Assembly (NCBI GenBank): GCA_018662405.1
Contig: JABJGE010000004.1
Span: 1 to 45,950, forward strand
Source of the DNA: Campylobacteraceae bacterium
GTDB lineage: Bacteria; Campylobacterota; Campylobacteria; Campylobacterales; Arcobacteraceae
Direction of reading: 5' to 3'
DNA: 45,950 nucleotides
Part shown: positions 1-45,950 of the stretch, piece after piece
How the letters are laid out: each line of letters starts with the position of its first letter
Position numbering within the stretch: position 1 is the first letter of the stretch
Position numbers and translations under genes: made by a program
The notes under the pieces: generated by a model
What the model was told of the DNA's origin: nothing
Seen by the model: the letters and a program-made list of their open reading frames with translations, nothing else
Database searches by the model: none

Positions 1-129
1 GTATTTAAAATAGCAAATACTAATAATCCTGCTCCTAGGTATTATATTACAAATGCTACTTATTTATTAGGATATTTAAAGAGAATCTTATCTACAAAAA
101 TGTTAGATAAGATTCTAATTAAGATTTAG
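1..129 (+). CDS. Short-chain dehydrogenase/reductase, C-terminal fragment
   Basis: The first 126 bases read as 42 codons in frame 1 and end at TAG (127-129), so this is the 3' end of a gene that begins before the window. The peptide contains PRYYITNATYLLGYLKRIL and then LLDKIL-like residues (MLDKIL). This matches the usual C-terminus of classical SDR-family NAD(P)-dependent oxidoreductases, where an aromatic-rich strand is followed by a basic helix. The cofactor and catalytic parts lie outside the window, so the substrate cannot be named. The stop overlaps that of the convergent CvfB-like gene by a few bases. Confidence 0.6.
   Translation, partial: VFKIANTNNPAPRYYITNATYLLGYLKRILSTKMLDKILIKI
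82..116. terminator. Perfect 12-bp inverted repeat, likely terminator
   Basis: The arm AGAATCTTATCT at 82-93 is exactly complementary to AGATAAGATTCT at 105-116, with an 11-base loop. The hairpin sits inside the last codons of the SDR gene, and AT-rich sequence follows. It lies just beyond the stop of the convergent CvfB-like gene, so it could stop transcription from either side. It contains few G-C pairs. Confidence 0.45.
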
Positions 130-971
130 ATAATTTTAATTAAATTATCTGTAAGTTCAACTTCTTCATCTTGCATTAATGCAAGTGCTGAAGTTTTAAA
201 GCTTTTTTTACTAAGATTAAAGATGTTTTTAATATCTTCTGGCGATGATTTAAGTCCACAATTAACTTCTCCACCACTTCTTTCTATAATTTTGAATATG
301 TGTTCTGAGATATTTGATCTTTTTTTAGATATTCTTTGTTTAAATTTAATTAAAATAGATCCATCTTCTTTGATTGTTCGTACTATTCCATTAAACTTCA
401 TACCAAGTCTAAATATTTTATCTTCCATATCTTCAGCTAAAATTACTGCTTCATATTTATTTTCTACAATTACTTTATAACCATGTGGCACTTTACTTAA
501 AACCATAAAGTTTACACTTTGCATCTTTTTTAAATCTTTAGATCTTTTTACAAGTGATTTATGAAATACTTCAGTACCTACAAGTTGTTGTAAATCTCTA
601 TCATATACCACTTTTAATATTCTGTTTTCACCAAATCTAAATTTAGAATTTTGATGTTTATTTGGTACATATAAGTCTTTTTCAATTCCCCAGTCTACAT
701 ATACACCATCTCTTGTAATCTCTTTAATTTCAAAAATATTAAATTGATCTCTTAATGTATTTGGTACTTCTACTGTAGCATGCAGCTTTGATTTTGAAGA
801 TGTAAAGATAAATACATCTATTATATCTCCTATATTGTATCCATCTTCAGCAATTAAATATGCTTCTTGATTCTCATCTTCTGATTTTAGAATATATCCA
901 TATTCATTTTTACTATTTATTCTTAGCTTATTGATAAGCCCTATTTCTATATATTTATTAATTTCATTCAT
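126..971 (-). CDS. CvfB-like S1-domain RNA-binding protein
   Basis: The 281-residue soluble protein resembles the CvfB/YitL family: successive S1-like OB folds followed by a winged-helix tail. The segment RDGVYVDWGIEKDLYVPNKH (about residues 87-106) matches the family pattern of a Gly-aromatic-Asp-Trp-Gly strand followed by a DLxVP motif. A second S1-like unit follows at roughly 145-215 (HGYKVIVENKYEAVIL, then GMKFNGIVRTIKEDGSILI). In Gram-positive relatives CvfB affects virulence gene expression; its role here is unknown, and RNA binding is inferred from family. The start has no clear SD sequence. A TATGAT-like element only a few bases upstream could make the leader very short. The gene is divergent from murA. 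Confidence 0.75.
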   Translation of the reverse strand: MNEINKYIEIGLINKLRINSKNEYGYILKSEDENQEAYLIAEDGYNIGDIIDVFIFTSSKSKLHATVEVPNTLRDQFNIFEIKEITRDGVYVDWGIEKDLYVPNKHQNSKFRFGENRILKVVYDRDLQQLVGTEVFHKSLVKRSKDLKKMQSVNFMVLSKVPHGYKVIVENKYEAVILAEDMEDKIFRLGMKFNGIVRTIKEDGSILIKFKQRISKKRSNISEHIFKIIERSGGEVNCGLKSSPEDIKNIFNLSKKSFKTSALALMQDEEVELTDNLIKII

Positions 972-995
972 TCAGCCATTTTATCATAATTTAGA

Positions 996-1001
996 TATAA
1001 T
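996..1001 (+). promoter_or_regulatory. Putative -10 box for murA
   Basis: A perfect TATAAT lies in the 64-base divergent spacer, 34 bases upstream of the murA TTG start. I see no good -35, which is usual for sigma-70 promoters of Campylobacterota. Confidence 0.5.
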
Positions 1002-1035
1002 CTACTAAATAATATCAAAATACTTAGGAATATCA

Positions 1036-2301
1036 TTGCAATATCTAGAGATTAAACCAAATCAAAAATTATCGGGTGAAGTAAGAGTAAGTGGAGCTAA
1101 AAATGCAGCATTGCCATTACTAGCTTCTACTATACTTTCATCATCAACAGTTAACATTGGAAACTTACCAAATGTAGTAGATATAAATACCTTGTTAAAA
1201 CTACTTGAGATGCTAGGTTCAAAATTTGAAAAGAAAACTCATCATATTGAGATAAATACAACATCAATAAATGAAACAAAGGCTACATATGATATTGTAA
1301 AGACTATGAGAGCATCTATCTTAGTACTAGGTCCTTTACTTTCTAGATTTGGACACTGTGAAGTTTCACTACCTGGTGGCTGTGCGATAGGACAAAGACC
1401 TGTAGATTTACACTTAAAAGCCTTAGAACAAATGGGTGCAAATATAGAAATTAAAAATGGATATATATTAGCAACTGCTCCAAATGGTTTACAAGGAGCT
1501 ACAATAGTATTTGATAAGGTTACTGTTACAGGTAGTGAAAATATTATTATGGCTGCAGCTTTAGCACATGGTGAGACAACTATTATAAATGCAGCAAAAG
1601 AACCAGAAGTAGTACAACTTTGCGAAGTTTTAAAAGATGCTGGATTAGATATATCTGGTATAGGTACTGATACATTAAAAATTGTAGGTACAAGACAAAA
1701 ACTACTTGAATTTAAAAAATTTGATGTAATCCCAGATAGAATTGAAGCCGGTACATATTTATGTGCAGCTGCTGCTACAAATTCAGAAATAACAATTACA
1801 CATGTAAATCCATCTCATTTAGATTCCGTATTAGCAAAATTTGAAGAGATGGGATTTGGTATAAAATCAACTGAATCTACAATCACTATATTACCTGCCC
1901 AAGAAATTAAGCCTGTAAATATTACTACTACAGAATATCCAGGATTTCCAACAGATATGCAAGCACAATTTATGGCTGTTGCGATTTGTGCAAATGGAAC
2001 ATCTATAATAGATGAGAAGCTATTTGAAAATAGATTTATGCATGTAAGTGAATTAATTAGAATGGGTGCTAATATTCACCTTAATGGTACAGTAGCAACA
2101 ATTACTGGTACTCCAAATAAATTAACTGGAACTGATGTAATGGCTACAGATTTAAGAGCTAGTTCTGCATTAATTATTGCTGCACTTGTATCAAATAGTA
2201 CTACAAATGTACATAGAATTTATCATCTTGATAGAGGGTATGAAAAGCTTGAAGAAAAATTTGGAAATATTGGAGCTAATATTCTAAGAAAATCTGAATA
2301 A
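1036..2301 (+). CDS. murA: UDP-N-acetylglucosamine 1-carboxyvinyltransferase
   Basis: MurA transfers enolpyruvate from PEP to UDP-GlcNAc in the cytoplasm, the first committed step of peptidoglycan synthesis. The 421-residue length is normal for the family. Visible hallmarks are the N-terminal [13 protein letters not shown] (residues 19-31) and [20 protein letters not shown] near residue 113. The Cys in that loop is the fosfomycin-sensitive position. The C-terminal part has TDMQAQFMA and a [13 protein letters not shown] segment. The start is TTG: AGGAA at 1026-1030 is spaced five bases from it, and no ATG fits better. The gene is convergent with recR. Confidence 0.97.
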
Positions 2302-2310
2302 GATTTTCTT
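2286..2310. terminator. Bidirectional hairpin between murA and recR
   Basis: AAGAAAATCT (2286-2295) and AGATTTTCTT (2301-2310) form a perfect 10-bp stem with the five-base loop GAATA. The structure covers the murA stop codon and touches the recR stop, so it can end transcription of both convergent genes. The T-run is formed by the right arm itself. Confidence 0.6.
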
Positions 2311-2885
2311 TAGATAGATACTTTTCCATCAATAGCTTTTGCTAAAGATAAAATATCTACATTTTCTAAACTAACTCCAGTTGGTACACCCTGAGCAATC
2401 TTAGAAAATTTTAAATCAAACTTTTCTAATCTTTGTTCGATGTATAAAATAAATGCATCATTAGCTAGACTTGGTGTAATTGCAAATAATACATCACTAA
2501 CTTCATTTGTATATACAAAATTAACTAATCCATTTATATTATATTCATCTATCTCATCAATTACAAAATATTTACCTGTATACTGGTGTGATTCTTCTAT
2601 AACAAAAATATCTTTTGCGTTTTGTACAATACAAAGCTTATCATTATCTCTATCTTCATCGAGACATATTTCACATATTTCATGTTCACTAATTGATCCA
2701 CATGAAGTACATTTTTTAACATTTTTAATTGCATCTTCTATACTGTGTGCTAATTTTAATCCACAAAATGTATCATTATGGACAATATGATATGCAAGTC
2801 TAAGTGCTGATTTTTTTCCAATTGTAGGTAAGGATTCAAATGCTTCAACTAAATCATAAAATTTTTCTAAACCTTTTTTATGCAA
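2310..2885 (-). CDS. recR: Recombination mediator protein RecR
   Basis: RecR works with RecO (and RecF) to load RecA on SSB-coated single-stranded DNA. The 191-residue protein has the helix-hairpin-helix start (LVEAFESLPTIGKKSALRLA, residues 12-31). A four-cysteine zinc finger follows (CTSCGSISEHEICEIC, about 58-73), then a Toprim domain beginning at KLCIVQNAKDIFVIE. The start codon is TTG (2885-2883), supported by AGGAAG four bases upstream. The gene is divergent from dnaJ with a 42-base gap to the dnaJ -10 region. Confidence 0.95.
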   Translation of the reverse strand: MHKKGLEKFYDLVEAFESLPTIGKKSALRLAYHIVHNDTFCGLKLAHSIEDAIKNVKKCTSCGSISEHEICEICLDEDRDNDKLCIVQNAKDIFVIEESHQYTGKYFVIDEIDEYNINGLVNFVYTNEVSDVLFAITPSLANDAFILYIEQRLEKFDLKFSKIAQGVPTGVSLENVDILSLAKAIDGKVSI

Positions 2886-2922
2886 AGCACTTCCTTTTAA
2901 TTATCATAAGTTGGATTATACC

Positions 2923-2928
2923 TATAAT
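2923..2928 (+). promoter_or_regulatory. Putative -10 box for dnaJ
   Basis: TATAAT lies 45 bases before the preferred dnaJ TTG start. It overlaps an upstream in-frame TTG at 2928, which argues against that codon as the start. An ATCGCGAT palindrome at 2938-2945 lies around the expected transcription start; I see no CIRCE or HspR-type operator. Confidence 0.5.
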
Positions 2929-2972
2929 TGGATAAAATCGCGATAATTAAAGATAAACAAAAGGATACAAAA

Positions 2973-4100
2973 TTGGTAGATTTATGTTATTACGAAATAT
3001 TATCAGTATCAAGAGATGCAGATAAAAGTACATTAAAAAAAGCATATAGAAAAATGGCGATGAAATATCATCCAGATAAAAATCCTGGAAACAAAGAAGC
3101 TGAAGAAAATTTTAAACATGTAAATGAAGCATATCAAGTATTAAATGATGAAGAAAAAAGATCAATATATGATAGACATGGTAAACAAGGGCTAGAAGGT
3201 CATGGCCAAGGTGGTGGTAGATCTAGTGGATTCGGTGGTTTTGATGACCTAGGAAGCGTATTTGAAGAGATGTTTGGTGGTGGATTTGGAGGCGGAAGCC
3301 AAAGAAGAGAAAGAAAAACATATAATTATGATCTTGATACAGAAATACAAATTGATTTAGAATTTAATGAAGCAGTATTTGGTTGTAAAAAAGATGTTAA
3401 TTATAACTATAAAACTGCTTGTAAAAAGTGTAAGGGAACAGGTGCTAAAGGTGGTAAACTAAGTACTTGTAATTCTTGTCAAGGGCAAGGGCAAGTACAT
3501 ATGAGACAAGGCTTTATGACATTTGCTCAAACATGTCCTCACTGTCAAGGTTCTGGACAAAGTGCAGCTGCTTCATGTAGAGATTGTGATGCAACTGGAT
3601 ACAGTGAATCTAATGAAACATTTGAAGTAAGTATTCCTGAAGGTGTAAATACTGGAAATAGAATTAGAGTAAGCCAAAAAGGTAATATTGCACCAAATGG
3701 AAGTCGTGGAGATTTATATATTAGTATTCAAGTACAAGAAGATTCTCATTTTGTAAGACATGAAGATGATATATATTTAGAGGTTCCTGTATTCTTTACT
3801 CAAATAGCACTTGGTACAACAATGATAATTCCAAGTTTAACAGGTGAATTAGAATTAAAAATTCCAGCAAATACTAAAGATAAGGAGCATTTTACATTTA
3901 GAGGTGAAGGTGTAAAAAGTGTAAATGGTTATGGAAAAGGTAATTTAATTGTTCAAATCAAAATAGAGTATCCAAAATCAGTAAATAATGAGCAAAAAGA
4001 ATTATTAGAACAACTACAAGAAAGTTTTGGAGTGGAAAGTAAACCTCATGAAGATGGTTTTTCAACTATGTTTGATAAAGTAAAAAACTGGTTTAATTAA
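2973..4100 (+). CDS. dnaJ: Chaperone protein DnaJ
   Basis: DnaJ is the Hsp40 co-chaperone that delivers substrates to DnaK and stimulates its ATPase. The J domain begins at [14 protein letters not shown] and contains the HPD motif (YHPDKNPGN). A Gly/Phe-rich linker follows ([10 protein letters not shown]), then the zinc-binding region with four CxxCxGxG-type repeats ([32 protein letters not shown]). The last repeat has Ala where the first Gly is usual. I chose TTG at 2973 because AAGGA (2961-2965) lies seven bases before it and the J domain then starts at the usual place, giving 375 residues. An upstream TTG at 2928 falls inside the promoter. An 8-base gap leads to the next gene. Confidence 0.95.
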
Positions 4101-4108
4101 GGATATTC

Positions 4109-4564
4109 ATGCAATTTCAAAAAATTGATTCAACTAATGATATTCAAGAAATAATCCATAACGCATTTAATATGAAATTAGATATTAATGGGTCTTGGGG
4201 TTATGATCAAAATAATCCAACAATTATTAATTCATTAGGTGAATTTGCTAAAGAAGAACTACAGCTTACACTTATGTCTATGAGAGCTCATATAGAGATG
4301 TCTATGATGTTAAGTGAAGAAGATAGATATGGAGGAATAAATCCATCTGAACTATCTAGAGAAGAGATAACATTTAATAATAAAGTATATGAAAAAGTTA
4401 TATATAAAATATCAGCTACAAAAGATTTACTTAATAAAAAACTTATGAAAGAGTATAAAGAAAGACTAGGTCAAGAAGATTTTGATATTGAGGCACACTT
4501 TAAAGAAAGAGAAAAGAATTCACTTGAAATAATTTCAGAATATTGGTATGATATAAGAAATTAA
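4109..4564 (+). CDS. Conserved-looking protein of unknown function
   Basis: I do not recognise this 151-residue protein. It is soluble and mostly helical by eye, with no cysteine, signal peptide or membrane segment. It is rich in Glu and Lys, with a charged stretch KEYKERLGQEDFDIEAHFKE near residues 114-133. It starts with ATG after AAGGA and lies 8 bases after dnaJ, so it is almost certainly co-transcribed with dnaJ. A role in protein quality control would only be a guess from this position. Confidence 0.7.
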   Translation: MQFQKIDSTNDIQEIIHNAFNMKLDINGSWGYDQNNPTIINSLGEFAKEELQLTLMSMRAHIEMSMMLSEEDRYGGINPSELSREEITFNNKVYEKVIYKISATKDLLNKKLMKEYKERLGQEDFDIEAHFKEREKNSLEIISEYWYDIRN

Positions 4565-4584
4565 AATAACTTAAGGTGTTAACT

Positions 4585-5823
4585 ATGCTAAAAAGAATCT
4601 TATTCTCAGTTATATTATATTCAACTTTTATTTTTGCAAATGAAAGTTTTATTATTGATTACAATGATGACGAAATAATCATGAATAAATATAAATCTTC
4701 AAACTCAAATGACTTATTAATAGTATTACCATCAGAGCATGGTATTACAGATGAGTTAGATAAACTACTACAGGATATAAATAAACAAAATATTGAGGTA
4801 TGGCTTGCTGATCCATTTAGCTCATGGTTTTTATCTCCAACAAAATCAAGTTTAGATAAAATACCGCTTGATGGATATGTAGAAATTATTAAAGAAGCAC
4901 AAAAAACCAAAAAAAATATCTACTTATTTAGTAATGATAAAGGTGCTTCAAATGTATTAAAAGCAGTACATAAGTGGCAATTAAACTCAAAAGATATTAT
5001 CTCTGGTATTATTTTAGTATCACCTAATCTATATCTAGATAGAAAAAATGCAGGGACAAAAAGAGTACTAGACCCAATAGTACACTCTACAAACTTACCA
5101 ATCTCAATTTATGTACCGGAAAATTCTACACTAGCTTTACACAAGGATAACCTTGCAAATGCTTTAAAAGAAAAGGGAAGTGATATACAACTACATATGT
5201 TGGAAAATGTAAGAAATAGATTCTTTTTTAGAGAAGATGCAATTCAAAGTGAAATAAAACTAGCAAATGAATTTAGTAATAATATAGTATCAAGTATGCA
5301 AACATTAAAAAAGTATGCAAAGTATAGACCAGCTATTAGTATCTCATCAGATAAAAAAACAGTAAAAAAAGTTGAAAGTCAAATATTTGATAAATATACT
5401 GGGAAGTTAAAATCTCAAGATTTTTTACTAGAAGATTTAAGTGGAAAAAAACATAGTCTGTCTCAATATAAAGGAAAAGTAGTATTATTAAACTTTTGGG
5501 CAAGTTGGTGTCCTCCTTGTGTAGAAGAGATACCATCTATGACTAGATTAACTACAAAATTAAAAGATATACCATTTACAATATTGGCAATTAATCTTGG
5601 TGAATCAAAAAAACAAATGTCAAAATTTATAAAAAAGAATCAAGTAAACTTTCCTATACTTTTAGATCCTGAAAAAATACAACCAAAAAAATGGAATGTA
5701 TTTGCTTTTCCATCAAGCTTTATAATTGATAAAAGTGGAAAAATACGATATTCAATAGCTGGTGGATTAGATTGGGATACAAAAGAAGTTAGTGAATTGT
5801 TAATCCAACTTAGTAAAGAATAA
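4585..5823 (+). CDS. Exported alpha/beta-hydrolase-like + TlpA thioredoxin fusion
   Basis: This periplasmic protein of 412 residues has a signal peptide (MLKRILFSVILYSTFIFA). An N-terminal domain of about 240 residues resembles an alpha/beta hydrolase: LLIVLPSEHG, then FSNDKGAS at the nucleophile elbow, then IILVSPN. A C-terminal TlpA/ResA-type thioredoxin domain carries WASWCPPC (CxxC) followed by EEIPSM, and a late FAFPSSFIID with the cis-proline loop. The elbow has Asp where Ser is usual (SxDxG rather than GxSxG). I chose ATG 4585 over GTG 4576 because AAGG (4573-4576) overlaps the GTG. The likely role is disulfide reduction or cytochrome c/Sox maturation; the hydrolase part is unexplained. 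It follows the unknown gene by 20 bases and precedes the sox region. Confidence 0.75.
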   Translation: MLKRILFSVILYSTFIFANESFIIDYNDDEIIMNKYKSSNSNDLLIVLPSEHGITDELDKLLQDINKQNIEVWLADPFSSWFLSPTKSSLDKIPLDGYVEIIKEAQKTKKNIYLFSNDKGASNVLKAVHKWQLNSKDIISGIILVSPNLYLDRKNAGTKRVLDPIVHSTNLPISIYVPENSTLALHKDNLANALKEKGSDIQLHMLENVRNRFFFREDAIQSEIKLANEFSNNIVSSMQTLKKYAKYRPAISISSDKKTVKKVESQIFDKYTGKLKSQDFLLEDLSGKKHSLSQYKGKVVLLNFWASWCPPCVEEIPSMTRLTTKLKDIPFTILAINLGESKKQMSKFIKKNQVNFPILLDPEKIQPKKWNVFAFPSSFIIDKSGKIRYSIAGGLDWDTKEVSELLIQLSKE

Positions 5824-5828
5824 TAATT

Positions 5829-5854
5829 TTATATAATAAAACATTATATAATAA
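5829..5854 (+). promoter_or_regulatory. Tandem -10 repeat upstream of the first FCSD gene
   Basis: The 11-mer TTATATAATAA occurs at 5829-5839 and again at 5844-5854, and each copy contains TATAAT. The second copy continues into GT, giving TATATAATAAGT (5845-5856). The same 12-mer is found at 15961-15972, upstream of the paralogous flavoprotein gene. This is probably the promoter of the block A flavoprotein. Confidence 0.55.
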
Positions 5855-5910
5855 GTACTAAATAAGTAGGCGTATGGTATTCTTAATTTATGTTAATAAA
5901 AAGGAATACT

Positions 5911-7236
5911 ATGGCAATTTCAAGAAGAGATGCTCTAAAATACTCTACTATTTTAGCTGCATCAACTGCAATGGCAGGATCAACTAATACATCTAATCCA
6001 AAAGTAATTAAAAGTAATAATAAGGCAAGAATAGCTGACACTAATAAACCTAGAGTTGTTGTTGTTGGTGGTGGATGGTCAGGCTTATCAGTTGCAAAAT
6101 ATACTAAAATTTTTGCCCCTAATAGTGATGTGATTCTAGTAGAACAAAGACATGAATTTATTTCATGTCCTATGAGTAATTTATGGTTAGTTGATAAAAT
6201 AAACCTAGAATATTTAACTCATGATTATTTACAAGCTGCTAGAAATAATAATTATACATATTTTCAAGCTACTGCAACAGGATTAGATAAAACAAATAAT
6301 ATATTACATACTAGTAATGGTGATATAAATTATGATTATATTATTTTTGCTTGTGGAATAGATTACGATTATTCACGATGGACTAATGATATTGCATTTG
6401 AGACTAGACTTCGACAGGATTATCCAGCTGGATTTATCCCAGGTAGTGAACATATTACATTAAAAAATAAAATAAAAAACTTCAAAGGTGGAAATTTTAT
6501 CTTAACAGTACCATCTGGTAACTATAGATGTCTTCCTGCTCCATATGAAAGAGCATGTATCATTGCTGACTACTTTAAAAGTAAAAAGTTAGATGCTAAG
6601 GTTATATTACTAGATGAAAATAATACAGTGACTATTAAAAAGAAAGGTTTTGAATCTGCCTTCAATGAACTACATGGTGATTATATTGACTATCAAGTTA
6701 ATACAAAAATTTTAAATATTGATTTAGATAAAAAAGTTGTTACAACAGAATTTGACGATATAGAATTTGAAGATGCAGCATTTTATCCACATGTTAGAGG
6801 AGCAAGAATCCTTGAATTTGCAGGAATAGCAAAAGATGCTAAAAATATGCTTGAGGGTGATATAAATCCTTTAACATATGAAGTAAATGGCTATAACAAT
6901 ATATTTATATCTGGTGACTCTCGTCCTATGGGATTCTCTAAATCAGGAAATACAGCTAATTCAGAAGGACATTTTGTAGCAAAACTTATTGCAAGTAAGG
7001 TTAACAAAACTGCTCCTATTAAGTGGGAATCACCTACTACAACATGTTTTTCATGTGTGTCCTTAAACCCTGAAAGAGATATTTATATATACTCTAACTA
7101 CAAATATGATAAAAAATCTAAATCATTTAGCTTTACAAATACGTCAAGTAGTGAAGATTGGAAAAAGGATGGAAAAGTTAATGCAGATTCTGTTTATAAA
7201 TGGGCAGATGCATTGTATAAAGATATGTTCAGTTAA
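5911..7236 (+). CDS. fccB: FCSD-type sulfide dehydrogenase flavoprotein, copy A
   Basis: This is a 441-residue FAD enzyme of the flavocytochrome c sulfide dehydrogenase (FccB/SoxF) family, expected to oxidise sulfide or sulfane sulfur in the periplasm. It has a Tat signal (SRRDALK, then an Ala-rich stretch) and an FAD-binding VVVVGGGWSGLS. ISCPMSNLW follows, then two cysteines in the redox-disulfide contexts: YRCLPAPYERA (about Cys207) and TTTCFSC (about Cys379). A second GD motif is ISGDSRP. ATG 5911 is chosen over TTA-context ATG 5890 because AAGGAA precedes it closely and the Tat motif then sits at the N-terminus. No FccA heme subunit is adjacent. The gene faces the leftward soxCDYZ operon and is closely related to the copy at 16016. 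Confidence 0.88.
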   Translation: MAISRRDALKYSTILAASTAMAGSTNTSNPKVIKSNNKARIADTNKPRVVVVGGGWSGLSVAKYTKIFAPNSDVILVEQRHEFISCPMSNLWLVDKINLEYLTHDYLQAARNNNYTYFQATATGLDKTNNILHTSNGDINYDYIIFACGIDYDYSRWTNDIAFETRLRQDYPAGFIPGSEHITLKNKIKNFKGGNFILTVPSGNYRCLPAPYERACIIADYFKSKKLDAKVILLDENNTVTIKKKGFESAFNELHGDYIDYQVNTKILNIDLDKKVVTTEFDDIEFEDAAFYPHVRGARILEFAGIAKDAKNMLEGDINPLTYEVNGYNNIFISGDSRPMGFSKSGNTANSEGHFVAKLIASKVNKTAPIKWESPTTTCFSCVSLNPERDIYIYSNYKYDKKSKSFSFTNTSSSEDWKKDGKVNADSVYKWADALYKDMFS

Positions 7237-7241
7237 TACTC

Positions 7242-7273
7242 TTTAAAGCCCTATATAATTATAGGGCTTTAAA
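7242..7273. terminator. 14-bp perfect hairpin after FCSD copy A
   Basis: TTTAAAGCCCTATA at 7242-7255 pairs perfectly with 7260-7273, leaving a four-base loop. It begins six bases after the flavoprotein stop. The stem contains a GCCC/GGGC core, strong for this AT-rich genome. Confidence 0.8.
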
Positions 7274-7280
7274 AAACATT

Positions 7281-7308
7281 TATAAAGACACTTAGTAGTG
7301 TCTCTATA
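7281..7308 (-). terminator. Hairpin ending the block A sox operon
   Basis: AGACACT (7286-7292) pairs with AGTGTCT (7297-7303). The stem extends through one mismatch by TATA on both sides. Read leftwards, a T-rich tract with six Ts follows, as in an intrinsic terminator for the operon that ends at 7317. Confidence 0.7.
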
Positions 7309-7316
7309 AAAAATTA

Positions 7317-8249
7317 TTATTCTATTGTTTCGTTAACAGTGTCAACAAAAAGTTTTTGTGCATCATATAAAACTTTTTTAGATGGTGCATCTTTTATATC
7401 TAAAGAACTAATCCAGTTGTAAACTGATGGGAATGCCATATTTACAGTATCTGAACCTTTTTCTTTATACATATAGAATGTACAAGGTGCAAATGCTCCA
7501 GCTTCCGGATGTGTTTTTGCTACTTCAAAAATAACAGGTATTTTACAAATTGAATATGCATCAAAGAAATCATACTTATTAGTATCTTGCAAGATACTAT
7601 TTTCACCTAATTTATTAAAACCAGCAATTACAAAACCACCAGTCTCAAGTGAACCTTCAATCTCTTCTTGGAAACCTTCTAGTTCATCTTCAACAGCATC
7701 AGCAGCTACATCTTCCATTTCCCAAGAAAATCTAGTCACAAGCTCTGCCTCAGGTTTTAAGATTTTATAAGATAATTTCTCAAAGTGACCATTTGGTAAA
7801 GCTTTTTTAAGTACATTTTTCACAGAATTACTTAATTCAATCATATGTTTATTTGTTTTAGAAATACCAGTAACTTTTGCCATACCATCTAATGATATAG
7901 AAGATACAGAGATATCGTTTGAATCTGTATTTGTGTAAATTGACATACTTAATGGTGAAATCAATGCAGCATCTGGGTTAACCTTAATTAACTCAGCTGC
8001 TAAATCATCTTTATGTAAAACAATAAGATGATAAAGTTTATGATTCGTAACTTTATATTTTGAATCAAAAGCTCTATTCATATCATTATTAGTAGTTATA
8101 TAAAAACCAGCATCTTTAAATGCTTTTTCAATTGATTGTGGCGTAATTTTAGCATTAGAATTATCAGCAGTATATATCTGGATATCTTGTGCTACAGCAC
8201 TTGATATAAAGATAAATAATACTACTAGACTTTTAGTTAAAAAATTCAT
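7317..8249 (-). CDS. Exported protein with two DUF302 domains, copy A
   Basis: The 310-residue protein has a Sec signal peptide (VLFIFISSAVA then Q). Two DUF302-like halves follow: one around residues 35-125 (AFKDAGFYITTNNDMNRAF then AALISPLSMSIY), and one around 205-290 (GFVIAGFNKL then EAGAFAPCTFYMY). DUF302 has no firmly established function. Copies beside both sox sets suggest a role with SoxYZ or SoxCD in the periplasm. Its start overlaps the stop of the metallo-hydrolase gene as TAATG, implying translational coupling. A paralogue at 17320 carries a lipobox instead of a simple signal. Confidence 0.75.
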   Translation of the reverse strand: MNFLTKSLVVLFIFISSAVAQDIQIYTADNSNAKITPQSIEKAFKDAGFYITTNNDMNRAFDSKYKVTNHKLYHLIVLHKDDLAAELIKVNPDAALISPLSMSIYTNTDSNDISVSSISLDGMAKVTGISKTNKHMIELSNSVKNVLKKALPNGHFEKLSYKILKPEAELVTRFSWEMEDVAADAVEDELEGFQEEIEGSLETGGFVIAGFNKLGENSILQDTNKYDFFDAYSICKIPVIFEVAKTHPEAGAFAPCTFYMYKEKGSDTVNMAFPSVYNWISSLDIKDAPSKKVLYDAQKLFVDTVNETIE

Positions 8250-9355
8250 TATTCCTCTTCCTCTTCTTCATCATCTTCATCGTCTTCATCGTCACCTTCA
8301 TACATTTCTAACTCTTCATAAGCTCTAAATACATTTCCTGGACTAAGTAGATAATATAGATCTTTATTTCTAAATTCTTCAAGAGTAACATGTTTTGTAA
8401 TATCATCAGGATGAATTTCTTCTTCAATACCTTCTAATACTCTATCTTTAATATAAGTAAAGTATTGAATAGATTCATCTGCAGCTGTTCTATCTGTAAT
8501 AAAACCGTGTCCTGCAACTAAATGATTCCAGTCTCTAGCTTTTATTGCTTTAAGAGCATTAAGTTGACCAATGATTAGACCATCTCTATTAGATGTAACC
8601 CTACCGTTCATAACAACGTCAGCAACTAAAACAACTTTTTCTTCTGGTAAATATAAGAACCAATCTTCTTCAGAGTGAGCATATCCAACTTTTACATATT
8701 CCATTTTCATACCAGAAATTTCAAATTCTGTAGTATCTTTAAAATGTTCATCAACTTGTACTAGTGTTGTTTTTCTAATAGCATCTTGATATAAAGTTTT
8801 AATCATTCTAGTTTGCATACCTGGGTATTTTTTACCATCAATTTCTCTTGGACCATAATAGTTTGCATTAATAGAATGTGGTCCTATAATTTTAGCACCA
8901 TGAACTTCTTTATAATAATTATTACCTAGCCAGTGATCATCATGTTCATGACTAATAATAACAGTCTTAACAGGAAGTTTTGCAATCTTACTCATAGCAG
9001 CATAAGCTTGTTCAGCAAATACATACGAAGGACCACTATCCCATGCTATCCACTCAGTATCACCTTGTATATAACAACTGTTAGACATATCTCCAGCATT
9101 TTCTTTTGTTGGCATTTCCATGGCACCAAAGAAACACCAAACTTTATCACTAACTTGTACTGGTTTTAAATTATAATCCCAATCTGGACCAGCACCATCT
9201 CTCGTAGGTACCCATTCATTAAGAATAAAATTTCCATCTGCATCAAGCTTATGTGGATCTGTAATTGTAACTGATTTATTAAAAATGAATGGACTTGCAA
9301 TAACAAATATTACAAGCGCCACTATAGATAATAAAATACTTGATTTAATTTTCAT
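8249..9355 (-). CDS. soxH: SoxH-like MBL-fold metallo-hydrolase
   Basis: This 368-residue protein has an N-terminal hydrophobic anchor or signal (residues 5-24). Its metallo-beta-lactamase fold is marked by SHEHDDH (His136, His138, Asp140, His141), a later GYAHSEEDWF and AGHGFITD. Proteins of this type in sox clusters are called SoxH; their substrate is not established, and thiol or persulfide hydrolysis is inferred from related MBL enzymes. The C-terminus is a striking acidic tail with about 20 Asp/Glu in the last 25 residues. It lies 8 bases after soxZ and is coupled to the DUF302 gene. Block B has no counterpart. Confidence 0.75.
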   Translation of the reverse strand: MKIKSSILLSIVALVIFVIASPFIFNKSVTITDPHKLDADGNFILNEWVPTRDGAGPDWDYNLKPVQVSDKVWCFFGAMEMPTKENAGDMSNSCYIQGDTEWIAWDSGPSYVFAEQAYAAMSKIAKLPVKTVIISHEHDDHWLGNNYYKEVHGAKIIGPHSINANYYGPREIDGKKYPGMQTRMIKTLYQDAIRKTTLVQVDEHFKDTTEFEISGMKMEYVKVGYAHSEEDWFLYLPEEKVVLVADVVMNGRVTSNRDGLIIGQLNALKAIKARDWNHLVAGHGFITDRTAADESIQYFTYIKDRVLEGIEEEIHPDDITKHVTLEEFRNKDLYYLLSPGNVFRAYEELEMYEGDDEDDEDDEEEEEE

Positions 9356-9363
9356 AAGTATCC

Positions 9364-9666
9364 TTATTTAATTTTTTTCTTACCTGTTTTTGTTTTTCCA
9401 GTATGGTCAGTAAGTGTAAATACTAATTTATCACCCTTTTTTGCTCCTGTAAATGTAAATTTAAGAAGAGGATTTTCAGACATAAATCCACTTGTACTTG
9501 CTTCAAATACAATTTTATCATTAACAGTAGCTACGATTCTAGAAATATATTCTACAGGAACTTGTTTTTTCTCTGCTTCTTCTTTATCCGCCATTAGGCT
9601 TCTAAACATAGCTTTTACTTTTACTTTACCGTTTTTTACTTTTGCTTTAATTTTCATTTTTGCCAT
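9364..9666 (-). CDS. soxZ: Thiosulfate carrier subunit SoxZ, copy A
   Basis: SoxZ forms the SoxYZ heterodimer that presents the SoxY swinging arm to the Sox enzymes in the periplasm. The 100-residue protein has the compact all-beta pattern. YISRIVATVNDKIVFEASTS and FMSENPLLKFTF (residues 40-71) match the SoxZ core, where NP precedes the last strands. It has no signal peptide, as expected for a partner co-exported with Tat-targeted SoxY. A good AAAGGA precedes ATG. The 72-base gap to soxY is T-rich but holds no clear terminator. Confidence 0.92.
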   Translation of the reverse strand: MAKMKIKAKVKNGKVKVKAMFRSLMADKEEAEKKQVPVEYISRIVATVNDKIVFEASTSGFMSENPLLKFTFTGAKKGDKLVFTLTDHTGKTKTGKKKIK

Positions 9667-9738
9667 TTTATTTCCTTTGTATTTATATTTTTATTTTATT
9701 TTGTTTTATTTTAATATGTTAGTTGTGGGATGATTAAA

Positions 9739-10200
9739 TCAACCTCCACAACCACCAATAGATACATCTACTTCTTTAGCAGTAGTTAATAATTGACCAT
9801 CTCTAGTTTTTGCTACAATAGTAATAACTGCAGTTTGTCTCATCTTAATTCTAAAAGAATAATCTACTTTTTGACCTTCAGGTACAGAGAATACAACCGT
9901 AGCTGCTCTTGGATTTGCATCTTGGAATAATGCAATAGTTTCAATATCTAATTTACTTGTTAAAGTAATCGGAATTGATCCACCATTTTCAGCTAAGTCT
10001 GGTGCTTTCATTTTAATCTTATCAGATTTTTTTAATCCAGCTGATCCAAACATCTCTTTAATTGCATCAACAGACTTCTCTGCTTCCCATGCTTTTGGTT
10101 TTGTAGTTCTAAAGTCTACTGCTCTTAAGCTTGTTACTGGTGCAACTGCTAAAGCTAGTGCCGCAGCACTTAATCCAAAAAATTTTCTTCTATTCATCAT
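9739..10200 (-). CDS. soxY: Thiosulfate-binding protein SoxY, copy A
   Basis: SoxY carries sulfur intermediates covalently on a C-terminal cysteine. The 153-residue protein has a Tat signal (NRRKFFGLSAAALALA), the family core IALFQDANPRAA near residues 89-100, and the canonical GGCGG terminus with Cys151. AAAGGA lies seven bases before the first ATG. The gene sits between soxD and soxZ in the leftward operon. The intact arm suggests a fully functional carrier, in contrast to the altered terminus of copy B. Confidence 0.95.
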   Translation of the reverse strand: MMNRRKFFGLSAAALALAVAPVTSLRAVDFRTTKPKAWEAEKSVDAIKEMFGSAGLKKSDKIKMKAPDLAENGGSIPITLTSKLDIETIALFQDANPRAATVVFSVPEGQKVDYSFRIKMRQTAVITIVAKTRDGQLLTTAKEVDVSIGGCGG

Positions 10201-10234
10201 TTTATTTTCCTTTGTTTTAGTTTGACTAGATTTA

Positions 10235-11416
10235 CTAGTGTTTTTTATTTGAATCTACCATAAATTCAACAATTTGTTTAATTTCTGTATTTGTTAAGTC
10301 CATATTACCACCTTTTGGAGGCATTCCACCCATACCTTGGATAGCATTATGAACAACTTCAGCAAAACCTTTTTCCATTACATCAGCCCATGCATCTGTA
10401 TCACCAACTGCTGGTGCACCCATTGAATCAGTAGCATGACAAAGCTTACAAGATTCATTGTAAAGTGTCTCTGCTTTTGAAACACTTTTGTTTTCAACTA
10501 CAGGAGGAAGATCTCTTACCGTTGAATAAGGAGGAACAACATCACTCATCTCGTACTTAATTTTTACAACTGAAGCTTCTGTTTTTCCATCTTTACCACC
10601 TGGATCTTTACAATCAGTCATACATCTTGTACCAGAACCAATATTTTTAGCACGATCAGCAAAGAACGCTCTAATATCTTCTTGTGCATTTGGACCATCA
10701 ATATTTGGATAGAATCCATCTCTATTTGGAAGAGTAACTTTCATAAGTTTTTCTTTATTAAGTACATATTCCTCATCCATCTCTACACCATCAATCTCAA
10801 TACCATTATTAGCTAATAAATAAGCAGTAATAGCATAAGTTTCACTATTTGTTAAACTTTTTGGATGTGCATATGGCATAGCATCTCTAATATATGTAAA
10901 TAATGTAGTTGCAACAGGCCAATAAGTACCAACAGTTCTTTTTGGTGCATCAGTACTTCCATATACTCTTTGATTTTTAAGAGTTATAACTATTCCATTT
11001 TCATCTTTATCTTGATTACCACCTGTTAACTGAGGGTAACCATTTCCACCAGCACCAAATTCACCATGACAAGATGCACATTGCGCTTCATAAAGTTCAT
11101 CACCAAGTTCAACTGATCCCTCACCTTCAGGTAAACCAGTACCATCTGGTAATGCATCAACATCCCATGCTTTGATCTCATTTGCAGTTGCTTCTCTACC
11201 AAAATTAACACCTTTAGTACTTTGCTCATTATATTTATAAGCAGCATAGTTACCATTAGCTCTTTTGTAAGTTACACCACCGTCAATAGCAGTTTTATTT
11301 TTTATTTCATACTCTCCAACAGTCGCAGGTGCAGCTATTGATACAGAAACTAATAAAGCAGATGTTGCTATTGCTTTTATTCCATTTGTAATTGATTTAT
11401 GATCTAACTTGAACAT
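10235..11416 (-). CDS. soxD: Diheme cytochrome c SoxD, copy A
   Basis: SoxD is the electron-accepting diheme subunit of sulfane dehydrogenase SoxCD. The 393-residue protein has a Sec signal (about 15-30) and two heme sites, CASCH at 113-117 and CKLCH at 323-327. The second domain has a GMGGMPPKGG Met-ligand loop. A pair of cysteines (RCMTDC, about residue 262) between the domains could form a disulfide. The start overlaps the end of soxC by 20 bases with AAAGG just upstream, so translation is probably coupled. Electrons would pass to a soluble cytochrome c or terminal oxidase. Confidence 0.9.
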   Translation of the reverse strand: MFKLDHKSITNGIKAIATSALLVSVSIAAPATVGEYEIKNKTAIDGGVTYKRANGNYAAYKYNEQSTKGVNFGREATANEIKAWDVDALPDGTGLPEGEGSVELGDELYEAQCASCHGEFGAGGNGYPQLTGGNQDKDENGIVITLKNQRVYGSTDAPKRTVGTYWPVATTLFTYIRDAMPYAHPKSLTNSETYAITAYLLANNGIEIDGVEMDEEYVLNKEKLMKVTLPNRDGFYPNIDGPNAQEDIRAFFADRAKNIGSGTRCMTDCKDPGGKDGKTEASVVKIKYEMSDVVPPYSTVRDLPPVVENKSVSKAETLYNESCKLCHATDSMGAPAVGDTDAWADVMEKGFAEVVHNAIQGMGGMPPKGGNMDLTNTEIKQIVEFMVDSNKKH

Positions 11417-12704
11417 TTGTCACCTTTCCTTTAGCATCAACAGCCCATGTATGTATAGCATTTCTGTGGTAAACACCTTCAACACCTACAACTTTTTTCT
11501 CTTGATTTACAGTTGGTTGAACATTATCAGAATCATCATAAGAACGACTTTGTAATAATAATGGCTTACCTTCATATCTATACATGTAACTAAATCTTGT
11601 CCAAGCTTTTGGAAGAACTAAACCTTTAAGATTTGCTTCTACCCAGTTTTTACCACCGTCAAAACTTATATCTACACCCTTGATAGTACCATGCCCAGAC
11701 CATGCAAGACCTTCAATTTCAACTAAATCACCTACTTTAAGATCAGTCCATGGATATTCAGGACATGGTGAAGTAATTACTGAGTTTGTCTCATTTGCAT
11801 AGAAATGTTGAATAGCTTTACCACTTGCAGTAAGTGCAGTATACTTAGAAGTTTCCTCTTTAGCATACCACGGTTTATCACCAAATTCTAATCTTTTTAA
11901 CCACTTAACACAAAGATTCGCTTCCCAACCCGGAGCTAATAAACGAACTGGGTAACCCTGCTCATCTCTTAATGCTTCACCATTCATAGCATAAACAATC
12001 ATAACGTCATCTAGTACTTTTTCAATTGGTAATGTTCTACTCATCTCTGAACCATCACTACCTTCTGCTAACATCCATTTAGCTTCAGGTTTAAGTCCTA
12101 ATTCATCAAGAATAGTTTTTAATCTTACACCTGTCCATTCAGTACAACTCATCATACCTCTTACAAACTGTAGAGAACCAAACTGTGGACCTTTCCACTC
12201 AGCTGCACCATTTGAAGGACATTCTAAAAAGTGAATTCTTGTTTCACTTGGATATCTCTTAAGTTGATCAAGAGTAAGTACAATAGATTTTTCTACAAGC
12301 CCATGAATCATTAATCTAAATTCATTTGGATTAATATGTGCTACACCATTATGTGTTCTAGTAAAGTGTAATCCATTAGGAACAATAATTCCCTCTAACT
12401 CATGTAAAGGTGTCATAGAAATAGCTGCATGCATATCTCCAGCTGAAGACATCAATGCAGATGTTCTTCTTACTACATTATGCTCATACTTAGATGGTAA
12501 ACCATACGGATTAAAGTTACACTCATCTCCTAAAGTTGTACCCCATTTTGTGTGGTGAATAATATTTTTATCATCTAGATCTGATCCAAGAACTGTTGAT
12601 GGAGCTATAATACTAGCTGCAGCAACGGCACTTACAGATGCTGTTTTTCTGAAAAAATCTCTTCTACTAATAGATGTTGATTCTTCTAACATTGTTTTAT
12701 TCAA
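11397..12704 (-). CDS. soxC: Sulfane dehydrogenase molybdenum subunit SoxC, copy A
   Basis: SoxC is a sulfite-oxidase-family molybdopterin protein that, with SoxD, oxidises the SoxY-bound sulfane sulfur. The 435-residue protein has a Tat signal (SRRDFFRK at 13-20). The molybdenum-ligand cysteine is in HFLECPSNG (Cys162), and the C-terminal dimerisation domain contains EGLAWSGHG and DISFDGGKNW. The start codon is TTG at 12704, five bases after GGAG; the next ATG is too far from any SD. The 55-base gap upstream lacks an obvious promoter, so it may be read from the cytochrome-SQR operon. Confidence 0.93.
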   Translation of the reverse strand: MNKTMLEESTSISRRDFFRKTASVSAVAAASIIAPSTVLGSDLDDKNIIHHTKWGTTLGDECNFNPYGLPSKYEHNVVRRTSALMSSAGDMHAAISMTPLHELEGIIVPNGLHFTRTHNGVAHINPNEFRLMIHGLVEKSIVLTLDQLKRYPSETRIHFLECPSNGAAEWKGPQFGSLQFVRGMMSCTEWTGVRLKTILDELGLKPEAKWMLAEGSDGSEMSRTLPIEKVLDDVMIVYAMNGEALRDEQGYPVRLLAPGWEANLCVKWLKRLEFGDKPWYAKEETSKYTALTASGKAIQHFYANETNSVITSPCPEYPWTDLKVGDLVEIEGLAWSGHGTIKGVDISFDGGKNWVEANLKGLVLPKAWTRFSYMYRYEGKPLLLQSRSYDDSDNVQPTVNQEKKVVGVEGVYHRNAIHTWAVDAKGKVTNVQVRS

Positions 12705-12759
12705 TTTCTCTCCTTTTATTAAATTAATTTCTATAGCTATTTATTCTTAAAATAATTTG

Positions 12760-13200
12760 CTAAGCAATTTGTTCCACATTATTTGTTAATTCAAATATTA
12801 ACTTTTTTCTTTCATAAGATAAATTATTAAGAATCTCTTCCCCAACAACTTCTCTATCTTGCCATTCAGATTCCTCATGAATATTAAAAAACTTTTTAAA
12901 ATAATTATAGTGAGCATCACTACTTGTTATTTTGAAGAAATAAAATCTAAAATAACCTATATCATTAATAGCATTTATGGCAAATTGCTTTCCTTCACTA
13001 TTAGGATAAACATCTTCTTTTATCCAATTAATGAAAAAATCAGATTCTTTGAACCAGTTATATAAATCTATATCTACACCTTTTAGAAGATTAAATGTTT
13101 TCTCTTGTTCTTCATTTAACTCTAAAGTATAAACATTTTCATCAATGTCAAACTTATCTTGATCCTGATCATATACTACTAATTCAAATTCTACTTGCAT
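12760..13200 (-). CDS. Unknown acidic 146-residue protein in the sox operon
   Basis: I do not recognise this protein. It is acidic and rich in aromatic residues (LYNWFKESDFFINWIKEDVY, residues 46-65, and GYFRFYFFKI), with no cysteine, signal peptide or membrane helix, so it is probably cytoplasmic. It lies 9 bases after the SQR-like gene and 55 bases before soxC in the same direction. The frame is intact with ATG. It might be an assembly or quality-control factor for the exported redox proteins, but that is only positional inference. Confidence 0.65.
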   Translation of the reverse strand: MQVEFELVVYDQDQDKFDIDENVYTLELNEEQEKTFNLLKGVDIDLYNWFKESDFFINWIKEDVYPNSEGKQFAINAINDIGYFRFYFFKITSSDAHYNYFKKFFNIHEESEWQDREVVGEEILNNLSYERKKLIFELTNNVEQIA

Positions 13201-13209
13201 AAATAAATC

Positions 13210-14682
13210 CTAAGCTTTTCCAGAAAGCATACCGTACATAGTCATAGGCTTAAGTGCGTAAACTTTCATTAACCAGAATACCCATCTTTCAACTAACGGA
13301 TCTAGAGGGAAAGAAGGTTTAGGTGAAACACTCCAATCGAATTCTGCTAACATAACTGTACCTATACTTGTAATTAATGGACAAACTGTATACCCATCAT
13401 ATTTAGAAGTAAGTTTCTTACCTTCCATTTGTGCAATAAGGTTATCTACAAGAACTTTATATTGTTTTCTTACTGAACCACCTGTTTTACCCATTGGTAC
13501 TTGAGCAATATCACCAATAGCAAATATATTTTTATATTTAATATGCTGAAGTGTCTCTTTATTTACAGGCACCCATCCTGCAGCTGAACCTAAATCAGAT
13601 TCTCTTATTTCTCTTGGAGCAATTTGAGGTGGAGAGATATGTAAAAAGTCATATGGTACTCTTATTTTTTCATGCTTAGGAATAACCTCAAAATCTTTCA
13701 TAATAGGATCCCAAGGACCTTTTTCCTGCCATTTCGAATCAAATACAGCAATTTTATTTTTAGCATCTACTTCAATTAAATTGTGTCTATAGTGCCATTC
13801 AAAACCTTCTCTTTTAAATTGCTCTAATATTGCATCATGGTATTCAGGTACACCAAACATTGCACCACCATTTGGATAGAAAATAAGTTCTGCATTTTCT
13901 CTAGCCCCTGCTTCTTTTAATCGAGAGTTAGTAAGATACATGATTTTCTTTGGTGCACCACCACATTTAATTGGTGTACTTGGGTGAGTAAATAAAAATC
14001 TAGTTTTTTTACCAGACTTAGCTTGAGCTATATATTTTTGCATTTGCTCCCATGTTTGCGTAGCACCTTGACCAGTATATATAGAACATAAACCGTCATC
14101 ACCTAAAACTTTAAGAAGTTTTGAATTATCACCAGATGAATAAACACGACCAGCTTCTTCTAAACCTTTAATACTTTCAAAATCAAGCTGTAGACCAGTT
14201 GCAACGATTAAATAGTCATAAGATATTACTTGACCTTTTGCAGTAGTTAGTTTATTATTATTAGGATCAAAATCTATTGCTTTATCTTCAATAACTTTTA
14301 CACCATCTGGTATAAAGTCATCTCTCTTATAAGCTATTTCACTCTCATCCCAAATACCTGCACCTACTAGAGTTTGTCCTGGTTGATAAGATGCAGACAA
14401 TGCTTCTGGCTCAATAATAGTGATATCTGGATCAGTCATATTTAAAGTTAATCTTGCGGCTGTTGATATACCAGCTAATCCACCACCAACAATTACTATT
14501 TTACCTTTAGCTTTAGATGATTTTACAGCTTCTGTTTCAGCTTGAGCACTTGTTGCACCACCCATTAAAAAAGTTGCACTAGAGATACCTGCTAATTTCA
14601 TAGCATCTCTTCTGCTTAATCCACTTTTAGATAAATCTTTATCCATCTCTGATAACATATTGTCAATATATTTATTATCCAT
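13210..14682 (-). CDS. sqr: Tat-exported type II sulfide:quinone oxidoreductase-like protein
   Basis: The 490-residue FAD protein has a Tat signal (SRRDAMK at 23-29, then GISSATFLMGG) and the FAD motif IVIVGGGLAG (62-71). The cysteine contexts are those of type II (SQOR-like) SQR: PIKCGGAPKKIMYL (Cys240) and GYTVCPLITSIGTVMLAEFD (Cys434). A second FAD motif is AIGDIAQVP, followed by KTGGSVRKQ. The C-terminus (WVFWLMKVYALKPM) could sit on the membrane. Type II SQRs oxidise sulfide to a sulfane acceptor and reduce quinone. Here a cytochrome c gene 10 bases upstream could be an alternative acceptor. Periplasmic location follows from the Tat motif. Confidence 0.82.
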   Translation of the reverse strand: MDNKYIDNMLSEMDKDLSKSGLSRRDAMKLAGISSATFLMGGATSAQAETEAVKSSKAKGKIVIVGGGLAGISTAARLTLNMTDPDITIIEPEALSASYQPGQTLVGAGIWDESEIAYKRDDFIPDGVKVIEDKAIDFDPNNNKLTTAKGQVISYDYLIVATGLQLDFESIKGLEEAGRVYSSGDNSKLLKVLGDDGLCSIYTGQGATQTWEQMQKYIAQAKSGKKTRFLFTHPSTPIKCGGAPKKIMYLTNSRLKEAGARENAELIFYPNGGAMFGVPEYHDAILEQFKREGFEWHYRHNLIEVDAKNKIAVFDSKWQEKGPWDPIMKDFEVIPKHEKIRVPYDFLHISPPQIAPREIRESDLGSAAGWVPVNKETLQHIKYKNIFAIGDIAQVPMGKTGGSVRKQYKVLVDNLIAQMEGKKLTSKYDGYTVCPLITSIGTVMLAEFDWSVSPKPSFPLDPLVERWVFWLMKVYALKPMTMYGMLSGKA

Positions 14683-14692
14683 AATTATCCTT

Positions 14693-15070
14693 TTATTTTA
14701 AATTATTAACATATTTGGCAACTGCATCAATTTCTGCCCAAGAAAGATCAACTGTAACGCTTCTCATTAAAGAACCATAACCATATTTATTATGAGTTTG
14801 GTAATTTTTACTTTTAATACCACCCCTGTAATCTTTTAAATCTTTTATTAATGCATTTGTATCTACACCTGCAATCTCACCATATTTAATTCTAGATGAA
14901 CCTTCATAACTTGTTTGCTTACCATTGTCTCCATGACAACTAGAACATTGTTTTTTATAGATAACATCACCTTTTGGTGCTAATAATAATCCAGTTTTAT
15001 ATATAGGAGCATTATTAGATGCAAATAAAGTAGTACCTACTACTAATATAGATAGCATAATCTTTTTCAT
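14693..15070 (-). CDS. Small monoheme cytochrome c
   Basis: This 125-residue class I-like cytochrome has a Sec signal (MKKIMLSILVVGTTLFA) and one heme site, CSSCH, near residues 36-40. The likely axial Met is in GSLMRSVTVDLSWAEIDAVA near the C-terminus, a layout seen in small sulfur-pathway cytochromes. It is the first gene of a leftward run and lies 10 bases before the SQR-like gene, so it is the obvious candidate electron acceptor for it, in the manner of FCSD heme subunits. A clear SD (GAGGT) precedes ATG. Confidence 0.85.
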   Translation of the reverse strand: MKKIMLSILVVGTTLFASNNAPIYKTGLLLAPKGDVIYKKQCSSCHGDNGKQTSYEGSSRIKYGEIAGVDTNALIKDLKDYRGGIKSKNYQTHNKYGYGSLMRSVTVDLSWAEIDAVAKYVNNLK

Positions 15071-15426
15071 TTTTGACCTCTCAATAATTTATGTGTAATC
15101 ATTGTAGAGTAAACAATCTTATGTAAAACTAAATCTAATATTAAATTTTATTAATAGTATGATAATTATATATTATTTAAGTCTAAACTTTATTAGTAAA
15201 GTGCCTACATATAGGGGCATAATAAATAGTTATGTTAAATATAAGTATAATATTTACTCATTTATAATTAATAATAATTTTTATATTACCAGTCATTTGT
15301 ATGTCATGATATAAATAATAATTATATTAACTAATTCAAAAAATAATGTAGATAATAAAAGTAAAGGAATAAATGAAGCTTTTAGTTTATAGAAAGTACT
15401 ATAAAGATAATTTTATGTAAATAATT
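15071..15426. other. 356-base intergenic region between cytochrome c and SoxW-like genes
   Basis: This very AT-rich spacer holds the upstream region of the leftward cytochrome-SQR-sox operon. I see the shared box at 15174-15189, and a short GC-richer dyad at 15202-15219 (TGCC...GGCA around ACATATA) that may be an operator. There is a 7-bp hairpin at 15386-15405 (TTTATAG/CTATAAA) that may terminate the SoxW-like gene, and a tiny open frame at 15373-15420. I see no tRNA or larger gene. Confidence 0.5.
15174..15189 (-). promoter_or_regulatory. Shared 16-bp box upstream of the cytochrome c-SQR-sox operon
   Basis: TATTTAAGTCTAAACT here matches TATTTAAGTCTATACT at 21822-21837 in 15 of 16 positions. 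The box lies 104 bases upstream of the cytochrome c start; its partner lies 80 bases upstream of the second soxC. No other window position was noticed with this match. It may bind a common regulator or be an upstream promoter element. Confidence 0.35.
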
Positions 15427-15915
15427 TTACCATTCATCATCTTCTAGTTCTAATTCTTGAATAAATGCTTCAAGGTCTATTTTTTTATAGCTTTTAGATG
15501 ATATATACTTTATCTCTTTATAATATTCTTCAACATTTCTATAACCTATAGATTTATACAAGACATCTCCATTTTTATTAATATAATATGTTGCTGGATA
15601 TGCAGGTACTTTCATAGATTTTGAGAACTCTTTATGTGCACCTGTAAAATTCTTAAATCTAACTATACCTTGATCTTTTGTATATATATCAACTAATAAA
15701 AAGTCTTTATCTAATTCATTTAAAATTTTTTGACTTTTAAAATTCTCAGAAAGCATTGTTTCACAGTAATTACAAGATGGGATATGGAAAAAAATCATTA
15801 TTAATTTATCTTCATTAGATGCAATATTCATTTTATTATTCATATCAATATCAGTATTGGCAATAGCCATACCTGCAAATAATAAAATAAATACAATTTT
15901 ATTAATAAAAAGCAT
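15427..15915 (-). CDS. SoxW-like periplasmic thioredoxin
   Basis: The 162-residue protein has a signal peptide (INKIVFILLFAGMAIA) and a thioredoxin fold with CNYC (Cys48, Cys51) in HIPSCNYCETM. VPAYPATYYI provides the cis-proline loop. The C-terminus is acidic (ELELEDDEW). SoxW proteins in sox clusters probably keep SoxY or other periplasmic thiols reduced. A longer frame reaches back to 16110, but it would run through the divergent flavoprotein gene. ATG 15915 has AAAGGA in the right place and begins the signal peptide. The gene is divergent from FCSD copy B. Confidence 0.82.
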   Translation of the reverse strand: MLFINKIVFILLFAGMAIANTDIDMNNKMNIASNEDKLIMIFFHIPSCNYCETMLSENFKSQKILNELDKDFLLVDIYTKDQGIVRFKNFTGAHKEFSKSMKVPAYPATYYINKNGDVLYKSIGYRNVEEYYKEIKYISSKSYKKIDLEAFIQELELEDDEW

Positions 15916-15960
15916 TGGTAGATCCTTTGGTAATAACTTCAGTCTATATACTAACATAAG

Positions 15961-15972
15961 TATATAATAAGT
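15961..15972 (+). promoter_or_regulatory. Putative -10 region for FCSD copy B
   Basis: TATATAATAAGT, containing TATAAT at 15963-15968, lies 55 bases before the ATG. The identical 12-mer lies 66 bases before the ATG of copy A (5845-5856). Conservation across the paralogues supports a real promoter. Confidence 0.55.
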
Positions 15973-16015
15973 GACTTGATGATATCTTACATTTATAAAA
16001 TAATAGGAAATAAGT

Positions 16016-17311
16016 ATGACAAGAAGAGATATACTAAAAGCTTTAGGTTTACTTGTATCTACTACTGCTACAGCAAGTATCACAAAAAATAGTATTATAA
16101 AAAAATCCAACCCACAAAGAGTGGTTATTGTTGGTGGTGGCTGGTCTGGTCTTTCAATTGCGAAAAATATAAAAATGTTATCAAAAGAAACAGATGTTCT
16201 ATTAGTTGAGCAAAATGATAAATTTATTTCTTGTCCTATGAGTAATCTCTGGCTTGTAGATAAAGTTAGCTTAGAGTATTTAACTCATGATTATGAAGAA
16301 GCAGCAAACAATAATAACTATACATTTTTAAATGCAAAAGCTTTAGACTTAGATAAAAAAAATAATATTTTACATACTACTTCTGGAGATCTAAACTATG
16401 ATTATATTATATTTGCTCCAGGTATTGACTATGATTATTCATTTTTAACAAATAATAATTTAGTTTTAGAAAGAAGATTAAGACAAGAATATCCTGCTGG
16501 TTTTAAACATGGTACAGAACAGCTTACACTTAAAAATAAAATACAAAATTTTAAAAATGGAAATTTTATTATGACAGTACCTGCAGGAAACTATAGATGT
16601 TTACCTGCTCCTTATGAAAGAGCTTGTTTAGTAGCAGATTATTTTAAATCAAAAAATATAAATGCAAAAGTTATTTTACTTGATGAAAATAATGACATTA
16701 CTATTAAAGAGCATGGATTCCACACAGCATTTGAAGAATTATACTCTGGTTATTTGGAGTATTATCCAAATTCTAAAATAGAATATATTGATTTAGATGA
16801 AAAATTTATAGAAACAGAATTTCAAGAATTTTATTTTGATGATGCATCATTTTATCCAAGGGTTAAAGGTGCAAAAATATTAGAAAAAGTTGGTATTGCA
16901 AAAGATACAGTATTTAATAGACTTGAGGGTAATATAGATGGATTAACATATCAAGTCATTGGAGAGGAAAATATCTTCATATCTGGAGATGCTAGACCTA
17001 TGGGATTTTCTAAGTCTGGTAATACATCAAGTACAGAAGGTTTGTATGTAGCAAAACTAGTTGTAAATAAAATAAATAATAATTCACATATATCATGGGA
17101 ATCACCAACAACTTTATGTTTTTCAGCAGTATCTGTTAATCCTGAGCAAGCAATATTTATAAATTCACAATATTCATATAATAAAAAAAGTAAAACATTT
17201 GGTTTTGCAACTCCAAAGACTAGTGAAGTATGGAAAGGAAATGAGGGTTTAGAAAATGCAAAAGCCCAGTATAACTGGGCAGATGCAATGTATAAATATA
17301 TGTTTAAATAA
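16016..17311 (+). CDS. fccB: FCSD-type sulfide dehydrogenase flavoprotein, copy B
   Basis: This 431-residue paralogue of the gene at 5911 is expected to be a periplasmic FAD sulfide dehydrogenase subunit. The Tat-like start is TRRDILKALGL, and the FAD motif is VVIVGGGWSGLS (36-47). The redox-disulfide cysteines are in YRCLPAPYERA (Cys194) and TTLCFSAVS (Cys368). The latter lacks the extra Cys that copy A has three residues on. Long stretches are identical to copy A, including FISCPMSNLWLVDK. AGGAAA lies seven bases before ATG. It converges on the second DUF302 gene with an 8-base gap, and no heme subunit is adjacent. Confidence 0.87.
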   Translation: MTRRDILKALGLLVSTTATASITKNSIIKKSNPQRVVIVGGGWSGLSIAKNIKMLSKETDVLLVEQNDKFISCPMSNLWLVDKVSLEYLTHDYEEAANNNNYTFLNAKALDLDKKNNILHTTSGDLNYDYIIFAPGIDYDYSFLTNNNLVLERRLRQEYPAGFKHGTEQLTLKNKIQNFKNGNFIMTVPAGNYRCLPAPYERACLVADYFKSKNINAKVILLDENNDITIKEHGFHTAFEELYSGYLEYYPNSKIEYIDLDEKFIETEFQEFYFDDASFYPRVKGAKILEKVGIAKDTVFNRLEGNIDGLTYQVIGEENIFISGDARPMGFSKSGNTSSTEGLYVAKLVVNKINNNSHISWESPTTLCFSAVSVNPEQAIFINSQYSYNKKSKTFGFATPKTSEVWKGNEGLENAKAQYNWADAMYKYMFK

Positions 17312-17319
17312 AACTATAT

Positions 17320-18321
17320 CTATTCAATAGTTGAATCTATTGTTGATTCAAGTAAGTTTTGAGCATCAATTAAAGGCTCTAGAGAAGATTCATCTTCTAT
17401 ATTTGTAGTCATTACCCAGTTATAAACAGATGGATAAGCCATATGAGTTACTTTTTCATCTTTTTTCTTATACATATACATAGTACAAGGTGCTAATGCT
17501 CCAACTTCTGGATATTTTTTATGTACAGGATATATAACTTCTAACTTACAAATAGAATAAGTATCATAAAAATCAAAATCTTTTATACCATTTGATTCAA
17601 GATCTTCATTGATTGGAGTAAAACCAGCAACAATAAATCCATTAGATTCAATCTCACCTTCCATCATCTCTTGATAAGTTTCTTTTGACTCTTCAATATT
17701 ATTAGATTCATTATTCATAACAAATTTAAATTTCGTAACAATTTCACCATCAGGTCTTACAATTTTATAATTAAGATCCTTAAATGAACCGCTTGGTAAA
17801 GCCTCTTTTAAAGCTTTTGTCATATTATTACTAAGTGCTATTAGATTAGGATTACTTACAGGTACTCCTGATATTCTAGACATACCTTCTATTGAAAGTG
17901 ATGATATATTTATAGTTTTACCATCTTTTGAAAATACAGAAGTACTAAGTGGTGATAAAAGTCCAAATGCTGGATAATCTTTTATAAGTTTTGCACTTAG
18001 TTTAGCGTTATATACAAACATTAATCTATACATACTGTAATCTGTTCCAGCCGTAGGAATTTTTTTGCCAAATCTTCCTTTAAATGCCTGATTCATATCA
18101 TTGTTTCCACTAATCATAAATCCATTTGCTTTAAATGCAGCTTCAATACTCTCTTTTGTTATTTTTTCACTATTTTGTGTAGTAAAAATTCTAACATCGT
18201 CTCTTACCTGTGCTTTTTTAACAGTTTTTGCTCCAACATTTGGAGTAGAGATTTCTTGACTACAACCACTAAAGAACAATACTAAAGCTGAAGTTACAGT
18301 TAAAATAACTATATTTTTCAT
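17320..18321 (-). CDS. Lipoprotein with two DUF302 domains, copy B
   Basis: The 333-residue paralogue of the 7317 gene has a lipoprotein signal: hydrophobic VTSALVLFFSGC with the lipobox Cys at about residue 20. Two DUF302-like halves follow, at about 55-150 (FKANGFMISGNNDMNQAFKG then FGLLSPLSTSVF) and 225-310 (GFIVAGFTPI then EVGALAPCTMYMY). Function is unknown. Membrane anchoring here versus a free protein in block A suggests different partners or sites. It is the last gene of the second leftward sox operon; its end holds a small ATTCAA/TTGAAT hairpin (17322-17336). Confidence 0.75.
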   Translation of the reverse strand: MKNIVILTVTSALVLFFSGCSQEISTPNVGAKTVKKAQVRDDVRIFTTQNSEKITKESIEAAFKANGFMISGNNDMNQAFKGRFGKKIPTAGTDYSMYRLMFVYNAKLSAKLIKDYPAFGLLSPLSTSVFSKDGKTINISSLSIEGMSRISGVPVSNPNLIALSNNMTKALKEALPSGSFKDLNYKIVRPDGEIVTKFKFVMNNESNNIEESKETYQEMMEGEIESNGFIVAGFTPINEDLESNGIKDFDFYDTYSICKLEVIYPVHKKYPEVGALAPCTMYMYKKKDEKVTHMAYPSVYNWVMTTNIEDESSLEPLIDAQNLLESTIDSTIE

Positions 18322-18335
18322 TTATTTTCCTTTTA

Positions 18336-18740
18336 TTATCTTTTCTTTTTTCTTGATGTAAGCTCAACAGATTTTTTATAAGTGTTACCTTTTCTATCTG
18401 AAGCTGTTATTATAAGAATATCACCTTTTTCAGTTTCTTTTCTTGTTACACCATTATCTATTTCTCTACCTGATAATTTTTTACCAACTTTAAAAGAATT
18501 AGATTTAAATTGAAACTTCAAAATAGGATTTTTAGAAAAAAACTGACTAGTAGATATATCTAATACAGTTTCCTTACCTATTTTACCAGTAATATGAGTA
18601 ATGAAGTTTGCATCATCCCTATTACCTGTTTTAGTTTTAGCTTGGTTATAAGTCATCATAGGGTGACTAAATGCCATTTTAGCTGTTGCTATATCATTCT
18701 TAATTTTAATTTTTACAGCTGTTATTTTATTTCTTGCCAT
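18336..18740 (-). CDS. soxZ: Thiosulfate carrier subunit SoxZ, diverged copy B
   Basis: The 134-residue protein keeps the SoxZ core (FITHITGKIGKETVLDISTS, then FFSKNPILKFQF). It is longer than the 100-residue copy A, with an added basic loop around residues 81-105 (SFKVGKKLSGREIDNGVTRK) and a basic tail (TSRKKKR). Such an insertion near the SoxY-facing end could change partner choice. It lies 10 bases after soxY copy B, with an AAGGATAGGTGA SD region. No signal peptide is present, consistent with co-export with SoxY. Confidence 0.85.
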   Translation of the reverse strand: MARNKITAVKIKIKNDIATAKMAFSHPMMTYNQAKTKTGNRDDANFITHITGKIGKETVLDISTSQFFSKNPILKFQFKSNSFKVGKKLSGREIDNGVTRKETEKGDILIITASDRKGNTYKKSVELTSRKKKR

Positions 18741-18750
18741 CTATATTCAC

Positions 18751-19206
18751 CTATCCTTCACATCCGCCAGCAGCAACTTCCGTTGTTACCTTGTTCATAT
18801 AAATTCTACCATCTGTTCCTTCTACTAGAACCATAATAGTACCACTTGCACCCATCTTAATCTTTGCTTCATATTTTTTTACATCATATATATTTACATC
18901 ATAAACAGCAACTGCACTTTCTGGGTTTGCATCTTGAAATAAAGCTATAGTTTTTGCATCAAGAGTTGTACCAAATTTTACTGGAACGGCACCACCACTT
19001 GAATTTATTTTTGGTACTGAAAGTTTTACTTCATCACTTTGTATTACATCTTTTACACCATACATAGCTTTTGTAGCATCATCAATAGTATGTGCTTCCC
19101 ATACTGAAGGTTTTGACTTTCTGTAATCTTCAGCACTTAAATTCATTGGAATTACAGAAAGTGCTACGGCACCACCTGCAAAACTTAAAAAATCTCTTCT
19201 ATTCAT
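18751..19206 (-). CDS. soxY: Thiosulfate-binding protein SoxY, diverged copy B
   Basis: SoxY copy B has a Tat signal (NRRDFLSFAGGAVALS), the core IALFQDANPESA, and a C-terminal carrier cysteine in GGCEG. The canonical end is GGCGG, so the residue after Cys is Glu instead of Gly. I prefer ATG 19206 (151 residues) over 19212, because AAGGG (19213-19217) is spaced six bases from 19206 but abuts 19212. It is much less similar to copy A than the two SoxC proteins are to each other. It follows soxD by a few bases. Confidence 0.9.
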   Translation of the reverse strand: MNRRDFLSFAGGAVALSVIPMNLSAEDYRKSKPSVWEAHTIDDATKAMYGVKDVIQSDEVKLSVPKINSSGGAVPVKFGTTLDAKTIALFQDANPESAVAVYDVNIYDVKKYEAKIKMGASGTIMVLVEGTDGRIYMNKVTTEVAAGGCEG

Positions 19207-19215
19207 CTTCATCCC

Positions 19216-20409
19216 TTAAAACTTTAACATATAGTCAACAACTTGTTTAAACTCATCATCATTTAATGATGAACCACCTTTTGCTGGCATACCCATATTT
19301 GTACCTTCTAAACCATTTTTATATACTTTAGAAAGACCTTTTTCTAATAATGATGCCCATCCAGCTTTATCTCCTGCTGCAGGTGCTACACCTGTTGCAT
19401 GACACATAGCACAACTAGCATCATATGCAGCTTTTACATCAAAAATAACTTTATGAGATGCATTGTCTTTTTTAACAGGTAAATCTCTTTTAACTGCCAT
19501 AGGTGGTTCAAAATCTGTAATACCACCATCAACTCTAACTATGTTATCTGTTTGTTGACAATTTGACATACAAGGTTCTTCACCTTTTTTAAGTCTAATA
19601 GCACCATAGTTATCTGGATTTTTATAAAATTCTCTTACATTTTCAAGACCATTTGCTCCATCTATATCTGGAATAAAACCATTTCTATTTGGCATTTCTA
19701 TTTGTAAGAATTTCTCTTTATTTAACTTATATGTCTCATCAACTATCTCACCATTTACTTTCATACCATTAATATAAAGCATATATGCTGTAAGTGAATA
19801 AACTTCATCATCAGTTAATGTTTTAGATTTAGTATGTGGCATAGCATCTCTTATATACCACCACATAGTACTAGCTACTGGCCAATATGAACCAAATACT
19901 CTAGAAGGTCCCTCTGCAGTAGGATTTAACCATCTGTTATTTTGTAATGTTCTTTTGATCTCTTTAGCTTTACCAGCTGATAATGCTGGATATCCACCAC
20001 CACCAGATCCAAAGTCACCATGACACATCATACATTGAGACTCATATAAAACTTCACCTTCATCAACATAACCTGTCCCTTCTGGTAATCCTTCATTTAA
20101 TCCATTTATATCTTTATCCCATGCTTTTAGTTCATTTGCAGTTGGAACTCTACCGTGATTATAAGCAGCTTTAATTCCACTATTATTTTTTGATACATCT
20201 GAATTTTTGAATACTTGTGTATTTACTTTATATGGTCCTGTTTGTCCATTTGAAATTGGATAATAAACACCACCACTTATATCTTTTTTTGCATTCCAAA
20301 GTCCATTATATGCAGAAGATTCAATATCTTTAGCCTGTCCTGAAGTTAATAATGTTACAGAAGCTACAATAGAAGCTGCTATCATTTTATACTGTTCTGA
20401 TTTGAACAT
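19216..20409 (-). CDS. soxD: Diheme cytochrome c SoxD, copy B
   Basis: The 397-residue partner of SoxC copy B has a Sec signal (about residues 8-26) and heme sites CMMCH (126-130) and CAMCH (333-337). The late GMPAKGG loop probably holds the axial Met. As in copy A, a cysteine pair (PCMSNC) lies between the heme domains. The start overlaps soxC by 23 bases and is preceded by a strong GGAGG. The overlap with soxC is kept in both blocks, an ancestral arrangement. Confidence 0.9.
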   Translation of the reverse strand: MFKSEQYKMIAASIVASVTLLTSGQAKDIESSAYNGLWNAKKDISGGVYYPISNGQTGPYKVNTQVFKNSDVSKNNSGIKAAYNHGRVPTANELKAWDKDINGLNEGLPEGTGYVDEGEVLYESQCMMCHGDFGSGGGGYPALSAGKAKEIKRTLQNNRWLNPTAEGPSRVFGSYWPVASTMWWYIRDAMPHTKSKTLTDDEVYSLTAYMLYINGMKVNGEIVDETYKLNKEKFLQIEMPNRNGFIPDIDGANGLENVREFYKNPDNYGAIRLKKGEEPCMSNCQQTDNIVRVDGGITDFEPPMAVKRDLPVKKDNASHKVIFDVKAAYDASCAMCHATGVAPAAGDKAGWASLLEKGLSKVYKNGLEGTNMGMPAKGGSSLNDDEFKQVVDYMLKF

Positions 20410-21742
20410 GTTTTACCTCCCCATTTGCTGTTACTTCCCAAGTTTCTACAGCATTTCTATGATATACAGACTCTACACCCATACCTTTTGTTTTATCCTT
20501 ACCAAAATTCTCTTTTGATACACCATTACCAAATACTTCTTGATCAACTGTAGGTTGAATAAAGCCAGCATCATCCATTGCTCTAGATGTAAGTAATAAA
20601 ACTTCACCTTTTTTGTATGTATGCATAAAGCTCCATCTAGTCCAACATTTTGGAAGAACTTCACCTTTAATATGTGCATTAACATAATTGTTTCCACCGT
20701 CAAATGATAAATCAACTCTAGTAATAGTACCCATACCAGACCACGCAAGACCTTCAATTTCAATTACATCACCATCTTCTAAATGTGTCCAGTCTTTTTC
20801 ACAACTTGGACTTACTACTGTAGAATTTACTTCATTTGCATAGAAATGTTGTATTGCTTTACCAGTTGGTTGAAGTGCAGTATATTTAGATGTTTCCTCT
20901 TTTGCGTACCATGGTTCGCTAGAGAATTCTAATCTTTTTAACCACTTAACACATAAGTTACCTTCCCAACCTGGAAGAAGTAATCTTAATGGATAACCTT
21001 GTTCAGGTCTTAATGCTTCACCATTTTGACCCCATACAAGCATAGCATCATCAAGTACTTTATCAATTGGTACAGATCTTCCCATCTCAGAGTTGTCACT
21101 TCCTTCTGCAAGCATCCATTTAGCTTCAGGTTTAATACCTAAATCTTCTAGAATAGTCTTAATATAAACACCTGTCCACGATGCACAAGCCATAAAACCT
21201 TTTGCAAATTGAAGAGAATTATATTGTGGTCTTCTCCACTCTTGTCCACCATTAGCTGGACACTCAATAAAGTGAGTTCTAGTTACTCTTGGATATTTTT
21301 TTAATTGATCAAGTGTTAATACAATCTCTTTATCTACCATTCCATTAATCATAAGTCTAAACTCATTTGGATCAATATGTGCAGTACCACCATGACTTCT
21401 TGAGAAGAATAACCCATTTGGTGTAATTATACCTTCACTTTCATGTATAGGTGTAACAGCAATTGATGCTCTATAATTACCAGATGCTAAAAGTTTTGTA
21501 TTTCTTCTAGTATTATTATGTTCATATGCAGATGGAATACCATATCTATTTTTTGTAACAGGGTCTCCCCATGATTGTCCCCATTTTGGATGATGCATTA
21601 TTGCTTGATCATCTTCACTTGCCAATGCTTTTACTGGATCTAATACAGATGCAGCAGCAATTGCACTTACAGATGCAACTGTAGCTTTTTTAAAAAAGTC
21701 TCTTCTACTAATTGTAGAATTTGTTTCTTTATTCGGTGTCAT
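20387..21742 (-). CDS. soxC: Sulfane dehydrogenase molybdenum subunit SoxC, copy B
   Basis: The 451-residue molybdopterin subunit has a Tat signal (SRRDFFKK at 12-19). The molybdenum-ligand cysteine is in HFIECPANG (Cys161), and the C-terminal domain contains EGLAWSGMG and DLSFDGGNNY. It is very similar to copy A, but has an extra loop (about residues 406-425, FGNGVSKENFGKDKTKG) near the C-terminus. ATG is preceded by GGAGGA. It is the first gene of the second leftward sox operon; the 16-bp box it shares with the other operon lies 80 bases upstream. Confidence 0.93.
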   Translation of the reverse strand: MTPNKETNSTISRRDFFKKATVASVSAIAAASVLDPVKALASEDDQAIMHHPKWGQSWGDPVTKNRYGIPSAYEHNNTRRNTKLLASGNYRASIAVTPIHESEGIITPNGLFFSRSHGGTAHIDPNEFRLMINGMVDKEIVLTLDQLKKYPRVTRTHFIECPANGGQEWRRPQYNSLQFAKGFMACASWTGVYIKTILEDLGIKPEAKWMLAEGSDNSEMGRSVPIDKVLDDAMLVWGQNGEALRPEQGYPLRLLLPGWEGNLCVKWLKRLEFSSEPWYAKEETSKYTALQPTGKAIQHFYANEVNSTVVSPSCEKDWTHLEDGDVIEIEGLAWSGMGTITRVDLSFDGGNNYVNAHIKGEVLPKCWTRWSFMHTYKKGEVLLLTSRAMDDAGFIQPTVDQEVFGNGVSKENFGKDKTKGMGVESVYHRNAVETWEVTANGEVKHVQIRTV

Positions 21743-21821
21743 TTTTCCTCCATTATTTTTGATGATAGAACAATACTAAAAAGATTTATCAAATTAAATA
21801 TTATTTAGTATTTAAAATTTA

Positions 21822-21837
21822 TATTTAAGTCTATACT
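21822..21837 (-). promoter_or_regulatory. Shared 16-bp box upstream of soxC copy B
   Basis: TATTTAAGTCTATACT differs by one base from the box at 15174-15189 and has the same orientation relative to its operon. It may be a binding site for a regulator common to the two sox operons. Confidence 0.35.
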
Positions 21838-21986
21838 AATATAAATTTTATCATATGTAATTTTAACTTTTTTTAACTATAACTATACTTAAAATTATAC
21901 GTACAAAGCCTTTAGATATTGACTTATATTACTTTTATATAATAAATATAAACAAAAAAGAATATTTAAAATAGATCTTTTAGTCC

Positions 21987-22015
21987 TTGACAATTAATTC
22001 TAATTATATTAAAAT
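21987..22015 (+). promoter_or_regulatory. Near-consensus sigma-70 promoter for the MOSC gene
   Basis: A perfect -35 TTGACA (21987-21992) is separated by exactly 17 bases from TAAAAT (22010-22015). The expected start of transcription is near 22022, some 37 bases before the preferred ATG. A consensus -35 is uncommon in this genome's style. Confidence 0.65.
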
Positions 22016-22058
22016 AACATAATAAATAATTATAGTAAATTAACTTATGGAATTTATA

Positions 22059-22499
22059 ATGACAAATAATATTGGGAAAGTATTAAAACTTTTTATATCA
22101 CTAGATGGTACTTCAAATAGAGTACAAAAAGATAACATACGCGTTGATAAAAATGGTGTAGTATTAGATAAGTTTTATAATAAAGATATAAACAGATCAA
22201 TACTACTTACATCTAAAAAAGCATATGATATGGTTAAAGAAAAAGATATACGAATTAAATATAGTGCACTAGGTGAAAATATATTAATAGATTACAATCC
22301 ATATGATTTACCTATAGGTACAAAAATAAAAATTGGTCAAGTAATTTTACAAATTACTCAACACTGTACTTTATGTAAAAGTTTAAAAAATATAAATGAC
22401 TGTGTACCTTCATTATTAAAGGAAGACAGAGGTGTATTTGCTAAAGTAATTGAAGAAGGTCTTATATTTAAAAAAGACACAATTTCAATTATAGACTAA
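22059..22499 (+). CDS. Small MOSC-domain protein
   Basis: This protein of about 146 residues matches the short MOSC family, related to the C-terminal domain of molybdenum-cofactor sulfurase. Members are thought to bind Moco or persulfide through a conserved Cys; here the motif is QITQHCTLCKSL (about residues 101-112). A YNPYDLPIGTKIKIG strand precedes it. I prefer ATG 22059 over 22047, because only the former has a GGA element at SD distance. It stands alone on its own promoter between the sox region and a convergent hydrolase. A role in Moco handling for SoxC is tempting but unproved. Confidence 0.8.
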   Translation: MTNNIGKVLKLFISLDGTSNRVQKDNIRVDKNGVVLDKFYNKDINRSILLTSKKAYDMVKEKDIRIKYSALGENILIDYNPYDLPIGTKIKIGQVILQITQHCTLCKSLKNINDCVPSLLKEDRGVFAKVIEEGLIFKKDTISIID

Positions 22500-22503
22500 A
22501 ATA

Positions 22504-23097
22504 TTAAAGGTAATTTAGCCAATTATTTAATGAAGCTTTTTCATTAAATAGATTTGTTGGATTACCATGACCTGTATATACAGTTAAATTATCTTCAAAC
22601 GACAATACTTTTCTAATACTTTCTTTCATATCCTCAGGATTTGAATATGGAAAATCTACCCTACCAATACTTCCTTGAAAGATAAAATCACCAGCAAATA
22701 AAGTATTTTTTATTTGTATAGCACTACATCCAGGTGTATGTCCAGGGAAGAAATGAAATTTAATTTCAATTCCTTCTAGATTTATAATCTCATCATGTTC
22801 AATTTTAAAATCAGCAATACTAGATGGCGTACCTTGATCAAATGGATCATCTTTAAGCATAAAGCAATCATCCTTTGGACAATAAATAGGTATTTTTAAT
22901 TTATTATTCAATTCTTTATTTGACCATACATGATCAAAATGACCATGTGTATTTAAAATAGCTATTGGATTTGTAGTATTATCAATTACCCATTGTGTTG
23001 CACCCATACCTGGATCAATAATAAGATCTTTTCCATCAATAGTAACTATATAACAATTTGTTTGGTAGTCACCCATTGCTTGTGATTTTATAGTCAT
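22504..23097 (-). CDS. Glyoxalase II-like MBL-fold hydrolase
   Basis: The 197-residue soluble metallo-beta-lactamase-fold protein has the THGHFDH motif (His51, His53, Asp55, His56), a later FFPGHTPGCS and FAGDFIFQGSIGR, and YTGHGNPT near the C-terminus. This pattern is that of the short YcbL-type glyoxalase II relatives, which lack the full C-terminal helical domain of hydroxyacylglutathione hydrolase. The substrate is uncertain. It starts two bases after the leuB stop and is likely co-transcribed with leuD-leuB. It converges with the MOSC gene. Confidence 0.85.
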   Translation of the reverse strand: MTIKSQAMGDYQTNCYIVTIDGKDLIIDPGMGATQWVIDNTTNPIAILNTHGHFDHVWSNKELNNKLKIPIYCPKDDCFMLKDDPFDQGTPSSIADFKIEHDEIINLEGIEIKFHFFPGHTPGCSAIQIKNTLFAGDFIFQGSIGRVDFPYSNPEDMKESIRKVLSFEDNLTVYTGHGNPTNLFNEKASLNNWLNYL

Positions 23098-23099
23098 AA

Positions 23100-24164
23100 T
23101 TATATATTACTTGCTATTATTGTACCCATCTCTTGAGTATTAACAATTTGTTTTGCATCAAAAGCAGCTAAATCACCAGTTCTAATTCCATCAGCCATAG
23201 CTTTTTTAATAGCATTATCAATTGCATCTGCTGCTTCAATTTCATCCAAAGAGTATCTAAGCATCATAGATGCACTTGAAATTGTTGCGATTGGGTTTGC
23301 AATACCTTGTCCAGCAATATCAGGTGCCGAACCATGAATTGGTTCATAAACAGCTGTTTTAAGTCCAGTAGATGCAGATGGTAATAGTCCAATAGATCCA
23401 CTTAACATTGATGCTTCATCTGATAAAATATCACCAAAAATATTTCCAGTTAGTACAACGTCAAATTGTCTAGGATTTGCTATTAACTGCATTGCACAAT
23501 TGTCAACATACATATGTGATAATTCAACTTCTGGATATTCAACAGAAATTTTTTCAACTGTATCTCTCCATAATTGAGAAACATCAAGAACATTAGCTTT
23601 ATCAATTGAACAAACTCTCTTATCTCTCTTCATTGCAAGTTTAAATGCAACATGAGCGATTCTTTCAATCTCTTCAACTGTATAAACCATAGTATTCCAA
23701 CCTTTAGTTTCAGTTTTACCTTTTGGCTCTCCAAAATAAATACCACCAATTAATTCTCTTACCACCATAATATCAACACCTTTGATAACTTCTGGTTTTA
23801 AACTACTTGCATCAACTAATTCATCATATACTACAGCTGGTCTAAGGTTTGCAAATACACCCATCTCTTTTCTAAATCTTAAAAGTCCAGATTCTGGTCT
23901 TAACTCTCTTGAAAGATTATCCCATTTTGGTCCACCAATTGCACCAAATAAACATGCATCAGAATCTAGAACACCAGCAATTGTTTCTTGAGGTAAAGGA
24001 TTACCTGTAGCATCTATAGCACAACCACCCATTAGGTATTCTTTATATTCAAAATTAATATCATATTTTTTTGAAACTGCATCTAAAACTTTTATAGCTT
24101 CATCTACAATTTCTACACCGATTCCATCACCTTTAATTAGTGAAATATTATAATTTTTTGACAT
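23100..24164 (-). CDS. leuB: 3-isopropylmalate dehydrogenase
   Basis: LeuB oxidatively decarboxylates 3-isopropylmalate with NAD+ in leucine synthesis. The 354-residue length is typical. Motifs include SLIKGDGIGVEIVDEA at the N-terminus, the RPESGLLRFRKEMGVFANLRP substrate-site region, VVRELIGGIYFGEPKG with the catalytic Tyr, and YEPIHGSAPDIAGQGIANP for NAD binding. The start codon overlaps the leuD stop as TAATG, so the two are translationally coupled. Confidence 0.97.
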   Translation of the reverse strand: MSKNYNISLIKGDGIGVEIVDEAIKVLDAVSKKYDINFEYKEYLMGGCAIDATGNPLPQETIAGVLDSDACLFGAIGGPKWDNLSRELRPESGLLRFRKEMGVFANLRPAVVYDELVDASSLKPEVIKGVDIMVVRELIGGIYFGEPKGKTETKGWNTMVYTVEEIERIAHVAFKLAMKRDKRVCSIDKANVLDVSQLWRDTVEKISVEYPEVELSHMYVDNCAMQLIANPRQFDVVLTGNIFGDILSDEASMLSGSIGLLPSASTGLKTAVYEPIHGSAPDIAGQGIANPIATISSASMMLRYSLDEIEAADAIDNAIKKAMADGIRTGDLAAFDAKQIVNTQEMGTIIASNI

Positions 24165-24679
24165 TAGTTATTTTCCTTTGCTTCTTTTGCTGCAAATTCC
24201 ATTAATCCACCACAAGAGATTAATTCTTGCATAAATTCTGGAATTGGTGCAAATTTATATTCTTTATTTGTTGTAATATTTGTAACTGTTCCATTATCTA
24301 AATTTACAGAAACTTCATCACCTTCAGTAATCTCACAAGCTTCAGGTAATTCAAAAATTGGCAATCCCATATTAAATGCATTTCTATAAAAGATTCTTGC
24401 AAAAGTAGGAGCAATAATTGCAGAAACACCTGCAGCTTTAAGAGCAATTGGAGCATGTTCTCTACTAGAACCACAACCAAAATTTTCACCAGCTACAATT
24501 ATATCACCTACATTTACTTTAGAACTAAATGAAGGATCTGCATCTTCCATAACATATTTTGCTAAATGTTCAGGATCACTACTATTTAAATATCTAGCTG
24601 CAATAATTAAATCAGTATCAATATTATCACCAAATGTCCAAACTTTTCCGTTTATTTTATTATTCATTACATTATCCAT
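24164..24679 (-). CDS. leuD: 3-isopropylmalate dehydratase small subunit
   Basis: LeuD is the swivelling subunit of isopropylmalate isomerase, working with the Fe-S subunit LeuC. The 171-residue protein has [20 protein letters not shown] at the start, [14 protein letters not shown] (about residues 65-78) and [19 protein letters not shown]. LeuC is not next to it in this window. The start could instead be ATG 24667 (167 residues), which has a GGAT at SD distance. The gene is divergent from rpoD. Confidence 0.95.
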
Positions 24680-24754
24680 TTTTGTATTTTCATTATTTTA
24701 TCTAAAATATTAATATTTTGGCTGAAAAAATATCATTTTTTAATAAGATTTGGG

Positions 24755-24760
24755 TATAAT
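24755..24760 (+). promoter_or_regulatory. Extended -10 promoter of rpoD
   Basis: TATAAT preceded by TGGG lies 61 bases before the rpoD ATG. It overlaps the longest possible reading frame, which starts with TTG at 24750; this argues for the ATG at 24816 as the real start. Confidence 0.65.
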
Positions 24761-24771
24761 ACGCGAATATA

Positions 24772-24794
24772 CAAATGAGCATTATAGCTCTTTG
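24772..24794 (+). promoter_or_regulatory. Hairpin in the rpoD 5' leader
   Basis: CAAA-GAGC (24772-24775 and 24777-24780, one bulged T between) pairs with GCTC-TTTG (24787-24794) around the loop ATTATA. The hairpin begins near the predicted transcript start and ends six bases before the SD (AAAGG, 24801-24805). It may stabilise the mRNA or affect translation. Confidence 0.4.
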
Positions 24795-24815
24795 TTTTCA
24801 AAAGGTATAACACTA

Positions 24816-26669
24816 ATGGCTATAAAAGATTTAACTAAAACGATCGAAAAATTATTTAAAGAGCATAAAGATTCAGTACTTACGTACGAAAGACTTATCT
24901 CAATTTTTCCAAAAGCACCTACAAAAGCAAATAGTAAAAAAATAATTGCTTTAGCACAACTTTTTAATGTAACGCTAATTAGTTCAAGAGATTATGCAAT
25001 TGAACTAAAAAAAGAAGAAATTAGAAAAAAAGAAGAAAAACGTCAGAATATGGCTGCTGGTGATGATACAGATAAATATAATCTTCTAAAATCAAAAGAA
25101 CTATCAGAATGGAGTAGAAGTGATTCTCCTGTGAGAATGTACTTAAGAGAAATGGGTAAAGTACCATTACTTACAAAAGAAGAAGAAATTGAAATTAGTA
25201 TGAAAATTGAACATGGGGAAGATGCAATTCTAAATGCAATTTGTTCAGTACCATACTTAATTGACTTTATCCTAGACTATAAAGAACCACTTGTAAATCG
25301 TGAAAGAAAAGTAAAAGAATTATTTAAAAGTTTTGATGATGAAAAAAGTGATGAATCTGAAACAGAAGAAATTATTGAAGATATAAATGATGAGGAAGAA
25401 GAGGATACTAAGAAAAATAAAAAACTAGACAAACGATCTGAACAAATTATTTCTGAATTTAAAGTTTTAGAAAAAGCAAAAAAAGATTGGTTAAAGTTTA
25501 CTTCTAAGGATCCAGAATTAAGTGATGATGAGATTGATCAACTTAATTATACACTAGCTGTATCTCATAAAAAACATGACATTAAATCAGCACTTATGGT
25601 TTTAGCACCTACAAGTAAACTAATAACTGAAATTGTTAAGACAATGGAAACAGCTCTAAGTAGTGATGATAGTTATGATGTAGAACTAAAAAGATTAGAA
25701 TATAAGCTTCCTCTATTTAATGATACATTAAAAGAAAACCATCAAAAAATTCTAGATAGGATTACAAAACTTACAAAAATAGATATTATTGGAATGGTTC
25801 CTGAAGTAACAATGGTAAGTACTTATATGGAAATTAAAAAACTTTTCCAAACAAAAGAAGCAAGTGCTGGTGGTTTTGATTTAGAAGAACAAGAATTAAA
25901 AGATATTCTTGATCAAATTAAAATTGGTAAGAAAATTACAGATGAAGCTAAATATAGAATGGCTAAATCAAATTTAAGACTTGTTGTATCTATTGCCAAA
26001 AGATATACAAATAGAGGTCTTCCTTTCTTAGATCTTATCCAAGAGGGTAATATTGGACTTATGAAAGCTGTTGATAAATTTGAGTATAAAAAAGGTTATA
26101 AATTCTCTACTTATGCAACATGGTGGATTAGACAAGCTATTTCTAGAGCTATTGCAGATCAAGCAAGAACAATTAGAATCCCTATTCATATGATTGAGAC
26201 TATCAATAAAATTAATAAAGTAATTAGAAAAGGTCTTCAAGAAAATGGTATTGAGCCAGATACAGCAGAGATAGCAAAAGCAGTTGATCTTAGCGAAGAA
26301 AAGGTAAAACAGGTAATTAAAATCACAAAAGAACCAGTATCTTTAGAAGCACCAATAGGTAGTGAAGATGATGGTAAGTTTGGTGATTTTGTACCAGATA
26401 CTAATACTCCAACACCTATGGATAATATTATGGCAGATGACCTAACTGGTCAAATAGATAATATATTATGCCAATTAAATGAAAGAGAACAAGCTGTTGT
26501 AAGAATGAGATTTGGTTTATTAGAAGACAATAGTGATAGAACACTTGAAGAAATTGGAAATGAACTTAGTGTAACAAGAGAGAGAGTTAGACAAATTGAA
26601 TCTAGTGCAATTAAAAAACTAAAGCATCCTAAAGTAGGAAAAAATCTTAAAAATTACGTAGAAAGTTAA
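24816..26669 (+). CDS. rpoD: RNA polymerase primary sigma factor
   Basis: RpoD directs RNA polymerase to housekeeping promoters. The 617-residue protein has region 1.1 at the N-terminus, region 1.2 ([20 protein letters not shown]), and an acidic, low-complexity non-conserved stretch (about 180-215, with [14 protein letters not shown]). Regions 2.1-2.4 follow ([45 protein letters not shown]). Region 3 comes next, then region 4.2 helix-turn-helix ([20 protein letters not shown]). ATG 24816 is preferred: AAAGG (24801-24805) precedes it, and the longer frame would contain the promoter. The gene is divergent from leuD. Confidence 0.97.
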
Positions 26670-26684
26670 TTCTTTCTCGTAATC
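26654..26684 (+). terminator. rpoD terminator hairpin spanning the stop codon
   Basis: ATTACG-T-AGAAAG (26654-26666, one bulged T) pairs with CTTTCT-CGTAAT (26673-26684), giving 12 base pairs around a six-base loop that contains the rpoD TAA. A CTTTA stretch follows. Most of the left arm is coding sequence. Confidence 0.65.
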
Positions 26685-26691
26685 TTTATAA

Positions 26692-26719
26692 AATAATAAA
26701 GTTTTATACTTTATTATTT
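26692..26719 (-). terminator. AT-only hairpin after the M3 peptidase gene
   Basis: AAATAATAA (26692-26700) and TTATTATTT (26711-26719) form a nine-pair stem with a ten-base loop, four bases beyond the leftward peptidase stop. It has no G-C pair, so its strength is doubtful. Confidence 0.35.
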
Positions 26720-26723
26720 AAAA

Positions 26724-28673
26724 CTATATTATTCCATCCATTTTAAGTAATGATGTAACATCTGGTTTTCGATTGGCTAATTGAAAATATAAATCATTCA
26801 TATCTACACTTCCGCCCTTACCTAATATCAAATCTTTATACTTTAATGATAACTCCTCATTAAATGTACCATTTTCAATAAATAAATAAAAAGCATCTGC
26901 ACTTAATACTTCTGCCCATTTATAGCTATAATATCCAGCAGCATATCCACCACCAAATATATGTGCAAATCCATTTTGAAATTTATTATATCCTGGAGGA
27001 ATCATTACTGCAATATCATCTCTAATAGCATCTAATAAAGACTGAACCTCTTCACCTTGATATATTTTCTGATGTAATTTAAAATCAAATAGTGCAAATT
27101 CAACTTGTCGTAGTGTTGCTAATGATGATTGAAAGTTTCTTGCTCTTATTAACTTATCACACATATCATCACTTATAATTTCATCTGTTTGATAATGTTT
27201 AGCAAACATCTTTAATACATCTTTATCATAAGAAAAATATTCAAGGAATTGAGATGGAAACTCTACTACGTCCCAAGCTACACCATTAATACCACTTACA
27301 AATGGCTCATCAATATTACTTAAAAGATGATGTAAAGCATGACCCATTTCGTGGAATAATGTCACAACATCACTGTGTCTTAATAATGATGGCTGAGTAG
27401 AAGTAGACGCTGGAAAATTGCATACAATATATGCAGTTGGTAAATTAACTTCACCATTATTTAAATATCTTGTATGCCAGTTATTCATCCAAGCACCACC
27501 ACGCTTTTCTTTTCTAGCTTCAAGATCTATATATATTCTTGATTTCTTTATATTATTTTCATAAATATCATATGCTATTGCTTTTTCATGCCAAGTTTTA
27601 ACATCAATTTTTACAAACTTAATATTTAATAATTTATATAAAAATTCAAATAAACCATCTAATACTTTGTTAGATTCAAAATATGGTCTATAAACTTCTT
27701 CATCTATATCATATTTTGCTTTTTTTAATTTTTCACTATAGTATGCTAAATCAAAACTATTAAGATCAATAATACCATCAAGTTCTAATGCTAATTCTTT
27801 TACTTCATTTAATTCATCATCTGCTTTTATTTTGGCTTTTTTACTTAAGTCATTTAAAAATGTTATTACATCACTTTCACAAGATGCCATTTTTGTACTT
27901 AATGAGTATTGACTATAATTATCAAATCCAAGAAGCTTTGATTTTTCATTTTTTTGTTTTAAAATATTATCAATTATATTAGCATTTTGAGGGGCTCTTG
28001 AAGTATATGCTTTATATATTTCTTCTCTTTTTTCTCTTGATGTACCATAAGTAATATATGATAAATAAGAAGGCATCTGAAGAGTGAATTTCCACTTTTC
28101 AATTCCATTATCATCAGTAAAAATAGCTGATGATAAATCAGATTCTGGAATCTCTTTAATATCATCTTTATTATCAATAATCATTTCAAAATCATTTGTA
28201 GCATCTAATAAATTTTGAGAAAACTCTTTACTTAATTCACTTAGACTTAGACTTAATTCTTTTAATCTATATTTTTTTGTATCATCAAGACCACATCCAC
28301 TTAAAGAAAAATCTCTAATTTCATTTTCACAGACTTTAATTTGTGCATCAGTAAGTTTAGAAGTATCAATTTCTTTAAAAGCAGAAAATAATTCTTCATT
28401 TTGACCAAGCCATGTTCCATATTCTGAAAGTATTGGTAAACATTTTGAATATACTTCTTGTGTTAATTCACTATTACATACACTATCAAGATGAAAAGAT
28501 GGAGTAATAAATACATCAAGTTTTTCATTTAATAATTGATATGGAAGTACAAAATTATTATAATCTTTAGATTTTATATCTAAAAGAGTATTAATCTCTT
28601 TTAGATTTGAATCAACAAGTTCTTGAAGATTCTTAGGAATTGTTTCTAATTGTTCTATATTAAAACTATCCAT
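26724..28673 (-). CDS. M3-family oligopeptidase (oligopeptidase A/PrlC-like)
   Basis: This cytosolic zinc metallopeptidase degrades short peptides. The protein is about 649 residues, slightly shorter than E. coli PrlC. The zinc motif HEMGH is at about 441-445 ([13 protein letters not shown]), with the third ligand region [17 protein letters not shown] about 25 residues on. The C-terminal [23 protein letters not shown] is characteristic of the family. I place the start at ATG 28673, which overlaps the obgE stop by eight bases; the frame upstream of it lies inside obgE. It is translated downstream of obgE. Confidence 0.92.
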
Positions 28674-29763
28674 CAATATTAACCATATCATATAGTGCAT
28701 ATTTGATAGGTGATGTATTAAGATGTATTACAGATGAAATTGGCGCAACAAAGTATGGCAAAGTAGTATCATACTCAAAAGTAACATCTTCTTTATTCTG
28801 CATAAAGAAATCATACTCTTTATTCATACTATATAGTTTATTGTTAGTAATATTTAATCCAATACCCTCTACAAACTCTTTTGTTTTTTCATTAACTGTA
28901 TCTTGATCAAATGAATCTGTTTTAGTTAATGCAATTGCAAACTTTCTTGTACTTAATTCTGGAGAGAACTTTTTAACTTCTTCTTTTAATACATTATACT
29001 GATCTAGCATCTCTCTATAGTTTGCCATATCAATCATAAATAAAAGTGTTTTTGTTCTTTCAATATGTTTTAAAAATTCTAATCCTAAACCTCTTCCTTC
29101 ACTGGCACCATCAATAATACCAGGAATATCAGCCATCATAAATGAATTATATTCACCTACATCAACAACACCAAGACTAGGGATTAATGTTGTAAATTCA
29201 TAATTAGCCACTTCAGGATGTGCATTTGATAATGTAGAAATTAAAGTTGATTTACCAACATTTGGATATCCAACTAATCCAACATCAGCAATAAGCTTTA
29301 ATTCTAATCTTACTAATACATCTTGTCCTGGAAGACCTGGCTGATGGTAAGTAGGTGTTTGATTTCTAGAGTTTTTAAAGTGATAATTACCCATACCACC
29401 TTTTCCACCTTCTATAAATTGAACTTGTTCACCCTCTTCTAATAAATCAAATACTAACTCATTTGTTTTAACATCAATTACTTGTGTTCCTGGTGGTACC
29501 TTAACAATTAAAGATTTTCCAGATTTTCCAGTAGATCTACTACCTTCACCTGGTTTACCATTATCTGCTTTAATTCCTCTTCGTCCTTTGAACCAAGATA
29601 ATGTATCTGTATTATTATCTACTTCAAAGAATACAGAGCCACCTTTTCCTCCATCTCCACCATCTGGACCACCTTTTACTACAAACTTTTCTTTTCTAAA
29701 AGATGTACACCCTGCTCCACCACGACCTGATGATAGTGTTAATTCTACTTTATCTACAAACAT
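28666..29763 (-). CDS. obgE: GTPase Obg/CgtA
   Basis: Obg is an essential GTPase linked to 50S ribosome assembly and stress control. The 365-residue protein has the glycine-rich Obg fold ([12 protein letters not shown] at 31-42, [13 protein letters not shown]), then the G domain with G1 GYPNVGKST (165-173), G3 DIPGI and G4 TKTD. The C-terminal part is short, with no long acidic tail. It starts with ATG preceded by AAAAGG. It lies downstream of rplU-rpmA, the usual order, but a strong terminator separates them. Confidence 0.97.
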
Positions 29764-29795
29764 AATTTGCCTTTTCTTTTAATAGTTGAAATAAA

Positions 29796-29830
29796 AAAAG
29801 GCACTATAGCAAATCGCCACAGTGCCTTTT
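29796..29830 (-). terminator. Intrinsic terminator of rplU-rpmA
   Basis: AAAAGGCACT (29796-29805) is perfectly complementary to AGTGCCTTTT (29821-29830) with a 15-base loop. Read leftwards, the second arm runs into a tract of seven Ts. This is the most classical terminator in the window; obgE downstream must rely on read-through or its own promoter. Confidence 0.85.
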
Positions 29831-29850
29831 AGTATTAAGATATGTACTTC

Positions 29851-30105
29851 TTATGAAGCGTAAACAGAAACTTTTTTTCTATTTTTATCTTTTTGCTCAA
29901 ACTTAACTTCACCGTCAATTAATGCAAATAAAGTATGATCTTTACCCATTCCTACATTATTTCCAGCGTGAACTTTAGTTCCTCTTTGTCTAATAATGAT
30001 GTTACCAGCAATTACTGCTTCTCCACCAAATTTCTTAACTCCTAGTCTTCTACCAGCTGAGTCTCTATTATTATTTGTACTACCTTGACCTTTCTTGTGT
30101 GCCAT
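29851..30105 (-). CDS. rpmA: 50S ribosomal protein L27
   Basis: L27 lies near the peptidyl transferase centre. The 84-residue protein has [20 protein letters not shown] at the N-terminus, then [24 protein letters not shown], both diagnostic. The N-terminus starts directly with MAHKKG, so no cleavable leader of the Firmicute type is present. It follows rplU after nine bases. Confidence 0.98.
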
Positions 30106-30114
30106 GCTATCTCC

Positions 30115-30420
30115 TTACGCTGCTATTTTAGTAATTCTAATCTTAGTGAAGCTTCTTCTGAAACCTCTTTTTAATTTAGAATCTTTTCTTCTTCTTTTCT
30201 TGTAGATAATAACTTTCTTATCTCTACCTTCAACAATAACTTCAGCAGTAACAGTTGCATTTGCAACGTCTTTACCAGTCTTTAAAGCTCCATCATTTAC
30301 TGCAATTACATCAGTGATTTCTACAGCTTCTTTTGGTTCTTTACTTAATTTATCAACATTTAAAATATCACCTTCAGATACTTTATATTGTTTTCCACCA
30401 CATTTAATAATTGCGTACAT
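30115..30420 (-). CDS. rplU: 50S ribosomal protein L21
   Basis: L21 binds 23S rRNA during 50S assembly. The 101-residue protein starts [19 protein letters not shown] and ends with the basic [19 protein letters not shown] region that contacts RNA, both typical. An AAAGGCAAC region precedes ATG. A small hairpin in the leader may be regulatory. Confidence 0.98.
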
Positions 30421-30437
30421 TTGTTGCCTTTATTTTA

Positions 30438-30452
30438 ACCTGTCTAGCAGGT
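30438..30452 (-). promoter_or_regulatory. Hairpin in the rplU leader
   Basis: ACCTG (30438-30442) and CAGGT (30448-30452) form a short GC-rich stem with loop TCTAG, 18 bases upstream of the rplU start. It lies within the leader expected from a -10 at 30470-30475. It could be an L21 autoregulation structure, but I cannot match it to a known leader class. Confidence 0.35.
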
Positions 30453-30469
30453 CAGTTTTTATTTCCCGA

Positions 30470-30475
30470 ATTATA
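30470..30475 (-). promoter_or_regulatory. Putative -10 box for rplU-rpmA
   Basis: TATAAT read on the minus strand, 50 bases upstream of the rplU ATG, with AT-rich sequence and no clear -35 beyond it. Confidence 0.5.
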
Positions 30476-30515
30476 TGAAAATATTCTTTAAAGTTAGCTT
30501 TATAATATCTATAGA

Positions 30516-30899
30516 TTAATGATAATCTGACATTGTTGCAATTAAATCCATCTCAACTAAAGCATTTTTTGGTAAAGTTTGTACTGCTACTGTACTTCTT
30601 ACTGGTTTATGATCACCAAAGAATTCTGAATATAGTACATTTACAATTCCAAAATCATCCATATTTTCTAAAAAAATATTTACTTTAACTACATTATCAA
30701 TAGAACTTTCATTGTCCTCTAATATCGCTTTTAAATTTGATAATACTTGTCTAGTTTGCTTTTTAATGTCATTTGAAATCATTTTACCTTCAGGTGTTAA
30801 TGCAATTTGCCCTGATGTATATAATAATCCATTTACTTTAACAGCCTGTGAATACGGTCCTATTGCAGATGGTGCATTTTTTGTATTTAAAAATTCCAT
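30516..30899 (-). CDS. ridA: RidA-family reactive imine deaminase
   Basis: RidA hydrolyses reactive enamine/imine intermediates released by PLP enzymes such as threonine dehydratase. The 127-residue protein has SAIGPYSQAVKVNGLLYTSGQ at the start, with GPYSQ typical, and ends in PVRSTVAVQTLPKNALVEMD, where Arg, Pro and Glu shape the active site. ATG 30899 is preferred over an upstream TTG (30905), because AGGA is then six bases away. It is probably a single-gene unit. Confidence 0.95.
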   Translation of the reverse strand: MEFLNTKNAPSAIGPYSQAVKVNGLLYTSGQIALTPEGKMISNDIKKQTRQVLSNLKAILEDNESSIDNVVKVNIFLENMDDFGIVNVLYSEFFGDHKPVRSTVAVQTLPKNALVEMDLIATMSDYH

Positions 30900-30946
30900 T
30901 TTCAATCCTATATATAAAATTATTTGAAATTATATCTAATTAATCT

Positions 30947-32584
30947 TTATAAGTTAAATGGTAACAAACCACCCTTTCGTAGAATTTGAATATTTTCTTG
31001 AATCTGTCGTATAGATATAGCTTTTTTCTTAAATTCCATTGTTACATCTAATTTTACATACTGAAGTTGTCTTGTATAAAATCTAACTAAAAATGCATTT
31101 AATTGGGATTTTAATTCATCTTCATTATATATTTTAATTTCATCTTTTAATGATATGCCAATTAATACAGAATTTTGAGGATCATTTAATAATAAATTAA
31201 ATTCATTCGCATGGAAATCAAACATCATAATATCTAAGGTATTTAGAATTAAATCATATGCTCTTGATGATTCTAATGCAGTTTTTATTATATTTAATTC
31301 AGCAATATCAACAGTAGATAATTCAACATGTTGAGATCTTTGATGATTATTAGTAGCTGTACGAATATGTTTTGCATTAATATCTAGCTTTATAGATACA
31401 TATTGTTTATATTCATCTTGAATAAGGTTGTTTAAACTATTTAAATATTCATTAATCTCTTGTAATGCTTTTTGCTTATCTAAAGGATTTAATAAATCAT
31501 GGCTTGAAGCAATCGTATCAATTACAAATGGTACAAATGGTTTTGGATTTGAAAAAATTCTATTAAGTTCTTCAACATGACCATCTTTAACCATATCTGC
31601 AGGATCACATCCATCTTCAAATATAACAACACCACCTTCATAATTTTCACGGCTTAATAATAAACTAGCTTTATATGCAGCATTTAATCCTGCTTTATCA
31701 CCATCATATGCTACAACAACCTTAGGATCACCCCTTTTTAATAAGGGTAAATGTTCTTGAGTTAGTGCAGTTCCTAATGTTGCAACAGCATTATCAAATC
31801 CAGCTTGGTGAAGCATAATTACATCCAAATATCCTTCCGTTACAATTATTTGATTTTTCTTAAATATATTTTGTGATGCTAGATTATATCCGTATAGTAA
31901 TCTTGATTTATTAAATATTTTTGTTTGTGGAGAATTAATATATTTTGCATTATGACCTGTAATTGTTCTACCACCAAATCCACAGATTGAACCATTTGCA
32001 GTATATATAGGGAATGTTATACGCTCAATTTGTCTAGCATATAATCCATTCTCACCATGATCTATTAGTCCAAACTCTTTTGCATCTGAAAGATTTAGCA
32101 TATTTTGCTTTAAGAATGCAATGGTTTCTGGAGATTTTGGAGCATAACCAATATTGAATTTTTCTATAGATGATTCCCATACCCCTCTATCCTGAAGGTA
32201 TTGTGAAGCAATTTTATTAGAAGGAAGTAACTTAAGATAATATCCATTTAGTTTTTCAACTACAGAAATATCTTGTTTTTTGTAATTTGTATTTTCATAC
32301 TCTAAATTGAAATTATACATACCAGCTAATTTTTCAATAGCTTCTGGATAAGTTGTTTTTTCATATTCCATAATAAATTTTATAGAATCACCACCTACTC
32401 CACATCCAAAACAATGATATATTTGTTTTTGAGGACTAACTACAAAACTAGGTGTATCTTCGCCATGAAAAGGACAACATGCTTTAAAATTTGCACCTGA
32501 CTTTTTAAGTTGAAGGAATTGTGATATTACATCTACTACATCTAGTGTAGTTTTAAGGTTTTCTATGGAATTTTTAGCTATCAT
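30947..32584 (-). CDS. dnaG: DNA primase
   Basis: DnaG makes RNA primers at the replication fork. The 545-residue protein begins with the CHC2 zinc domain (CCPFHGEDTPSF, then YHCFGCGVGGD). The Toprim catalytic domain follows (VTEGYLDVIMLHQAGFDNAVATLGTAL, and VVAYDGDKAGLNAA). The C-terminal DnaB-binding part is the short type found in this phylum. Adjacent to ridA, with a 41-base gap and in the same direction. Confidence 0.97.
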   Translation of the reverse strand: MIAKNSIENLKTTLDVVDVISQFLQLKKSGANFKACCPFHGEDTPSFVVSPQKQIYHCFGCGVGGDSIKFIMEYEKTTYPEAIEKLAGMYNFNLEYENTNYKKQDISVVEKLNGYYLKLLPSNKIASQYLQDRGVWESSIEKFNIGYAPKSPETIAFLKQNMLNLSDAKEFGLIDHGENGLYARQIERITFPIYTANGSICGFGGRTITGHNAKYINSPQTKIFNKSRLLYGYNLASQNIFKKNQIIVTEGYLDVIMLHQAGFDNAVATLGTALTQEHLPLLKRGDPKVVVAYDGDKAGLNAAYKASLLLSRENYEGGVVIFEDGCDPADMVKDGHVEELNRIFSNPKPFVPFVIDTIASSHDLLNPLDKQKALQEINEYLNSLNNLIQDEYKQYVSIKLDINAKHIRTATNNHQRSQHVELSTVDIAELNIIKTALESSRAYDLILNTLDIMMFDFHANEFNLLLNDPQNSVLIGISLKDEIKIYNEDELKSQLNAFLVRFYTRQLQYVKLDVTMEFKKKAISIRQIQENIQILRKGGLLPFNL

Positions 32585-32633
32585 AGATATATTATAGCTA
32601 ATAATATTTAAATATTTATAGGAAAAGTAAAAT

Positions 32634-33671
32634 ATGTTTTTGTCTTATCGTGATCCTCTATTTGGGATTATTGTATTTTTTGTTTTGTTATTTGTTATAT
32701 CAGCACTTACTTACCTTTTTGGCTTATATAAAGAAAAAAAATCAAGAAAAGAATATAGAAAATTATTAGAAAGATTTCAACTAGGTACATTAAAAGAAGA
32801 TGACTATATCCATCTTTACAAAACATATAATTTACCATTTGATTCTATTATATTACTTGCATCTACTTTTTTAAAACAAGGGAACTACAACAAAGCAATA
32901 TCTGTATATTTGGCTTTATTGAACGTTGTGGAAAATAAAGTTCAAAAAGAAGAGTTACTTGAACTTTTAGGAAGTACTTACTTTAAGGGTGGTTTTTTAC
33001 AAAGAAGTAAAGATATATTTTTAAAAATATTAAAATTCTCTCCTAGAAACACTAATGCATTATATAATTTATTATTAATTTATGAAAATCTAAAAGACTA
33101 TAATGGTGCATCAGATGTGATTAATGTATTAGAAGAATTATCAAAAGTTTCAGACGATGAGAAAGTTTACATTAATACTCTAAAAATAATTTCTGATCCC
33201 ATACAAACTTTTGAAAATATAAGTTTACAACTATTAAAAATATTAGATAAAAATACTTTAGTACAACGATTAGTAGCTAAATATCTTATTCATTATAATA
33301 AAAGTTTATTCTGGAAAAATACTAATAAATTTAATCTAAAAGAGATAAAAGACCTGCTTTGGTATCTAGATTTTAATGATATTGATTTTGACATCGTATT
33401 AAAAGATAGTTTTTTAACACAATTATATACTGCTAAAGGTTATATTACTGATGCAACATCAAGTAATATATTTGAACTAGATGTATTGATTAATTTGAAT
33501 AAGATAAAGTTAAATAGTGCAAATTTAACATTTTCATTTAATTGCAAAAAATGTAAAAAAACTCACCCTGTTTATGAATCAAGATGTCCAAATTGTCATA
33601 GTATACTATCATTTAATTGTAATTCTAAAATTGTGAAACCAATGTCACATGACATATCAAGCTATATGTAA
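32634..33671 (+). CDS. LapB-like membrane-anchored TPR protein with zinc ribbon
   Basis: The 345-residue protein has one N-terminal membrane helix (about 9-31), TPR-like repeats (for example YNKAISVYLALLN and ALYNLLLIYENLKDYNGA), and a C-terminal rubredoxin-like zinc ribbon (CKKC at 304-307, CPNC at 318-321). This layout is that of LapB/YciM, which controls lipopolysaccharide synthesis through LpxC turnover and Lpt assembly in enteric bacteria; the same role here is inferred. GGAAAAG precedes ATG. It heads a co-directional run with rnhA and rnc. Confidence 0.75.
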   Translation: MFLSYRDPLFGIIVFFVLLFVISALTYLFGLYKEKKSRKEYRKLLERFQLGTLKEDDYIHLYKTYNLPFDSIILLASTFLKQGNYNKAISVYLALLNVVENKVQKEELLELLGSTYFKGGFLQRSKDIFLKILKFSPRNTNALYNLLLIYENLKDYNGASDVINVLEELSKVSDDEKVYINTLKIISDPIQTFENISLQLLKILDKNTLVQRLVAKYLIHYNKSLFWKNTNKFNLKEIKDLLWYLDFNDIDFDIVLKDSFLTQLYTAKGYITDATSSNIFELDVLINLNKIKLNSANLTFSFNCKKCKKTHPVYESRCPNCHSILSFNCNSKIVKPMSHDISSYM

Positions 33672-33679
33672 GGTAATAA

Positions 33680-34126
33680 ATGAAAAATATTAAAATATAT
33701 AGTGATGGAAGTAGCCTGGGAAATCCAGGACCCGGTGGTTGGGGTACGATATTATCTTTTAATGGCCATACTAAAGAATTAAGTGGTTGTGAAGATAATA
33801 CAACAAATAACAGAATGGAGTTACTAGGGGCAATAAAAGGCTTAGAAGCAATAAAAGAACCATGTAATGTAGAAATAATCAGTGATTCTACATATGTTGT
33901 AAAAGCTATCAATGAATGGTTAAACGGTTGGGTTAAAAAAGGTTGGAAAAATTCAGCTAAAAAAGATGTTAAAAACTCTGATCTTTGGAAACAGTACATA
34001 GAGGTTTCCAAAGGTCATAATATTATTGCAACATGGGTTAAGGGTCATAATGGCCATGATGAAAATGAACGATGTGATATACTAGCTCGTACTGCAGCAG
34101 AACAATTACAACAAAAACTAAATTAA
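33680..34126 (+). CDS. rnhA: Ribonuclease HI
   Basis: RNase HI cleaves RNA in RNA-DNA hybrids. The 148-residue protein has the acidic catalytic residues in context: IYSDGSSLGNPGPGGWG (Asp near residue 9), TTNNRMELLGAI (Glu), IISDSTYV (Asp), and a late Asp in NERCDILAR. The basic handle segment with Trp (WLNGWVKKGWKNS) is present. Short gaps on both sides place it in one operon with the TPR gene and rnc. Confidence 0.97.
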   Translation: MKNIKIYSDGSSLGNPGPGGWGTILSFNGHTKELSGCEDNTTNNRMELLGAIKGLEAIKEPCNVEIISDSTYVVKAINEWLNGWVKKGWKNSAKKDVKNSDLWKQYIEVSKGHNIIATWVKGHNGHDENERCDILARTAAEQLQQKLN

Positions 34127-34136
34127 AGGAAAAACA

Positions 34137-34817
34137 ATGAACAATTTCACAGAATTAGAGAAGTGCTTGGATTATGATTTTAAAGATAAAAATCTGATAA
34201 TCGAGGCCCTAACACACAAAAGTTTTAAAAAACCATATAGTAATGAACGATTAGAATTTCTTGGTGATGCTGTACTAAATTTAATCGTTGGAGAATTTTT
34301 ATATAATAAATTTCCAGATTCAAATGAAGGTGAACTGTCAAAAATGAGAGCAAGCCTTGTAAATGAACAAGGCTTTACAAAACTTGCAATTCAAATTAAT
34401 CTTGGTGATTACATATTTGTATCAAATGCAGAAGATAGAAATAAAGGTAGAGAAAAACCATCTATTTTGTCAGATGCTTTCGAAGCAATTATGGGTGCTA
34501 TTTACGTTGAATCTGATCTTGATACTGTAAAAGAAATCATTCTTAGGTTATTAGACTCAGGATATGATAATATTAATCTTGATAATCTTTTTAGTGATTA
34601 TAAAACAGCACTTCAAGAAGTTACACAAGCAAAATTTGGATCAATACCTATTTATAAATTAGAAAGTGCTACAGGACCTGATCATAAAAAAGAATTTGAA
34701 ATTTCAATATGGATTGATGATGAGTGCTATGGTAAAGCCATAGGTAAAAGTAAAAAGATTGCTCAACAAGCAATTGCAAAAATCGCTTTAGATAAAATAC
34801 ATAATCAAAAAGACTAA
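34137..34817 (+). CDS. rnc: Ribonuclease III
   Basis: RNase III cuts double-stranded RNA, including rRNA precursors. The 226-residue protein has the signature NERLEFLGDAVLN (about 36-48), the second acidic motif ILSDAFEAIMGAIY, and a C-terminal double-stranded RNA-binding domain (DYKTALQEVTQAKFG ... KSKKIAQQAIAKIAL). A clear AAAGGAAA precedes ATG. The rnhA-rnc-aroC order suggests a single transcription unit. Confidence 0.97.
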   Translation: MNNFTELEKCLDYDFKDKNLIIEALTHKSFKKPYSNERLEFLGDAVLNLIVGEFLYNKFPDSNEGELSKMRASLVNEQGFTKLAIQINLGDYIFVSNAEDRNKGREKPSILSDAFEAIMGAIYVESDLDTVKEIILRLLDSGYDNINLDNLFSDYKTALQEVTQAKFGSIPIYKLESATGPDHKKEFEISIWIDDECYGKAIGKSKKIAQQAIAKIALDKIHNQKD

Positions 34818-34828
34818 AGGTAAATATA

Positions 34829-35908
34829 ATGCAAAATAGTTTTGGTTCAAAATTCAGATTTACTACATTTGGTGAGTCACACGGTAAAGCTTTAGGTGTA
34901 ATAGTTGATGGTGTACCAGCTGGCTTAAAAATTAATGAAGATTTTATTCAATCAGAAATGGATAGAAGAAAGCCAGGTAAAAGTAAATTTGAAACATCAA
35001 GAAAAGAAGGTGATAAAGTAGAAATATTAAGTGGTGTTTTTAATAATATTACTACAGGAACTCCTATTTCAATGATTATTTTTAATGAAAATCAAAAAAG
35101 TAAAGACTATTCAAATGTAAAAGATTTATTTAGACCTGGGCATGCCGACTTTACTTATTTTCATAAGTATGGAATAAGAGACTATCGAGGTGGAGGAAGA
35201 AGCAGCGCAAGAGAAACCGCTTGTAGAGTTGCTGCTGGTGCTATAGCAAAGTTAATGCTAGATCAACTTGGAATAGAGGTACAAAGTGGTATATGTGAAA
35301 TAGATGGCATCAAAAGTGAAACTATTAATTTTGAAGATTCAAAAAATAGTACTATTTTTGCTCTAGATAAAACAATTGAACCTCTACAAAAAAAAGCAGT
35401 TGAGAATGCTTTAGAGTCACATGATAGTGTTGGTGGTGTAGTATTTGTCAAAGCCTCTAATGTGCCTGCTGGTTTAGGTGAACCTATGTACCATAAACTT
35501 GATGGTCAGATTGCAAATGCAATGATGGGTCTAAATGCAGTAAAAGCTGTTGAAATTGGCGATGGTATTGATGCTTCAAGAAGTAAAGGTAGTATTAATA
35601 ATGATCAAATAACATCACAAGGATTTAAAACAAATCACAGTGGTGGTATACTTGGTGGAATTAGTAATGGTGATGATATAATTACTAAAGTATATTTCAA
35701 ACCTACACCATCTATATTTATTGAACAACAAACAGTTGATACAAATAATAATGATCAAACATATTTCCTAAAAGGTAGACATGATCCTTGTGTTGCTATT
35801 AGAGGAAGTGTTGTATGTGAATCAATGATGGCACTTATTTTAGCCGATATGGTACTTTTAAATATGAGTTCAAAAATGGATAATATTAAAAAAGTATATA
35901 AGAAATAA
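34829..35908 (+). CDS. aroC: Chorismate synthase
   Basis: AroC converts EPSP to chorismate using reduced FMN, the last step of the shikimate pathway. The 359-residue protein has the signatures GESHGKALGVIVDGVPAGL, FRPGHADFTYFHKYGIRDYR and GGGRSSARETACRVAAGAIA, plus the C-terminal RHDPCVAIR. AAAGG lies close upstream of ATG. The gap after rnc is 11 bases. Confidence 0.97.
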   Translation: MQNSFGSKFRFTTFGESHGKALGVIVDGVPAGLKINEDFIQSEMDRRKPGKSKFETSRKEGDKVEILSGVFNNITTGTPISMIIFNENQKSKDYSNVKDLFRPGHADFTYFHKYGIRDYRGGGRSSARETACRVAAGAIAKLMLDQLGIEVQSGICEIDGIKSETINFEDSKNSTIFALDKTIEPLQKKAVENALESHDSVGGVVFVKASNVPAGLGEPMYHKLDGQIANAMMGLNAVKAVEIGDGIDASRSKGSINNDQITSQGFKTNHSGGILGGISNGDDIITKVYFKPTPSIFIEQQTVDTNNNDQTYFLKGRHDPCVAIRGSVVCESMMALILADMVLLNMSSKMDNIKKVYKK

Positions 35909-35918
35909 AGGCATTTTT

Positions 35919-37097
35919 TTGAAATTATTATTTATTTTATTATTATCTTTCATATCATTATTTAGCTCTACTATAGAGCATAAAGTATGGGATAAAGGTG
36001 AATCATTATTAACTTTTTTTAAAAAAAATCATATTTCTAAAGATGTATATTTTAATTTATCAAAAACAGATAAAGAATTATGTAGTGAAATAATTGCTGG
36101 TACAAAATATCATATTATGATTAATGAAAATGATTCTATAGATCAAGTACTTATACCAATAAGTGAAGAGATGCAAATACATATCCAAAAAGAAAATGTG
36201 GGATACTCTCTTGATATAATTCCTATTGAATTTACTCAATTTGACCAAACAATATCTATTTCAATAAATAGTTCACCATATAAAGATATTGTAGAACAAA
36301 CAAATAATAAACTCCTAGCAAGAGAACTTTTAAGATCATTTAAAAAAAATGTTCCCTTTAAAAAAATGAGAAAAGGCAATCATGTTGTTATTCATTTTTC
36401 TCAAAGAGTACGATTAGGTCAATACTTTGGTGCACCAAAAATAAAATCTGCAATGGTAGAGGTAAGAAAAAGAAAATATTACATCTTTAAAAATGAGAAG
36501 GATGATAGGTACTATGATGAAAAAGCCAGAAGTATGACTAGCTTTTTCTTAAAAGTACCACTAAGATATAAAAGAATATCTAGTAAATTTACATACAAAA
36601 GATATCATCCTATTTTAAAAAAATATAAAGCTCATCTTGGAATTGATTATGCAGCCCCTACTGGAAGAAAAATATTTGCTGCTGCCAGTGGTAAGATTAT
36701 CCATAGAGGTCGTAAAGGTGGATATGGAAAAACTATTATTATTAGACATAAAAATGGATATAAAACACTTTATGCACATCAATATAAATTTGCTAAAGGA
36801 CTTAGAGTTGGTAGCTATGTAAAACAAGGTAGACTTATTGGATATGTTGGTAGTACAGGACGAAGTACTGGTCCTCATTTACATTTTGGATTATACAAAA
36901 ATGGTAGAGCAGTAAATCCAAATAAAATAATCAGAGTTACAAAAACAAAACTTAAAGGTAAAGTTAAAAATAAATTTGTTAAATTTGTTAAATTACAAAA
37001 AATAATGTTAGATAAAGCCTTAGGTGAAAATAAGAAACCTTTAAATTTTGATAGTTTTAAAAATAACTATCCTATTGAAGATAAATTAGGAGTGTAA
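35919..37097 (+). CDS. M23 peptidase, Csd3/HdpA-like
   Basis: The 392-residue exported protein has a signal peptide (LLFILLLSFISLFSS) and an M23 zinc endopeptidase domain. The ligands are His239 and Asp243 (HLGIDYA) and the HxH motif at 320-322 (GPHLHFG). Size and layout resemble Helicobacter pylori Csd3/HdpA, a peptidoglycan endopeptidase-carboxypeptidase required for cell shape; orthology is inferred. The start is TTG, with AAAGG seven bases upstream. The stop directly abuts the mgtE ATG, so the two are co-translated. Confidence 0.85.
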   Translation: MKLLFILLLSFISLFSSTIEHKVWDKGESLLTFFKKNHISKDVYFNLSKTDKELCSEIIAGTKYHIMINENDSIDQVLIPISEEMQIHIQKENVGYSLDIIPIEFTQFDQTISISINSSPYKDIVEQTNNKLLARELLRSFKKNVPFKKMRKGNHVVIHFSQRVRLGQYFGAPKIKSAMVEVRKRKYYIFKNEKDDRYYDEKARSMTSFFLKVPLRYKRISSKFTYKRYHPILKKYKAHLGIDYAAPTGRKIFAAASGKIIHRGRKGGYGKTIIIRHKNGYKTLYAHQYKFAKGLRVGSYVKQGRLIGYVGSTGRSTGPHLHFGLYKNGRAVNPNKIIRVTKTKLKGKVKNKFVKFVKLQKIMLDKALGENKKPLNFDSFKNNYPIEDKLGV

Positions 37098-38441
37098 ATG
37101 CTTGAAAACATTATCAATAATTCAACACAACTATTAGAAAATATTAAAGAACTACATCCTAGTGATATATCAAAAAGTCTTATTAAAATATATAAAGATA
37201 ATAGTGATGAGTTTTATACTACATTACCTTTAATACCTAAAGATATTTTAGGAGAAGTACTTTTAGAACTTCCAGAAAATATTAGAGACAAAGCCTATTC
37301 AAGTTTAAGTATTGAAAAGCTTGTTGATGCAGTAGAAGCAGTTGAAACAGATGATGCTACAGATATTATTCAAGATATTGAAGATATTGATAAAGCAAAA
37401 TCAATATCTATTCTTTCAAACTTAGAAAAAGAAGATCAAGAAGATATTGCTTGGTTAAAAAGATATGATGAAGAAGAAGCTGGTGCATTTATGCAAACAG
37501 AACTTTTTAGTGCTAAATTAAATGAGCCAATTAAAGATGCGATACATAGACTAAAAACTGCAAAAGAAAATAATGAATTAGAAAATATTCACCAAGTTTT
37601 TCTTATAGATGAAAATCAAACTTTAATTACATCTATATCACTTGAAGATCTAATTATTGTTGACTTTAATATTACATTTCAAGAATTATTAGATAATAAC
37701 CCATCACATCAAAAGTCATTTCATATAAAAGCAGATGATCATATTGATGAAGTAATTAAACTTTTTGAACAATATGATTTATCTGTTGTAGCTGTTACTG
37801 GTTATCAAAATAGACTAATAGGTAGAATTACTTCTGATGATATTATAGATGAAATTGAAAAAAATGCTACAGAACAAATGTATCAATTAGCAGGTGTTGA
37901 TGAACATTCACAATATGATGATGATATTATTACAACAACAAAGCATAGAGGTACTTGGTTATTTATAAATTTATTTACAGCTATTGCTGCATCATTAACT
38001 ATTGGATTATTTGATGAAATACTAACACAATATATTGCATTAGCAATATTAATGCCTATAGTTGCTTCAATGGGTGGAAATGCTGGTACTCAAACACTAG
38101 CTGTCATGGTAAGACAATTAGCACTTGGAACAATTGACTTAGAAAATAGTAAAGAAGCTATTAAAAAGGAAGTATCTGTTGCTTTAATAAATGGATTTAC
38201 TTTTGCTGTAATTATGGGTAGTATCGCTTCTATTTGGTTTAATACTAATTTATTAGGAATCGTAATAGCATTATCAATGATAATAAATATATTAATAGCT
38301 GGATTATTTGGTACTTTAATACCATTGATATTAAAAAAGTTTGAAATAGATCCAGCAATCGGAAGTACAGTAATTCTTACAACTATTACTGATATTGTAG
38401 GATTCTTTAGTTTCTTAGGACTAGCATCTCTTATTTTATAA
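37098..38441 (+). CDS. mgtE: Magnesium transporter MgtE
   Basis: MgtE is a Mg2+-gated Mg2+ channel of the inner membrane. The 447-residue protein has the N-terminal helical MgtE domain (about 1-130), two CBS domains (about 135-255), and five membrane helices from about residue 284. The pore motif PIVASMGGNAGTQ is present, as is the last helix region ending in a C-terminus rich in Ile and Leu. The gene abuts the M23 peptidase gene. It converges on a small unknown gene. Confidence 0.95.
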   Translation: MLENIINNSTQLLENIKELHPSDISKSLIKIYKDNSDEFYTTLPLIPKDILGEVLLELPENIRDKAYSSLSIEKLVDAVEAVETDDATDIIQDIEDIDKAKSISILSNLEKEDQEDIAWLKRYDEEEAGAFMQTELFSAKLNEPIKDAIHRLKTAKENNELENIHQVFLIDENQTLITSISLEDLIIVDFNITFQELLDNNPSHQKSFHIKADDHIDEVIKLFEQYDLSVVAVTGYQNRLIGRITSDDIIDEIEKNATEQMYQLAGVDEHSQYDDDIITTTKHRGTWLFINLFTAIAASLTIGLFDEILTQYIALAILMPIVASMGGNAGTQTLAVMVRQLALGTIDLENSKEAIKKEVSVALINGFTFAVIMGSIASIWFNTNLLGIVIALSMIINILIAGLFGTLIPLILKKFEIDPAIGSTVILTTITDIVGFFSFLGLASLIL

Positions 38442-38446
38442 GACAA

Positions 38447-38466
38447 GAGTTATATTAATATAGCTC
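38447..38466. terminator. Hairpin between mgtE and the convergent unknown gene
   Basis: GAGTTATA (38447-38454) and TATAGCTC (38459-38466) pair with one G-U wobble around a four-base loop. The core TATATTAATATA is a perfect palindrome. It begins six bases after the mgtE stop and overlaps the end of the leftward gene. Confidence 0.45.
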
Positions 38467-38809
38467 CATCAATTGTATTTGACACTACCCATTCTAATTC
38501 ATTAGTAGAATTTATTTTTACAATTACTTTAGAATCATACATATAATCATCTGCAATTTTTTGAGCTTTACAACTTAAATCTTTTTCAACTAAAATATAT
38601 TTAGCATTTAATAAGTTTGAGTAAATTAATTCATTAATATTGGTAACTTTTACTGCATATGATACATTATTTTCATTACAATATTTCATTAATGACATAT
38701 CATAATTAAAAGACACTACATTATTTGACTTTGTATTTACTATATCTTCTTTTCGGACAATATCAACAAGACTATCACTTGAAATATTAATATCCCCTAA
38801 TAAAATCAT
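38450..38809 (-). CDS. Small protein of unknown function
   Basis: I do not recognise this protein of about 119 residues. It looks like an alternating alpha/beta fold: a beta-strand MILLGDI at the start, a central AKYILVEKDLSCKAQKIAD, and a final VSNTIDGAILI. There is no signal or membrane segment. It could be a TrkA-N-like or response-regulator-like small domain, but no motif settles this. The start is taken as ATG 38809, which overlaps the previous stop as ATGA; a GTG at 38818 is less likely. It is the last gene of the ribA operon. Confidence 0.65.
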   Translation of the reverse strand: MILLGDINISSDSLVDIVRKEDIVNTKSNNVVSFNYDMSLMKYCNENNVSYAVKVTNINELIYSNLLNAKYILVEKDLSCKAQKIADDYMYDSKVIVKINSTNELEWVVSNTIDGAILI

Positions 38810-39018
38810 TTTAAGCACTCTTTAGAACAATAATATTGTCCATTACTAAGTATTGCTTCATTTTTTGAAACAAATACATTACATGAAGGACATTCAACCA
38901 TTGTGTCTGATATATTTTTATATTTATCATCTTTAATATTTGCTTCTCTACTTTTCTTAAAAAATACAATATATACTAAAAATAATACTACTAAAAATAC
39001 AGTTATTTTAATTATCAT
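38806..39018 (-). CDS. PP0621-like small zinc-finger membrane protein
   Basis: The 70-residue protein has one membrane helix (IIKITVFLVVLFLVYIVFF), a charged linker, and a C-terminal CPSC ... YCSKEC treble-clef-like zinc site. This is the PP0621-family layout. The function of the family is unknown. It abuts the rsmG stop with no spacer and overlaps the following gene by ATGA, so it is translationally coupled at both ends. Confidence 0.75.
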   Translation of the reverse strand: MIIKITVFLVVLFLVYIVFFKKSREANIKDDKYKNISDTMVECPSCNVFVSKNEAILSNGQYYCSKECLK

Positions 39019-39603
39019 TTACAGATCCTTTATATATAAATAATTTCTAGTTTCTGTTGTTGAAATTATTTCATATTTATTTTTATCTAAATCATCTAAT
39101 TCATCCTGACAAAGGCTCCCTTTATAAAAAAGGTATTTTGTATTAGACGATACAATATTTTTTGTCAATTCTATTAAAAGTTGCGTATTTGTAACTGCTC
39201 TTGATGTAACTAAATCTACTTTAATATCTTTACAATTTTCAACTCTATCTTGAATAACTGTAACATTTTTTAAACCTAAAGCATTTTTTACAAAGTTTAA
39301 AAATGCTACTCTTTTTAATCTTGGTTCAATTAAATAACATTTAATATCTGGTCGAGCAATAGCAAGTAGCATACCTGGATAGCCTGCTCCTGTTCCTATA
39401 TCTGCAAAACTTTCAAAATTATCTAAAAATTTCAAAGGATAAATAGAATCTATAATATTTTCTTCTATATCTTCATTGGTTAAACGAGTTGTAAAACTAT
39501 GTACCTTACCCCATTTTTGCAAAAGTTCAATAAACTTTTCACATCTAGACAAAAACTCATCATTTAATTCTAAGTCAAGATTTTTAAGTTGTAAATCAAG
39601 CAT
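39019..39603 (-). CDS. rsmG: 16S rRNA (guanine-527-N7)-methyltransferase RsmG
   Basis: RsmG (GidB) methylates G527 of 16S rRNA with SAM. The 194-residue protein has the SAM-binding FADIGTGAGYPGMLLAI (about 66-82), then YLIEPRLKRVAFL, and LVTSRAVTN later. It overlaps the ribA stop by one base (TAATG type) and is followed immediately by the PP0621-like gene. Loss of rsmG gives low-level streptomycin resistance in other bacteria; the frame is intact here. Confidence 0.95.
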   Translation of the reverse strand: MLDLQLKNLDLELNDEFLSRCEKFIELLQKWGKVHSFTTRLTNEDIEENIIDSIYPLKFLDNFESFADIGTGAGYPGMLLAIARPDIKCYLIEPRLKRVAFLNFVKNALGLKNVTVIQDRVENCKDIKVDLVTSRAVTNTQLLIELTKNIVSSNTKYLFYKGSLCQDELDDLDKNKYEIISTTETRNYLYIKDL

Positions 39604-40163
39604 TAAAGTAAGTGATCCATTTTGTCTTTTTTAACTTTTAAATAATCTGTATTTTCTTTTGTTTCTCCAACTTGAATTGGAAGTCTTTGGATAATATCTA
39701 CCTTTAAGCTATTAAGTTTTGTAGGGTTATTTGTAAGAAGCTTAATTTGATTAATTTTATAATAATCAAATATAAAATCAACTACCTCATAAGTTCGTTC
39801 ATCATCTGCAAAACCTAATTGATGGTTTGCCTCAACTGTATCTAAGCCAGAGTCTTGAAGATTATAAGCATTAACCTTATTTAATAGTCCAATATCTCGA
39901 CCTTCTTGACGAAGGTATATTACCATTCCATTATGTTCATTTATGAAATCTAAAGCATAATTTAATTGTGCTTGACAATCACATTTAATACTTCCAATTG
40001 CATCTCCAGTTAAACATTCACTATGAATTCTAACCATAGGAGTTTCATCTAAAGTTTTTGTAAAAATTACTAAGTGTTCTTTTATACCCTCTTTAAAAGA
40101 TTGTATTATAAATTCTCCATGAGTAGTTGGGAGTTTAGCTTGTTTGGAAACTTCTATATTCAT
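39603..40163 (-). CDS. ribA: GTP cyclohydrolase II
   Basis: RibA opens GTP at the start of riboflavin synthesis. The 186-residue protein is the stand-alone form, with zinc cysteines 50, 61 and 63 (RIHSECLTGD, then IKCDC). YLRQEGRDIGLLNKVNAY is the catalytic segment, and LLTNNPTKLNSL is close to the C-terminus. No fused RibB domain is present. It is the first gene of the leftward operon and is divergent from hemB across a 60-base spacer. Confidence 0.95.
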   Translation of the reverse strand: MNIEVSKQAKLPTTHGEFIIQSFKEGIKEHLVIFTKTLDETPMVRIHSECLTGDAIGSIKCDCQAQLNYALDFINEHNGMVIYLRQEGRDIGLLNKVNAYNLQDSGLDTVEANHQLGFADDERTYEVVDFIFDYYKINQIKLLTNNPTKLNSLKVDIIQRLPIQVGETKENTDYLKVKKDKMDHLL

Positions 40164-40223
40164 AAGTTTTTAATTCCTATTTTGTTAATATATCAAAGAT
40201 TTTAGCAAAAAAAGGCAAACAAT

Positions 40224-41198
40224 ATGTTTAAGAGATTTAGAAGATTAAGAACTAATGACACTATACGAAACTTGACAAGAGAAACTGTACTAACACCAAA
40301 TGATTTTATGTATCCACTTTTTGTAAAAGAAGGAAAATTTGAAAAATTTGAAATTGCATCTATGCCAGGTGTATTTCAAATGGATATTGATGCAGTAGTT
40401 CAAGAGTGTGGTGATATGATTAACCTAGGTCTTACCTCTGTATTATTGTTTGCTATTCCTGAAGTTAAAGATAGTGTTGGTAGTGAATGCTTATGTGATC
40501 ATTCTTTAATTTCTAGAACTATAAAAGCTATTAAAGCAAAATACCCACAAATGTATATCGTTACAGACTTGTGTTTTTGTGAATATACAGATCATGGTCA
40601 TTGTGGTATTATGGATCCAAAAACACAAAGTGTTGATAACGATGCAACATTAGAAATATCAGCACAACAAGCAATAGTACATGCAAAAGCAGGTGCAGAT
40701 ATGATTGCTCCAAGTGGAATGATGGATGGAATTATAGAAGTATTAAGAGAGGCATTAGATAAAGAAGGTTTTATAAATCTTCCTATAATGTCATATTCTA
40801 CAAAATTTGCTAGTGCATTCTATGGTCCATTTAGAGATGTTGCTGAGTCAACTCCAAGTTTTGGAGATAGAAGAACATATCAAATGGATGTAGGAAATAG
40901 ACTTGAAGCTATTGAGGAATCACTTGAAGATGAGAGACAAGGTGCAGATATACTTATGGTAAAACCAGCTCTTAGTTTTTTAGATACTATTAGAGATATT
41001 AGAAACAATACTAATTTACCAATTGCTGCATATAATGTAAGCGGAGAATATGCAATGCTAAAACTTGCTGGACAACACGGACTAATTGACTACGATAGAG
41101 TTATGATGGAAAAACTTTTATCTATGAAAAGAGCTGGTGCAAATATTATTATTACATATCATGCAAAAGAAGCATGTAAACTATTGAAGGAACAATAA
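40224..41198 (+). CDS. hemB: Delta-aminolevulinic acid dehydratase
   Basis: HemB condenses two 5-aminolevulinate molecules to porphobilinogen. The 324-residue protein has the metal-binding DLCFCEYTDHGHCG with three cysteines, the two active-site lysine contexts (MSYSTKFASAFYGPF and ILMVKPALSFLD), and the C-terminal ITYHAKE. AAAGG precedes ATG by several bases. It supplies the haem needed by the cytochromes of the sox region. The argF gene follows after four bases. Confidence 0.97.
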   Translation: MFKRFRRLRTNDTIRNLTRETVLTPNDFMYPLFVKEGKFEKFEIASMPGVFQMDIDAVVQECGDMINLGLTSVLLFAIPEVKDSVGSECLCDHSLISRTIKAIKAKYPQMYIVTDLCFCEYTDHGHCGIMDPKTQSVDNDATLEISAQQAIVHAKAGADMIAPSGMMDGIIEVLREALDKEGFINLPIMSYSTKFASAFYGPFRDVAESTPSFGDRRTYQMDVGNRLEAIEESLEDERQGADILMVKPALSFLDTIRDIRNNTNLPIAAYNVSGEYAMLKLAGQHGLIDYDRVMMEKLLSMKRAGANIIITYHAKEACKLLKEQ

Positions 41199-41202
41199 TT
41201 AA

Positions 41203-42132
41203 ATGAGACACTTTTTAACATTAGCTGATTATTCTAAAGAAGAAATTCTAGATATTACAAAATTAGCAATCCAAATCAAAAAAGAAACTAAAGCAAAAAT
41301 ATTTAAACCATATATGCCACATAAAACACTTGGTATGATTTTTGAAAAAAGTTCAACAAGAACTAGAGTAAGTTTTGAAACAGGAATTTATCAACTTGGT
41401 GGAGTTGGGTTGTTTTTATCTTCAAATGACATTCAACTAGGACGAGGTGAGCCAATAAGTGATACTAGTAGAGTTATTTCAAGAATGGTTGATATGATCA
41501 TGATTAGAAATGATTCTCAAAAGGAGCTAGAAGAGTTTGCATCATATTCAAAAGTTCCAGTAATAAATGGACTTACAGATATGTATCACCCTGTACAATT
41601 AATGGCTGATTATCTTACAATTATTGAACATGGCTTAGAGAATAATATCAAAGCTACTTATATTGGAGATGGTAATAATATGACTCACTCATGGCTTATG
41701 CTTGCTGCTAAACTCGGATTTGATTTATCTATTGCTACTCCAAAAGGATATGAAGTAGATCAAGAAGTATTAGATAAAGCACTAGGATTTGCTAAAGTGA
41801 GTGGTTCAAAAATCACAATTACAAACGATCCTAAAATTGCAGTAAAAGATTGTACAGTTGTTACAACTGATACTTGGGTATCTATGGGTCAAGAAGATGA
41901 AAAAAATCAAAGACTAAAAGACTTTGAAGGATTTATCGTAGATAAAAATCTAATGTCAATGGCATCTAATGATGTAATATTCTTACATTGTCTTCCTGCT
42001 TATAGAGACTTAGAAGTAAGTGAAGAGATATTTGAACAAAACAGTGAAACTATATTTAGTGAAGCAGAAAATAGACTTCATGCACAAAAAGCCATTATGG
42101 TTTGGCTAGATCAAAAAAGGGATGAAAAATAA
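41203..42132 (+). CDS. argF: Ornithine carbamoyltransferase
   Basis: ArgF makes citrulline from ornithine and carbamoyl phosphate. The 309-residue protein has the carbamoyl-phosphate site [13 protein letters not shown], the [11 protein letters not shown] segment, and the ornithine-binding [19 protein letters not shown]. Spacing to hemB (four bases) and hemN (none) implies one transcript, although the three genes serve different pathways. Confidence 0.97.
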
Positions 42133-43500
42133 ATGATTGACTTTACAAAATTTGAGAAATACTCAAAACCAGGACCTAGATATACTAGCTACCCTACTGC
42201 ACCAGAATTTAATGAAAATTTTACTGAAGCAGACTTAATTCAAAGATTTAAAAGTCAATCTAGTGATAGACCATTATCTTTATATATTCATGTTCCTTTT
42301 TGTAGAAGTGCATGTTATTTTTGTGGATGTAATGTAATATTTACAAGTAAAGAAGATAAAAAAGTTAAATATATTGAATATTTAAAAAAAGAACTAGCAA
42401 TTCTAGCTAAGCATCTTGATACTAATAGAATAGTAACTCAAATGCACTTTGGTGGAGGAACACCTACATTTTTAAGTCCTGATCAATTAAAAGAGGTTTT
42501 AGACTCTCTTAAATCTACATTCCCTAACTTTTCACCAGATGCTGAAGTTTCATGTGAAGTTGATCCAAGATTTTTTGAACAAGGTCATATGGATGTATTG
42601 AAAGAAGCAGGATGCAACAGACTAAGCTTTGGAGTACAAGATTTAAATCCACAAGTTCAAAAAACAATTCATAGAATTCAGCCACTTGAATTAACAGCAA
42701 AAGTTGTACAAATAGCAAGAGATGCTGGAATAAATTCTGTAAATATTGATTTAATTTATGGACTACCACATCAAACAAAAGAAACATTTAGACAAACAAT
42801 TGAACAAATAGTTACTTTAAATCCTGATAGACTTGCGGTATTTAATTATGCTCATGTTCCTTGGATGATGAAAACTCAAAGAAAATTTGATGAAACAACA
42901 TTTGCACCACCATCAACTAAGTTAGAAATCTTAAAAGATACTATTGCTTACTTTGATGAACATGGATACAATATGGTTGGTATGGATCACTTTGCAAAGC
43001 CAGAAGATGAGCTGTTTAAAGCTATTGAAAAAGGTGAATTACATAGAAACTTCCAAGGATACACTACAAAAGGTGGTGCTGATTTAGTTGGAATTGGTGT
43101 GACATCTATTGGTGATGGAGTTGATTACTATGTACAAAACTTTAAAGATTTACCAACTTATGAAGAAGCAATTGATGCAGGAAGATTACCTGTATTTAAA
43201 GGTTTTTCTTTAAGTGATGATGATATTTTAAGACAATATGTAATTATGGAACTAATGTCTAACTTCTCACTTGATATTAAAAGAGTTGAAAAGAAATTTA
43301 ATATTGTTTTTAATGAATACTTTAGTGATGCTGTTGCAATGCTACAAGAGTTTAAGGAAGCAGAACTTATTACTATAGATGATAATCATATTAAAGCAAA
43401 TACAACTGGTGCTATGCTAATTAGAAATATCTCTATGACATTTGATGCATATTTACATAAAATACCAGAAGATAAACGAAGATTCTCTAAGACAATATAA
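42133..43500 (+). CDS. hemN: Oxygen-independent coproporphyrinogen III oxidase
   Basis: HemN is a radical SAM enzyme that converts coproporphyrinogen III to protoporphyrinogen IX under low oxygen. The 455-residue length is that of true HemN. The cluster motif is CRSACYFCGC (Cys57, 61, 64). RPLSLYIHVPFC precedes it, and GPRYTSYPTAP at residues 14-24 is the N-terminal feature of authentic HemN rather than HemW. It is directly downstream of argF. Confidence 0.95.
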   Translation: MIDFTKFEKYSKPGPRYTSYPTAPEFNENFTEADLIQRFKSQSSDRPLSLYIHVPFCRSACYFCGCNVIFTSKEDKKVKYIEYLKKELAILAKHLDTNRIVTQMHFGGGTPTFLSPDQLKEVLDSLKSTFPNFSPDAEVSCEVDPRFFEQGHMDVLKEAGCNRLSFGVQDLNPQVQKTIHRIQPLELTAKVVQIARDAGINSVNIDLIYGLPHQTKETFRQTIEQIVTLNPDRLAVFNYAHVPWMMKTQRKFDETTFAPPSTKLEILKDTIAYFDEHGYNMVGMDHFAKPEDELFKAIEKGELHRNFQGYTTKGGADLVGIGVTSIGDGVDYYVQNFKDLPTYEEAIDAGRLPVFKGFSLSDDDILRQYVIMELMSNFSLDIKRVEKKFNIVFNEYFSDAVAMLQEFKEAELITIDDNHIKANTTGAMLIRNISMTFDAYLHKIPEDKRRFSKTI

Positions 43501-43502
43501 AT

Positions 43503-44792
43503 ATGAGTGTAGTGGAAAATAATAAATTTAACTTTACAGCAATTAGTGATGATTGTATTAAGTGTGGAAAATGTAAATCTGTTTGTCCTATATTTGAAAT
43601 AAATCATGATGAGACAACATCTCCAAGAGGTTTTATTGATTTACTTGGTGCTTATAAAAGAGATGAACTAGAACTAGACAAAAATGCTAAAGAAATTTTT
43701 GAAAGTTGTTTTTTATGTACATCATGTGTAGAAGAATGTCCAAATGATCTACCAACAGATATGATAATTGAACAAGTTAGAAATGATATACGAAAAAAAT
43801 ATGGTATAGCTTGGTATAAAAGAGCATTTTTCTTTCTTTTAAGAAATAGAAAGGTTATGGATTTATTAGCAAAAATGGGATGGGTATTCCAAACTTGTGG
43901 ATTGAAAATAAATGCACAAAATCAAAGTAGTAAATTAAGATTAAATCTTCCAATAGAGATGATTCAAGATAGAACACTACCATTTGCAGATAAAAAGTCA
44001 TTTTTAAATACTTATCCAGAGAATATTAATGTAGAAAATCCTAAACAAAAAGTAGCAATTTTCATAGGCTGTATGGGAAACTATGCTTATACAAATGTGG
44101 GAAAAGCTCTACTTAAAATCTTAGATCGATTAGAAATTAATGCTATGATTCCAAAAAAACAATTATGTTGTAGTGCACCTGCATATTTTACTGGTGATTT
44201 TGATACTGTTGATTATCTTGTAAAAAAGAACATTGAATATTTTGAAACATTTATTGATGATGTCGATGCTATTGTAGTTCCTGAAGCAACATGTAGTGCT
44301 ATGATGAACATTGACTGGGTTCACTATCTTCATGACCAACCTGAGTGGAAAGAACGAGCAGCAAAACTAGCTCCAAAAATATTTATGGCTACAAAATGGC
44401 TTGAAAACAATACTAAATTAGCTGACATATTAAAAGAAGACGGAAAGCAAATTGATGATTTAATCACTTATCACGACCCATGTCATGCAAAAAAAATGCA
44501 AGGTGTACATAAAGAACCTAGAAATCTTTTAAAACAAAATTACGTACTAACAGAGATGAGTGACCCTAATCAATGTTGTGGATTTGGTGGTGTTACTATG
44601 CAATCAAATAACTATAAATTTGCAAAAGCAGCAGGTGCACCAAAAGCAGCAATGATTAATAATACAGGAGCAAAAGTTGTAAGTGCTGAATGTAGTGCTT
44701 GTAGAATGCAAATTACGGATAGCCTAGGTCGAACAGATTCTGATGTTATATTCAAAAACCCTATCGAATTAATTGCTGATGCTTTAAAATAA
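43503..44792 (+). CDS. (Fe-S)-binding CCG-domain protein, GlpC/GlcF-like
   Basis: The 429-residue soluble protein has two 4Fe-4S ferredoxin motifs, CIKCGKCKSVCP (Cys18-28) and CFLCTSCVEECP (Cys69-79). Two CCG domains follow (FIGCMGNYAY ... LCCSAPAYFTGD, and HDPCHAKKMQG ... NQCCGFGG). This is the architecture of iron-sulfur subunits such as GlpC, GlcF and LutA. The flavoprotein partner is not next to it, so the substrate is unknown. It follows hemN by two bases and overlaps lgt by one base. Confidence 0.85.
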   Translation: MSVVENNKFNFTAISDDCIKCGKCKSVCPIFEINHDETTSPRGFIDLLGAYKRDELELDKNAKEIFESCFLCTSCVEECPNDLPTDMIIEQVRNDIRKKYGIAWYKRAFFFLLRNRKVMDLLAKMGWVFQTCGLKINAQNQSSKLRLNLPIEMIQDRTLPFADKKSFLNTYPENINVENPKQKVAIFIGCMGNYAYTNVGKALLKILDRLEINAMIPKKQLCCSAPAYFTGDFDTVDYLVKKNIEYFETFIDDVDAIVVPEATCSAMMNIDWVHYLHDQPEWKERAAKLAPKIFMATKWLENNTKLADILKEDGKQIDDLITYHDPCHAKKMQGVHKEPRNLLKQNYVLTEMSDPNQCCGFGGVTMQSNNYKFAKAAGAPKAAMINNTGAKVVSAECSACRMQITDSLGRTDSDVIFKNPIELIADALK

Positions 44793-45619
44793 TGGAATTC
44801 TGGCAAAATATATATTCACATTTTGATCCTATAGCTTTTCACTTAGGATCAATTGCAGTACATTGGTACGGTATTATGTATGCACTAGCTCTTTTAATAG
44901 CTATTTATTCTGCACATTGGATAATTAAAAAAGATAATATAGATCTTCATAAAGATATACTTGATAGCTATATACTATGGGCAGAAATAGGTGTAATATT
45001 AGGTGCTAGAATTGGTTATATTCTTTTCTATGATACTCATACATATTATTATTTAACTCACCCATGGCAAATTTTCAATCCATTTATAGATGGTATGTAT
45101 GCTGGAATATCTGGTATGAGTTATCACGGTGCATTAATTGGATTTATTATTTCTACTATTATATGGTGTAGAAAAAATAAAATATCATTTTGGTTTATGA
45201 CAGATATTGCAGTCTTAGCAATACCTATAGGTTATATCTTTGGTAGAATTGGTAACTTCTTTAATCAAGAGCTTATAGGTAGAGTTACTGATGTACCTTG
45301 GGCAATATATGTAAATGGAACATTAAGACACCCCTCACAACTTTATGAAGCAATACTTGAAGGATTATTTGTATTTATTATTTTATATGTATATAGAAAT
45401 AGAAAAAAATTTGATGGTCAATTAGCATTAATGTATGTAGGACTTTATTCATTTGCAAGGATAATTGCAGAATTTTTCAGACAACCAGATATTCAATTAG
45501 GATTTATATTAAATACATCATGGCTAACTATGGGTATGTTTATTTCAATGATATTTGTAGTTTGTAGCTTTGTGTGTTTATTTTATATTATGAAGAATAT
45601 AAAAAATAAGATAATTTAA
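44792..45619 (+). CDS. lgt: Prolipoprotein diacylglyceryl transferase
   Basis: Lgt transfers diacylglycerol to the lipobox Cys of prolipoproteins in the inner membrane. The 275-residue multispanning protein has the HWYGIMYALALL start, SGMSYHGALIGFI with the catalytic His region, the Lgt signature GRIGNFFNQELIGR, and HPSQLYEAILEG. The first base of its ATG is the last base of the upstream stop (TAATG), so it is coupled. One likely client in this window is the DUF302 lipoprotein. Confidence 0.96.
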   Translation: MEFWQNIYSHFDPIAFHLGSIAVHWYGIMYALALLIAIYSAHWIIKKDNIDLHKDILDSYILWAEIGVILGARIGYILFYDTHTYYYLTHPWQIFNPFIDGMYAGISGMSYHGALIGFIISTIIWCRKNKISFWFMTDIAVLAIPIGYIFGRIGNFFNQELIGRVTDVPWAIYVNGTLRHPSQLYEAILEGLFVFIILYVYRNRKKFDGQLALMYVGLYSFARIIAEFFRQPDIQLGFILNTSWLTMGMFISMIFVVCSFVCLFYIMKNIKNKII

Positions 45620-45622
45620 TAA

Positions 45623-45895
45623 CTATCTATCTTTATATGGATCTTCAATATATTTCATTTCAATAGCCATCTCTTCTATCTTATTTTGAAGTAAGTCTAA
45701 TCTCCAATCATGGATTTTAGCAAACTTTTCTATCTCTTCTTTTCTTTGTTCTTCATTTGCTTGAACAAATATTCTTCTCATAAAAGGCTTAGGTATTTGT
45801 ATTGCAATTAATTGAAAATAGTTCTCTTTACAAGATCTTGAACAAAATGCTTTACTCATTGCTATTTTCTTTTTACAAAATGGGCAGTGCGACAT
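45623..45895 (-). CDS. Small zinc-finger protein of unknown function
   Basis: The 90-residue protein has an N-terminal treble-clef-like site (CPFC at 4-7, CSRSC at 18-22) followed by a charged helical region (EEQRKEEIEKFAKI). It resembles YacG in the first 25 residues but has a shorter inter-cysteine loop and a different tail, so I do not assign it. It converges on lgt with a 3-base gap. Its upstream region lies at the window edge. Confidence 0.65.
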   Translation of the reverse strand: MSHCPFCKKKIAMSKAFCSRSCKENYFQLIAIQIPKPFMRRIFVQANEEQRKEEIEKFAKIHDWRLDLLQNKIEEMAIEMKYIEDPYKDR

Positions 45896-45950
45896 ATATA
45901 ACTCCAGGAAACTATTATAAGTTCCATTTTTTTGGGATTATATCATAAAA

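Follow-up and report, generated by a model that had tools for sequence, protein, structure and literature searches.

Genes of the inserted stretch

The window (the whole stretch of DNA that was analysed, 45,950 nucleotides) belongs to a 105-contig MAG of an uncultured Arcobacteraceae bacterium, with a contamination estimate of 0.78%. The host rpoD is 71–76% identical to that of most Arcobacteraceae and at most 69% to that of other families, and its dnaJ is 77–78% identical to those of genomes G051 and G052. An inserted stretch (4109 to ~22499) lies within the dnaJ|mbl junction, and the flanks on both sides are Arcobacteraceae. In six Arcobacteraceae relatives this site is empty, with a dnaJ–mbl gap of ~0 compared with 18.4 kb in this genome. 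No repeats, tRNAs or recombinase genes marking a mobile element were found at the borders, and a promoter and terminator scan gave counts not above those of shuffled sequence. The genes of the stretch are as follows.

4109..4564, +, small conserved protein found repeatedly next to sox blocks, opens the inserted stretch; no Pfam match
4576..5823, +, N-terminal region plus TlpA/ResA-like thioredoxin domain (WCPPC)
5890..7236, +, FCSD-A, Tat-exported FccB-like sulfide dehydrogenase flavoprotein (PF21706/PF09242)
7317..8249, −, DUF302-A (PF03625; A-type clade in the tree)
8249..9355, −, SoxH, MBL-fold putative sulfate-releasing hydrolase, block A only (Lactamase_B; metal motif HEHDDH)
9364..9666, −, SoxZ-A (TIGR04490, 88.8 bits, above the cut-off of 76)
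9739..10200, −, SoxY-A, swinging arm ending GGCGG (TIGR04488, 130.9 bits, cut-off 125)
10235..11416, −, SoxD-A, two CxxCH haem motifs (motif, tree)
11397..12704, −, SoxC-A, Moco sulfur dehydrogenase, Tat signal (TIGR04555, 611.7 bits, cut-off 420)
12760..13200, −, small hypothetical protein (hyp) specific to A-type blocks
13210..14682, −, Tat-exported SQR-like sulfide:quinone oxidoreductase (NF049943, below cut-off)
14693..15070, −, monohaem cytochrome c (CxxCH), end of block A; A-type blocks have it in this position too
15427..16110, −, periplasmic thioredoxin-like protein (CNYC), accompanying block B (PF13098)
16016..17311, +, FCSD-B, FccB-like flavoprotein (homology to 5n1t and 1fcd)
17320..18321, −, DUF302-B, lipoprotein-like N-terminus (PF03625; B-type clade)
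18336..18740, −, SoxZ-B, extended to 134 aa (TIGR04490, 61.9 bits, below the cut-off of 76)
18751..19212, −, SoxY-B, swinging arm ending GGCEG (TIGR04488, 94.6 bits, below the cut-off of 125)
19216..20409, −, SoxD-B, two CxxCH haem motifs (motif, tree)
20387..21742, −, SoxC-B, Moco sulfur dehydrogenase, Tat signal (TIGR04555, 546.1 bits, cut-off 420)
22047..22499, +, MOSC-domain protein, far edge of the inserted stretch (PF03473)

In the core of block A (5890–12704) FCSD (+) converges on DUF302, SoxH, SoxZ, SoxY, SoxD and SoxC (all −), and in block B (16016–21742) FCSD (+) converges on DUF302, SoxZ, SoxY, SoxD and SoxC (all −). The original prediction, that an FCSD/soxC-D-Y-Z/DUF302 layout occurs twice here with the soxC/soxD overlap kept, is borne out: both blocks are intact and the overlaps are 20 nt (A) and 23 nt (B). 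The extra gene that it had marked in the layout is the SoxH-type metallo-hydrolase, which exists in A only. Its extents (5829–21742) cover the repeated layout but stop short of both ends of the inserted stretch. Block A reaches as far as 15070, since A-type blocks are accompanied by hyp, SQR and cytochrome c; the first two were each found in 11/12 A-type and 0/34 B-type loci, and the SQR is 71–82% identical to its positional counterparts in A-type blocks. The gene order cytc-SQR-hyp-soxCDYZH-(trx)-mosc-DUF302-FCSD is common to the A-type loci of Sulfurimonas and Sulfurovum. Block A is separated from block B by an AT-rich intergenic stretch.

Block A carries SoxH within its operon, as expected of a soxCDYZH module, and its SoxY and SoxZ are canonical by NCBIfam score and, for SoxY, by the GGCGG C-terminus. 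The SoxH shows homology to TIGR04558/04559 below the cut-offs and shares 67–81% identity with its counterparts in the closest A-type blocks and 50–61% with those in the others. Block B belongs instead to a SoxH-less GGCEG soxCDYZ type, by its arm, its B-type SoxC (clade support 96) and the lack of SoxH in its operon; as SoxH was found neither in block B nor in 34 B-type loci, the block was not filed under the soxCDYZH module. Judged by sequence, SoxY-B is a variant SoxY homologue that falls outside the canonical criteria, and SoxZ-B likewise falls outside that for SoxZ. SoxC-B keeps the Mo-ligand Cys (alignment to 2xts). Both FCSD genes encode FccB-type flavoproteins, but no cytochrome gene for an FccA subunit adjoins either; the closest monohaem cytochrome is the one at the SQR end of block A.

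The thioredoxin at 15427..16110 overlaps the start of FCSD-B by ~95 nt if the longest reading frame is taken. It is 45–51% identical to the one beside B-type blocks of Sulfurospirillum-like MAGs and of G055 and 21–35% to the thioredoxin of A-type blocks. Homologues of the 4109..4564 protein occur near 3/12 A-type and 15/34 B-type blocks, and the MOSC family near 12/12 and 27/34. No PDB fold match was obtained for the 4109..4564 protein despite a confident model (pLDDT 93), and neither a Pfam nor a PDB fold match for hyp.

Separate histories of the two blocks

The A/B identities (BLASTP) are far beyond chance: SoxC 60%, FCSD 61%, DUF302 43%, SoxD 40%, SoxY 38% and SoxZ 29%. Most of the predicted unevenness of divergence is an ordinary difference in rate between these proteins, since block A compared with the usual Arcobacteraceae sox cluster gives the same order (SoxC ~65%, SoxD ~43%, SoxY ~50%, with SoxZ lower still in most).

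As the original prediction had proposed, separate trees were built for SoxC, SoxD, SoxY, SoxZ, DUF302 and FCSD. In all six, A and B fall into different supported clades and are never sisters. Copy A groups with soxCDYZH of Sulfurimonas and Sulfurovum (support 99 for SoxC; FCSD-A clusters with FCSD of their SoxH blocks), and copy B with a type sporadic in Arcobacteraceae and Sulfurospirillum, FCSD-B being sister to that of the B block of G072 (100/100). AU tests, which covered the first five genes, gave p values of 1e-73 (SoxC), 1e-6 (SoxD), 1.5e-60 (SoxY), 4e-5 (SoxZ) and 5e-7 (DUF302) with A and B forced as sisters. Two sox sulfur-dehydrogenase modules with separate evolutionary histories adjoin at the dnaJ|mbl junction, and neither is the usual one of the family.

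The alternative of a local tandem duplication followed by divergence of the carrier, to which the identical layout, the overlaps, the adjacent position and the ~60% identity of the FCSD and SoxC pairs would point, was rejected and is hardly credible: sisterhood fails in every tree, the AU p values are at most 4e-5, each block has far closer SoxC relatives elsewhere (up to 91% for A and 87% for B), and hyp, SQR and SoxH travel with A only. The prediction had left duplication and acquisition side by side; the sequences support acquisition, and for both blocks, since neither is the usual sox cluster of the family and the site is empty in relatives. The later specialisation that it added is not needed to explain the divergence, because the types already differed in SoxY arm and SoxH before they met. 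That only A was acquired, block B being ancestral in Arcobacteraceae and lost from most genera, is improbable. Four further genera of the family (g6, g8, g10 and g12) do have B-type SoxC, but only 10/84 SoxC-bearing Arcobacteraceae carry it, and the gene neighbourhoods of the B loci change from genus to genus; two families are mixed in the B clade closest to the window, and the empty site again argues against this history. Very improbable is a chimera of assembly or binning, in which an Arcobacteraceae contig was joined to sox contigs of other Campylobacterota. The number of contigs and an A/B junction within AT-rich intergenic sequence would allow it; the Arcobacteraceae flanks, the low contamination estimate, SoxC identities not above ~92% to any known donor, and the base composition of both blocks speak against it. 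GC3 is 0.139 in block A and 0.124 in block B compared with 0.108 in the host, that of block A lying below every A-type relative measured (0.187–0.41), and the codon usage of both blocks is closer to that of the host than the blocks of relatives are. Neither block has the deviant composition that would signal recent transfer, which implies amelioration or an AT-rich donor.

Distribution and proposed release chemistry

Among 364 SoxC-bearing genomes matched in three families, A and B were found together, and in one place, only in this genome. The original view that the arrangement is not standard agrees with the single SoxC of 155/155 Sulfurimonadaceae and 123/125 Sulfurovaceae. The SoxY arm reads GGCGG in every A-type and GGCEG in every B-type locus (23 G rows and 37 E rows, with one change on the SoxC tree). 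In Sulfurimonadaceae genomes at least 90% complete, block-type SoxH occurs in 38/39 A-type and 0/64 B-type genomes. Where SoxB is lacking, 21/22 A-type genomes keep the block SoxH, whereas 22/23 B-type genomes also lack SoxH, including the single-contig G259, G396 and G616; both enzymes are thus absent from 22/64 B-type genomes. Since arm and SoxH each change state once on the tree, their association is one historical event and not replicated evidence of mechanism. The cluster of Kmv13 has been named soxCDYZH (PMC7565565); no SoxH homologue was found in its genome (G290) at E ≤ 1e-20.

In the Campylobacterota that dominate sulfidic redoxclines and vents, sulfate release from SoxYZ where SoxB is missing or not expressed is left by the literature as a choice between SoxH and self-catalysis. 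In one study soxCDYZH was expressed with sqr while soxB was hardly expressed, and SoxH was proposed as the release enzyme (PMC9122950); in another soxCDY2Z2H2 was up on S0, and release by SoxH2 or by self-catalysis was left open (PMC10045233).

We consider it probable that A- and B-type modules have been stacked at one site and are run as two carrier systems with different release chemistry. Both blocks would work in the periplasm, where SQR and FCSD may convert sulfide to sulfane sulfur or polysulfide, loading the cysteine on the SoxY arm. SoxCD would oxidise the outermost sulfur to a sulfonate, passing electrons to cytochrome c, and the oxidised sulfur would then be released, in block A as sulfate by the putative hydrolase SoxH. 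With Glu directly after the arm Cys, no SoxH and some relatives without SoxB, release in block B would have to take a different route, the candidates being exchange with thiol/thioredoxin or polysulfide, giving sulfite or thiosulfate, and self-catalysed hydrolysis. The host would run both systems beside the soxXYZAB cluster on another contig. A hydrolase of unrecognised kind could serve in B-type genomes, and the SoxB of the host might serve both blocks in trans.

A broader reading is offered tentatively, as a possibility only: Campylobacterota would possess two chemically distinct SoxCDYZ machines, a GGCGG carrier with a hydrolase (SoxH or SoxB) and a GGCEG carrier that needs none because oxidised sulfur leaves by exchange (as sulfite or thiosulfate) or by self-catalysis in which the arm glutamate assists, both lying in the sulfur-oxidation island of this genome. 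Redundant dosage or conditional isozymes, with the same chemistry, SoxB and SoxH acting on both and only regulation or affinity differing, are an unlikely explanation. In its favour, the active-site features of SoxC and SoxD are kept in both blocks, soxB on contig C17 and soxH in block A put release enzymes on hand in trans, and the diversification of SoxY-II has been interpreted as an adaptive response to the sulfur substrate or its concentration (PMC5904459). Against it, the two types differ consistently in arm and in linkage to SoxH, there are B-type genomes that do without both SoxB and SoxH, and SoxY-B and SoxZ-B score under the NCBIfam equivalog cut-offs that the A proteins pass. The split between SoxH-linked GGCGG and SoxH-less GGCEG clusters, hitherto lumped, predicts different end products and offers a single-residue test. 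With two carrier systems in one cell, A of a type linked to a known kind of release enzyme and B of a type often without any, the host is a natural comparison of final product release.

Comparison with known systems

Both module types are already known; the SoxH/arm split and the A/B pairing, which we could not find described, are apparently the undescribed part. Coverage of works on SoxY diversification was limited and the arm change may be known: earlier work mentions mutations of the swinging arm in the SoxY of Campylobacterota (PMC11237559), and among the matches listed for the string GGCEG none related to Sox. Comparative papers call SoxH-less clusters soxCDYZ without distinction (e.g. 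PMC10470523, PMC7952632).

Two genomes come near the present arrangement. G693 (Sulfurovaceae) has two soxCD copies in tandem 4.2 kb apart, but these score identically and only DUF302-MOSC-soxCD is repeated; the pair is a recent duplication or an assembly artefact. The one other side-by-side pair in Arcobacteraceae is that of G037, a Guaymas MAG with a GGCGG and a GGCEG SoxC-D-Y-Z set ~10.8 kb apart, where the partner of the B-type is the usual cluster of the family including SoxB, not an A-type module, and the site is different. That usual cluster (soxCDYZ, then further genes, soxB among them) has the same enzymes and a GGCGG arm, but its SoxC is ~65% identical to both A and B, and DUF302 or FCSD lies beside it in 0/9 loci. 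It was not found in this genome; nor was a complete canonical system with soxX, soxA, soxB, carrier and SoxCD in one cluster: on contig C17, soxB is accompanied by SoxY and flanking genes arranged as X-Y-Z-A-B.

Block B matches the SoxH-less soxCDYZ of many Sulfurimonas and Sulfurovum and of some Arcobacteraceae and Sulfurospirillum MAGs in gene order, GGCEG arm, DUF302 and thioredoxin (SoxC 77–87% to the nearest). Such a cluster is normally the only SoxCDYZ of its genome (Sulfurimonadaceae) or has the usual sox cluster elsewhere in the genome (most Arcobacteraceae carriers), and FCSD adjoins it otherwise only in G072 and one other MAG. Block A has the same genes and order as Sulfurimonas/Sulfurovum soxCDYZH (soxCDY2Z2H2; PMC9122950, PMC10045233, PMC7565565), including SQR, cytochrome c, DUF302 and FCSD, and shares the GGCGG arm and SoxH, with SoxC 81–91% identical to that of clusters with the full layout. 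The window demonstrates that entire sox modules pass from one family to another and can end up stacked. Block A differs from its counterparts in lying on an Arcobacteraceae chromosome at the dnaJ/mbl site, whereas many Sulfurimonas have it near aroC, and in adjoining a second, different block.

Anatomy of the blocks and the insertion site

The window is contig C40 of a MAG (G000, Arcobacteraceae) that comprises 1.31 Mb in 105 contigs and is 95% complete. The two converging FCSD/soxC-D-Y-Z-DUF302 blocks of the original prediction were borne out, both with intact reading frames, among the following features.

2928-4100, dnaJ
4109-4564, gene for a 151-aa protein
5890-12704, block A (FCSD, soxC-D-Y-Z-H, DUF302), extended to 15070
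12760-13200, gene for a 146-aa protein
15427-16110, thioredoxin gene
16016-21742, block B (FCSD, soxC-D-Y-Z, DUF302)
22504-23097, small MBL gene, inverted
24750-26669, rpoD

In both blocks SoxC, SoxY and FCSD carry Tat-like signals, SoxD has two haem motifs and the molybdenum-ligand cysteine of SoxC is kept. Protein identity between A and B is 60% for SoxC, 61% for FCSD, 43% for DUF302, 40% for SoxD, 38% for SoxY and 29% for SoxZ. The additional gene of block A encodes a SoxH-type MBL hydrolase; no SoxH-type gene was present in block B.

RpoD identity is 71-76% with most members of the Arcobacteraceae and does not exceed 69% with other families; the outlier is the small-genome group g6, also Arcobacteraceae, at only 59-63%. 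DnaJ is 77-78% identical to that of the Arcobacteraceae G051 and G052. In six relatives dnaJ is followed, with a gap of ∼0, by the small MBL gene and then by leuB-leuD and rpoD. Here dnaJ and the MBL gene lie 18.4 kb apart and everything between them (4109-22499) is sox stretch, which is therefore an insertion into a conserved housekeeping neighbourhood. Since the MBL gene is inverted and joined to leuB, a local rearrangement accompanied the insertion. Core genes fill 23100-45950 (leuBD, rpoD, M3 peptidase, obg, dnaG, rnhA, rnc, aroC, a csd3-like peptidase, mgtE, gidB, ribA, hemB, argF, hemN and lgt). The 151-aa protein belongs to a family recurring beside sox blocks of several families; its AlphaFold model is confident (pLDDT 93), and no match was found in Pfam or among PDB folds.

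Origin of the two blocks

In trees of SoxC, SoxD, SoxY, SoxZ, DUF302 and FCSD, block A fell within the Sulfurimonas/Sulfurovum SoxH clade and block B within an Arcobacteraceae/Sulfurospirillum clade, with the FCSD of block B and that of G072 grouped at 100/100 support. AU tests of SoxC, SoxD, SoxY, SoxZ and DUF302 rejected sisterhood of A and B for all five. The block duplication originally proposed is thus rejected; its alternative, acquisition of a relative's block, is supported for both blocks, from two relatives. The usual Arcobacteraceae sox cluster forms a third lineage distinct from both. No third SoxC was found in G000. Elsewhere in the family, SoxC sequences from the 33-genome part of the phylum sample and from 29 further loci were compared with A and B types alike, and none was A-type.

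The A-type order is cytochrome c, SQR, hypothetical protein, soxC, D, Y, Z, H, (thioredoxin), MOSC, DUF302, FCSD. Block A shares its gene order with loci of Sulfurimonas (G407, G414, G344, G428, G537) and Sulfurovum (G352, G313), at 81-91% identity for SoxC and 71-82% for SQR; the window's arrangement, with FCSD facing DUF302, recurs in the Sulfurovum loci. The genes at 12760-15070 were assigned to block A because the hypothetical protein and SQR accompany 11 of 12 A-type loci and none of 34 B-type loci. The 146-aa protein, between soxC and sqr, occurs only in A-type sox blocks and matched neither Pfam nor a PDB fold.

B-type SoxC (77-87% identity) was found in just 10 of 84 SoxC-bearing Arcobacteraceae (G000, G072, G046, G049, G050, G055 and G037-G040) and also in Sulfurospirillum MAGs; more distant B-type SoxC is the sole SoxC of many Sulfurimonas and Sulfurovum. 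The recurring B-type order is soxCDYZ-DUF302-thioredoxin. The window's thioredoxin at 15427-16110 shares 45-51% identity with its counterparts in the B-type blocks of G055 and Sulfurospirillum-like MAGs; its identity to those beside A-type blocks is only 21-35%. An adjoining FCSD was seen in two other B blocks, those of G072 and of one Helicobacteraceae-labelled MAG.

SoxY arms and sulfur release

Every B-type row in which the SoxY arm could be read (37 rows) ends in GGCEG, and the 23 rows of the A and usual types end in GGCGG; on the SoxC tree arm state changes once, as does SoxH presence. Among Sulfurimonadaceae genomes at least 90% complete, typed by SoxC identity, block-type SoxH was present in 38/39 A-type versus 0/64 B-type genomes (Fisher p = 2e-27, a descriptive value rather than an independent-sample test, the genomes being related). 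In this set SoxB was absent from 22 A-type genomes, 21 of which kept the block SoxH (the exception being G454), and from 23 B-type genomes, 22 of which also lacked a SoxH homologue; three of these 22 are single-contig assemblies.

The soxB gene of G000 lies on contig C17 in a soxXYZAB-like cluster, with gene order X-Y-Z-A-B, and runs past the contig end (L088). The C17 SoxY (16829-17338) ends in GGCG, one residue short of GGCGG, so that the genome holds three different SoxY arm ends and, with soxB beside this SoxY, the host may use three carriers.

Anatomy, linkage and origin of the blocks are demonstrated; the routes of sulfur release given below for each are proposals. In sulfidic redoxclines soxCDYZH and sqr are transcribed together while soxB is barely expressed, and SoxH is the proposed release enzyme (PMC9122950). 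Elemental sulfur (S0) raises soxCDY2Z2H2, release via SoxH2 or by self-catalysis being left undecided (PMC10045233). Strains with soxCDYZ alone reportedly form thiosulfate and sulfate from sulfide (PMC10470523), and SoxB binding in vitro depends on the group borne by the SoxY arm (PMC5336275). In block A sulfate would be released by SoxH. In block B release would need no hydrolase and would proceed either by exchange, the partner being a thiol, a thioredoxin or polysulfide, or by self-catalysis near the arm glutamate.

Rarity of the pairing and known arrangements

Among the 364 genomes with SoxC in three families, A and B were found together in one only, a count with a small gap as some Arcobacteraceae SoxC were scored only against B. 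A single SoxC is carried by each of 155 SoxC-bearing Sulfurimonadaceae genomes and by 123 of 125 Sulfurovaceae. In one Sulfurovaceae MAG (L198, G693:C3, 1-8300) DUF302-MOSC-soxC-soxD is repeated head to tail; the soxC copies score identically and lie 4.2 kb apart, either a very recent duplication or an assembly artefact.

Within ∼6 kb, aroC was found at 9/14 A loci and 9/28 B loci (Sulfurovum and others included). In Sulfurimonadaceae aroC, with rnc and rnhA, is often near a block of either type (L051, L052, L054, L058, L059, L061, L095, L119 and others), as if A-type and B-type blocks were alternative versions replacing each other there.

The Arcobacteraceae MAG G037 (L067, C8, about 5870-19000) has a usual sox cluster including soxB beside a B-type block, 10.8 kb apart, a pairing different from that of A and B. 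It is independent of the window's pair, and side-by-side stacking of GGCGG and GGCEG modules therefore arose at least twice. In the literature searched, which did not include the main SoxY-diversification papers, no description of the A/B pairing or of the SoxH/arm dichotomy was found; the A and B modules themselves are of known kinds.
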